This document shows positions 1-64,000 of a stretch of DNA of 64,000 nucleotides, piece by piece. Source of the DNA: Amia ocellicauda (taxonomy: Eukaryota; Chordata; Actinopteri; Amiiformes; Amiidae); assembly GCF_036373705.1 (NCBI RefSeq), contig NC_089867.1, positions 20,145,823-20,209,822 of the forward strand. Direction: 5' to 3'. The notes under the pieces are model-generated. The model searched no databases and was not told the DNA's origin. It saw only the letters and a list, made by a program, of their open reading frames with translations. Within the stretch, counting starts at the first letter, position 1. Every line of letters begins with the position of its first letter. The position numbers were made by a program, and so were the translations under genes.

Positions 1-528
1 TTGACTCTGGGAATGTTTGTCGCAATGAAGAGTGACACACAAATAAACTAGAGTCCTGAAGTTTTTTCAGCAGTTATGCATTTCATGTTAGTGCCTCAGT
101 TATCCTTAATTATTGAAAACGTTACAATCAAAACCATATCTTATTTTTGTAAAATGTGCTGGATTGGAGGGTTTCTAGTTTAAACAATGTAATGTTGACT
201 TATCAGTGTCTTAAATAGTCAAATGTTTATTAATTAGTGTTGGTAAGGGGTTAGCTTAATATATTTGAGAACAGTACTACGTTTGCACACACATCTTGAA
301 AAATGCAATACTTGCAGAGACACCGTTTGGAATGGTTTAACTGGCATAATTGTTACTAGACTTTTCTAAAATGATTATATAGTTGTTTTTCTCTTGAACC
401 CAGTTACCTATATTACTCGTGATTAGGTAAATGTATCCTAAGATAACAAAGCAATCTTGACAAGCTGCCAGTCAGTATACATTTGCTTGCACATGTGCTT
501 ATCTCCTCCTTTTGTTCTCTCCGCACAG
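1..528 (+). other. Intron of LRRC47 (3' part)
   Basis: Non-coding, AT-rich sequence with no ORF or repeat that I can support. It ends in a pyrimidine-rich tract (cctccttttgttctctccg) followed by CAG at 526-528, a good splice acceptor for the LRRC47 exon that starts at 529. Confidence 0.75.
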
Positions 529-765
529 AAAATGGCAGAGCTGAACAAATTCAGCTTTGACCACAAGGAAGAAACCCTGTCAGATGGGGAGACGGAACCC
601 ACCAATTGCGAGCGAGCTTCAGAGCCCACAGCCAATGAAAACGCCTCTCCAGAGCTGATCATGCAGCAGGTTCGAATTGAGGATGCAGATGGAAACTTAA
701 AAGTAGTTTACCCGTCCAAAACTGATCTCGAAGTAGACATGAGCAACTTGACTGTTGTGCGATAG
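529..765 (+). CDS. LRRC47: LRRC47, last coding exon (partial gene)
   Basis: This is the C-terminal exon of leucine-rich repeat containing 47, a cytosolic protein with N-terminal leucine-rich repeats and a C-terminal B3/B4-type domain like that of the phenylalanyl-tRNA synthetase beta subunit. The exon opens in phase 0 after a strong acceptor, reads KMAELNKFSFDHKEE, then a serine/glutamate-rich linker, then QVRIEDADGNLKVVYPSK, and ends TVVR-stop at 765. From memory, the human protein has a very similar ending (KMAEMKKYTLENKEE, a linker, a valine-rich strand with LKVVYPSK, TVVR-stop), so the match covers both ends of the exon. The rest of the gene lies left of the window. It converges with SMIM1, as in human. 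The leucine-rich repeats themselves are not visible here. A regulatory role is not evident from this piece. Confidence 0.9.
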   Translation, partial: KMAELNKFSFDHKEETLSDGETEPTNCERASEPTANENASPELIMQQVRIEDADGNLKVVYPSKTDLEVDMSNLTVVR

Positions 766-1204
766 CTCCAAATATAAACCATGTTCTTCCTTTGTTTTTG
801 TTTTGTATTGTCCTGTGCTTTTGTGCTCTGTTACTGTCTCTTTATATCAGGGGTTCCCAATGTCTGATGATGGAGGGTCAGTTTCTGGAGGTTGCATGGA
901 ATGTAGGGGCCGCAGTAGAAAATGAACCACCAATGAAATTGAAATATGTCACTACTCTACAGTTTGAGTAAAGCTGTAGTTTTTCCATCCTAGTAGCAAG
1001 CAACAAAATGTTCTGTTGAGGTCCAAATGAATCCTCATCACTGATGTCTGGGTCCTGTTGAAGGCACAGTCACATGCTCTGTAGCCTTCTTCTATAACAG
1101 TTATATATAATTTTAACTGACAAAACAAATATGTCTATCAAAAAAGGCAAGTTCAGTATATGAAGACTCTGTGGAACAGGACATAGCAGAAGTTAAGATT
1201 GCAT
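766..1204 (+). other. LRRC47 3' untranslated / downstream sequence
   Basis: No coding potential seen. It probably holds the LRRC47 3' UTR, but there is no clear AATAAA before the Tc1 insertion at about 1205. The next AATAAA-type signal follows the element, near 2150, so the transposon may lie within the untranslated region. The tract near 850-900 (aggggttcccaatgtctg) resembles the end of a hAT-type element, too weakly to call. Confidence 0.4.
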
Positions 1205-2075
1205 TGATGTCAGTATAACATCATGACCACTGACAGGTGAAGTGAATAACACTGATAATCTTGTTATCATAGCACCTGTCAGTGGGTGGGATATATTAAG
1301 CAGCCAGTGAACATTTTGTCCTCAAAGTTGATGTGTTAGAAGCAGGAAAAATGGGCAGCGTAAGGATCTGAGCGACTTTGACAAGGGTCAAATTGTGATG
1401 GCTAGACGACTGGGTCAGAGCATCTCCAAAACTGCAGCTCTTGTGGGGTTTTCCCGGTCTGCAGTGGTCAGTACCTATCAAAAGTGCTACAAGGAAGGAA
1501 AAGCGGTGAACAGGGTCATGGGCGGCCAATGCTCATTGATGCGCGTGGGGAGCGAAGGCTGGCCCGTGTGGCCCGATCCAACAGACGAGCTACTGTAGCT
1601 CAAATTGCTGAAAAAGTGAATGCTGGTTCTGATAGAAAGGTGTTAGAACACACAGTGCATCGCAGTTTGTTGCATATGGGGCTGCGTAGCCGCAGACCAG
1701 TCTGGGTGCCCATGCTGACCCCTGTCCACTGCCGAAAGCGCCTACAATGGGCAAGGGAGCATCAGAACTGGACCACGGAGCAATGGAAGAAGGTGGCCTG
1801 GTCTGATGAATCACAAGTTGACTTGGCCTCCAAATTCCCCAGATCTCAATCCAATCAAGCATCTGTGGGATGTGCTGGACAAACAATTCCGATCCATGGA
1901 GGTCCCACCTCGCAACTTACAGGATTTTAAGGATCTGCTGCTAACGTCTTGGTGCGAGATACCACAGCACACCTTCAGAGGTCTAGTGGAGTCCATGCCT
2001 CGACGGGTCAGGGCTGTTTTTGGACCTACACAATATTAGGCAGGTGGTCATAATGTTATGGCTGATCGGTGTATA
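1205..2075 (+). mobile_element. Tc1-like DNA transposon, internally deleted and dead
   Basis: The ends carry inverted copies of a terminal motif: cataatgttatg and tggtca near 2040-2060 match ccataac/atgacca-type sequence near 1215-1235. The interior encodes a Tc1-family transposase in broken frames. At 1395-1500 the N-terminal paired-type helix-turn-helix reads [20 protein letters not shown]. At 1560-1800 are the second DNA-binding part ([17 protein letters not shown]) and the start of the catalytic domain (WKKVAWSDES, with the first Asp). The sequence then jumps directly to PPNSPDLNPIKHLWDVLD (1823-1880), so most of the central catalytic domain is deleted. The tail (VESMPRRVRAVF) ends at 2039. 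Several frameshifts separate these blocks. It is a fossil with no intact enzyme. Confidence 0.9.
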
Positions 2076-2369
2076 TTGTATTTATAATTTGTTTTATGTC
2101 ACTTGTTTCTTTAATACTTTTTTTATTTTGTTTTGTTTTTTGTTTCTAAAATAAAGAAAATCTATGCAGTTTCTGTGTGAGTGTATGAACACAATGATTG
2201 GTGGTTGAATTGGCTGCGATGCAAGGGGAACCGGCTAAAATCTTGCTTAGGGCACCAAATTGGTCAGGGCCGGCCCTGCAGTGGGCACTTTCCGTCAGAC
2301 CAGGAAGAAGACAAACACGGCCGAATTCATCACTAGATCCAGTCCTTTGCTGGTGACAACTGTGCAGAA

Positions 2370-3383
2370 ATGTGCAGTGAGACGGAACAGCACCGTAGAT
2401 CTGTCTCAACCCGTCCTTCAGCCTCCGATCAAGGGGTCCAGATTGACCCCAAGTGGGTTTCTGTGAGTAAAGACGCGCGTCTCCGCAGTGGAACAGGAGC
2501 AGCCCAAAGCCCTGCTGGAAGCCAAGCTGTCCAAAGCAAGTCTGGACAAAGAAAATAAGAACATAAGGACATAAGAAAGTTTACAAACAAGAAGACGAGG
2601 CCATTCGACCCATCCAAGGATCCTATTCAGTCTTATTTTAAATGTTCCCAAACTTTCAGCTTCTATCACTTCACTGGGGAGTTTGTTCCAGATTGTGATG
2701 ACTCTCTGTGTCAAGACGTGTCTCCTGTTTTCCGTTTTGAATGCCTTGAAGCCCAATTTCCATTTGTGTTCCCGGGTGCGTGTGTCCTGCTGATCTGGAA
2801 AAGCTCCTCTGGTTTGATATGGTCGATGCCAGTAAGATACCGTCTCCACGCATATCGACAAAGAGATGCACCTCCTTTAACGAGAGCGCTCTACGTTTAT
2901 GACACCTTCACAGTCACTAAAGTGAAGGAGTGCTTCAATTACGAAAAGTCCCGCAGTGCCTGTGCGCCCAAACCGCCCGCTTTCCAGCAGCACTTGGTAG
3001 CATCTCTTTCCACCCCTCTCCCTCGGTCGGCAGAGAAAGGGCAGCGAGACGAGGTCCACTCCAGTGCCGCCGACAGCGGGGTAAGGACAGACGGGGTCAA
3101 TGCCACTGCCAGCAGCGCGGAAACCCAGCCGAGCAAGACATTATTTTCCGAGGACTCCGCGATTGAAAGTGAATCTCAGGACGTACCTGAGGAGGAGAGC
3201 TCTGAGAGCGAACAAGAGACGCACTTCTCTCCGGAGGGGGATTATTACACGAAGCAGAGAATCGTGCACTGGGTGCTGAAAGTGAATGCCAGTTTGTTTG
3301 CTCCGGCAAGTGAGGGACAGAAGCAGAGCAGCCCCGGGACGGAGCAGGACACTGCCATAAAGATCGTCTATGAAGGGGACTGA
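2370..3383 (+). pseudogene. Unidentified acidic ORF split by a LINE insertion
   Basis: I do not recognise this protein. If the insertion at 2553-2864 is ignored, one frame runs from ATG 2370 to the TGA ending at 3383, about 230 codons, GC-rich compared with its surroundings. A frame stop (TAG) lies about 40 bases upstream, and a CAG just before the ATG could be a splice acceptor. Visible parts: a polar N-terminus, a short conserved-looking block (ALYVYDTFTVTKVKECFNYE, about 2888-2945), a long Ser/Glu/Asp-rich low-complexity middle (about 3010-3225) and an amphipathic segment near the end (RIVHWVLKVNASLF). An AATAAA lies at 3571. It lies between LRRC47 and SMIM1. As it stands the LINE puts a TAA at 2556-2558, so the product would be truncated. 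It may be a damaged gene, a polymorphic insertion in a live gene, or a chance ORF of repeat origin. Confidence 0.5.
2553..2864 (-). mobile_element. 3' fragment of a LINE (RT C-terminus) with 8-bp target duplication
   Basis: On the minus strand this encodes the last part of a non-LTR retrotransposon ORF2 (RVITIWNKLPSEVIEAESL near 2640-2700, then TFKIRLNRIL), followed by a short 3' end reading towards 2560. The direct repeat gacaaaga flanks it at 2545-2552 and 2857-2864. The insert plus one copy of the duplication is 312 bp, a multiple of three. The clean target duplication and the matching frame on both sides mark this as a 5'-truncated insertion into a pre-existing ORF. Confidence 0.85.
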
Positions 3384-6300
3384 ACCAGGTTTCTCAGTCC
3401 GCGGGGAAACAATAATGCACAAATAGCACCATCAAAAGTTTCCAATAGAGCTCATGGTTTGCTATTCTGAGTGCTGTTCATTCGCTCTTATATTAGCATT
3501 GAATGCAGGTTTCAGTCTTTGAATTACTGTATATGGTGCAACTCGAAGCTAAAATGTTTATTAGTCTTTAAATAAAATATGGCTTGTGCATTGAAATAGT
3601 AACTGGAGAATAAAAACATGGTGCCATGCTGCATGACCATATTTGAAATGTTCTATAATCAGAACCAGGTTGATCTGGAGTGTAGGATAGTTTCCAGAAG
3701 TTTAAAGACAAGTTTAAGGAGAACAGCATAATACATAAAGAGCACACATATAATGAAACACCCTATAGCCTACATGTGTAAATACTGCTTAAACACTATA
3801 ATTCACTGAACATGCACAAGGTGTTCTTGGCAAAACTTCACTAGCAAATGTTTGGTTATGTTCCTGCGATTACCCAATAAACTGATTAATGATCTGGGCT
3901 GCTTTTGATCTTCAGAGCACATCTAGTTTCGTACAGGATTTTGCGGTTGACTGTTGGTATGTGCTGGAGTGAAGGACGAGTTATCTTATTTCAGGAAGCA
4001 TATCTCCTGGACTGTCATTTTTCAGGGCATTATGGTCAGGTGTTTCCAGTACCTTTCCCCTCAGACCCACACTCTCTGTCTTGTTAAATTATCTAAATAT
4101 GAGATTATAATGTCAACATTCATTTCAATCATGAATCCCAGCTACCCCTTATTTGTTCACTGAAAATCCTTTTTTGTTTTATCATTTAAACCTACTTGTT
4201 ACAATATTTAATTTCTATAGCATTTTGTGGTGACATCGTTTACTACGTCTTTTCAATTTTATTTTCTTCCTCAAAATCAAATGAAGCAGGCATTCGTATA
4301 CTGACCTACTGAACATGCATATTTCAATGACATGATTCCCATTGAATAAACATTTGATAAGTGGACAAACTCTTATCCTTTCAGCATTTAGCATGGTCTT
4401 TATCAATCAAGCTTATGTGAGGGATAGTGTAATTATGTTGGTTGGTGTCATGCACAAGTCATGTCTAATGAGAATAATTATATGAGAATAAAGTTTTGTA
4501 TATATACAATGTCTATTTGGAAACAAAATACCAGTTTTGTTCTGTTCTGTACCAGCATTTCAAAAGGAGTTACAAATAAGTGGAATTTCCAGATACTTTT
4601 TTATAATAAAAGCTGTTTAAAGTACTATGCAATGCTACAAATGAATTTCCATTGTCTTATACATAGTTATCAAGTAGTTACAACTGGTTACTGTTTCAGG
4701 TACTTAAGATGTCAACTCTTTGTTCTTGCATTGCTACAGTAAATAGCCTATATATAGAACTAAGGAACTTAAGACCTATTAATCTCCCTTTGCACACATG
4801 AATGCTTAGTCAATAAGAAACAGCCTTAATTTTCTCCAACATATACATAAGATCTTTATTTTGAGGTGCTTAAGAAATAATCACATTCAATCAAGCCTTC
4901 TATTGTGCATGTTTGCCATGTAAGGAGGTCATCTATTTATTATATTGTTTTGACATCTATCTGCCTGACATAGTTACTTCAGCTTGGCTTATCATTTATT
5001 TATAAGCATGTACCAGGAGACTGAAGCAGATCTGTCCCAGTCAATTACAATTGTATTTTTTTACTACCTGAACTGAATTACAAATCTAAAACATACAAGA
5101 TGTAAAATAGCAGATTTGATTTAATCTTAAAACATCAGATGCTCACGTTTGGTTATGGTGAAAATGTGAGTTAAAAGGTTAATGTAAAATCATTCCAATT
5201 AATGTCTGGTTTAAGTGACATTATTTGAATTAAAACACAGAACTGCCTAAATATATAACTGATTTATTCCTTAAATCAATGAAAAAAACATTTTAAACAA
5301 ATGGAATATGAATTGGCTAAGACACATCCATTTTACAATATTAAATACCTCTTGGGTAAGTAAAAGAATACCATTAAAAATACAAAGGTTGTGCAGATTT
5401 AAAAATTAATATAATTAATGTGAAATCTAATACATGAATTATACAGCTTTGGAGCAAAGCATTGGAAAATCACGATTATACTTCCAGGTTCCATAAAAAC
5501 AGCAGTGCAGTGAAGAGCCACGCTGAGGTCATAATTGTATTGTAATGTGTAGCTAGATTCTGCCAAGCGAACAGCTTTACAGAATGGAAAGTTTATTAAG
5601 TAATCTCATATTTTTAATCTGATATTACCAAGAGGTAGAAATGAAATGGACGCCTTTGTCACAATGGAATTTGATTAAATAGCAGGTAAAGCATACTTGT
5701 GAGTAATGAAGCAGCTGACATTGGACCCAATGCATGATCACATCAGTACCAAGTTAATTCTGTTCTGCGCTTTGCAATTTATACCAAAATTCAGCACCTG
5801 GTCAAAAACTGGAGACGAAAAAATAATATTGGTATACATTCATAAAGCACTGGCAGAAAGAGTAAACCGAGAGCATGGAGTATTTACACAATGCTTGATT
5901 CTAACTTAAGAGACATTGTAAAATGCTCCTTAGTTTCTCAGCTGTTTGTTTATTCAAATTAAAATGCAACATTTTATATTTTATTTGGGATGGCTGTTTC
6001 TTTGAGGATCCAATGATTTGCAATTATAACCGTTGAGAAGGAAACTCTCTGCAGTGGTATTGCAGTAGCGTCACGATCAATCATATGACGTGTCCGTTAT
6101 CTGCTACGGTCAACACTCCTGCATTCCACAGAGAAACCTCTATTCACTGAGCAGCTGAAGATAACGGGTTTTTTTTTTTTTTACCGAGGAATGTATTCTG
6201 GGAATGGTCCAGATCAAAACACACAAAATATACATCAGCATTGAAACAGAGATTGTATACCCAAGAACAGTTGGCAAGGAAGTGCGGAACACATACACTT

Positions 6301-6461
6301 TAAAACATTTACATTGTTTTGAGAAATGGCTTTTCAGAGATTAAGGATTTAAACATCTGTGAGGATGTTAATAAAGCAATTTATGTCTGCAGCTTTTGGA
6401 TCTGAAATCAAATCAATAATTTGAAGATATTATAATTTTAAAATAAACAGTTTTACATTTT
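3384..6461. other. Intergenic region before SMIM1
   Basis: AT-rich sequence without a gene I can support. AATAAA hexamers at 3571 and about 3610 may end the transcript of the upstream ORF. A poly-T run (about 6171-6182) and the stretch just before 6462 belong to the 3' side of SMIM1, whose untranslated region would run into this interval on the minus strand. Confidence 0.5.
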
Positions 6462-6944
6462 CTATTTGCATTTGTGTACATTGTAGCCAGTGACATATCC
6501 AATGAGGTAAATGACGATGAGGACGACAAGGCAGCCGGACACTTTTAAGGCGATCCCCAGGTTCCCTGTACACAATCTGTTGTAGATCCTGGCCAAAGCA
6601 AAACAGTTTTCAGTCATGTTAAGTATCAGTACTGCCCTCATTCAGAAAATACCCCCTAATTACCAGCCCTGAGAGTAACCTGTTGATTACAGATGACATG
6701 GAATCTTTCATAACACCTACCAATATCAAATCCCACACAAATCACTTAATTGCCTCTTGCTTAGACCCAAAGGAACGTCACCATCCATAACAGGGCTTAG
6801 ACTGACCTGTAACGAATTATAGGTTTTCAGACTATCTCACCCCATTATTCTAGACGTCCCAGAGGCAGACATGTCGATGTTGATTTCATCTGGACGTCTC
6901 TCGTTCCAGCGGCTGTACTGCGAACCAGTCTCCTGGGGCTCCAT
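6462..6944 (-). CDS. SMIM1: Small integral membrane protein 1 (SMIM1), two coding exons
   Basis: SMIM1 is a short single-pass type II membrane protein of red cells. The human protein carries the Vel blood group. Coding exon 1 is 6841-6944 on the minus strand (MEPQETGSQYSRWNERR, then a polar stretch ending SRIM). Coding exon 2 is 6462-6588 (YNRLCTGNLGIALKVSG, a hydrophobic span of about 20 residues, then GYVTGYNVHKCK-stop). The splice phase matches (phase 2) and the product has 76 residues, against 78 in human. Diagnostic shared features are the YSRW block, RLCTG.LGIA.KV before the membrane span, and the VHKCK terminus. A Cys lies at the juxtamembrane border and another two residues from the C-terminus. 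The donor is GTGAGA and the acceptor is CAG. It converges with LRRC47 and lies downstream of CCDC27 on the same strand, as in human. Upstream non-coding exons were not identified. Confidence 0.94.
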
Positions 6945-7574
6945 TCTTGTGGTGTCCAGTGTCACACAGCTGCACGGAGGACACGCACAAAACATCACGC
7001 CCAGTGTCCTGTTAATCTTACATTTCCCATATCAATAACGTTTGAAAGTTGGATAGAAGAACTGCCCTTCAAAGGGATGATGCTGAAGATTATTATTATG
7101 TGTATAAAGGAATTTTATTAAATGTAATGCATTGGCATTTCTCCATCATAAAGAGAGGAGGCAGGCCGACAGATCTGATGCAGCCTGACAGTAAGTCGGA
7201 CAGCAAATAGGCACACAAACATACCTTTAAATTTGACTGCTTAAATGATTGGTGACTTTGGCAGATATTTGAGAGAAAGAAGAGCATCACCTACAGTGAC
7301 TGCATGTTTCAAGTACAACATCCTGTGCGGAGACCATTCAAACTCTCAGTCAAACTTTGTTTAACATAGGACACTGTATAAGACACTATTTGCCCGTGAC
7401 GTTTCCAAGAGCAACCCAAGATAGGGAGTCTGTTAGTCGTATGCAAGCTGGACTTCAGCGGGTTTCTGTTTTAACACAAACCTGAAAGATGCAGTCAGGA
7501 TGTTATAAAACAATCCCCTTCTGTCTGTAGATGTCAATTATTTATTCCACATACAGTCCCTGCTGGTTTCTGAT
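6945..7574 (-). other. Upstream side of SMIM1
   Basis: Presumed 5' UTR, intron or promoter of SMIM1. No second coding exon is needed, because the ATG at 6942-6944 gives the family N-terminus. I see no TATA box or GATA cluster clear enough to call. Confidence 0.35.
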
Positions 7575-9780
7575 ATTTTATCTTTTACTCATTATATTTG
7601 GCTTCTATTGCTGCATTCTGTTTGCCTTTTTTATTACTTCTCACTTTCTCCATCCAAACAATGTGGGGGAGTCCACATAGACTCCTAGGTCTCTCATGCG
7701 TTACTTCCTCTAGTTCTATTCCTCCCATAGTGTAATTATAGTGGACATTTTTATTACCTGCATGTAATACCTTGCACTTGTCCACATTGAAGTTCTCTGC
7801 CCACAACTGAATGTTATCTAAGTCCCTTTGAATAGCCTGTGCTGCTGAGATTGTATCTGCTGAGCCACCTATTTTAGTATCATCTGCAAGTTTGACAAGT
7901 TTGATAACTATCCCAGAGTCCAGATCATTAATATAGATTAGAAACAGCAAAGGCCCTAGTACTGATCCCTGTGGAACTCCACTAACAACCTCACTCCAGT
8001 TAGAAGCGACTCCTCTAATCGACACCCTTGGTTTCCTATACATCAACCAGTTCATAATCCATCTACTTACATTACCCTGAATGCCTACAGCTTCCAATTT
8101 GAGGATCAGTCTTTGGTGTGGATCCTTATCAAAAGCTTTTTGAAAATCTAAGTAGATCATAATCATATGCTTTCACATGATCTACAGCTGCAGTTGCATG
8201 TTCAATAAATTCTAATAGATTAGTAAGACATGATCTGCCTCGTCTAAACCATGTTGACTATCTCCAAGAATATGGTTTTCATTAAGATGCTCCTCTATTT
8301 TCTGTCTAATAATTTGTTCCAACATTTTACAAGTAATGCAGGTGAGACTGATTGGTCTGTAATTTCCTGGCTCAGTTTTGTCTCCTTTCTTGTGGATTGA
8401 TATACCATTTGCTGTCTTCCAGTCAGTTGGCACATCCCCTGTTCTAAGTGTCATTTGGAATATTTGAGTTGCAGCCTATAAATAATTTCCCTCATTTCTT
8501 TAAGTACTGCTGGAAATATCCCACCTGGCCCAGGTGATTTGTTTATTTTAAATTCTGCTAGTCCCTTTAGTACTTCCTCCTCATTTATCCTAATCTCTCT
8601 TATGGTTGGACTGGACTGGTTGTTAACGTGTGGCATGTTATCATTTTTTTCTTTTGTAAAAACCTCTGTGAAATACTCATTTAGAACATTTGCCACATCT
8701 TGTTTGTTTACCAAGATACTTCAATTTCTGCCCTTTATCAGTTTAATTTCATCATTGATTGACCTCTTGCTGTTGTAATATTGAAAAAAGCTCTTTGCAT
8801 TATGTTAAGGTACAACCACTTCACCAGAAGTAAACCCTTCAGATTCCCTGGACTAGGATAACCTACAATAAGAATACAATACAATGAGTTACATGGTTAC
8901 AGTAGGTTAAATAATCAGTATGCCTACCAATCTTAATTATCCCCAACAGTTAGTATATGAATGTTATATAAAAATCCTTGTACTCTGTTCTCCCAACATG
9001 CAGAGTATTATACAGTGGGCATATACAATACATAGGGGGCAATTTTACCCCAACACATTAGTTTTAGCTCCAAGAGCTAGGTTTCTTTTCTTTTCTCTTT
9101 GCTTTCCTGATCCCTTTCTTAATATCTCTTTGCAGCTCAACATATTCTTTGTATTTTGTTTCGTCTATCCCTTTTGTATGCACTATACAACTTTCTCTTA
9201 ATATTTTTTTAGCATACATCTATTAAACCATTTTGGCCAGTGTTTTTTGGTCCTCATTTTCAAAGTTTGGTACAAATTTCTCCTGGGCCTCAAGTAGTAT
9301 ATTCTTAAAATATAACCATCCATTTTCAACTGAATCTGTATCCAGTGTGCTCCGGTCCCACTCTTCTAAGTGCCGCCTCATACCTTCAAGGTTTGCTTTT
9401 CTAAAATTTAGACCATCGTTTTAGACATGGTTCTTGCATTTTGAAAGAATGCCTCCAAGCTAACCATCACAGTTTGCATTGGTTCTCTAACTAGTGTCCC
9501 TCTGACTCTATCTTGGTCATTTGAAAAGATCAATTATTTAAGAGAAAACTACCTTGGAGGTTCTGCTCTTTAGTTTCTTTCCTAACTCTTTAAATTGGTC
9601 TTGCAGAACCTCTGCCCTTCCTTTTCCTATGTCATTGGTTCCAATGTGGACCATGACCAGTGGATTCCCCCCAGCTTTGGCCAGTAGCCCGTCTACTAGT
9701 TTAGAGAGATCTGCAACCAGGAAAGATTCCATGCGGGTCTCCTCTAAGAATTGAGTTTCCTGCTTTATCTACCTCCCTGT
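7575..9780 (-). mobile_element. CR1-type LINE remnant (ORF1 esterase end, ORF2 with RT)
   Basis: Read on the minus strand, 9780 to 7575. A piece at 9538-9732 reads GNPLVMVHIGTNDIGKGR, the GxND block of the SGNH/GDSL-type esterase found in ORF1 of CR1-clade elements. The stretch 9080-9430 is an ORF2 segment that usually lies between the endonuclease and the RT. At 8212-8714 is the N-terminal part of the RT (NKSPGPGGI, GNYRPISLTC). At 7585-8166 is the RT core (YLDFQKAFDK, SGVPQGSVLGPLLF, then LADDTKIGG in place of the usual FADDTKIGG) and the downstream thumb (CKVLHAGNKN). Stops and frameshifts break every part, so it is inactive. Matching RT pieces recur at 46.3 kb and 47.5 kb, and the 9080-9430 segment recurs at 20.14 kb, so this family has been active in this genome. 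Confidence 0.9.
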
Positions 9781-11019
9781 TCTGAGGGAGAGCGGGCACC
9801 ATGGTGCCATCACCCTCGGAGCCATCATTGTCCAACTCGGTGTCCAGCAGTTGGAACCTGTTGGGCATTTGTAGCTCTCGGCATGTTTCTAAGGGTTGTG
9901 CACACCCTTTAGTGTGCACAGCTCTAAAACTGAGGCAGCTGTGGCAACACTGTGTGTGAGCAGAGATTGAACTCATGCAAGTACAGGCAATTGTTAACTT
10001 CCAAAGAAAGAAAATGCAACAAATATTAAAAGGGCAATGTACTGTCTGCTTCCGAGGACTAAACTTAAAATATATTAAAAAAAAAAAAAAAAAAACATCT
10101 GGAGGTAAGATTTTATTTTTTAAATGTAACTGCAACTGTAATTCAATTTTGCTTGACATGCGAGTAGAAAATACGCATTTAATAATTAAATATTTTTATG
10201 AAAGCATAATAAGCAAAACGTCAACACAGAAACAGTATAACCAAACACTATCGATAGTTTGTATTTGCAGTAATAAGTTATATCAATTTAAGATACATCC
10301 ACGTACATTACAAATAGCTCCGGTGCTGGTTATGTGATGTGAACAGTGAAATAATATAATACCAAAATAACAACGTGTTTATAGACTAAAATAAATCAAA
10401 TCGCACAAACTGAATAAACTAGTCCTGACCGTGGCGTGCGTTGCTCTTTAACAGGGTGCGTTCAGGGGATCCTCACATGAAACTTGTACAAACCGATAGA
10501 TATCACTTAAAAGAAGGTAATAATAATGTGTTAATTGCAGAAACAAGATGCAGAATATTCCTCACTTGTTGATACTTAAAAATAACGCCTTAATTGCATT
10601 GATTTCAAACTGTGCTGGTGAATTGAAACCGGTGATTACAATCACATGGATCAATGCATGGCGTTTAAATCCCCTTTATTATAGCAAGTTGTTTGATCCG
10701 TGTATCATCACAGATAGAACTAAATAAACTGTAGTCTTTATAAGCATTAAACGTACTTAAAAATGTACAGACAAGGTACCTATTTAAGTTTTCAAGAAAA
10801 TGTGTTTCACGATATCAGTGATCAGCAGAAAATTGAAACCACCTCCTGCATTAAAATGACTGAACGTGATGCAACTTCTTTGACTGGAACACAGTATTGA
10901 TATGTAAAAAAGAAGAGCATCAAGATCATGTCCGTTTTGATCCATGTCAATTATTGTTACAAAACGGACGTGCATTGCCGCACATCTGTAATTTTACTTC
11001 CCCCGCACTACTATCCATT
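9781..11019. other. Intergenic, no gene seen
   Basis: Repeat-flanked AT-rich DNA. A poly-A run at about 10076-10095 may mark the tail of an inserted retroelement on the plus strand. I see no coding exon with splice signals. Confidence 0.4.
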
Positions 11020-11657
11020 TGCACTGCACACAGGAGAGACACTGCATGTGAAACTAAATCATCAAACATTAATACCATCATGTGCATCCCTATCACAATC
11101 ATATCATTGCTCCTGTTCTGAAATATCTTGGTTTGTTTTCTTAAAACCTTCTTAGCAAAACATGCATTATATTGTAGTATTTCGGGGGTAGCGGCCAAGA
11201 TGGGGAATCGATTAAATGGTCATAGTCGATTGTCCGTTTGAACACGTTTACTGGAGTGCATTTACAAGGATTTTAAATCAATAAAAGACATCTTACCATT
11301 GTACAGCACAACTGTCGACACACTATTGCAACATTTTAAATAGCACAGGGTATAGTATATCAAAGATTACTTTAAAATTAACTGACAATACTTACCAAAT
11401 GATACTTTGTGAAGTTAATCGATTAATTGATTAATCTATTCAGTCCAGTGTTGAGATGCACTGTCATCAATATCAGCCTTCTGAAATACAAAACCTAATT
11501 AACTTATTAGATCTTCCCATCAATTAGAAAAAAACGATTGGATTCAATATACCTCAAAAATACACTAAATCATCACCAACTGCAACCAACCGAGAACTCC
11601 AGGTGTGTACAATACTAGCGACTGCACTGAACTCCCCATAGAGGCAGCTGCCCCTTA
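11020..11657 (+). repeat. Direct repeat, copy 1 (about 640 bp)
   Basis: From tgcactgcacacaggagag to the block catagaggcagctgcccc this segment is repeated almost base for base at 12875-13525, 1855 bp further on. Shared landmarks include the block ggggtagcggccaagatgg, atcgattaattgattaat, and aatatcagccttctg. It has no coding capacity that I trust. It could be a segmental duplication or the paired long repeats of a small non-autonomous retroelement. I did not see clear primer-binding or polypurine sites. Confidence 0.85.
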
Positions 11658-12874
11658 GGTGGTTTATATCACGGACCTTGATCTCTATGATTTCAACATG
11701 CTGACAGCGTTCACAAATGAAATCTTCTTGGAAGAGTTCACCCAGGAAGGCAATTATTCTGCAAACCTGACATGATAGTGGCCACATGCTTCTAAATCTC
11801 AGTTTTTATCAGACTCTTAGTTCCTGTTCCCTAGTCAAGTGCTTAACTTTTTATCACAAGAGACAGTGCAGCTCTTTCTCAACAGCTGCTTTAAGTAGCG
11901 TTTGTCTACCTGCCACCAATTCACACCTAACTGGCTCCACCTGGCACAGAATTCCTGCTAGTCCTTGACTAAATCATCTTTCTACAACCCATTTACTTTC
12001 AACAACTTAGCAGCTGAACTGAATTGACTTCAATTAAAGCAAACTACAGACAAGAATAACTTCAAATAAGGCAAAGTTAAAACAAAATGAGGAATGCTAA
12101 GACTGGTCTGAAACTAGGAAAACAACAAGATGACTGCCTCTCACCTGTACTCTCCTGTGCCTGTCTGGTCCTACTTTATTAAGTAAATCGGTTTATCTTA
12201 CTTGTATTATTTATATAGGGATATGAAATCCACAGTACAAATAATTCATCATAGAGATTTTTAAATAAAACGAATAAAATAACTAACATGTTTATTGTTG
12301 TACAGTGTAGTGTAGGCTACTCAATAATGTATTGTGCAAAAAGTACTGACAAATTCAAAGTATCTTCATATACTTTCAATTATCATTAATAATATTATTA
12401 GCTGAAAACTTTATTGAAACAGGAATTTCAGAAACGCTTACTCCTTCACTCATATAACATCAAAGGACTAATGAAAATAACAGAACCCTTTGCAGAACTG
12501 ACAGAAGTAGCACAGAAGAACAAAATCAATGCAGGACAGCAACTTCTCAATCCACACAGCCAACACACTGCCTTAGACATGCTTCATGCTTAAAAGCTTC
12601 AACAGAAAAACAGACACAGCTCAGAAAAGTTACCAGTAATGGACTCAGTATGTTACTGCTATCATTGTGTTTATGATCAGGTTCACACATGTTACCAGAA
12701 TTTGAACAAGAAGTCCAATGCAGCAGCTGCAGAAAACGACTTCACAGCAGTCTCTTTATGTTGACCTTTGCCACTTCATGGATAATTAGAAGCGGACTTT
12801 ACACAAGGAGCCATTGTTGGATATGTGATTTTACTTTACGAGAGGCAGAAAGTGACCTGTCTTATACAATTACT
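11658..12874. other. Spacer between the two direct repeats
   Basis: On the minus strand 11554-11787 reads a short peptide with a CxxC pair (FICERCQHVEIIEIKVRD), resembling zinc-knuckle-like peptides carried by fish retroelements. That is a weak match from memory. The remainder is AT-rich and not recognisable. Confidence 0.35.
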
Positions 12875-13525
12875 TGCACTGCACACAGGAGAGACACTGC
12901 ATGTGAAACTAAATCATCAAACATTAATACCATCATGTGCATCCCTATCACAATCATATCATTGCTCCTGTTCTGAAATATCTTGGTTTGTTTTCTTAAA
13001 ACCTTCTTAGCAAAACATGCATTATATTGTAGTATTTCGGGGGTAGCGGCCAAGATGGGGAATCGATTAAATGGTCATAGTCGATTGTCCGTTTGAACAC
13101 GTTTACTGGAGTGCGTTTACAAGGATTTTAAATCAATAAAAGACATCTTACCATTGTACAGCACAACTGTCGATACACTATTGCAACATTTTAAATAGCA
13201 CAGGGTATAGTATATCAAAGATTACTTTAAAATTAACTGACAATACCTATAAAATTATACTTTGTGAAGTTAATCGATTAATTGATTAATCTATTCAGTC
13301 CAGTGTTGAGATGCACTGTCATCAATATCAGCCTTCTGTAATACAAAACCTAATTAACTTATTAGATCTTCCCATCAAGTCGAAAATACAATTGGATTCA
13401 ATATACCTCAAAAATAGACTAATCATCACCAACTGCAACGAACCAAGAACTTGAGATAGTCGAGTCTCCAGGTGTGTACAATACTAGCGACTGCACTGAA
13501 CTCCCCATAGAGGCTGCTGCCCCCT
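12875..13525 (+). repeat. Direct repeat, copy 2 (about 640 bp)
   Basis: Second copy of 11020-11657 in the same orientation. It differs by scattered substitutions and a few small insertions or deletions, for example an additional segment around 13450-13466. The left boundaries differ (atttgcactg versus acttgcactg) and the right boundaries diverge after the gctgcccc block. Confidence 0.85.
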
Positions 13526-16500
13526 ACCGGTGCTTTAAATCAAACCATCACATTCTCCAGACTAGAAGAGCTACTATACTACCATTTTTAATTCAATTGA
13601 GAAATCAATTAAAGATACATTATCTGAAATGAAACTGATGAAAATCGATATCAAAGACATGTGGAAAGACTGTTTAAGTTGGGCTGTGGAAGGTGTGTGT
13701 GGGCAGCTCCTGGTTTCTGTGTGGGGACTTGGCACAGAGAAATGGTGACGCAAGATGTATTTTTTGGGTTTGATTTTGTCTTTGGATGGTTTATTTTATG
13801 TAGAGTGTTTTGTATTGATTTAATCGCCTTTATATTTTAGTTGTGTGGTTTATTTGTTCATTTGTTTTATTTGACTAATTTATTTCACTCTTTTTAGCAC
13901 ATATGGGTACGGGACATTCATGGTCTAGAACGAATGCCTTTGGGGCTCTTAGGGCTGTCCCTCATACACTCCCAGCAGGCTGTGACTGAGTGAGTGAGTT
14001 TGCGTGTTTGTCTGTGCACTTGTGGTTTTAAATAAATACCATGTCTTAATATTAATAATAATCATAATATATTTCTTAGCAGATGCCTTCATTTAGGGCA
14101 AATTACAGTTGACATAAGAAACAACTCAAAATGTTGCAAAGTGCAGTGATACAATTGGTATAAAATACTATAAGGGGCCAAGACAAGACCTGAGAGGGCA
14201 GAGAATCAAGGGAGGAGATGAGGGGGGAGAAAACGTTTGTGCACAGTTCCACTATAACCAGGAGATGGCAGTCCAATCTCATACTACTTAAAGAAAAGGT
14301 GTGACCCAAACCAAAACAGTACACGCTTATCTTGTCATGAACTGTATCACTGCCTTATGGCAAATTATATGTTTGAGACTCCAAACCATAAGCAACAAAC
14401 CTTTGCCCTTCTAAAGAATCACACATTAAAAACACGTACCATACTGTTTTTTCATTTATTGTTAAAGGACATTTGCTAATATCTAAAAATAAAAAATCTA
14501 GTGCTGCACAGGTTTGTAATATGTGGTTCACAGATAGGTCAGATTTTTTTATTTGATTAATGCACTAGAAAAATAACTTTATTAAGAGAGGGAAGGGGGG
14601 GGACTACCAGATGTTTTGTGTGACTTATTCCCTGCTTCACCACCAGAGGTCACCTGAGTCCCAGATCAGTTTCTAATCAGTCAATCATTCAGTCATCATC
14701 CCTGATTAATTTCCACCTGTCTCCTCATGATCCCTTGTATATATACTCCTTTGTTCCATTCAATCAATGTGAAGTATCATTTGCTTTACTGAGCAGTGGT
14801 CCCATATATAGTTTATCAAAATGCCTTTTATCATCTTGGAAAATGTATAAACAAGCAAAACAACTTAGAACAATGTATAACTAATGACCCCTTCCTAGTT
14901 GGCACTGTGTGGCTGCAAACCTGGAGCACTGGCACCCCTAGTTAGCAGCCAATGGTGAAATATTAGCTGGCATGTATAACTGCATAGAATATAACAAAAC
15001 ATTTAAATAAAACTATTGAATTACAATAAATTTGTATGACTGTCACTTGACGTTATAAACATTTCTGGAGAGGGGTTGGACCCTAATCCCACTACAGCAC
15101 ATTAGTTCAGGTACCTGCCTTCAGAAAAGTTATATTATATGTTGATTTTAAAAGAAGAATGTTTACTTTAATAAGTCACCTCCAGACAGTTAATATTAAT
15201 ACAAAATTGAAACTTTATTTACAAATCATTTATATAAAAGTGCTACACTCTGTAATGTACATACAGTAGTTGGAAGAAGGCACACAAATAATTAACAAAT
15301 TGAATCCTCAATTTAAATAAGGGTAAACATAATTGTTAATGAAATTTAAAACTTGGGTGACTGGACAGATGCTTGGATTTAGAGAAGTGGACTATGAATG
15401 AACTGTAGCACCTGCAAATTACATCAATATATACCAACAGGCCAAGATCATATCTGCAGATATGCGGGGACTGGACAACAACAGCTTCAGGGTACAGACC
15501 GCATTCCAGAAGAACAGGCAGAAGCTACAACTGAATCTCCAGACTACAATCATCTAAAGTCTATTTTGCAAGGATTTCTGTCATAGACATTGATATTAAT
15601 CTTCAAACCTAATAGCAATAAAGATACAGCATGCATACAGATTCTGGATGTATTGCAACTACATGATAAAAAAAAAATCATATTCAATGGTGTTTTAATG
15701 CTGCATTTAATGTGGGCACCTCAAGGACTTTGTTGCGGTAGAACAGCTATATAAAGTAAGATCAGTGTTTTTTTGTTTTTCCACAACTCCACGTAGATTG
15801 GAGTGCCGACAAGTACGAAGCGAACAGAACAACAAGGGTTTAAACTCTTGGCACTGCAGTAAATATAACTGCATAAATGATACTGTTGTGAAACCTGGAC
15901 GTTTGTAGCTTCTGGTAGTTGCTTTAATTACCACTGGGTAGCAGTATATTGTATCAATCATATAAAACCCCACTCCAGTTATGAATCTCACCCTTGCACC
16001 AACAAAAATAATTGAAAACCACTAATAATGCTCTCCCCTTCATACTGAGCTGTTGACCATTACAGTCTTTAATTTCACCATCATTATGAAGGAAAGTAAC
16101 CCAGAATAATCAGAGGGACCTGCACTGTTCCCTCTGTTTTCCATGATAGGACTGTTTACCTCTCTGTAAGGACTACTGAGGACAGCGGGGCTTCTACACA
16201 GAGGCCATATGCCAGAGGTCATAGTCCTAAAATCCTGACTCTCCTGTACATTTACACCAGTGCTTCTATCCACTGAAGAACAGCAAAAAGAAGAGTGAAG
16301 GTATAATAAAGAATTCTCCCTTTTGGAAATGTTGCCATTTCTCACCAACAATATATTCTGTTGAGTTCCCATCCTTTATCATCTCTTCATCAGGAACAGT
16401 ACAACTGGAAAAATAAAATGCAGTAGCTAACATTTTTATATGTATAACACATGGTTAATGAGCAATGGCCAAGTGTGGCAATGCTCTCCAATAATACATG

Positions 16501-16734
16501 TGATAAACAAGGGTTGATAATCTGATGTGAAATTATTCAGAGAACAATAATAATGCAGTGATGAATATAAGATGTGAGATGTTTGTCATTTTATAATTAA
16601 ATTAAAATATAGAGAGAAATTAAACAAAAGCTTTATACACCAAGGTAATGACATACACATAGGCCTGAACCATGATGACTCAATACAAACTAACATAAAA
16701 ATGCCTCACACTCTCCATATTGTGCAATAATTAT
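13526..16734. other. Intergenic, repeat scraps only
   Basis: No gene supported. At about 14055-14110 the motif tttcttagcagatgcc followed by agggcaaattacag is the 3' end of a minus-strand SINE of the family seen at 18118. The tract 14640-14770 (tctcctcatgatccc, then tatatatactcc) has the look of an LTR promoter but has no partner. Two short ORFs at 15398 and 15707 show no recognisable domain. Confidence 0.4.
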
Positions 16735-16925
16735 GCCATTATTATTACTCAATTTTCTTAGCAGACACCCTCAGCCAGCATGACTTACAATTGTTAAAAC
16801 ATACCACATTATTTTTTACCCATTTATACAGCTGGGCATTTACTGGAGCAATCTAGGTAACAGCAGTGCCCCTACCTAGTATTGAACCCCCGACCAGAGC
16901 CTTAACCACTACTCCCATGTGTTGA
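16735..16925 (-). repeat. tRNA-type SINE, minus strand
   Basis: Read in reverse, it has the remnant of a promoter region with an accompanying gggttcaa-like box, then a body containing actgttacctagattgctcc and cccagctgtataaatggg, and a 3' end gtctgctaagaaaa. These are the same blocks as in the plus-strand copies at 18118 and 58425. The 3' tail follows the pattern aagtcgccctggacaagggc, then gtctgctaagaaat, best preserved near 54515. Confidence 0.75.
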
Positions 16926-17139
16926 GTATGTATGTGCCATATGAACAGTCTTCACACTCTGCATCAGATGTTTTCATGTAATATTGTAGTTATGTTTTAC
17001 TGTTATAATTAAAACTTAAAACAACAATTGTATATTTGCGATTCTATCTGTTGCGTTCTAGGTCATGTATTTTCGTGACTAGGCAATGTGGCTACACCTT
17101 GCATATTTACCAATCTCGTGATTATATATATGGTTGTTC

Positions 17140-17345
17140 TGCGTAGATCTGCAGAATCACACCGATCCCATTGGTGGAGCAGCACAGATCTGCGCATAAC
17201 TGCGACAATCTGCGCTACTGGAACGCGACCTGTGAAGCCCTCAGTGTCGCCAGCTGAGTGACGTAAAAACTGCGTCATCAGGGCGCGACAGACATTTAGT
17301 CAAGGTGGATTCTAAACATACCGATATAGTATTTCGTTGAAAACT
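17140..17345 (+). promoter_or_regulatory. Probable MAD2L2 promoter / first-exon region
   Basis: A local GC- and CpG-richer patch in AT-rich DNA, ending about 340 bases before the first coding exon's acceptor. It contains a CRE/ATF-like site, tgacgtaa (17259-17266), and tgcgtcatc close by. There are also several copies of a ctgcg motif (tctgcg, atctgcgcat). No TATA box is evident. A non-coding first exon spliced to the acceptor at 17670 is expected. The exact start site cannot be read from sequence. Confidence 0.4.
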
Positions 17346-17682
17346 GTAAAATGTAATGTAAAAAGGGATCATATTTGTGCGATGGTTATGGCTGTCATCT
17401 CTGATGTATTAGTATGCTATCGTGGGCGCTGACTTCACGAGAAAACATGGGATTGTTTGTATGAATCTGAAAATTGCGCGGCATAGTTTTGATCATTCTT
17501 AGGTGGGTAGCCTATATTGTACTAGTTATATTTATCATGCACACATTGCATACATAAGCACATATCCAATCATTTCCATTCTCAAAACTCTCCGTTTTTA
17601 TTTCATAAGCCTCGCTGCTTGCTGTGCTTAGTACTGTGTGGTATTCTGCTAATGTGTTTTTATCTTTCAGTGTGCGGTCAGC

Positions 17683-20600
17683 ATGACTACCCTAACCAGA
17701 CAGGACCTCAATTTCGGACAGGGTATTGTATTTTGAATTAATTTAATCTTTCTCTCTATTTATAGATATAGTGTTCATATTTAGTAAGTTGCAATTTAGT
17801 TTAACCCAAGAGGAGATCTGCTCGCATATCAAATGAGATGATCTTTCTTACTTTTCTAGTGGTTGCTGATATCCTGTGTGAATTTTTGGAGGTGGCCATC
17901 CACTTAATCCTGTACGTCCGGGAGGTGTATCCTACTGGGATCTTCCAGAAAAGGAAAAAATACAATGTACCAGTACAGGTGAGAATAAATCATTCTATAG
18001 TACCAGTTTAGTTTAAAACTTGAGTTCTGATTTCCTCAATATTTTCACAGTGAAAGCGTTGCATTTAATTATTTAACCCTTGCACAATTGTAAATATTGA
18101 AATAATGAAGTGTTACAGCTGTATAGGTTTTATGAGGTCGGGGTTTTAACCCCACTACAGTTGTACCCTTGAGCAAGGTACTTTACGTGGATTGTTCCAG
18201 TAAAAGTCCCAGCTGCATAAATGGGTAAGTATATGTACAAAAAATAATGTCATATACTATTGTAACAATTGTTGGATAAGGGCGTCTGTTAAGAAATATA
18301 ATAAATAAATAATGATTCCTTATTACATTGATGAGCTTTTCAATCTGGAATGAGGATGGAATTGCTAATTAAGATTTTTAACTGGTCTGTCGTTTTATTT
18401 TTTCAGATGTCATGCCACCCTGAACTAAATCAATACATACAGGATACTCTACATTGTATAAAACCACTAATTGAGAAGGTAAGACACCATCTGGCATTAA
18501 AAACCCATCTATACCTTTGGTTAAAATCCCAAGCTTTGCATCATTACAGAATGCATGCTGATGCAGACATAGCCCAAGCCAATTAACTATAGTTAGTTAA
18601 CTTCGGTCACAATCGTGTCCAGCCTGACTTGAGAACCACCCCACATTAGTTAAATGGTTCCAGTGATGGTGAATATCAGGTTTGTGTTTTTCTGCTGAAA
18701 TGAGTTAACTGTGCTGGTCTCCCTTCTACTCCAGAATGAAGCAGAGAAAGTAGTGGTCGTCATCATGGACAAAGAGCACCACCCAGTGGAGAGATTTGTA
18801 TTTGAAATTTCACAGCCGCCTCTGCTTTCCATTAGGTCAGTCCCCCGACTCCAGCTTTGGCAAACACTTGCTCATTTGTTGGGTTTGGATTTCCCGTTTT
18901 ATTTCTGATATATATTTTCATTATGATGTCTTTTTTTGTTGTTGTTAAGAGAGTCATTCATACTGGGTTTGAATGTCACCATTTGGAAACGTTGATTTAA
19001 TCTGGGCCCAGTTCTTGAACCAAATACTGCATCTGTATCTTCAACACAGAGAAGAAACACTGTTCACATCTTAATATACGTTATACTGGCCTTACTTGTG
19101 ACCTTATTATGCTCTCTTTGTTTGGTTTCTTTATGCAATTTAAGTATCAAATACATATATTCGTTCTTCTAAAGTAGACATTTTATTTACTCCTTTTGAA
19201 GCTAAACATTTTAATGAAACCCAAATAAATTAGTATATTAACTATAATTGTTATCCTGAGTTTTTGTTACTTCTGTTCACAGCTCTGATACGTTGCTGTC
19301 TCATGTGGAGCAGTTGTTGAGAGCTGTCATCCTAAAAATTAGTGTTTGCGATGCAGTACTTGACAACAATCCACCAGGTAAAGCTTTTCTTGGATTCTTA
19401 AAAAATAATAATATGCAGCATCATTATTTTGAAGCGTAATAACTTAATCCTAGTACAAATATTTTTGCAGAAGTACCTTAATATCACTGTGAAAGGCCTT
19501 AACTTACTGTGTTCATTATTACATGTAATTTTGATTGCAGATCTATCGTTCAAACTAGTCTAAGCCTTGATCAAACACTGTTCACGTATTGTCTTCACTT
19601 CTGCAGGGTGTACATTTACAGTGCTGGTGCACACGAGAGAGGCTGCCACACGAAATATGGAAAAGATTCAGGTTATTAAGGTCAGCAGCTCATCATTTGT
19701 ACAGTTTGGTGCCATTGTGGTTTCAAGACATCGTACTTCCAGATTATCACCTTCATTTAATAAGCATTGTAAATAAAAATATTGCCTTTGAGTATGAAGA
19801 TGAATTGTAAGAAAAAATTGGAAGTCTACCAGTGACTTGATGATTGTACAGTACTGTGCAAAAGTCTTAGGCAGGTGTGGAAAAATGCTGTAAAGTAAGA
19901 ATGCTTTCAAAAATAGACATATTAATAGATTATTTATCAATTAACTAAATGCAAAGTGAGTGAACAGAAGAAAAATCTACATCAAATCCATATTTGGTGT
20001 GACCACCCTTTGCCTTCAAAACAGCATCAATTCTTCTAGGTACCATTCTTCTTCCTGCACACAGTTTTTGAAGGAACTCGGCAGGTAGGTTTGCCCAAAC
20101 ATCATGGAGAACTAACCACAGTTCTTCTATGGATTTAGGCAGCCTCAGTTTCCTGATCCCTTTCTTAAGATCTCTTTGCAGCTCAACATATTCTTTGTAT
20201 TTTGTTTTGTCTCCATCCCTTTTGTATGCGCTATACAACATTTTCTTTCTCTTGATATTTATTTGCATACTTCTATTAAACCATTTTGGCCAGTGTTTTT
20301 TGGTCCTCAATTTGCTACGTTTTGGTACAAATTTCTCCTGAGCCTCAAGTAGTATATTCTTAAAATATAACCATGTGTTTTCAACTGAATCTGTATCCAG
20401 TGTGCTCCAGTCTCACTCCGCTAAGTGCCGCCTCATACCTTCAAGGATTGCTTTTCTAAAATTGGGATCTTCATGTACCTAGAAGAATTGATGCTGTTTT
20501 GAAGGCAAAGGGTGGTCACACTTAATATTGATTTGATGTAGATTTTTCTTCTGTTCACTCACTTTGCATTTTGTTAAGTAATAAATATAATCTATTAACA

Positions 20601-21370
20601 TGTCTATTTTAAAAAGCATTCTTACTTTACAGCATTTGTTTACACCTGCCTAAAACATTTGCACAGTACTGTATATTTTCAGTTTAAATTCTGTTTTGTT
20701 AATTTACTTGGCTTATATGATTTTGGTTTGTTGATTTAACAGATTAATTGTGAATTAAACACATTTTATAAAGCAAAATCATGGAAAAACAAACATCGAT
20801 ATGTCCACTATTTAGTTAAAACAAGTTTATTTAGTGTCTTTTCCAAGATATTTAAACCCTGTGTGAATGTCTTCTCTTAGGATTTCCCATGGATAGTAGC
20901 CGATGAACAGGAAGTGCATATGCGGGAGCCCAGACTCATACCTTTAAAAACCATGACGTCAGATATTGTTAAAGTGAGTCCAATCTTTTTTAATATCTGT
21001 ACTTAATCATAAGCAAGATTTTTTTTTTTTTTTTTTTTTTACACAGGCTACATGTTATTACTAACCTTACGACTAAAATTTCATTTTTTTTAATGAATTA
21101 CTCCTTTGTCTTTAAACAGGCACAATATGAGTCAGTTTATTATAAATGGAAATATGTCCCACCAAGACATTTCCTGCTTTTTCAGAACCTGTGCCATTTC
21201 GCTTTGTTATAAGATGAGGAACTCAACTGCTCTGACTTATTCTTAATGGTTTTATCCTGTAGTTATATGTATGGAAGACCTTCTATGACCTGTGCATTAA
21301 TTAATAAGTGTTATTTTGATCTGAATAGATGCAGCTGTATGTAGAGGAACGAGCACACAAGGCATCTTAA
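17683..21370 (+). CDS. MAD2L2: MAD2L2 / REV7, eight coding exons
   Basis: MAD2L2 (REV7) is a HORMA-domain adaptor. It binds REV3L in DNA polymerase zeta for translesion synthesis, is part of the shieldin complex in double-strand break repair, and restrains CDH1/CDC20. Coding exons are 17683-17722, 17860-17978, 18407-18478, 18735-18835, 19283-19377, 19607-19680, 20881-20973 and 21329-21370. All junctions are GT/AG and in phase, giving 211 residues, the human length. It starts [20 protein letters not shown]. Conserved blocks include [36 protein letters not shown], and [16 protein letters not shown]. The C-terminal seat-belt region contains [15 protein letters not shown] and ends [12 protein letters not shown]. 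The exon 1 acceptor (17670) precedes 12 untranslated bases, so an upstream non-coding exon is expected. Its introns hold a SINE and a nested miniature transposon. It is nearly identical to the human protein, so it is under strong constraint. Confidence 0.98.
18118..18310 (+). repeat. tRNA-type SINE in MAD2L2 intron 2
   Basis: The body contains the gggttttaacccc region, acccttgagcaaggtacttt, and ttccagtaaaagtcccagct. The 3' end reads ggataagggcgtctgttaag and then a short A/T-rich tail with taaataaataat. The same blocks occur in the minus-strand copy at 16735 and the plus-strand copy at 58425. Confidence 0.8.
19848..20673. mobile_element. Palindromic Tc1-type miniature element, interrupted by a LINE piece
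   Basis: The outer ends are inverted: cagtactgtgcaaaagtctt at the left, and gcacagtactg preceded by aaacattt at the right. Inside, a second inverted pair surrounds the middle: tttggtgtgaccaccctttg (about 19993) and the reverse form containing caaagggtggtcaca (about 20505). This is a foldback derivative of a Tc1-like element in MAD2L2 intron 6. Its centre (about 20140-20462) is replaced by a LINE fragment. Confidence 0.85.
20137..20462 (-). mobile_element. CR1-type LINE fragment nested in the miniature element
   Basis: It is homologous to 9080-9430 in the CR1 remnant, with the same stretch cctgatccctttctta and the same downstream blocks (gctcaacatattctttg, ctcaagtagtatattct). On the minus strand it encodes an ORF2 linker region with [18 protein letters not shown]. 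Both ends are abrupt. It contains no RT core. Confidence 0.85.
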
Positions 21371-22780
21371 ACCACATTGGAAATATACAACTTATCAGAT
21401 GCCATCTAAAATGAAACTGCCTTCCATATGTAATCTACTCACACATGGAAGTACAACAGCGTCTATTTAACACATTTCAACTAGAAGTGGCATCAATGCC
21501 TGCTGGTGCATCCTTCTTCAGAATCTGAACATTACTGACAGAACGCAAGCAAAAAGGTAGACGTGGAAAGAACTGATTAATTAGTTGAAGAAGAAAATAA
21601 CCTTCATTTAGCCTTAATGTCCTTGGATATGTATTGAACGTCACTGCGCATCATACCTCTTCACCAGGAGTGCACCACACTCTCCATATGCAGAAATAAA
21701 CTAAGCGAGCAATGTATTTGAAGCAGCACTTTGGTCAAAGCGAGCACAAGTGTGGAGATGTAGCCCACTTTAAGTGCCATTTAGTCGGAGTCACAGCAAA
21801 TGTTGTGTTCTTACCGATCGCAGATCAGAACTGTAGATGATGTATAATGAAATCGCCACAACTAGTCCTTTGCATTTGATATTGTATGAAGTTGTTGGTG
21901 TTAATGAGAAGATTTATCTTGCTTTTATAACTTTATAAAGCATTGTCTTGTGTCAAAACATGTGTTTTGTCAAAACAGTTACAATTATTATTTTTAAATC
22001 TGCCATGTTTATTTAAAAGGTATTTCTTGGATTTGTAGTGTCTCTTGCAACCCCAAAAAAAGAAAAAGCTCTTGCAGTGAGCTGCTGAACATTTATACAC
22101 ATTAATTCCTCATAAATTAACTTTTTATGAAATATATGTACTATATACTGAAGTCTGGAATGCAATGTCAATGCAAGTGTGTAAAAGTATTGAATGTTTA
22201 TATATTTTGGTGTTTTCTAGAATCTTTCATTATCTTCATATTGCCTTAAAGAGATTATTCATTCTGCTAGGATAACGTTATGGGATGTTTTATGGGCAGC
22301 AGACAATCTTATTTTGTCCTCTATAGTTTAGCATTATGTTCCTCCAAGTACCAACAATAATTGTCAGTAAGGTGTTTTGTACTGTTCAGCCATGCCCTGA
22401 AAGCACACAAAGCTGGCTTCAGGACAACAGTGACTTACTCTTTGGCCCTCATGCAATTCTTTCCCTTTTTATTCTTAACATTTTGGAAACTACCTAGATT
22501 AAATCAATGGTTACTTCATTGAAATGTCCAGAGTCTATTTGTTATTTCATTATTTGGTACCGTAAGAGTTCTATTGTCTATGAGTTGCTCAGTGCATTGA
22601 AAGCAGTGTGACCTTGTTTCCTTGTTGGATTTTGCAGAAAAAAAAAAAAAACAGGAAGGTTGCTAGTTTAATACCTTCCATTAAATTGTTCTGATTCACT
22701 GTGCAGACATCCTTCCTCGCTACTGTTATGTTTTAAATGTTGAAAATACAAATGTAATAAATACGCTTTTAAAATAATCT
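21371..22780 (+). other. MAD2L2 3' untranslated region
   Basis: Non-coding sequence after the stop codon. A canonical AATAAA lies at about 22756 (tgtaataaatacgc) and is the likely polyadenylation signal. The poly-A run near 22637-22651 and the cccaaaaaaagaaaaagc tract near 22055 are internal. Confidence 0.6.
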
Positions 22781-23303
22781 TTCTTGTACTTTTACTTTTA
22801 TTGAATCAGTGCCTTTGCTTTTGTTAATCAGTGTTTAATTATAACTGTTTTTACCACAATGCAATCTCTCACTGCAAACGTCATACAGCACTGTTATGGG
22901 TTTAACAGCTACTTCTTGATTCCAAGTTGCCTTGGACAAAATAACAATCATAATTCTGCCAACATTTCATAGCTATGACCTTACATTCTAGGGTGTTTAC
23001 AGTAAATTTATGACCACAGAAATATTACTGAAATGAAAATATGATCCAGGGTGACTATTTATATCATAAATATGATTGATCTTTATTTAGAACAAAATGT
23101 CTAGTTCCTTAGGTCAAACGCAGTGCACAGACTTGTGTTTTATGGAAGAAAAGGATGATTTGTGATCTTTGATTTACTGAAATCACTGGATACAATTAAG
23201 GGGGCATCTGTGGGAGGGTGATTGTATTGAAGGACTTTGCACTTGATTTCAGAGAAGTGTAATTATAAATACAAAAAATCTTAATCTTATTCCTGAAGGT
23301 TTT
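22781..23303. other. Intergenic gap between MAD2L2 and CCDC27
   Basis: Convergent 3' ends with no further coding exon. The minus-strand 3' UTR of the coiled-coil gene presumably occupies the right part. Confidence 0.45.
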
Positions 23304-26300
23304 TCAGTTCTTTTTAGGAGAGATTGGCTTGCTTTTCATCGGGAGCTGTGTCTCCATGATGAACAGAGGCGGCATTCTCTCTCCTTTTTGTGTGAGCAGC
23401 TGGTGGAACTGAGAACGATCATCAATTATTTTCTGAAAAACAAAAGATGTACTTCACCAAAGATAACTCTTTCAGACATTTTACAATCTAGTTTAATACC
23501 TTCCTTTTCCAACATTATTTAAAATTGATTAAATATAACCACAAAAACATAAGTAAGCCATTTAAAAAAGATTCTTACAATTTGAATATTTATACTAGGT
23601 TTACAAGTTTTTCTTCTTAAATCACTATTTTAGAGAAACATTTCTTGTTAGACATTACTTCCTTAATGAGGTGAAAATTATCCAATTGCATTTTATATTT
23701 TAGTTTATAAATTGCATCATTTCAGCAGTAGTTTAGTGCAAAGTGTATTTTTATTGCTTTACCTGCATGGTACGAAGAATCTCAACATCACTGATCTCAT
23801 TTAGTGGGAATTTGGCTCCGGGAGCACAGTAGGCAGCTTGTATAATTTTTCCACGGAATCTTTCAAACTGCATAAACATACATTGCATTGTTATGAAATA
23901 AACGCCTGATGGTTCCATGTTTACCAATTTAACTTGAACACAAAGCACAGATTTTAAACCTCAAAGCTTAATTACAACCCTATGCCTCCAGTTTATGCTA
24001 AGTATGCTTCTTGACTGTTATTTTTATGTGGAACTTTTGGGTCTACACAGCTGTATGTTCCTGCCAAATGCAGTTAAAAGCAGCTTGACACTGTCTTCTG
24101 AATGTTGTTAAGATTATATTATTTACATGGAAAAGTTCAAAATGGCTGATGGAAGAACTCGTCTTGTTATTCAGAAAACAAAATCTTTAATGTCTCGAAG
24201 CACAGTGGGATAGCAGTACAGCACAGCCAGTAAGGTGCTGTGTTGGGTGGTATTTTGAGATTGGTTGCTGCCTGCGGTGAACACATTCCTACAGTTACGT
24301 ACTGCCACACTTCATCAGAGGAAAAGCCTACCCGAGCCTGCAGCTGCTCCAGATACACCTTGGTCTGATTGTGTATTTTCTGCAGACTGGCCATTTTGGC
24401 CTGATTCTCCCTGAAGTCTGTCTCCAGCTCAGTCATGCCTGCCCTCTGTGCAGCCAGCTCCTGCTTCAGCCCGTGCACTTCAGCCTTGAACTCAGCAACC
24501 GCTTTGTTTTTCAGTTCTATCTCCTGCTGCAGTCGTGCTGTGAGCTGTTTTGGCATTAGGAAGAATTTGAGCTGCTACAGCTTCAAAGGCCAAGCTTAAA
24601 AGCTCCGAGCTTAATATCAAGTCTGGCTAAATAAACAATTTCTACATTGTACGCTTGGACAGATCTTTATCAGGTTGATAATTTTCAAGTAATCCAGGCT
24701 TTCAATTATTGTGTTTTTTTAATGCATGGATGAGGTGCAAAAATATGCAGGGCCAAATATTTAAACGATGACACCTGTACTTTATCATGATATTAACTAT
24801 GATTCAATTCTGAACGCTTGTAGCTGTGTTTGAACTTTAGGATAGACCTTTATAGTGTACTGTAGTTACCTTCTGGAAAATCAGACTGACAATTTTGTAT
24901 ATTAAAGCAGATTTTCCAGTATATGCATTGTAGTGTGTCATCATGTCTTGTGGAACAACCCTTTTTAAATGGAAGGCCCTTACCTTTCTCTGTGTAAAGT
25001 TCTCATTCTCCAGATCTGCCATCAGTTCTTCATTTATTTTCCCTTCTCGTAAACATGAAAACTTAAAGGCAGATATTCATTTATTTAAACACTCTGCTTA
25101 TCTGTTGTAATGCATATGGTGTCAAGTATGTGTATTGGTGAAACTCTCATTAAACAGCTGGAGAAAACCAGGACATTTTATCTAGTGAAAAAGGTCTGTA
25201 TTTTATTTTCCATTTACTTATTTATTATGAAAGGTTTTGTTTTACGTTTCTTATGATTACCCTTCTAGCCATATCTGACAAATGTACTATCCAGTTGGAA
25301 ACATTTCTCCAATTTGATATTCAGTTCCTGTCTGGGAATACAAACATTTACTCACTGTTAATCTCCCCCTCCCACCCTGCTATCTCTCTCAACACAGCAC
25401 CACCCCATTGGAGTATCTGACCTCATGTTGTACTGCTACATTCCTGTTACTGGTACAGTGCACACTGGGGATTTATATCATCCTTTGCCACCATGGAAAA
25501 GTCATGCTATTCTGCTATTTCCTTCTTCTTCAATCTCCATATCTTGTTATTACACAATCAGGACTGGTTATAGCAATGAGTAATGGAACTTCCAGTCAGG
25601 ACCAGTGAGTACCTTTTTAGACATGGCTTGGAGCTGTAACGCCCTGTCTGTAAGCTCCTTCCTCAGTCTTTCCTGCCTGTTCCCAGCCTTGACCAGTTCA
25701 GCTTCTTTCACAGACAAACATCTCCGTAAGATGCACACTGTGCCTAGGGGCGGGTTTGCCACAAAATAAAATATTTTCTTTAGTGTATTTGAAGACTAAA
25801 TAACAATCAGTGGTCTCCCATATTTTATTATTTTTAGCTATTGATGCCTACCAGAAGACATCTTGTACTTCCGTTTGGTTTCCTCTAACTCCTTTACTAG
25901 ATTCTCGTGAAAGTGTTCCAGTTCTTTCTTCTGTTGCCCAACTCCCTCCAACTCTGAACTGGTTTCTGTCTCACTCAGGGTTGAGCTGTCTTGCCATGTT
26001 GCTGGACACTGCACAGAATAAAACAAGAATGTTATTATCACACAGGACACTCTCTGCTTAGCATTCCAGATAAAAGGGAAATCCTGTTTCTAGAAAACAA
26101 CATTATTTTTCACAGTGTAGCATTATGTTGGGTGTATTTTGATGAGAGCATTTTAGCTCTGAGCTGAAGCACTGATCTAAAGAAGACCTCTCCCCCCAAA
26201 ATTATCAGATTTCCTTAAAGTGTGGAACTGGTTTACATCAAAGTGACAGTTTTGGGAGGATGGCACTGAGAATAGGCCAAATAGTTTGGAATCCTGCTGT

Positions 26301-29300
26301 GAGATGTCTGGGGAAGGGGGCCCGTAGGTAATAAAAACTCTTTGAAATGGACGAGAGCCGAAATCCTGACACAGAGCTACGAACCCGGGCCAACCGGCAT
26401 TTCCAAAAGATGGCATGGATTGACATCAGTCATAAATCAACCCCCCCTCCAATAGGACACTGGGGGCTGAAACCGAAATCCAATCTCAAAAACTCAAGAA
26501 CCAATTACCTATTGATCTGACAGGCGTATAAAGAACAGCGCACGGTCTGTTAAAGCTTTGAGGTTTAAAATCTGTGCTTTGTGTTCAAGTTAAATTGGTA
26601 AACATGGAACCATCAGGCGTTTATTTCATAACAATGCAATGTATGTTTATGCAGTTTGAAAGATTCCGTGGAAAAATTATACAAGCTGCCTACTGTGCTC
26701 CCGGAGCCAAATTCCCACTAAATGAGATCAGTGATGTTGAGAGTCTTCATACCATGCACGTAAAGCAATAGAGGGGTCTCTCTCTCTCTCTCTCTCTCTC
26801 TCTAATGTCTGATTAACAATATGAGACTGACCTTCGTCTTACTAACCAGTATTGTAGTCAATGTGTTTATAACCTTTTTTGTTTAACGATTTGTGTGTTA
26901 TCATATGCGATCCCATGGTCTTTGATTTGGTCATGGAAGTGATTTGTCTTTGATTTGTTGATCTAGAGTTGAATTTTAATTAGTTTTTCCCTTTTGTATA
27001 ATTAGTGTAGTGCTACATTTAGTCTTTGTTTTTGAATAAATTTGACAATTTATATCTTTGGAATTGGTGTCTGCGTCCAATTATTACAGAAATTGAGTTC
27101 TACAAGATTCCAGGATTCGTGATAAGGTGATACTATAAATTCACTTCTTTAATTGAAATTTATAAGTGTACCTTACCCTACAACAGATATGAGAAAACCC
27201 ATGTTCTCGTCAAGATGTAATACTCCAAACAAAAAAGAACAATTGTACAAAAGTCAATAATCACTTCATGCTAACACCTCTTACATCACCATTAAAGTTG
27301 TCAAAGTATGACATCCAGATTAATCTATAGTATTATATATTTTACAAACACACACATGACTATAACAAACTCAGAAGGGCCAAAAAAAAAAGGAAAGTGT
27401 ATTGCTTCTTACTGTTTCCGGAGATGTCTCTAGCTGGGTTTCAAATTGTGTTGCCTCATTCTCCAGCTCTTTCGAGGTGTGGGCTGCACATTCCCATTGC
27501 AGTCTTGGGAGATTAAGCCTTGCTATTTCCTCACTCAGTTCTGCAATTAACTCCTTCTGTCTTGATACCTCTTCTTCAAAGGTCCGGAGGTGTTTCACTT
27601 CATTGCCCAAGCGCAGGATCAGTTCTGCCTATTAGCAGACACTGCACTGAAGTTGTTTTAAGTGAACAAGTAGAGCGAAAAAAGCAATAGACAATGTTTC
27701 CTGTAGTAGGCACTGCTCCTTCTAGCCATTCCTTGTATGCTTGTCCCCCCATTGCCATGTGCATAAAGAAAACAGTACTCACTGCTACAAGATTAAAAAC
27801 CTGCTATGTCAGAGACAGAGTGAAAATGGGTCCATAAATATTTGGACAAGGACACAATTTTCATAATTTTGTCTCTGTACGCCACCACAATAGATTTGAA
27901 AGGAAACAATCAAGATGTACTTTAAGTGTAGACTTAATTTTCATATGTAATTTGAAGGTAGTTACAAATTGGGTGAACGGTATAGGAATTACACACATTT
28001 TTATATGTGGTCCCCCCAATTGTAGGGGGGGGGGACAAACATAATCATGAATTAAATTGTGTGTTTCAATACTTGGTGGCAAATCCTTGGCAGTCAATGA
28101 CTGTCTGAAGTCTGGAACCCATAGACATCACCAGATGCTGGGTTTCTTCCCTGGTGATGCTCTGTCAGGCCTGCACTGCAGCTGTCTTTAGTTCCTGCTT
28201 GTTCTTGGGGGTGTTAAAGATGAATGTCTACACTTAAAGAATATATTGATTGTTTCCTTTCAAATACATTGTGGTGGCATACAGAGCCAAAATGATGAAA
28301 ATTGTGTCCTTGTCCAAATATTTATGGACATAACTGTATATTATTGGTATTTTAATTTAAATATCTAATATAGAAGCATCGAATGCCATTCAGATTAATG
28401 ACCCCTGCTTTTTAATCCTTGGTGGCGGAGGGGGAGAATTGGAAACAACTCAACTGTGGGTAACATACTTTGAATATCCTCCAAGCATCTTGCTTCACCT
28501 CATTTTTTTGGCTTTTGTTTTTTTCGTTTGTAAAGAATGAAAGCCTACGTCAACCTCACGTGACAATGCATTCAGTGATACTTAAGGTCTGTTCTTTCAT
28601 CACCCTATATTAGGCCAGGAAGCTCACCTGCGCTTGAACAACGTCTTCATTACGGGCCAGGGTCAGCTGATTCATCAGTTCCGTCACTTTTTCTTGAAGA
28701 GCTGTGATCACGTGGTCCTTTTTAGAGCTTTCGGCCTCAAACTCTGAGAGGCGGGAGATTTCATGGCCTAACATTAGCAGGCAGTGCTCCTGTGCATGGT
28801 CAACAATAACAAAATTCATAGACTTAATGCAGTGCCTATAAATGTCTAGTCATGGTATGAAATCAATAACCCTGTACATGTTTCAAGCATTTCTTTATTG
28901 AACAGCATTGCTTAACCCTGAAGAAGAAAGGCATACATGCTACAAAAAAAAAATGTTATCTGTAATAGAAGTTTTCCTAATTTAACTCATAGGACATCAT
29001 AACTCTAAAGATAGAATAGGGATGATGGTTAGGATATTCCTGTAATATACCCCCTGGAGCCCATTGTTTGATGAGGATTCAAGCATGCAGCAGCAGTGTC
29101 ATCTTATGCTATTATGGAAATTGTGTTGTTTTCCACATATAAATTGGTGATGGGTGATGTCAAAAAGGAAATAATTGTGTGAAGTTGTAAAGTCTGTCCC
29201 TCTCATGGGAGGAGCAGAGCGATTGTGGGTTTGGTTAGGGTTTTGTTTTAAAAACAGAGACAGAGACACTACGAGTGATACAGCCTGACGTGGAAAGGAC

Positions 29301-32300
29301 TTCTATTGTGTATGTCTATTTTATACTTTGTGTTTTACATGGTTGTAAACAGCATAATAAATACACATTTCTGTTCAGAAATATTAGGAAGAGCTAAACG
29401 TGTATAGACAACATTATATTCAGACAAGCACGTCCCCATAAGAATACGTTTCCATGTGCAACAATAACTACATATTTGCTATTTTTCATCATCATTTGTG
29501 CTAGTATATATATATTTTAAATGGCACAATGTGACTCCCTTAAGTTATTACTCTTTCTGCAGATTTGTAACTGCAAACAATACTTTTTGCCATATTATTT
29601 ATAATTTACTTAGCAGATGTCCTTAACCAGGGTAAGTTACAGGGTATCATCCAGCTACAATATAGCAGGTTATAATTATAACTAAAGTGTGCACGTCTCA
29701 GTCATGGCATTTATGGACTTATGGACGCATTTATTAAACTAGTCCTTAATGTTTTAGAGGGAAACCCAAATCTGCTGTATTTATTTATTCATTCATTTAA
29801 CTTGTAAATGGGCACACGTTAACTAAATCGTGTTCGCTGTCCTACTGACTGTCTCTGTGGATTGTCCTGCACACCATTCACAAAATGACATCCTGAAACA
29901 CCATCCAGCTGTTCATAAAATATTAATATTATCGGCTGATACCGCTTCGATTATTATCCTTCAGTTTATTTTTAACTAGTCACAGCACTGCACCAATCCT
30001 GTGAAATCCAAGTTTTTAATACACTCGGATATTAACTGTAAACAGTCATTGTTTCTGTATGTGGTTTTCACTCCATGCTGTTAATAAAACTGTAATTTCT
30101 TCGTGATCCCACACGGCACTTGAGATTATATCTTCCGATACAATGTATCTGATCTCTTCCCTGTGTCTACAAGTTCAGCACACATCTCGCTTCTGAAAGA
30201 AGTATTTCCTCAGTGGGGTGACGGACACTAACGGCCACGTCTGGCAGCAGATAGTTAACTGGCCACAAAACCAGACGTGTCCGGACGCCTAAGCCAGTGG
30301 AAACGGGGCATAAGTGTTCCAGTGAAATGGACAAAACAAAATATGTGTGTAATTCAAAAAGTAGCCAAGATTGGCAAGAATATCTATACAGCTCTAAGAA
30401 TACAGGCTCTTTGACCACATTTAAAGTAGTAGTCTATACAGCAATACTTACAGTAATTTACTGCCATACTAAAAATAATACTTTTGACTGAAAACACTTT
30501 ACAGTACATCCTGTGTTACTGTAATAACTACAACCACAGGAACTTTGTTTTCACATTCTAGCGTTATAAAAAATACATGTATCACCTTCTCATGTAATAA
30601 AGCGAGATACCAGGGAATTTTTCCTGTTGTGCTGCTCGTGGTGCTGGGTTTGGTTGAACTTTGGTCCCGGGGAGCACTGCAATTGAGTTCACTTACACTC
30701 TGGGAATGCAGAAATCTGCAAGCTGACAACCAATATTATATTTCAGAATTGTATGATTAAAATGCTGAAAGCTCTCATTCACAACATGTTAAATTAATAT
30801 CAGGATATGTTACCAGCAACATAAAAAAGAACTAACAGGCTGGGATTTTCTTTAAATAGACTACCGCATACTGCCCTGCACTTCACTGGCAACAAGGAGG
30901 AGGAAAAGTACTGGCTTCCTGTTGTGTAAGAGGTATGGAGGAAAGCCTGGGAGTGTGTGGTGAGAGAAACAGACATATGGAGAGGTTCTAATTTGAGAAA
31001 ACATATTGGATCTTTGCTTATGGCATTGAATTACAGATGTGACTGTTCACTGTGTATGCTATTTGTGTTTACCATTAGTCATAAGAGTGGATAGGGACCT
31101 GGTTCAGTGTTTACTCTAGACTCCAGAGGAGCAAATGTTTGTTTTTCAGTATGTCTGAAATAAATAAACCCACACTGTTGCACCATAATTGTGCCTGTTG
31201 TTTCCTGAGCCCTACTCTTAGAGCCCAGACATTGTGTCCAACCTTATACAGTGCCACAACATATATACATCTATATAAGCACACACATATAATTGTTCAG
31301 GATACAAACAGCTAACAGAGAAGATTAAAACACATATCTACATTAGTTTGTTCTGAAGGGTTTTTTATCTCACCATTGCTTGGCACTGCTGTAACCAGAT
31401 GGGTGGAGGGATTTGAACTTAACTTTGTCCCAGAGCAGTCAATTGTTCCCAGACTGGGGCCTGAGAGATGACTCTGACAGTCACTAGAGGAGTCAGCACT
31501 TTGAAACCCTGCATCTGTATAAACACCAGCAACCGCACAAGGAAGGGAAAGTTTAATTTAAAATAAACACATTGTCAAATGGTGTTAAAGCAATATATTA
31601 TCATGATACAAATGTGGTACTTTTAAAGGGTCATATAATATGCAATATTATTTACAGGTTAGGGGGCCTCAGAATCTGGGGTCTTGCTCAAATATACATA
31701 GGTTTAATGTATTTTCATTTAATTTTGAGGCCAGGCACTGACTGTTGCTTTACAGTTTGTTATATTCTTCCTCCATACATCTGTATCAACAGTCTATATT
31801 TTCTGCACTGACCTTTCATTATTAGCAACTACTTCTGAACGTAAACCCACCAAAGGAACCCACCAAAGACCACCCGCTGCAGCTATACAAGACGTTGCGG
31901 TTTCACATTTCAAGAGAAATTACATAGTACAAATCAGGTGTTTCCACAAAGGTTTTCATTCCATAGGCCTACTCAAAGGAAATGTTGATGTGAATAAGGC
32001 TTACTCACTCCTAGTTACTGGTGCCGACCTACTTCCCTTGGGATGGTCTGTTGAACTATTAAAACTGTTGCTGCCATTCACCTGCAAGTCTTCAATTGAA
32101 GGCAAATGAACCTTCTCACTCTCACATTCATGCAGATCTTTGCTTGTCGGTAACCCAGCTGAAGGCTGCAAATGCATATAAAGACATATCAATAGAAGCC
32201 TATATGTAATTTAACTGACAGTGCCATGCTTGTACTAGCTTTGGTCTCACTATAATGTACAGCTGCTTCTATTAATGCAAAACTATGTTGTTTTCCAGCA

Positions 32301-33573
32301 GAGAGTGACATGGAGGGGAATGCCTTAATAACAAAGCGTTCAAATATTGAGTCAATTTTAAGGTTTTAAGTCCATATGTTGCTTATCATATTTACACCCT
32401 CTAATATTTAAACACCCTTCTCTTCAGATTCAAAGGGTTTCTTCTCATTCACATTATCCTCTGTGAGTGGCAATATCTTTCCTGTGCTTTTAAGAGGGCC
32501 CCCCATAAGCTTGAACACGTTTAATTTGGCTGGTCACCTGGTTTTCCTGTGATCTTGGAGGGGTCCAGCATGTTTTCTGTCGAAGTGGCCGGATAGCTGT
32601 CACAGTAGGCCTATGCCAGTGCGCTGTCTGTGGTCTGCCCAAAGGACCCGTGTCACCAGGTGTTCGCATCATTCTGACACAATTCTCCCCTGTATACCAA
32701 TCAATACCTGTGAATTCAAAAATACAGTTTTGTTGTTTAAAAATATCAGTACAGCAGTTGAATTGTGTGAAAAACAAACACATTAAAAAACTGGCTACCT
32801 AATTACTTTTTACAATGTGTGTACAATGTTCCCTGTCCAGCAAAAACGTTTTTGTGCTGTTAATATTTGAATACTATAACAGCTCATAAAATGTCTCTCA
32901 TTTTAAGCAAATACCGTTCTGGAACTTATTCAATAAAGCAGGAAATACATATATATTTATATAAAAGCAAACCAACAAAACACCTGCTTAAGAGCCTCAC
33001 CAATAGTTACAAAAGCCCATCATATTTTCAGAAGAATGTGGGCTACAATGTGCTGCTAGGGATTTCTGTACACAGACTATTGCAGCTCATGTGAACTGTG
33101 TGTCTTCATGTCCTCTCGGTGCTCAGCCATCCAGAAACTGAGGTAACCAGGAAGCAACGGGAAAAACACAGCCTGCGTTTAAACCAGGATTATGTTAGAT
33201 GTTTCAATAGAAACAATTACATATACTGTAAACACATTGCGTATTTCATATTGCGTAACACCATAAATTAAAAACATAAATGAGTACACGGACAATAATA
33301 ATATGCTGAATGTTACACTGGACATGTTTCAATAAGTTTTTGTTTTTTATACAGAGGCTAGGGCAATATCATATTTCTTTAAATGCACGTTGAACGTTTG
33401 GAAGTTTGGAAACACTTCTACCAATAATATCGACGTCCTTCTTTCTGGCACAGGATCTATTGGAAATGAAAAGGGTTTTGCTTACACTCTGGCTCATACT
33501 ATTCAGTAGGTACACCAAATCCCTTACCTGGGCTGATTACACCTCTTTGCCAGCATCGCCGCTTTCGATACAT
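23304..33573 (-). CDS. CCDC27: Coiled-coil protein, best match CCDC27 (12 exons modelled)
   Basis: A minus-strand gene built from phased exons: 33528-33573, 32538-32707, 32009-32165, 31374-31514, 30586-30722, 28628-28789, 27413-27628, 25852-26008, 25613-25737, 24332-24544, 23763-23867 and 23304-23432. All twelve connect in frame to give 585 residues. The start is MYRKRRCWQRG. Exons 2-5 are Ser/Pro/Thr-rich and end GKIPWYLALLHEK. The rest is mostly coiled coil (EISRLSEFEAESSKKD, the exon from 27628, and LTARLQQEIELKNKAVAEF). The last two exons form a compact tail (FERFRGKIIQAAYCAPGAK and KIIDDRSQFHQLLTQKGERM, ending SPKKN-stop). The function of CCDC27 is unknown. Assignment rests on the PWY..LLHEK/EISRLSEFE region as I remember it and on position next to SMIM1. 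FHAD1, another coiled-coil gene of the 1p36 region, is the alternative. Human CCDC27 is about 650 residues. Confidence 0.75.
24976..25049 (-). other. Possible additional exon of the coiled-coil gene, frame does not fit
   Basis: The minus strand reads EGKINEELMADLENENFTQR followed by K and a good donor (AAAG|GTAAGG, exon edge near 24985). That is coding-like and coiled-coil-like. The nearest upstream acceptor (tttacgag, near 25050) puts the block in phase 1, while the preceding exon ends in phase 0. The gene reads through in frame without it. It is either a lost exon, an exon with an undetected neighbour, or a chance block. Confidence 0.35.
26553..26771 (+). repeat. Inverted duplicate of a CCDC27 exon inside its own gene
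   Basis: These ~218 bases repeat, in opposite orientation, 23748-23964, which holds the exon 23763-23867 with its acceptor and donor flanks. The plus strand here reads the same peptide FERFRGKIIQAAYCAPGAK with only a few changes. At the 3' edge the donor CAG|GTAAAG has become CACGTAAAG, and three further bases differ in the last codons. It lies antisense in an intron between exons 27413-27628 and 25852-26008 of the coiled-coil gene. It is not a working exon of the gene on this strand. Confidence 0.9.
26776..26803. repeat. (TC)n microsatellite
   Basis: About 14 uninterrupted dinucleotide units, directly after the inverted exon copy. Confidence 0.9.
27830..28343. mobile_element. Tc1-type miniature element with inverted ends
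   Basis: The left end has ccataaatatttggacaagg (27832) and acacaattttcat. The right end has the reverse form: aaaattgtgtccttgtcc, then aaatatttatgga (28296-28335). Both sides also share gactgtctgaagtc-type transposon filler and a strand-switched actttaagtgta/tacacttaaag pair (27918 and 28228). No transposase is present. Confidence 0.85.
29585..29660 (-). repeat. 3' end of a tRNA-type SINE, minus strand
   Basis: Contains ttacttagcagatgtcctt and then aaccagggtaagttacag, the reverse of the 3' tail of the SINE family seen at 16735 and 18118. Only the tail is preserved. Confidence 0.6.
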
Positions 33574-34535
33574 ATTGTTACATTGTAGTGTTTAAGCAAC
33601 CGAGACGCCAGTGACGCACCAGGTCCCAGATGGTCCCTTGCATGCCTGCGCTCAGAGGACGATCATCACAGTCCACAAATCCGTACAAAGTCACTGGTGT
33701 ATTTTATCACAAGAGATCTGAAAGGGTTTCATAGTTAGGGATCTTCTCTATATCTTAATTGGCTCTTTTCAGCTTCTGTGTCTTTTTACAGAGGGGTTGC
33801 CAACAGCTTCTCTCATAGACATAAATAGAAGTATATATGGCTTGTGTCCAGCGGGCGTGGGCAGAGGGAGGTGCGCAGTGCCACGGGCATAAATCTTGAA
33901 TTACAGCTCAGCAAGTGATGAAAGTGATGCAAACAGTTAACTCTGAGATTCCTGTGCACAGAGGGAAGCGGGGCCTCCATTCTGGGAAGACGGAACAAGA
34001 AAGTTATTTTCAGGTAAAGCTTTTCAGACCCGCTAGTCTGGTTTGGATGTCAAAACGGCATCCAGAGCGGTCCTTTAAAAAGAGGATTGTATCACATGAT
34101 ATAGTTTATTTTGGACTTGCAGTTGCATGCAAGTTAATAACAAGTGCACTTCTGGGCTACAGCAAAGCGTCCAGCCTGTGTTTCAGGTCTACAGTGAATA
34201 TATTACATTTTTCGAAAAATCAATGGCGTGAATGAAAAGTGAATGGAATGTACTATGCTTGTGTGAAGAGACATTTTCAAATGCTTAAATATTAGTATCA
34301 TAACCATCAGATTGGTATGTAAATTGTTTATTTTTTTTTATTTTTAACTACATAGCCTTAAGATTTATAACTATGATTATTGCCCTGAGCACTTGGAATT
34401 CATTATTCTTGCTTTAAAATGATGGAAAATCAGAAAAAGCAAATCCACATTTAAATTAAAGTGATTTACCAGTAACATGGTTTTCTTTTAGTTGCATACA
34501 AGTACATGCGATTACAAAACAACGAACATTTCAAA
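33574..34535. promoter_or_regulatory. Head-to-head interval between CCDC27 and the first receptor gene
   Basis: The start codons of the two divergent genes are 962 bases apart, so both promoters must lie here or inside upstream non-coding exons. I see CpGs near 33545-33660 and 33850-33980 but no clear TATA box. A short plus-strand ORF (33915-34235) shows no domain. Confidence 0.35.
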
Positions 34536-37500
34536 ATGAAAGTTTCTTTTGGGATGGTAAGTTTTATTCTATTCTTATTTTAATTTAATTATGATATGTG
34601 TATCAAAAAATGTTCATTGGAATCAAATCTCTTTTCATATTACTCCCTAGAACTTGCTACTGCTTTAGATGTATTTTAAACAACTTATGGCACCATATTC
34701 CTAAATAATTGCACAGTAGTAATTCTAGTAATAACCTGCTATTAATCTTGGCCTTATAAATGATTGAATGTCACTAACACATTAACTCTTTATTTACAGA
34801 GCAAATCCAACACAATACAGAACTGACGTACTTCTGTAACAAATAGTGCAACAGTTGCTTGTCTGCAACCAATTTACTAGGCATTGGCTGCTGCTGCTAC
34901 TACTTCTGGTACTTTAATTACATTTATATATAATTAAGTTTCGCCAACGTCTTTATATATCACTAACAATTAAATGTATTTCTACTAAAGCTTTTAGGTT
35001 GCTTATGATACAGTGAGGGAAAAAAGTATTTGATCCCCTGCTGATTTTGTACGTTTGTCCACTTGACAAAGAAATGATCAGTCTATAATTTTAATGGTAG
35101 GTGTATTTTAACAGTGAGAGACAGAATAACAACAACAACAACAAAATCCAGAAAAACACATTTCAAAAAAGTTATAAATTGATTTGCATGTTGAGGGAAA
35201 TAAGTATTTGACCCCTTCGACTTAGTACTTGGTGGCAAAACCCTTGTTGGCAATCACAGAGGTCAGACGTTTCTTGTAGTTGGCCACCAGGTTTGCACAC
35301 ATCTCAGGAGGGATTTTGTACCACTCCTCTTTGCAGATCCTCTCCAAGTCATTAAGGTTTCGCCACCAAGTACTAAGTCGAAGGGGTCAAATACTTATTT
35401 CCCTCAACATGCAAATCAATTTATAACTTTTTTGAAATGCGTTTTTCTGGATTTTTTTGTTGTTATTCGGTCTCTCACTGTTAAAATGCACCTACCATTA
35501 AAATTATAGACTGATCATTTCTTTGTCAGTGGGCAAACGTACAAAATCAGCAGGGGATCAAATACTTTTTTCCCCCACTCTAAATGTCTTTGTGCTTCCG
35601 TTAGGGAAGGCAATGAACTATTTCAACATGTTCTGTCGTGGCTTCTTTTTTGGGCATGTTGTTCTTTGCAGCAATACCATTATTTGAATAACTATTCTTT
35701 GTATTTTGTCATGTTTGTAGTGGTTTTGTGTTCTGTTATCCTGTATGACAACATCTTATGGCTGTAACAATGCGAAAGAGTATGACCATGGTGGAATCTG
35801 CTGTCCAAAGTGTTCCATAGGTAAGGCAATGGCAATCTGTACTTACAATGTCAACAGTAAGAGCTATTATCACACCTGTCAGCCACAATTCACCTGTTCA
35901 CTACCAGATGTCATCTTCCCCTGAATACTAACCCTGCAATCATTAAATTAACATTCCTTCATTCCATGTGCACTTGTCATTATAACCCTCTCGCTCATTG
36001 GTTCTACCTCTCCCCACCAGCTTCACTGGCTCCTCTCTGCCCTGCACTTAAACCCCTGTTTGTGCTTCAGTTACTGCTTAGTTTTGTTTCATTCATTGTA
36101 GCATTTCTAAGCACTACCTCTGGCTATTGACTTTCTTTTGTTCCTGACTTCCTGCCTTTGATTTTTGACCACCCCTTTGGATTGCCTCTTTCAGCCTACA
36201 CATCAATTGACCCCTGGACTGTCTTTAAACCTTGTCTCTTGGACATCCCCTTTGTTTTGTTAGCCGTGCTTCCTGTTTGTGAGCTTTTGGGTTCATCTCT
36301 GCTGTTCTTGGAGTCATTACAGCTATACGCATCTTAACTATTAGTAATTGTGTTGATTATACATGGTCATTGCTTAATACTTGAATACTGATATTTGCTA
36401 CAAACTGTCAAGGTCTACTTACTTTAGTTGTTGCAATGCAACCTTGAAACTGAATGTTTAAAAAGATTTAAATGCTTCCTGTTAGCAGTTAGTTTCACAT
36501 GTGTAACAACAATCCAATAAATGAGAATTAATATCTAATTTATATTAGATTTTTATATGAATACAACCATTAATTACTGCCAGTATTAAAAGGATTATGT
36601 GCATCAAGACAAGCTGCATTTTCTCAGTGAAAGTAAGTGAAATGTTTAAGGAGGTGACTTGGAAGGGCTGGTTAACCATATACAATTCTGTGTGGACTGT
36701 GTGTGCCTTAGGCTTAATTTTTTGCAACTGCTTACACACTTGTTACGGAATTTGTCTCATTGTGTCAAAACTCTACACACAAGCCAAATAAGACGCAACA
36801 CTTGGAGATAAACATCTCGCGTATATGTTGAAATGAAACACTGCGATCAAAACCTAACAATCCTTTTTCAAAATGGTATTTTTGCAACAAAATGATACAC
36901 ACATGCACCATTTGAATTACTCTTTCAAAGCAGCAACAACACACTAATGTACTTTATACAAAATACTGCTGTCTTTAGTACCTTTTTAATTTTCTCATAC
37001 AGGCTTCTGTGAAGGATTGTTCCTGTACAGTACATCTACTCACATTTCAATGAACACAAAAATAGAAAGGCTTCAGAACAAAATATATACAGCTTATTAT
37101 TTTGCCATTTATAGTTTTTACAACAAAAACACACAAAGAAAAGTAGAATTACAGTACTGTAATCAATACAGTATGTTACTATAAACTGTTTGTACTGTAA
37201 AAAAATATTACAGTAGAATTACAGTGCAACGGTAAACACAAAATAGTATTGTAAGAGATGGGGTGGATGGTTTACGGATCCCACCTTCTGTTAAGGTCTG
37301 GCCACATCACCTCATCCACATCACAAGCAATGTCATCCTTGGCTAGGCAATGGGGAAAATATCGCCTTGTGTGCCGTATGGAACCCTGGAGGGACCCCAC
37401 CTCAGTGTCTCCTCAGGCCTCTTCCATTGCTTGCACAACAGGCAGGCGGGCATGTGGTTGGCAGTCATACACTTTCCAACTCCAAGCTGAAAAAAAAACA

Positions 37501-40500
37501 GATTGAGAAATGGGGAGTAAGGGGGCAAGTATACAACTGTGAAGTTATTGTGGTTGTTGACCCAGTCCCTGACCAGAGCAGCCCCAATCAGTTAGTTGAA
37601 ACTAACATTATCCCAGATGACAACAAACCTGGGCTGCTCTGGTCCGTCCTGTACAACTGCATTATGTAGTGCAACCAGAAATGTGATTGTGTGCAGTATT
37701 GTAGGGACCTAGGGTGGCATGGTGATGGAGAACTCCTTGCAGACTAATGGCGGCACACAAGGTGATAATTTCCCAACAGCTCTTTGTCCTATAACATTTC
37801 GGCACCGACGCTTGGTTTTAGCTAGATTCAATCCAGCTTCATCAATGAAAATGAACTCATGAGGCGGTGCAGCTGTATCAGAACAAAAAATGCATACACT
37901 GTACCGTTAATATGGTGTAACTTAAAACACAGGACTACAATGTGTACATTTTTACACAATGATGGGTGTGGGGTGTGGGATGGGTCAGACACATTCAGTC
38001 AAAACTACAAGCTACAGGCAAGGCACGTGCCCCCACAGACAACGAAGGTCTTTGACTCTAACGATGTTCCTCTCAATGGAACAGCTGCTTCATCGTAAGT
38101 TGTTGTTGGCGCAAGATGCGGCAGAGTGTTGAAATACTGATGTGGTTGATATTATGAAATGTTGTGATATCTGCGATTTGCTTTTGTAGTTAATGTTGAA
38201 CCCTTCTTGGAAATAAATGGAAGTTGTTGAGATAAAGCAAATAGAAAATGTATTAACAAGCTAGCTTGGAAGCACCACATCAGGAAATTCCTTCAGTGAG
38301 AACTTAGTTTTTTTACAAACACGGGTGGAGTTTTATTAGGAAAATGATGTAGAATGTTGTGACCGTTCATCCAATCAAAAGGTGCAAGCCTGAGTCCGTT
38401 TACAATCTGTTTTCCCGGGGAGAGGTGTGGGATCCACAAACCAGATGGCTTTCTTCGGGCTCTGTCTTTACCGCGTGGTCCTTTTATCTTAGGAGGAGTT
38501 TCTAACAAATGTACCTTGTTGACCTTTGTGTAGCCTGACTGTCACAGTTCCCTAGCCCTGACCCTCTTCCTCCACTAGAGGCCGCCAATGTTTTCTTGCC
38601 TTTTCCTGCTCCTTTCACTGCTTTCCTTTTTTCTTTCTATCAATTAACATTACAACTCACCCTTGTGCACTTCTACTCCTGTCCTTTGTTCTTATTGGTC
38701 CTGCTCCTGTCCTCCTAGTTCCTGCTCTCCTTTATAAACCCCTCACTGCCCTCACTCTGGGCAAAGTGTTGTCAGCTCTACCTGCTTCTCCGGTTTCCTT
38801 GTTCTCCGGTTTCCTTGTTCTCCGGTTTCCTTGTTCTCCGGTTTCCTTGTTCTCCGGTTTCCTTGTTCTCCGGTTTCCTTGTTCTCCGGTTTCCTTGTTC
38901 TCCGGTTTCCTTGTTCTCCGGTTTCCTTGTTCTCCGGTTTCCTTGTTCTCCGGTTTCCTTGTTCTCTCATGAGTCTAATTTGCTCAGTCTGTATACATGC
39001 TATTATTTATAATGCTAGCATTAATATAAAAACATAAATAGTTATTAAACACTTTGTTCAACTTCCTAATACAGGGTCTTCAGTTGATGTAGGTGGATGG
39101 TGTGGTTTGTCAACATTAGATTGACAATGGCCAGTTCCTGTTTCTTGGGTGAGCAGAGATTGCCTTCCACCCTCAGGAGGTCATCTGGCAGTTTGGTAGA
39201 AAATGCAAGAATATGATGTCATTGGTTAGGTTCTTTTTTTAAATACTTTACTGTCATACTGTACACAGTAATATCAAAACTGTATTACACATACTTCACA
39301 GCACTATACTTATTTTTTTTGTTCACTGAGGATCATAGACCTAATATTGTAGGACTACATTGTATTGTACTGTGATGCAGAATGATGTGCAACAATTACA
39401 TAGCTAGTGTAGAAAGTTGAAAGTTGGATGCTACCGTGTAGCAACGCAGGTTGGGCTGGACTCTCTGCCCAGCCTCCCTCATCGTCAGGCCATGATTTAT
39501 GACATGGTCCACCAAAGTGGCCCTAATGTTGTCAGAAATATGTCACCGTCTATTGCCTGGTCCTCTTTTTTTGTTGTCTTCATCGTCCTCTCTCTCTCTC
39601 GCTCTTGCTCTAATTCTCAGACTAATTGGTGTTCAATTACTGTGTAAGTGTTTTCATGTGTGGGTGTTGCCAATTTCAGGTATGTTTTGCATTTTGAATA
39701 GAAGTGTTTTCCCAATGATTGCAATAGATTTCATTCTTGAACGAAGTGTCTAATGTAAGAAACAGTGTGTAGTGTTTTGCAAGTGTGTTGCAGAATTGCA
39801 AACAAAGTGCAAAGCAGAAAATGTGTTTGTACTTTTGGTGCCTTTGTTTAAGGCATGGTTACAAAGTTAAGGTTTTGATGCTTTTGTCTAAGCATTCACT
39901 TTCAGTGTGTAAGCAATCGACAAAAACTGTAAAAAGGTTGGGAAACATTGGTGCACAGCACTGATGTGTGAATGAGTCATGATAAAAAAAAAGTTCCAGG
40001 AATTGTGATGCAGTGAAGGATCAGATTAATTGATATCCATTTGCTACAAAGGACTTTCAGATAGCCAAGTCTTCTGTTCGCTCATAATAAATGTTGAAAG
40101 TCCTGCAAAAACTCTGACAATCCCACTTTTGGGATTTTTCAAACAGGTACACATGTTAAGAAGCACTGTGATCTCCACACCAGTACGTCATGCTCTGCCT
40201 GTGCAAGTGCAACTTACATGGATCAACCCACTGGACTGACCGAGTGTAAAAGATGCAGAATGTGTGAAGCAGGTTAAAAATATATATTGCTTCTTAATCC
40301 ACTGTACATCGACATATTTATTTTCAAAAAGTTGTTGATAGGAGAGCCTGTTTTTGCAAAAGAAAATGTGTAAGAAAAATTAGATTTTGTTTTATTTTAT
40401 ATTAATCTCCAGATTTTATCAGGCAATTTTTATTCAGGAAGTTAAATGTGTTCTTATATGGATATGTGTGATTATACTAACAGTATTGGGAATGGAACTC

Positions 40501-42429
40501 TGTTTAGTACAGATTGTTGTAAGTACTGTTTTAGCAATGACAGGAAACATAATTTTACCTAATCTCTACTAATGGGATTATGTTGTTATCCTGTTTTGTC
40601 CAATTTACAAATGCATGACAACTGCTTATTCAATCTTTTTTCTGCTGGCCAGAACTAGAAAATGATCAGGAAAACATGTGTTTTGTAAAGGGCAGCCAAA
40701 CATTTAATTTGTGTTGTTATATGTTCCACAGAAACGGGGATGCGATATCAAAAAACATGTACAGCCGAAGCCAATGCAGTCTGCAGATGCAATGAGGGAT
40801 TATTTTGTTCTAATTCAACAGCAGATGGTTGCAGTCAATGTCAGAATTACACTGTGTGTTCCTTAGGACAGTTTGTAAAAGAGAAAGGTGAGGGGGAATG
40901 TTTGTCTTTTTTTCCACGTCTCAAACTAAAAAAAATACTTTAGTATGAAGCTCACAAATGAGTTTACTTATAATGTATGAAGATACAATGTGGTATGAGT
41001 TTGAACTGGCACACAAAGTGGTGAAGTTTTACCCAGCAGCATGGATACGTGCATAGCAAGAGGTTGTTGTCATCACACCGAATTGGTATGCCGAGCAGGA
41101 TCACATATCACTTCCAGTGTACAGGCTGTGGAGAATGGCATCTGATGTTGCATTTAACTCATTCACCAGCTGGGGTTTAACAGAGCTAAACCCCACAGTG
41201 GATTCATGATGCCTTATTATGTGCAACGATCAGTATAATATGGCACAGAAAGAGTAAATTAATATTGACTTGGGACAGTGCCCTGTGTAGATGCCAAATA
41301 TATTCTCTTTGTATTATTATTTCAGCAGGATTCAGTAACTCATGTGCAATTTGCAACTCTGTGTATATCTCCGGGTAGGGCAGGTTAAGTACAGTACAAA
41401 ATTAATCCAAGACCATACAGAGATCAGAAAAACAAAGACAGAGTCTGTGATAAAGTCTGGGCTACATTAGTAACCTCATTGACATCATGTAGTTGATCAG
41501 CAACCAAGAACATAATCTTCTATATGATAGTATGTTACTTAGAAGAACTTTAGATGAGTCGTGATGACTGTACATCTTTGCTATTTATGAACAAACTACT
41601 TTGGTATCATTCTTATTTATCGGGATCTGTGTGTTCTTTGTTCGTCTATCAGTGTCAGAAACTTCTCCCTATCAATATAACATATGATCATCTTGTATTT
41701 ACTCAGTATTCAGGACCACATTCTTAGAAAAGGTTTCAGTACTAAACACTACACAATGCTTACTCATCTTGTTAGGCTTTTATTATTAAAATTATGGTTA
41801 TGTATGTATTTCTTTATATAAGATAAACATTCCCCTCACCCCATTTGTGTTTGTTTTAGGATCCTTAGAAAATGATACTGTATGTGCCGATTGTCCCAGA
41901 AATCACAGTTCAGCCGAGGACTGTAATGCAGAGTAAGTAGCAAATTATTCTTCTCTTGTTAATATTCAGTCATGGCATCATGTTAGTTCATATTGGCTAG
42001 CTGGTTACAATGTTATGTTGTTCACACACTGTACAGAAATACCATCCTAACACATGTCAGTGGATGCATACATGGGTACAAATTGTATAGATTAAATGAT
42101 AAAGGTACCCTCACATTCCATTTTATTAGATGTATTCCTATAGATGCTGGGCTGTGAACACCTAGCTTTGCTGTAGCAGAGAAGAGTACCATGTTGCTTT
42201 CCCCATGATGTCTTTAATGCCCATTTCAAGTTTTTTCTGTCAAAGCCTCTGCCAATCATCCTGCTTAGCCTTTGACATGCACAGATAGGTGACACTGACA
42301 CTGAAACTCTGTTCTCTCAACAGCTGCCAGGAGAAATGTAAAGAGAATACAGGGGCAAGACTTGTGACTTTTAAAGGAATCATTTTTGCAATTGCTGGCA
42401 TTTCTGTATTCCTTTCCAGTGCACAGTAA
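34536..42429 (+). CDS. TNFRSF14 (HVEM)-like receptor 1, no cytoplasmic tail
   Basis: A TNF-receptor superfamily member with six coding exons: 34536-34556, 35721-35820, 40147-40272, 40732-40887, 41860-41932 and 42324-42429. All are in phase and give 193 residues. The signal peptide is residues 1-21 ([16 protein letters not shown]...). The cysteine-rich domains follow: CRD1 at 22-38 ([14 protein letters not shown]), CRD2 to about 83 ([24 protein letters not shown]), a CRD3 with the order [10 protein letters not shown] and [15 protein letters not shown], and a short CRD4 ([11 protein letters not shown]). The exon pattern and CRD1-3 best resemble TNFRSF14. In HVEM, CRD1 binds BTLA/CD160 and CRD2-3 bind LIGHT. 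The protein ends at Gln193 with a hydrophobic segment (177-193) after ENTGA. That fits a GPI-anchor signal or a tail-less membrane span. No TRAF-binding motif is present. Alternative 3' exons cannot be excluded. Confidence 0.85.
34995..35585. mobile_element. Palindromic Tc1-type miniature element (intron of receptor 1)
   Basis: The arms are inverted over about 230 bases. The left arm starts gggaaaaaagtatttgatcc and the right arm ends ggatcaaatacttttttccc. Both arms contain gatcagtctataattttaat or its reverse and the cgacttagtacttggtgg/ccaccaagtactaagtcg pair. The ~110-base centre (ccaccaggtttgcacacatc, then caggagggattttgtacc) is a remnant of transposon coding sequence. The target looks like TA. 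Confidence 0.9.
36713..39930 (-). mobile_element. IS630/Tc1-superfamily transposon, minus strand, decayed
   Basis: The ends are inverted: the left carries ttttgcaactgcttacacac and the right carries gtgtgtaagcaatcgacaaa. The transposase is on the minus strand in broken pieces. The helix-turn-helix part (39480-39620) reads [21 protein letters not shown] linker follows at about 39060-39200. The catalytic part (37260-37860) contains [30 protein letters not shown] and [12 protein letters not shown], the DDE motifs of this superfamily. Stops and frameshifts abolish activity. A non-homologous stretch (about 38520-39050) with a minisatellite is inserted inside. The whole lies in the intron between the second and third coding exons of receptor 1. 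Confidence 0.8.
38786..38961. repeat. 16-bp minisatellite, 11 perfect copies
   Basis: The unit TTCTCCGGTTTCCTTG repeats 11 times without a change. The unit length is not a multiple of three, so long open frames appear in several frames and on both strands, but these are not genes. Confidence 0.97.
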
Positions 42430-44092
42430 TTAAAAAAAATAGGCTTAAAATAGAAAGTATGTATGTTATTCAGACAGTGTTCTTGTCTTCTGGAGAAATG
42501 CCACAAGGTTTTCAAGCCCTTTAATTCCTGGTTAAGACTTTCCCACCGAGGGCCCCAAACACAGTGAATTACCGCATGGTTAAATCCACTAAGTTAGAAG
42601 AGCCACACCCGCATAGTTGCTGGAAAGCTGTTGCACTGTGAAGCTGATGGTACAAACAATGTAATCACTTCCACAGTTCATTGGCTTTAGTACTCTGAGT
42701 CTGGGCATCACATGCTGCAGGTAGAAGCCAGAACACAATTTGGTCTTTGATTAATTAAAAAGTGACTATAGCTTTTCAGACACAAACGGGAGTGACCCTG
42801 GTATCATTCATAACTGAAGGAGAAATAAATACTACTTAGAGTGTACAGCTGTATTATTTAACAGCTGAGAGAGTAAGAATTATTATTATTGTTGTGTTAT
42901 TTAACAGACAACATAGAGAAGTATTATAAATGTATATAGTAGATGTTAGCATGTATAAGAGGTGATGATACAGTGAAGAAACAAACTGCTTATATAACCT
43001 TGGTGGTAATGGTTTTAAATGTGATGAAACATTCCCCATTAAGCTATATTTTGAAATAGTCATGCAGTGACTGGGTCTTATGTTTCTCCAACCTTTAGCA
43101 TTTCAAAATTTCTTAATCAATAAGCTGCTATTTCTACAAACCTTGTTTATACAGGGACTCCACCAAACCTCTCTGGAATGTATGGTTTAGTGCATGTTAG
43201 TGCTTGATGGATAGTTGCAGTAGACTGGTGATTGTGTGAACAATAACAATAACAGGGATGAGAAAAGTATTTATGAGTAGTAAGTATTTAATTAGTAGTG
43301 TAGTAAAACAAATGTTTTCAATATATATTTTCCCAGTATTCATGTTAAGTTAGTCTGTGCACAATATTATATAGCCACTAGAATGAGAGAATATTTTCTG
43401 AACTGAACGTAAGAGGGGGGGGGGAGCTTAATGTCCAGCCCTGCATATGACATTGTACCTATGATGCTGATTAATTTATGATACTGATTAATTCATGTTA
43501 TATAATGCAAAATATGCACCAATATAGATTCCTGGCTGACTGCCTTCAATCTAAACAACTGTTGATATATTAGCTTAAACCATTCTCAAACTGTGTCAGT
43601 TGTGCTCACCTTTCTTTTCAAAGAAATTAATTAGCAGTTGTTTTCCCTCAGTTTGCTTTCTTTCTCTTTCCTGTTTTTCTTTTCTTTTTTTGGTACCCCG
43701 ATTTCTCTTTCTTGGGGAGAGACATGACTCTATCACAGCAGCAGCCACTCCGCTAGATTAGCCACGTTTAGAGATGAATCCTAGTGCAGGGGTCGACTAA
43801 ACCAATGTGTGCCTTTTGCAAGGGGAGAGTGGCCTCAGAGAGCCTCCACTTTTTTTGGGATACAAAGTTCAGTCACTTAACCGATTTATTCAGCCAATTT
43901 ATATTTAGTTATGACACTAATTACTTAGAAATAAAAAAATTGCAAACAAAAACAAATTTTCATTTCAAGCTTTTCGAGGGCCCTCCCCCATTGGGGTCCT
44001 GCGTAGTCAGTCCCACTTTTCCCCCCACTTCAACGCCCCTGCTTGCACCCACATATGGAGCAACAGGAGTAGTGCCAGAAGACAGCAGTGAT
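42430..44092 (+). other. 3' flank of receptor 1
   Basis: Presumed 3' UTR and intergenic sequence. A plus-strand ORF (43784-44140) has a low-complexity proline-rich end and no recognisable domain. It runs into the repeated 3' flank block at 44093, which argues against its being a gene. Confidence 0.4.
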
Positions 44093-44282
44093 ACACCACT
44101 GTTCCACCAGACAAAAACTAAAATTTGTGAAGACTTGTGAAAGTAAATAGGGTCTTTTACTCAATCCTAGGTCTTAAATAACTTAAATGCACTCTGCACT
44201 CACTGGAAAATATACTTTAGTACACTCAAGAGGAGTATTCACTGCTGTTATACCAGGGAAAGATTTGAAATCAAGCAAGTAA
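44093..44282 (+). repeat. Paralogous 3' flank block, copy A
   Basis: Matches 54423-54722 in the same orientation. Shared tracts include caagcaagattc/caagcaagtaaa, the stretch taaataacttaa, gaggagtattcactgc and taccaaggaaagatttg (ggg in place of agg here). Copy B holds a SINE insertion that this copy lacks. Each copy lies downstream of a receptor gene. Confidence 0.85.
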
Positions 44283-45344
44283 AGGCATCATATTCTTGCC
44301 ATCATATTCACCGCTCTTTCAAATATGGGGGGTTATATTTTATAATTGACACCTAACCTTGCCTTCAATGGAATAATTGAGGGCTCCTACAATTAAATAC
44401 TGCATGTGATGCTAGAGAATATTTATTATACACTGGGATGGTTTTGTTTAGTGTCCACAAATATCTGTTGTAAGAAGACAAGTCTGTAATTTTAACTCCG
44501 AAATTAAAGCTAATCTAAACACAAATGAGGTTCAGAAATATATAACAAGACAACATACTTGGAATGGGTTTGCTGGGGCCCCAGGAACATAATGCTGAAT
44601 TGTCTTCCCCATGCTGATCCAAGTCTATGAGAATTTTCATTTTGGACACATTGTATGACTGTTCTACTTTGGTAGAGAAAACAGAGCAGCCTATTATTTA
44701 TAGAATCTCCCTGCACAGATCAGGAAATATTTGATCAAATAATGTCTTCTTTCATTGGAGGAAATTAACATAAAGTGGGGGGTTTTGACCAGAACAATAC
44801 ATACATTTCTACATTCCTTTTATGTCCGATAAATGTTTCAAATAACACAATGTTTTATTACTTGTGTGCCTGTACCCAAATATTCTGGTGTTGAAGAATT
44901 TAAAATAGGAACTGCGTGTGGTACACATACAACCAGAAGGGATTTCCTTAAAACTGAATCGTAGTACCATCCCTGACCACTTTCAATTTTAAGATTGCCT
45001 AAGATGTATATAGTGGGGTGGTGGGAATTGTCTTGTTAATTAAAGTTTAGAAAACCTTGTAGGTGTTGTAAGATATTCTAAGGTACAGCATATTTCTCTA
45101 CAATGGATGAATTTCTCCATGAGAGCCTGTGTGTCCTAACAGCCTGCAGTTTAACCTTATCTAGTGCATTCTTGTATTGACTGTTTGACCTTAAGCATGG
45201 ACAGGGGAAAGCTTGGTCTCATCACTTATGGTATGGAGGTGTTCCACTATGATTGGTTGAGTAGAAACACTATAAACTCCTCTTACAGTGTTATTTGGGA
45301 CATCTAATTAGCCCTAGACCACATCAAAATGATTTAGCAACCTA
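44283..45344. other. Intergenic between receptor 1 and the tandem units
   Basis: No gene or repeat I can name. Confidence 0.35.
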
Positions 45345-45600
45345 CAGTGGATTGCATAAGTATTCACCCCCCAATTACTTTTTCACATTTTATGTTGCAA
45401 TGAGAATGACCCAGTCAAAGCCCATTTGTATATTCAAAGTTTGGGATATTTTTTTAATCTGAAATCATGTGACAATTTCATTGCACACGGGTGAACTCTA
45501 TTAAACTAATGATGCGACTTATGAAGGCAGTTGACTGCACCACAGCTTTGTTAAGTGTGTCATAGCAAAGGGAATGAATACTTCTGCAATCAAGACTTTT
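45345..45600 (+). mobile_element. Tc1-like transposon fragment
   Basis: It begins agtggattgcataagtattc, the usual end of a Sleeping-Beauty-like fish element, followed by accccccaattactttttca and the downstream caaagcccatttgtatattc. It stops before the transposase. Confidence 0.75.
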
Positions 45601-46111
45601 CAGTGTTTTATTTGTAGTTAATTATAAAAAGATAGAATTGTTTTACTAAGACTGACAACATGTAATACCTTGTGTAGATCAGTGAAACAAAATCCCAATC
45701 CTTGGTGGCAGAATATTTTTTATATTGTTGAGCCATCTCCTCACCATGTGTGAATCGTTGTCTCTCCAACTGACCGTATCAGGAATAGCCTGTCACAGCA
45801 TCTCTCCCATCCCTCTCCCATCACTGAGATTCTCAGTGCTCAGCCAGTTGTGGTTATTTAAGGATGTCTAAGTAAGTTTCACTGAATAAAGGGTGATTTC
45901 TGTTTGTAATATAGCGGAGTTGTTTTCCATTGCAACAAACCCTTACAGTTTAAAAATGTTACAACATACCAGAGAACGTAATTCTGGTGTGCAGATGGAC
46001 CGGACAATGGGAGACTGAAATGCCAACAGATGCAAAGTGAAAATAAAAGTTTTATATCAATGCCCTTTTATGAGAAGCATTCCTCGATTCACGAAGAGAA
46101 GACCCCTTACA

Positions 46112-46144
46112 ATGTCATTAGACATTAAAACCACATATTGGAGG
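46112..46144 (+). CDS. Alternative first coding exon, copy in unit 1
   Basis: Reads MSLDIKTTYWR with donor GTAAGG. It is identical in peptide to 47299-47331. It could splice in phase 0 to the receptor 2 exon at 50219. The upstream in-frame start used in receptor 3 (MKRRPW...) is changed to ACG here. Whether this copy is transcribed is unknown. Confidence 0.55.
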
Positions 46145-46332
46145 GTAAGGAAAATGTAAGAGTGATTTCTAGTGTTTGCTGTTTTGTTAGTCAAAAATAA
46201 CTAACAGTAAAATTTTACTATTAGTTGTTTTAATTTATTATTTTTTGTACATGTTTTGAAGTAGTGTTTTATTTACTTGTCATTAACAATATATTATAGC
46301 CATTTCACCATATCATATTAATTTTTCATATT

Positions 46333-46821
46333 AAAGGGCCTGTGCTTTTTCTGATCTATATTAATGATCTGGACTCTGGGATAGTTAGCAAACTTGTCAA
46401 ATTTGCAGATGATACTAAAATAGGTGGCTCAGCAGATACAATCTCGGCAGCACAGGTTATTCAAAGGGACTTGGATAATATTCAGTTGTGGGCCGACACC
46501 TGGCAGATGAAATTCAATGTGGACAAGTGAAAGGTATTACATGCAGGTAACAAAAATGTCCACTATAATTACACTATGGGAGGAATAGAACTGGATGAAG
46601 TAACGCATGAGAAAGACCTAGGAGTCTATGTGGACTCCTCACTTTCTCCATCCACACAATGTGGGGAAGCAATAAAAAAGGCAAACAGGATATTAGGGTA
46701 TATTGTCAAAAGTGCAGAGTTTAAAACAAGGGCAGTGATGTTCAGACTGTACAATGCACTGGTTAGAGCTCATCTGGAATACTTGCTACCATGTTTGTGT
46801 CACCAGTGGGACATTGAATAA
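46333..46821 (+). mobile_element. CR1-type LINE RT fragment in unit 1
   Basis: Reads LFLIYINDLDSGIV, FADDTKIGGSADTISAAQVI, and, after a TGA where a Cys codon stands in unit 2, KVLHAGNKN, MGGIELDEVTHEKDLGVYVD and LVRAHLEYLL. It is an interior piece of ORF2 with no start or end. It is the same family as 7575-9780 and is dead. Confidence 0.9.
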
Positions 46822-46832
46822 TGTGTGTTAGC

Positions 46833-48019
46833 CTAAGACTGACAACATGTAATACCTTGTGTAGATCAGTGAAACAAAATCCCAATCCTTGGTGGCAGAA
46901 TATTTTTTATATTGTTGAGCCATCTCCTCACCATGTGTGAATCGTTGTCTCTCCAACTGACCGTATCAGGAATAGCCTGTCACAGCATCTCTCCCATCCC
47001 TCTCCCATCACTGAGATTCTCAGTGCTCAGCCAGTTGTGGTTATTTAAGGATGTCTAAGTAAGTTTCACTGAATAAAGGGTGATTTCTGTTTGTAATATA
47101 GCGGAGTTGTTTTCCATTGCAACAAACCCTTACAGTTTAAAAATGTTACAACATACCAGAGAACGTAATTCTGGTGTGCAGATGGACCGGACAATGGGAG
47201 ACTGAAACGCCAACAGATGCAAAGTGAAAATAAAAGTTTTATATCAATGCCCTTTTATGAGAAGCATTCCTCGATTCACGAAGAGAAGACCCCTTACAAT
47301 GTCATTGGACATTAAAACCACATATTGGAGGGTAAGGAAAATGTAAGAGTGATTTCTAGTGTTTGCTGTTTTGTTAGTCAAAAATAACTAACAGTAAAAT
47401 TTTACTATTAGTTGTTTTAATTTATTATTTTTTGTACATGTTTTGAAGTAGTGTTTTATTTACTTGCCATTAACAATATATTATAGCCATTTCACCATAT
47501 CATATTAATTTTTCATATTAAAGGGCCTGTGCTTTTTCTGATCTATATTAATGATCTGGACTCTGGGATAGTTAGCAAACTTGTCAAATTTGCAGATGAT
47601 ACTAAAATAGGTGGCTCAGCAGATACAATCTCGGCAGCACAGGTTATTCAAATCGACTTAGATAATATTCAGTTGTGGGCCGACACCTGGCAGATGAAAT
47701 TCAATGTGGACAAGTGCAAGGTATTACATGCAGGTAACAAAAATGTCCACTATAATTACACTATGGGAGGAATAGAACTAGATTAAGTAACGCATGAGAA
47801 AGACCTAGGAGTCTATGTGGACTCCTCACTTTCTCCATCCACACAATGTGGGGAAGCAATAAAAAAGGCAAACAGGATATTAGGGTATATTGTCAAAAGT
47901 GCAGAGTTTAAAACAAGGGCAGTGATGTTCAGACTGTACAATGCACTGGTTAGAGCTCATCTGGAATACTTGCTACCATGTTTGTGTCACCAGCGGGACA
48001 TTGAATAATGCGTGTTAGC
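46833..48019 (+). repeat. 1187-bp tandem unit 2 (first exon plus LINE piece)
   Basis: Second copy of the tandem unit, nearest to receptor 2. It holds the potential first exon 47299-47331 and the LINE piece 47520-48008. The LINE piece has intact Cys (CKVLHAGNKN) but a stop (gattaag) where unit 1 has ctggatgaag. Confidence 0.93.
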
Positions 48020-51000
48020 CTATTTTTATTTTTTGCTTTGTATTTTTTTCTCACTTATTCACTATAAATCTTTCTTATTACCACTATTATTATGGTCGAG
48101 TCTGATTATTACGTCACGTTTGTTTACTTGGCTTTGTCTCCCTTCACGTCACTGATATGCACGAGTTTTATTCAGGATTGATTTGATTTAAATGCGCACT
48201 TGGCTAATCACGCATTCACGGGAGCACTAGCCTATTCGTCAGTAATTGGCAGTGAGGAGCGCCTGACAGGCCAGAGGTAAAAGCTCCGGGGCTGGTGCTG
48301 AGGAGGGAGATCTAGAGGCGACTGAGAGAGCTGAGACAACCGCTGTGACGCTGACAGAGCATCCAGGGAAAGGACTGCATGCAGGTTTCTTTTTTTGAAC
48401 GACAGTAGTGTTTTACCGAATACGAACCTGTGGACATTGCTACTTTTACATTTTTGTTTCCACTTGCATCCCCTGTTTTTAGTTAAAAAAAAGAAAGAAA
48501 AGAATTCAATCTTTTATTTTTCAATTTTATTTTTACCTCGGTGAATCTATTTGGTGGACTTATTAGTTTTTTGTTGCCACAAATGGACTATTTAAAGTAT
48601 AAGGCATTGGGTTTTTAGTTTTTAATGAGTTTATTTCCTTATTTGGCCATTTTATTATTGGGACTGTACATGGACACTGGTTTCTTGGTCTCCTCAACCT
48701 CGGATGAGAGCAGAAGCTGGATTTGTTGTCCCCGCCCCTCTTTTTACTGTGTTGGGACATGTGGACTATTGCCTGCCCCATTCCAGCTCCTGGTGCTGCC
48801 TGAAGAGACCAACAGTCCCTGCAAGAACTTACATTTTTGGGTTTTAATCTTATTTGTTTTAGTTTAAAGAAGTCTGCCTGATTTTGGCATATATTTGTAA
48901 TAAATTTGATTTAATGGTACTGTCCTGTGTGATCTGTGGTTTGTGAACCCCCAATTTAAAGAACCCAAATCAAAGGGAGAGTTAAGAGGTAGTTTGTGTA
49001 GAGCGGACATATTTGGGGAATTGACCACCTCTCCGCGGGTCCTAGCGCCTGTGAATAATCGCTAGGTGGCGTAGTCGTGCTTGCATACTAGTCTTGCGTC
49101 CAAGTGGAGTAACTTCCACCCAGTGTCGTTTGCTTGACCCTTTATGTTAAGATAAATCATTTCAGTTAATATTAATCATTATATTGGATTCTTCAAATGG
49201 TCTCTCATAGCACCTCCCTGAGCTCAGTTCATTGTGCTGAACAGTAAGCTGGGTGCATGGCATGGTTTTATTCAGCACAGCTGTTGTAAGTCTGTGTGCT
49301 TTTAAACCTGTAATGTGTTTTGGTATTGTAGGGTGAGCAGCTGGTTTTAATTGAACTTCACTCTTCATTGTACAGGATTCGCCCGAGGTAAAGGTTTTAA
49401 GAATCAGTCAAGTTCGGGCTTTTCCAAAAGCCCATTGACAATGTATGTTTTAATGAGTTTTCGGTCCGCTTTGTTTTTCTTATATTCTGTTTTATGAATT
49501 TGAATCTGCTGTAAGATACTTTAATAGTTTATCCTGATTTTTACTGCAATTTCTTCTGTTTGCCCGTATGTTTAGTGTTCTGCAGATTCGTGTATCTGCC
49601 GTGATAGGTGTGTTTGGTCTAGCGGGCAGGTATGTGCACTCCTACACTTTGTTTGATCTGGGGAATGATTGGGTTTATTTATAGCATGCATTTAAGTTAT
49701 ACTTCACTTTGAAACATTTTGTAAGGTTTATTTATATATTTTCTGCACTTTTTATTTATGGCTACAGTCCACTCATGTTGGGAGCAGGGCAAGACATTGA
49801 AGGGAACCTGGGAAAAATAGTTATTGACTTAAGGGCACCTCTTCTGCTGTAATAAACTAGAGGGTGGCATAGTCGACTATAGTCCTTTAGGGGGTGCTAC
49901 ATTTAAATACATTGACAAAATTGAATTAAATGCATGAACTTGGTTTTCACTCTGAATTAAACTATGCCCAAACTAAACTATGCCTATGTCAGAATTAATT
50001 ATTGAATTAAACTATGCCTAGTTTATTTCTATACAACTTCTTGTATCATGGTTATCCGGTGTCATGGAAGAGTATGGTTGAATGAATTCTGTCTATTTTA
50101 TTTTGCATCCAGGTAAACTGCTAGACTTATAATAAATTAATTAGGACTGAAGTGCTATACAACAAACTAGGTGTTTCATAATAAAAACCTAGCTAAATTT
50201 AATGTGATTTATTTTCAGATAAAGACAATACTGTTCCTGCTCTTTCTATGTAAGCTGTGCAGTGGGTGTGGTCGTGCAGAATACAGTATAAACGGAGAGT
50301 GCTGTCCAATGTGCCCCCCAGGTAAATAGAAGGAAGCCAGGCCTGAAATGTTTTACATAATTGAAGTGTATTCTGTCCTTTTAAGTATGTCAATGTTGTG
50401 AGTGTGGTTCCACCCTAGGTGTGGAGAGCAGCAGGCTCTTCTATATTTTCTATTATCTAAGCTCTCTGTAAATGAACTGCCTGAGGCCTAGACCAAATCA
50501 CAGCTGTGATCAACCTGTGAATCTTAGTTACTGATGTTAATTGGTCACAGTTTTCATTTCATACAGTCAATTATTGATGACTGATTTGATGGCTTACAGA
50601 TACTGTATCTATTTTGCTTGTCTTTCTAAGCTTCAGTCTATCTTGGTGGCCTGTTCCTTCGATGTCAGTCATGCTGTACAGTGTTTGTTGTCATGTCAGT
50701 GCAGTGTGTTGTTCTGACTGGACTGGTGATCTTAATCCTCATCACTAGGCAGTAGAGTTCACCGCCACTGTACAGCCCTCTCCAGCACCTCCTGTATACC
50801 GTGTGTAGATGAAACGTACACTGACCAGCCTCATGGTCTGGAAAAGTGCCATCCATGCAGTGTCTGTGATGCAGGTGAGTATACTAGTATAGTGTGTGAA
50901 GAGATGTTGTCCTGATGGATGCTGAAAGAACTCCACACACCCATGTGTGGTAGAGCAGTGTCAGTCTCCTGTACTGCAGTGAGATGCGCACACAGCTGTT

Positions 51001-53761
51001 AATGAACTCAGAGAGGATGGTTGTGTGTTGATTATAGTCTTGGCAGGACAGTTGCTGCTGTGGTCACCTAGTTGCAGTGCTGAAATCCCCCTTGCAGACT
51101 GCCTTCTCCTGCTGTGAAACAATGTATGATTAGGATGTAGTAATATTGTACAGTTAGCATATTTACTATATGCAAGCATTTTCTTCAATTGTCCCATAGG
51201 TCTGGGTTTGGAGACTGTGAGACACTGTACGTCCTCCTCAGACACAGTGTGTACTTGTTTGAAGGGACATTACTGTCAGGAGCCAAACCAAGAGGGCTGT
51301 AAACTGTGCCAGAAACACCGCACCTGTAACCCTGGACAATATATCAAACTGAAAGGTAAGATGCACATTATTTTTAGTAGTGTGCTGCACGATTATTTTA
51401 ATAGATTCAATTTATTTGTTTCCCAGATTCATCAATAGTTTAGCATTTAATAATGGCACCCTTATTACAGATGATATTCTGCAATATTAACCCTACAGTA
51501 TTAATTTGGTTGTCTTACTCTGTTCATGTTCTCTATCCAACTATGGCAAGTATTAACTCCTCACAAAAACATGACTTCAATTTATATTTAAATGATGTGT
51601 AATCAGAACATTCTCATTGTTCTCATTTTATCAAGATAGAATAACACTCCCAATTCATAGCTAGCATTTTGAAGCATTTCTTGTTTTACAAAATGCAGGC
51701 TCTAACCAGTGTCCAGGGCATACGCAGGCATATGCTGTATACCCACTTAAATTTAAAGGAGCTTTGCGTATGCCCACTTAATTTTGGAAGATCTTGCTGT
51801 CTCTAACTCCAAGCATCTACAACAAGGTTACAATCAAAATATTAAAACCTTAAATGTAAACTTGTAAAACCTTTTTATATATAAATTAACCTAATATAAA
51901 TGTAAAAATTGACATGACATCCGCTTAAAGTTATGTTTAATATTCTAATACAACCCTAAACCATTGTGGAAGGAAATGCAAACAAGTACTGAAAACTGCT
52001 CGTATCAACAAGCCATAGCATAGGCAAATATGTTCTGAAACAGAACAGAAAAGTGTCTGAAATGTATACACAGGTCAGTGTCTGGGATCGCCTAAGGCAG
52101 GGATGGTGAACCTTTTTTGGCTGGAGTGCCCAAAGTCTGGTTTGTATACTTTGCAAGTGCCAAAGGGTGCCAATGATAAATTAGAGATGTATAAAAGTTT
52201 ATACAGGACTAAACTGTGTGCGTGTGCAAAACAAATGCAGTTTATCATTGTAATTAAGTTATTAAGCAAACATTACTGCAATACAGAAAAATCTAAAAAC
52301 TATGGACAGATAGATCCCATCCTGCATCCACTGCCAACCTCCCCCCACCTTGAACCCATCCCCGTATCCCTCTGTAGTCTGGAGAGCAAGTGCAGCTGCA
52401 GGGTATGAAGCTGAATGAAGCGAGGCAGATATTCTTCCCAAAAAAGATTATAAATATGCAGGTTTCATTTTTGCTCACAGATTGTCAATTTACAAATATA
52501 AAAAAGCAATAGTAACCGCGCTTCACTAGCTAAATCATTTTTGGAACATGTCCCTTTTTATTTTGGACAATGAGAATCTTTAATCCTCGTTCAAATTAAA
52601 TAAATCAATCTTAAATGTATATAGTGTAATGCCATGCCAAAGCATGTCACAACATTGAAGAATAAAGAATAAGTGCATCATACAATGAATACATCATTTA
52701 AATGTTGCAGTATTGCTACTGTGCAGTAAAATGCATAAATCACATTTTATCACTCATTAAGTTTGTGATTTTAATGGGATTTTTAAATGTACTTTAGCAT
52801 TTAATCCTCAATCTACCCCCAAAAGATTCCCACAGATTCCCCCATTGCCCTGCCGTTACATACTAGAAGTAGGAATTTGTTAATTTGGCTGCATTAGTAA
52901 CCCTTCCATATTGTTTTGTGTTTTGTTTGCACTTGCACTCAATCACTACCAATGTGCCTTCGTTGTTTTCAACGTATATTTACTTTAGTATCTACTTTTA
53001 TACATTTTTTAAAATAACTAAAACTGGTAGATTTAATATAAATTGTGTGGCACTTAGTTTGTTCATTAGTAAGTTTTTTTTTATACAATTCTATACTTAA
53101 AACCCCTACTGTTTAAAATAATTATAAGACTCTGATTTAGGAAATAAGTTAATTTTAAGGGTTCAATTAAGTCATTGAGACCTTGGTTGGAACAAAAACC
53201 AGCAGTGTAGCGGATCCCCCAGAACTAGGGTTGGGAACCACTGGCCTTAGGGATCTTCTACTGGACCTTCTGAAAAATATATTGTCTGTTTTGTGTATCT
53301 AAATGGGATTTTTTTACCATTTAAGGATCATATCGGACTGACACTGTGTGTGAGGGCTGTCCTGCCAACACATTTTCAGACGGCTTTTTAATTGCATGCC
53401 AACGCCACACAGAGTAAGGTTCCTTTTACTCTTGCTTTTTTTAATTGAGATTTAGGTTTAAGAAAAAGTAATGGCTAAAGAAATGTCCATGTATGCATTA
53501 AAAAAAAATCTCATAGTAGAGTGTTTATCACATTTTATGGAGTTTTATACATTTTCTGTATCAGCCTCTCTCTTATCTTATAGCTGTGAATTTCTGGGGC
53601 GAATAACGGAGAAACATGGAACCCCTTCATCTGACGCGGAGTGTGAAAAGAATCCCGTCCCTATTGGTCTGATTGTTGGCATCACAGTTGGGATAGTGAT
53701 TCTAGCAGGAGGAATAGTGGCATTTGTTTTATACAGAAAATTAAAGCTGTCCTATATATAA
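47299..53761 (+). CDS. TNFRSF14 (HVEM)-like receptor 2, eight-residue tail
   Basis: Six exons: 47299-47331 (or the copy 46112-46144), 50219-50321, 50749-50874, 51200-51355, 53326-53413 and 53584-53761. They are in phase throughout and give 227 residues. The signal peptide spans exons 1-2 (MSLDIKTTYWR, then IKTILFLLFLCKLCSG). CRD1 is short (YSINGECCPMCPPG). CRD2 includes TSCIPCVDETYTD and CHPCSVCDAG. CRD3 includes VCTCLKGHYCQ and CKLCQKHRTCNPGQY. CRD4 contains VCEGCPANTFSDG. The membrane span is about 196-219 (GLIVGITVGIVILAGG...) and the tail is RKLKLSYI, with no TRAF motif. The likely role is ligand binding, or ligand presentation to BTLA/CD160-type partners, without signalling. Splice sites are all GT/AG. 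The first-exon choice is inferred from splice signals only. The assignment to TNFRSF14 rather than another TNFRSF member rests on CRD order and Cys spacing. Confidence 0.83.
48020..50218 (+). other. Intron 1 of receptor 2 with an LTR-like stretch
   Basis: The stretch about 48200-49130 contains a GC-richer block with gacagagcatccaggg, an ORF (48625-48867) and an AATAAA at about 48900. It ends ccacccagtgtcg. That looks like the leader or LTR of a retroelement, but I could not find its partner. The part from about 49980 on is paralogous to receptor 3 intron 1 (about 61995 on): both contain a tggaagagt... stretch and ttttattttgcatcc/ttgtattttgcatcc. Confidence 0.4.
52085..53246. mobile_element. 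hAT-like fragments in receptor 2 intron 4
   Basis: Two pieces. One begins caagggatggtgaacc-like (gcagggatggtgaaccttt, about 52098) followed by ggctggagtgccca, a hAT-type end. The other, at 53219-53246, is the reverse of cagtggttcccaaccctag, a common fish hAT end. They probably come from different elements. Confidence 0.5.
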
Positions 53762-54422
53762 TATTGTATTTATGAATTTGCATTTATTCTGCATATGATA
53801 AAATGTATAGTCTTAATTGCATATTATATAATTAATCAAATATTGTATTACTGCATACTACACAGGCCAAGCATTTAGATTATACTGTACAGGAAACTGT
53901 TCTGATCTTCGGCATGAAAGTATTTTTTACTAATGAAGCACAACGTTAAAATAAATACAGTAGCTGTCCAACATTTGACTTTGATATTGACATCTGAAAT
54001 TAAATGAATTAACATTGAAGCCCATGGGATCTGTTTTAGTCTGATCTAATGTATAAGCCATGTGAAACTAGGTAAATCCACAGGTATCTAACTTATTATA
54101 ACAACTTATTTAACTTTGTCTAAATGTCAAGAAACCATAGATGTAATTATAGCTATATAACTGATAGACAGATTTGGGAAGCTGCAGGGCTGTCTGTAGC
54201 AAAGATGCTGTATGAGACAGGAATGGAGACGACACCTCTCAGAGGAATCATCCTCCAGACTGGACATAGACCAATCAGAAATGGGGATTTACTGATTTCT
54301 AAATATCAACTTTGTATTACTTGCATTGCTGTGAAAAAAGCTTTCTGTAGGAGTTATTCATGTTCTCAGAAGTGAGTCCTTTCATAAACCTCATATTACA
54401 AATCAGAAATAACTTTGATACA
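53762..54422 (+). other. 3' flank of receptor 2
   Basis: Likely 3' UTR. AATAAA occurs near 53951. An ORF at 54124-54375 shows no recognisable domain. No further exon that would extend the cytoplasmic tail is visible. Confidence 0.4.
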
Positions 54423-54722
54423 ACACTGCTGGACAAAAACTGAAATTATGAAGACTTGTGATTTGAAAAATGTATTATGCCTTGAACTGCACTGTATTAT
54501 TGCACTTTGTATTGCTCCTATGTTTTGTAAGTCGCCCTGGACAAGGGCGTCTGCTAAGAAATAAATAATAATAAAATAAATTGGGTCTTTTATTCACTCT
54601 TAGACCTTAAATAACTTAATATTTTATTGCACTGTGCACTGCTCATATGACTTGAAAATATAGGGCATTGAAGAGGAGTATTCACTGCAGTTATACCAAG
54701 GAAAGATTTGAAATCAAGCAAG
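54423..54722 (+). repeat. Paralogous 3' flank block, copy B, with SINE insertion
   Basis: Same sequence as 44093-44282, split by the 3' part of a SINE at about 54470-54590 (aagtcgccctggacaagggc, then gtctgctaagaaat and a short A/T-rich tail). The flanking sequence resumes at gggtctttta. The insertion is absent in copy A, so it came after the duplication. Confidence 0.85.
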
Positions 54723-57700
54723 ATTCTTCCATTCAGAGAGAGGATTTTAGTTGTGCTTTACTTTAAAATAACCACATGAAGTGTTAAATGCACTACCCTA
54801 AGTAAAGCATCAGTGCCTTGCAATTATCTCACATTATTAATATATTTAGGTTATATGTTGTATTTGGACACTAAACCTTTCCTTAGCAGAACAGAAGCAT
54901 TGAGGGCAGAACAATACATTACCCTAGAGAAATTGTTCATGTGCACATTATTGTTCTTAAACTGAGACACTATTTGGCAATGTAGCAGCATTGGGCATAG
55001 CAGATACCAAATCGTTTTGCATTTTAAATTGAATCTTGGCAGCCTGTTTGTTCAAAAACAAAACATCTTTTGTAGTCTTGCCTTGTTCATTAGGTCATAC
55101 AGTGTCACGAGGAGGCTGCCAGAGGTAGAGAACCCAGGCGCAGAGCGAGAGGAAGGACAATATTGTAGGACAATAGCTGGCAAACGCAGTGTAAATGAAA
55201 TCCAAAAGTCAGGGTCGAAGAATCAGGCAAAAGGTCTGGGATTGGGGCGAACAGTAAAAGATAGTTAAGTGGTGATGGTCAAAAATGAGAAAAGCTAAGG
55301 TCAATCACGAAGTAGACTAAAACAGTAGACTAATGCTCAGAACTGCAACAGAATGTATACAAGACTTCACTAAGGGTAAGAAGAAAATTGATATTTATAG
55401 CAGGGAGGGTGAGAATGGGAATAAGGGTCAGGTGCAGTGAGGGTTGTAATAGATTGGACTGATGATTCAATAATGAGGTGGATGGGAAGCTAAAGGAGAG
55501 AATAAATCAGAAACTGGGATTAGAGTGCCATCTGGTGGTGACTACCAGCTACCACATAAACCAACCGTTTGTCTTTCTTAAATACAAATAAATAATCAAT
55601 TTAGATAAAGCATACAATACATATCTTAGGGTCACAAAAACTTCAGTTATGTTTCTGCTTTCTGTAAAATTTGAAATAATATAGGGCAAAAACAGCCCAC
55701 CGCCACAAGCAATGTCATTTATGAATAGTATAACCACTAATGTTTTAATGAGTACCTTGATTCAAGTGGTATTTGTAGTTCACACTAATTGGGTAAGAGC
55801 TAGTGCATCTTATTTTTAAGGAGTATATAAGCAAGCATAATTGCATTTTGGTTGCACTAATACAAATTTAGAGAATAGCAGGTGTTTAGTCTCTTTATAC
55901 ATAAGAAAATAACCAGGGAGATTATCTGAAATACCCATTTCCTCATTATTATTCCAGTGTTTCTGGTTTTGCATGGTTTTCATTAAATATAATTCTGTGC
56001 TTTTTGTTTAACTGGGGGGTTTCTATTCTGAAAGAAAAACTAAAACTGAAGTACCCAAGTATTGTCATCGCATATAGAAATATAACGTTATAGTAAAACA
56101 AAGGCAAAGTCCATAAATGTTGCACCTGTGTATTGAAAAAATTCAACAAAAAAAATCTTTGGACATAAAGCAGTGGAAATAAAAACACAAGTCTACGTTT
56201 GTTTACCATGTTTGTACAGATAAAGTTTTATGATTTTTTATTATTTAACAATTCATGATTACTCCATGTTGCTTGCAAATCGATTAGCACATGGGAGAGA
56301 CGTGAGGTATAACCAGGTTGGTGCATCTGGGATCGAGAGAAGCGGATATTTAAAGATAAAAACTATACTGTAGGAACACATGGGTGTATTCTACGATTCA
56401 AAATCAAACTTTGACCATAATCCTAATAAGCAGATGCCCCTATCGATGTATTCCGAACCAAAAACAACTGAATATGAAACTAATAATCCGATAATACCAA
56501 AATACTGTAAACAGGAATAATACTGTTGCAGTTTGGATACCACATTATCATTACATTTGTACCCACCACAATGCCTCACAGAAGTATTTTTATCATTGTG
56601 GTAGAGCGGCGATCACACCACTGACATGAGAAACCGAAAGTAGAGTTCCGGAGAGCAGCAGGTCGACTCTGGACAGTTTTACGGAAGACAACACAGACCG
56701 GCATTTACTAACTAAAACTCCGTTGAGAGGTACCGAGATGTTTTGTTTGTTTATCAGGGCTACGTGTGACGGCATATGGTATTGAGTTATGTTAACGTTA
56801 TTGTCGTTCTTCTGTTTAGTTGAACAACTTCAGTTGAAGACGCGGCAACAATGTGAAACTATAAGGAAATACATACATTTTTCTTGGTTTTAGTGAACAA
56901 TATGTTGTTTTATACATGTGAAATGCTTTAAATGGGTTTTATACTCACACAAAATATAAAACACTTAAATAAAACCAGTTGAAGACACTTTAAAATGTAC
57001 GCTTTTCATAACCTCCTACACACATTCAAAGCAGAAGAGCATCTGACTTCTTATCAGAAACACCGTCATCGCAGCACGAAATGAGTGGAAGTGAAACACA
57101 TGTACACCGTAAAAATGAAGGAAACAACAATTTTGATCGATCTAGAAAACTGAATTATTGACTACATACACCCACACACCCGAGCTGAGCGCACTTCTCA
57201 TGTCATAAGTGCCGGAGCTGTGCTTTAGGTGCGGGAGTAGACAGTCAGATTGTGACGTGACCCGGGAAGCTACAATTTAAAACATTGTTAACAAATGCCA
57301 CAGTGGGGCAGCACCCTGCCAAATACAGATACTTTTACTTTTGTAAAAGGGGCTATTAGTCAGCTCGTCCTGTTCTTTCTTTCACTCCTGGGATGTCTCT
57401 AGTTCTCAGACTGAGACTCTCTTGGCGAGCCAATTAACAAAAGAACACCTCACGTCATTACTGAACTATGGAAAGACAACAGGTTTTATTATTTTGTTTG
57501 TTTTTTCACTTTCTTATTTCTCTGTGTGAACAGAACAAAAACAACACGACATTTGTTCAACAAAGTTTTATGCCCCAGTTCAGTATATGAGAATTATTGT
57601 GTGTTGGTGTATTTAAAACCACTGAATCTCCAATTGTGGCACCAGGCTTTATAATGAGGATTGACTGCATTACACAAATGATTAATACAAGTTTAGTGAC

Positions 57701-58424
57701 TGAACAAGTAACATCATTTATGTAATAGTATAATTTTGATATAGGCTTTGATATATATTTATTAGGGATTTGTTCTAATTTTTTAAACTATTATTCGCTT
57801 TCACTTTCAAAATGAATCAGCTACTTGGACCTTTAAAAGAGAAAACAATCCTATGATTTACACCAGTGTGTTGTACATAGTAGACTTCGGAAGACAGGTT
57901 AATTATTTCACAGTCTGTAACTTCAAGAGAAGCGAAGTTAAAAGAAAAGGACAGTGAGATTTACACTTTGCAAGAGCCACGGTATTTGAGGTCACAATGT
58001 CAGCTCAAATACAGAATTGCAGTGTGAAAATACAGAAACTATTGGAGATCAGATCAGCTATAAATTACAACTGTGAAACAAACGTCAACACTTAAAAAAA
58101 TGTTTTCAACTAATAAATACATTGTTTTGGTGATTTTTGATATCTGTGAAATACAAATTGAGTCTGATGATGTAAAGTAGTTTTTCTGAAGACCCATATT
58201 ATGAGGATTAATTTTATGTATGGCTGATGTTTGTGTCATTTACCATTGTGGAGATATGTGCACAAATATAGAGAGAGGAACAAACTGGCAAAGATAGTCA
58301 AGAGTGGACATGGTTAAAAGAAAGTGAAAACTTTGCTTCTCTATTAAAGTACAATGACAGCTGTTTTCAATCCGCATATTGTCTTGTGGTGTTTTCTCTA
58401 CAAGTGAAGCTTATTATTGTGCAT
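54723..58424. other. Intergenic between receptors 2 and 3
   Basis: The stretch 55105-55545 (gtcacgaggaggctgccaga, then caggcgcagagcgagagg) has the look of an LTR or a short retroelement leader. No partner is seen. The remainder is AT-rich. A few CpGs lie near 56610-56760 and 57180-57260. No coding exon found. Confidence 0.35.
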
Positions 58425-58560
58425 ATTGGGCAGCAGTGTGGAGTTGTGATTAGGGCTCTTGCATTGTGGAGCAGAGGGCGTGGGCTCAATCAAGGTGGGG
58501 GATAATGCTGTAGTACCCTTGAGCAAAGTACTTTACCTGCATTGCTCCAGTGAAAAAAAA
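58425..58560 (+). repeat. tRNA-type SINE (5' part)
   Basis: Contains gggcagcagtgtggagttgt and gattagggctcttgc (promoter region), then gtagtacccttgagcaaagt and tttacctgcattgctccag. It lacks the 3' tail and runs into the LINE at about 58560. Confidence 0.75.
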
Positions 58561-59660
58561 CAAAGTCTCATTTACAGTTCAATGCAAAAAAAAAACATAT
58601 ACAATATATACACAAATATACAGACATAAAATACATACACATTTAAAAAAAAAAATCACATTTAATAACAAAAAGCTCTGAAAGCAGTCTTCTGAATCAC
58701 CCCATAGACACCAGAGCATCCAACCTCAAGGTTCCTTGCAATCTATTCCATGTATAAGGTGCAATATAAATAAAGGCATACTTCCCTATGTGCATAGAAA
58801 TTGCAGGTAACCAAAGTGTAATATAATTAGTTGACATTGTTTTATAACTAATACTTCGATGGGAAATTAATGAAAAAAAGAAATTGGAAGTTTTTGTTTT
58901 AGTGCTTTATACATGAACAGGACAATATGCTGCTCCCTTCTAGCATATAAAGAGTCCCAGTCTACCTTTAAATACAAAGAACAATGGTGAGTTTTAAAGT
59001 CAGAACTAGTAATAAACCTTAGTGCACTATGATATACAGCATCAAGGGGTTTAAGTGTAGATGCTGCTGCATTCATGTAAATAATGTCGCCATAGCAGCT
59101 TGAACAATTTTCTTCCTATTAATAGATGTTAAGCAGGCTTTGTTCCTGAAAAGAAACCCAATTTTGAACCTTAGTTTTCTTATCAACTCAGTTACATGAA
59201 AGACAACTTGTCATCGAGCCATATGCCAAGATATTTGAAATAATTAACTATTTCAACTATACCATTGAGATTACTAATTTCAAAATAATGTAGGTCTAAA
59301 TTATGTGAACTAGAAAAGAGCATGCACTTTGTCTTCCTTGCATTAAACACAAACTTAAAATCAGAAAGTGTTTTCTGTAGTACTAAAAAATCGGATTTCA
59401 ATTTTAAAAATGCTCAATAGTGGGAGCAATGGAATACAATATCATCAGCATATAAGTGATTTTTGGAGTGTTTATATTATCATTGATGTTATTTATATAA
59501 ATGATGAACAATAATGGAGCTAATATTGAGCCTTGTGGAACCCTTTTTTGTAGCTCAAGAAAGTCAGATTTCATACCATCTACCCTGATGGCTTGGGTTC
59601 TTTCATGGAGATCATTACTGAACCACAAACAGACATCACAGCACAAACTTATCAAAGAAA
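58560..59660 (-). mobile_element. L2-like LINE RT fragment, minus strand
   Basis: On the minus strand, in pieces: LNEFSLISLCCDVCLWFSND, then RTQAIRVDGMKSDFLELQKR, VPQGSILAPLLFIIYIN, FKFVFNARKTKCMLFSS, YFKYLGIWLDDKLSFM, and YHSALRFITSS with DWDSLYARREQHI. These are RT and post-RT blocks of the L2/Rex-like LINE clade, in broken frames. It differs from the CR1-type family at 7575-9780. Confidence 0.85.
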
Positions 59661-60480
59661 ACTCATTTAGCAAAATGGCATGGACATGGTCAGAAACAAT
59701 GCTCAGGTAGGCCGTGGCATTTAAACGATGCCCAATTGACACTAAGGGGCCTAAAGTGTGCCAAGAAAACATCCCCCACACCATTACACCACCACCAGCA
59801 GCCTGCACAGTGGTAACAAGGCATGATGGATCCATGTTCTCATTCTGTTTACGCCAAATTCTGACTCTACCATCTGAATGTCTCCAGTCTTCAACTGTCC
59901 AATTTTGGTGAGCTTGTGCAAATTGTAGCCTCTTTTTCCTATTTGTAGTGGAGATGAGTGGTACCCGGTGGGGTCTTCTGCTGTTGTAGCCCATCCGCCT
60001 CAAGGTTGTACGTGTTGTGGCTTCACAAATGCTTTGCTGCATACCTCGGTTGTAACGAGTGCTTATTTCAGTCAAAGTTGCTCTTCTATCAGCTTGAATC
60101 AGTCGGCCCATTCTCCTCTGACCTCTAGCATCAACAAGGCATTTTCGCCCACAGGACTGCCGCATACTGGATGTTTTTCCCTTTTCACACCATTCTTTGT
60201 AAACCCTAGAAATGGTTGTGCGTGAAAATCCCAGTAACTGAGCAGATTGTGAAATACTCAGACCGGCCCGTCTGGCACCAACAACCATGCCACGCTCAAA
60301 ATTGCTTAAATCACCTTTCTTTCCCATTCAGACATTCAGTTTGGAGTTCAGGAGATTGTCTTGACCAGGACCACACCCCTAAATGCATTGAAGCAACTGC
60401 CATGTGATTGGTTGGTTAGATAATTGCATTAATGAGAAATTGAACAGGTGTTCCTAATAATCCTTTAGGTGAGTGTATAC
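59655..60480 (-). mobile_element. Tc1-like transposon, minus strand, truncated
   Basis: The transposase begins at 60327 on the minus strand: MGKKGDLSNFERGMVVGARR, then the helix-turn-helix (SISQSAQLLGFSRTTISRVY) and a second DNA-binding part (ADRRATLTEISTRYN). A partial catalytic domain follows (GGGVMVWGMFSWHTLGPL). The segment after NWTVEDWR that should carry the first catalytic Asp is missing, and the C-terminus is replaced by LINE sequence at about 59655. The outer right end is tccttt then aggtgagtgta at 60465-60478. Confidence 0.9.
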
Positions 60481-61630
60481 ACCTGTTCTGAAAGTCCCCA
60501 GAGTCTGCAACACCGTCAAGCAAGTGGCACCGCCAAGCAAGTGGCACCGCCAAGCAAGTGGCAGTGGCACCGCCAAACAAGTGGCACCATGATAACCAAG
60601 GAGCTCTCCAAACAGGTCAGGGACAAAGTTGTGGAGAAGTAGAGATCAGGGTTCCCATCCCACTGAGCACCAATAAATCCATTATTGAAAAATTGAAAGA
60701 ATATGGCACCACAACAAACCTGCCAAGAGAGGGCAGCCCACCAAAACTCACAGACCAGGCAAGGACGGCATTAATCAGAGAGGCAACAAAGAGACCAAAG
60801 ATAACCATGAAGGAGCTGCAAAGCTCCACAGCGGAGATTGAAGTATCTGTCTATAGGACCACTTTAAGCTGTACACTCTACAGAGCTGGGCTTTATGGAA
60901 GAGTGTCCAGAAAAAAAGCCTTTGCTTAAAGCAAACAAATTTGCTGTTTGCCAAAAGGCATATGGGAGACTCCACAAACATATGGAAGAAGGTACTCTGG
61001 TCAGATGAGACTAAAATTGAGCTTTTTGGCCATCAAGGCAAACGCTATGTCTGGTGCAAACCCAGCACCTCGCATCACCCCAAGAACACCATGCTGTGGC
61101 ATCGTGCTGTGGGATGTTTTTCATCAGCAGGGACTAGGAAACTGGTCAGAATTGATGGAATGATGGATGGCGCTAATTACAGGGAAATTCTTGAGGGAAA
61201 CCTGTTAGTCTTCCAGAGATTTGAGACTGGGACAGAGGTTCACTTTCCAGCAGGACAATGACCGTAAGCATACTGCTAAAGCAACACTCGTGTGGTTTAA
61301 GGGGAAACATTTAAATGTCTTGGAATGGCCTAGTCAAAGCCCAGACCTCAATCCAATTGCAAATCTGTGGTATGACTTTAAGATTGCTGTGCAACCAGTG
61401 GAACCCATCCAACTTGAATGAGCTGGAGCAGTTTTGCCTTGAAGAAGTATTGACTTTGGGGGGGTGAATAGTTATGCACGCTGAAGTTTTCTGTTTTTTT
61501 TCTTCAAAGTGGTAGCATGTTGTGTAAATCAAATGATGCAAACCCCCAAAATTTTTATTCCAGGTTGTAAGGCAACAAAATAGGAAAAATGCCAAGGGGG
61601 TGAATAATTTTTGCAAGGCACTGTACAGGT
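60481..61630 (+). mobile_element. Tc1-like transposon, plus strand, dead
   Basis: A second Tc1 copy in the opposite orientation, in many frames. Visible parts: KELSKQVRDKVVEKY (60597), LTDQARTALIREAT (60748), [20 protein letters not shown] (60986-61045), [18 protein letters not shown] (61096-61150), and the C-terminal LEWPSQSPDLNPIANLWYD (61320-61376). The right end reads gcaaaaattattcacccc in reverse (61590-61620). In-frame stops and shifts are frequent. Confidence 0.9.
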
Positions 61631-61828
61631 TGTTACTAAACATTTAACTACCACTCCATAGAAATTAAGAGCATGGAGTTCAAAGTCCAATGTATTCATG
61701 TTTTTATACATGTGGGGGGGGAGGGGGGAAAGGTAAATATCCTTTGTGTTGGATACCTGTCTGTTTGGATGTTTTGTGATTTCCACCAGATCTGTTACCC
61801 CCACTGTGTGCTCTGAGTTCCTCAGATC

Positions 61829-62213
61829 ATGAAGAGAAGACCCTGGACAATGTCACTCGACATTAAAACCACATATTGGAAAGTAAGTTTGTTTTTGTTA
61901 TTTAAATTTAACTATTAGCTGTTTGTGACTAATTTCATTTTATTTATTATATTGTTTGAGGAGGTTTAGTAGATGTTCTAAAAAGTAAAGTAAAACTTAT
62001 TATATCACGATTATCCATTTTATGGAAGAGTGTGATTTAATTTTGTTTATTGTATTTTGCATCCTAAAACTGGTAGAATTATAATCAGTTGATTTGGTAG
62101 GAATTAAGTGCCATACAAATTGACCAGCTGTGTGAAAGAGAACATTTAATATACCAAGCTGAGAAAGCATAGTTTGTCAATTAATGATTAACATTTGAGA
62201 CTGGACATTGAGT

Positions 62214-62301
<88 letters not shown>

Positions 62302-63277
62302 ACTCAAAGGTTCAATGATTTTACATTATTTAAAATGTACTCAAGATTCAGGTTTCTGCAATGTAATGATTCCAAAACTCAAAGTAATTATCAGTATCTT
62401 TCTACAACTGTCAGTATTTTGTATTTTTTTGAATGTATGGAACAGTGTAACTTTTTGAATCCCAAAACCTCTGCATTTTTTTAAAGTTCATGTTATGACA
62501 AACTGGATGCATTTCATACTAAAAATAAGTTATTTGTATCTAATTTCTTTATTTTCAGATAAAGACAATACTGTTCCTGCTCTTTCTATGTAAACTGTGC
62601 AGTGGGTGTGGCCGTGCAGAATACAGTATAAATGGAGAGTGCTGTCCTATGTGCCCCCCAGGTAAATGGAAGGAAGCCAGGCATGTGTGGGGAATGGAGT
62701 GGAGGTCGAGTGAACATAATTGTGAATTTATTTAGACTGCAGTAAGTGTGCAGTCTTAAATTTATATATTAAGTTATGGAAGCATATTTTGTCCTTTTTA
62801 AATCTCTTAATGTTGTAAGTGAAGTTCCACCCTAGTTGTGGAGAGCAGCAGGCTCTTCTACATTTCGGACATCTGAGCTCTCTGTAAGTGAACTGTTTGA
62901 GGCCTAGACCAAATCACAGCTGTGAATCTTAGTTATTGCTCTTAATTGGTCACAGTTGCCATTTGATGCAACACTTCGTGATGACTGATTGATGGCTTAC
63001 AGATACTGTATCTATTGTGCTTGTCTTTCTAAACTTCAGTCAATCTTGGTGGCCTGTTCTTTCCATGTCAGTCGTGCTGTACAGTGTTTGTTGTCATGTC
63101 AGTGCAGTGTGTTGTTCTGACTGGACTGGTCATCTTAATCCTCATCACTAGGCAGTAGAGTTCACCGCCACTGTACAGACTTCTCCAGCACCTCCTGTGT
63201 ACCTTGTGGTGATGAAACCTTCACTGACCAGCCTAATGGGTTAGATAAATGCCGGGTGTGTAGTGTCTGTGATGCAG
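61829..63277 (+). CDS. TNFRSF14 (HVEM)-like receptor 3, first three exons (gene cut by window)
   Basis: Exons 61829-61882, 62559-62661 and 63152-63277 are in phase. Exon 1 reads MKRRPWTMSLDIKTTYWK. The second Met (MSLDIKTT) corresponds to the start of receptor 2, so either may be used. Exon 2 is almost identical to that of receptor 2 (IKTILFLLFLCKLCSGCGR, then EYSINGECCPMCPPG). Exon 3 covers CRD2 (TDFSSTSCVPCGDETFT, CRVCSVCDAG) with more differences. Intron sequences also match receptor 2, which makes this a recent duplicate. The remaining cysteine-rich domains and membrane end lie to the right, so it is unknown whether this copy keeps a signalling tail. Confidence 0.85.
62219..62297. repeat. 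(AT)n microsatellite in receptor 3 intron 1
   Basis: About 39 uninterrupted AT units. Open frames that read as Tyr-Ile repeats are artefacts of the dinucleotide run. Confidence 0.97.
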
Positions 63278-64000
63278 GTGAGTATACTACTACAATGTGT
63301 GAAGAGATGTTGTCCTGATGGATGCTGAAGAATCGCATTTCTGTTGTAGTGTCCTATAATAGTTGTTTCAGACTGTAAGAAATAACCACACCCTATTACA
63401 ACCCTCGTATTTATAACCCACACTTTCCATTACTATATTATGGCCTTTGATCTGCACCAATCAGCACCCACTTACACTTCACCAAACATATCAGGTAACT
63501 GCATACACATAGCCTTACTGATATACACCCTATGACTACAGGGTTAGAGATAGACGTAGTATGGGGGTGGGGAGTTTTCGGTTTTTAGCTCATTTCTTTC
63601 GCTGTACCGAAAGGAGGGACTGAAGAGTTGCATTTCTTTCCCTGTATGTCTGAGTGAACAAGGTCACGGTCTTACTGTGCTACAGTACTGTGCTATAGTT
63701 CAACCCTGATACCTAGAAGAACAGGGTCTGATAAGAACTAGTTTTCACCAGTAATTTGGGCTTGATACATCGTACAATCCCCCCTTTATATTAAACAATT
63801 ACGTATGCCTTAATTTTCCCCGGTTTAGCCATATATGGGATTTCCAGTTGTCTGGCAGAAACCGAACTACCACTCATCATGGGACAGACATGTGGGCATT
63901 ATGATCTTTCTCTCCCGTCTGGTCTGCATAAAAGTGCCTGTAGTTTGTAACTTCTCTATGACTGTTCTTGAGAATTTAACCTCTTCCATGCAGCTGCTGG
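63278..64000 (+). other. Intron of receptor 3 to window end
   Basis: It begins with gtgagtatac followed by sequence close to receptor 2 intron 3 (gaagagatgttgtcctgatg), then diverges. The expected CRD3 exon (VCxC...GHYC-like) is not present up to 64000. Confidence 0.55.

Follow-up and report, generated by a model that had tools for sequence, protein, structure and literature searches.

The analysed window, 64,000 nucleotides of the Amia ocellicauda genome (contig NC_089867.1), is the left part of a larger tandem array of HVEM-like (TNFRSF14-like) receptor genes. The two receptors that are complete within the window, R1 and R2, have no signalling tail as gene models. On balance we favor the reading that both display an HVEM-type ectodomain at the cell surface, have no tail for signalling and act as non-signalling binders. 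The ectodomain of R1 would be held on a GPI anchor and that of R2 by a membrane span, followed by an eight-residue tail left by the loss of a splice donor, and neither receptor would send a signal. Both would either sequester a TNF ligand of the HVEM type or present the HVEM CRD1 surface to putative BTLA-type inhibitory receptors on other cells.

To follow the array beyond the window, we added sixteen 10-kb stretches from both flanks, one of which shares 4 kb with the window, and searched the combined sequence with R1 and R2. Window and flanks together hold nine HVEM-like loci, all on the + strand and spread over ~100 kb. R1, R2 and the beginning of R3 lie in the window. The search for further copies to the right, which the first-pass annotation had proposed, found the other six loci there, in window coordinates at 71999-74332 (R4), 92617-95714 (R5), 107668-110907 (R6), about 117.4-119.05 kb (R7), about 128.2-131.3 kb (R8) and about 135.06-137.1 kb (R9, the rightmost clear match). 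Receptor fragments are present near 82.6 kb and 114 kb, and inverted relics of R7-type exons lie on the - strand at 16930..16971 (exon 5) and 16299..16403 (exon 6, lacking one cysteine), with a second inverted relic of R7-type exons 5-6 at -7.2 to -7.7 kb. To the right of R9 no comparable match to R1 or R2 was found up to 180 kb, nor did R2 or R9 as queries find one at 180-200 kb or at -60 to -40 kb. A genome-wide Pfam search for TNFR_c6 (988 Mb, 385 contigs) gave 23 matches, five of them in the array (R2-R6). Since R1, R7, R8 and R9 are absent from this list, other HVEM-like genes may be missed as well.

R1 (34536-42429) and R2 (47299-53761) were modelled on the + strand with six exons each. 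Neither translation contains an internal stop, all five introns of either gene are flanked by AG/GT, and the cumulative exon phases (0,1,1,1,2) are identical. The predicted proteins comprise 193 aa for R1 and 227 aa for R2. In R1, exon 1 (34536..34556) provides the start codon and the first part of the signal peptide, and exon 2 (35721..35820) the remaining signal peptide and the first half of CRD1. Exon 3 (40147..40272) covers CRD1-CRD2 and carries the Pfam TNFR_c6 match, exon 4 (40732..40887) covers CRD2-CRD3, exon 5 (41860..41932) is 15 nt shorter than its counterpart in R2, and exon 6 (42324..42429) encodes a shortened stalk and the C-terminus. The exons of R2 are located at 47299..47331, 50219..50321, 50749..50874, 51200..51355, 53326..53413 and 53584..53761, the last one encoding the end of CRD4 and the membrane span. 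An AATAAA follows on the same strand at 53950..53955, in a block that can be aligned in R3, R4, R6 and the 114-kb fragment. The first three exons of R3 (61850..61882, 62559..62661 and 63152..63277, + strand) measure 33, 103 and 126 nt, exactly as in R2. GT follows these exons, and the gene runs on rightward beyond the window with exons 4-6 at 64314-65236. First exons of R1, R2 and R3 were placed by position and frame alone. The reading frames of R2-R6 are open through exon 6. The common layout of three same-strand genes that had been described for this region is thus seen in the phases of R1 and R2 and in the exon lengths of R3, while the number three applies to the window only.

Several repeats and mobile elements are interspersed with these genes. 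The second intron of R1 contains a minisatellite with 16-base units (38781-38966). A tandem duplication of 1187 bases with ~99% identity (45639-48010) doubles the first exon of R2, together with upstream DNA and a retroelement-like fragment, so that a second copy of this exon lies at 46112..46144 (+ strand). Between R2 and R3 we identified by eye Tc1-like transposase ORFs at 59404-60327 (- strand) and 60492-61261 (+ strand).

Pfam TNFR_c6 was detected in R1 (2.5e-8) and in three stretches of R2 (3e-22), placing both in the TNF receptor superfamily; a search of NCBIfam gave no match. Among solved structures in the PDB, R2 matches ELR1 best (1.5e-35), followed by HVEM (1.8e-30) and CD40 (6.2e-28). 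For R1 the scores were 93 bits for HVEM, 89 for ELR1 and 53 for CD40 (best E = 1.8e-25), and for R9 101 bits for ELR1, 93 for HVEM and 87 for CD40. HVEM or ELR1 was therefore the top PDB match for all three proteins run (R1, R2 and R9), with a wide margin over CD40 for R1 and a modest one for R2 and R9, and the proposal of HVEM-type receptors was borne out to this extent. R2-R4 show 39-45% identity to both HVEM and horse ELR1, and the cysteine pattern is the same: all 22 ELR1 cysteines are kept in R2-R6 and R9, and 20 of the 22 in R1, R7 and R8. R1 lacks part of CRD4. CD40 (TNFRSF5) is the next best match, but needs a gap in CRD3 when aligned to these receptors. Plain identity shows no preference for R9 (36% HVEM, 37% ELR1, 36% CD40) and little for R3 (39% HVEM, 42% ELR1, 38% CD40). 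A tree of 12 rows, with only three outside sequences, puts R1, R9 and CD40 on long branches and leaves four of nine inner branches open. Human TNFRSF14 has a longer TRAF-binding tail; such a cytoplasmic tail is missing from the gene models of R1 and R2, and we therefore class the receptors as HVEM-like rather than as HVEM. The cytomegalovirus protein UL144, a BTLA ligand, also has HVEM-like CRDs and matched R2 with 6.1e-8, but is viral and shorter; a viral origin of the receptors was rejected, as a search of viral contigs found no relative of R2.

R7 and R8 lack the identical two of the 22 cysteines, as though one disulphide had been dropped. Their similarity is mosaic (about 117.4-119.4 kb versus 128.1-131.6 kb), with 99.5% near exon 4, 97% near exons 5-6, 89% near exon 3 and 85% near exon 2, which hints at gene conversion.

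We then compared the C-terminal ends of the receptors. As had been noted, the R1 model stops directly after a hydrophobic end of 17 residues. These are uncharged and are preceded by a spacer and an omega-like N-T-G pattern starting at N167, which makes a GPI anchor likelier than a bare span for R1. R1 satisfies a rule of thumb for GPI-type ends, and R2 and R9 fail it. TNFRSF10C, a GPI-anchored decoy receptor for TRAIL, offers a precedent for what R1 would be: it displays the ectodomain of a TNF receptor through a GPI anchor and does not signal. Its ectodomain is that of a TRAIL receptor, however, and it is absent from the 48 PDB matches of R2 and the 34 of R1. In R2 only RKLKLSYI follows the span before the stop, again in agreement with the earlier description. 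The alignment of exon 6 from R2-R6 shows that R2 lacks the bases that form a donor in R3-R6, so that the short end of R2 is probably a secondary state, seemingly brought about by loss of the donor. R9 ends with ICRNRK and a stop; two donor-like sites (3.56 and 0.05) lie within its span and none past the span in the scanned stretch, and R9 is probably tail-less as well.

An alternative that we consider somewhat unlikely, though the strongest of those weighed here, is that the loci encode ordinary signalling HVEM-like receptors whose tail lies in missed downstream exons. R2, and perhaps R1 and R9, would then be exceptions or would use a weak donor for a long isoform. The remaining copies speak for it: donors just past the span, scored with a weight table, reach 7.25 in R3, R4 and R5, 4.10 in R6 and 8.07 in R7, whose sequence is repeated in R8. 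Since R3-R8 keep these donors, most members of the array may have tails. Moreover, a block with a pyrimidine-rich acceptor is common to R3, R5 and the 114-kb fragment, and an extension of 31 residues is possible from the first R3 acceptor. Read in phase 1, the block adds a single residue before a stop in R5, as does, by eye, the second R3 acceptor. The same scoring speaks against a tail on R1 and R2, where the scanned stretches (42360-42480 and 53690-53800) contain no donor-like site scoring at least 0 ahead of the stop; the donor-like sites of R1 in its stretch (2.76 and 0.92) fall past the stop. No TRAF motif, judged by motif patterns, occurs in any of the 36 longest frames opened by 62 acceptor-like sites below R3-R8, which makes a hidden tail less likely. 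Comparing the sequences that follow R1-R6 and the 114-kb fragment did not reveal a long tail exon, and when all phase-1 frames were compared against each other, the shared peptides among the matches listed were repeat-like, due to intron similarity or from short frames. The idea of a tail-less family thus holds for R1 and R2 but is not uniform across the array, and the search for a long-tailed copy to the right of the window yielded the donors of R3-R8 without a TRAF motif in the 36 frames.

About 100 bases below R2 (54166-54265) have copies below R4 (76511-76610) and R6 (113340-113430) that are 86-87% alike, more so than the surrounding DNA; window and flanks contain no further copies. Judged by eye, we rejected this block as a tail exon, as no pyrimidine tract lies ahead of it and the differences between R2 and R4 are not biased to third positions.

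The pattern of substitutions also bears on whether the receptors signal. We calculated dN/dS over the 10 pairs of R2-R6; R1 is too distant to be included. Over 163 codon columns of the ectodomain dN was 0.097 and dS 0.275, a ratio of 0.35 (95% interval 0.24-0.53). For the span and its flanks (32 columns) dN rose to 0.392 with a dS of 0.255, giving a ratio of 1.54 (0.82-3.46). Pair means yielded 0.35 for the ectodomain and 1.50 for the span. The order of the two ratios was reversed in none of 2000 bootstraps, and the dN of the span was equalled in none of 2000 permutations. A constrained ectodomain next to an unconstrained, poorly conserved membrane segment is more in keeping with an anchored binder than with a receptor that signals, and the contrast favors, without proving it, the absence of any specific signalling contact in the span. 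Hydrophobic residues are readily exchanged within membrane spans, and this one aligns with gaps, so that the high ratio is weak evidence against signalling.

Selection speaks likewise to a further explanation, according to which copies in the array arise and die quickly, R1 and R2 are already in decay, and their short ends reflect damage rather than function. Relics are indeed frequent (near 82.6 kb, 114 kb, the inverted exons at 16.3-17.0 kb and those at -7.2 to -7.7 kb), and the lost donor and duplicated first exon of R2 as well as the missing part of CRD4 in R1 would suit such decay. Against this, both genes are open across six exons with canonical splice sites, the ELR1 cysteines are retained (22/22 in R2, 20/22 in R1), and the four pairs that include R2 show an ectodomain dN/dS of 0.24-0.37. 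We regard decay of R1 and R2 as improbable. The R3-R4 pair has an ectodomain dN/dS of 0.72.

With respect to the partners of the proposed non-signalling binders, PMC8558838 names the positions A85, Q95, Q97, M98 and D100 of human and H86, L90 and L94 of mouse HVEM on the LIGHT side; the residue numbers given there agree with the letters of the matched HVEM PDB chain. In our alignment, which compares positions only, R2 keeps two of these eight positions (L90 and D100), and a role as LIGHT decoy is thereby weakened. The D100 column holds D in eight of the nine loci and E in R1. The ectodomain column most often replaced in R2-R6 is equivalent to K64 in CRD1, and CRD1 as a whole is still constrained (overall ratio 0.32). 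When K64 was changed along with two other positions, mouse HVEM bound all of its ligands less well (PMC8558838). Judged from these sequence comparisons, R1 and R2 may be either decoys for an HVEM-type TNF ligand or ligands of BTLA-type receptors, with neither role preferred. A more specific scenario, to which we give a low probability, is that this lineage has converted HVEM into a series of ligands that have an anchor only, with a GPI link in one or more of them. The CRD1 contact patch would vary from copy to copy in step with an enlarged set of BTLA-like inhibitory receptors, and the membrane segment would drift as only the ectodomain works.

HVEM is a signalling receptor and at the same time a ligand of BTLA and CD160. 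Copies with the binding domain but without the tail would split these two roles in nature and would make it possible to test which of the two underlies the multiplication of HVEM genes in fish. Such copies would also advise caution in equating expression of a fish 'tnfrsf14' with NF-kappaB signalling unless the copy has been checked. Published studies report several TNFRSF14 paralogues in anchovy gill (PMC13403563), discuss salmon tnfrsf14 as a signalling gene (PMC11467335) and treat sea bream tnfrsf14, together with btla, as a receptor in stimulating and inhibiting pathways (PMC10499179); the latter cites a 2007 paper whose title mentions 'multiple BTLAs' in jawed vertebrates. A 2018 review (PMC6001812) places an HVEM homologue in lungfish only and not in teleosts, as per a study cited there. 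BTLA is reported to control B cells that bear HVEM without a need for these cells to signal through HVEM (PMC6703922). Among the open-licence papers listed in our literature searches, we found none on a tail-less or GPI-linked fish HVEM.

To the left of the array an ORF resembles LRRC47 (130 bits, colinear), although other leucine-rich proteins score higher, and a match to CEP104 remained below threshold. In the human genome, LRRC47 and CEP104 lie near TNFRSF14 on 1p36. The end of the LRRC47-like gene is part of a broken tandem segmental duplication between about -25.3 to -11.7 kb and -3.3 to 14.4 kb. It consists of eleven aligned pieces of more than 400 bases, 11,439 bases in total with a mean identity of 95.8%; one of them matches a mobile element, and another contains the receptor relic. 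Coding-looking ORFs of a duplicated gene (…YYTKQRIVHWVLKVNASLF…) lie at 442-3383, with a copy near -20.8 to -18.0 kb that gave no Pfam match when joined. Finally, a coiled-coil-like ORF on the - strand (24170-24574) matched the C-terminal domain of acyl-CoA-binding proteins 4-6 with 27.9 bits, under the cut-off of 31.2.
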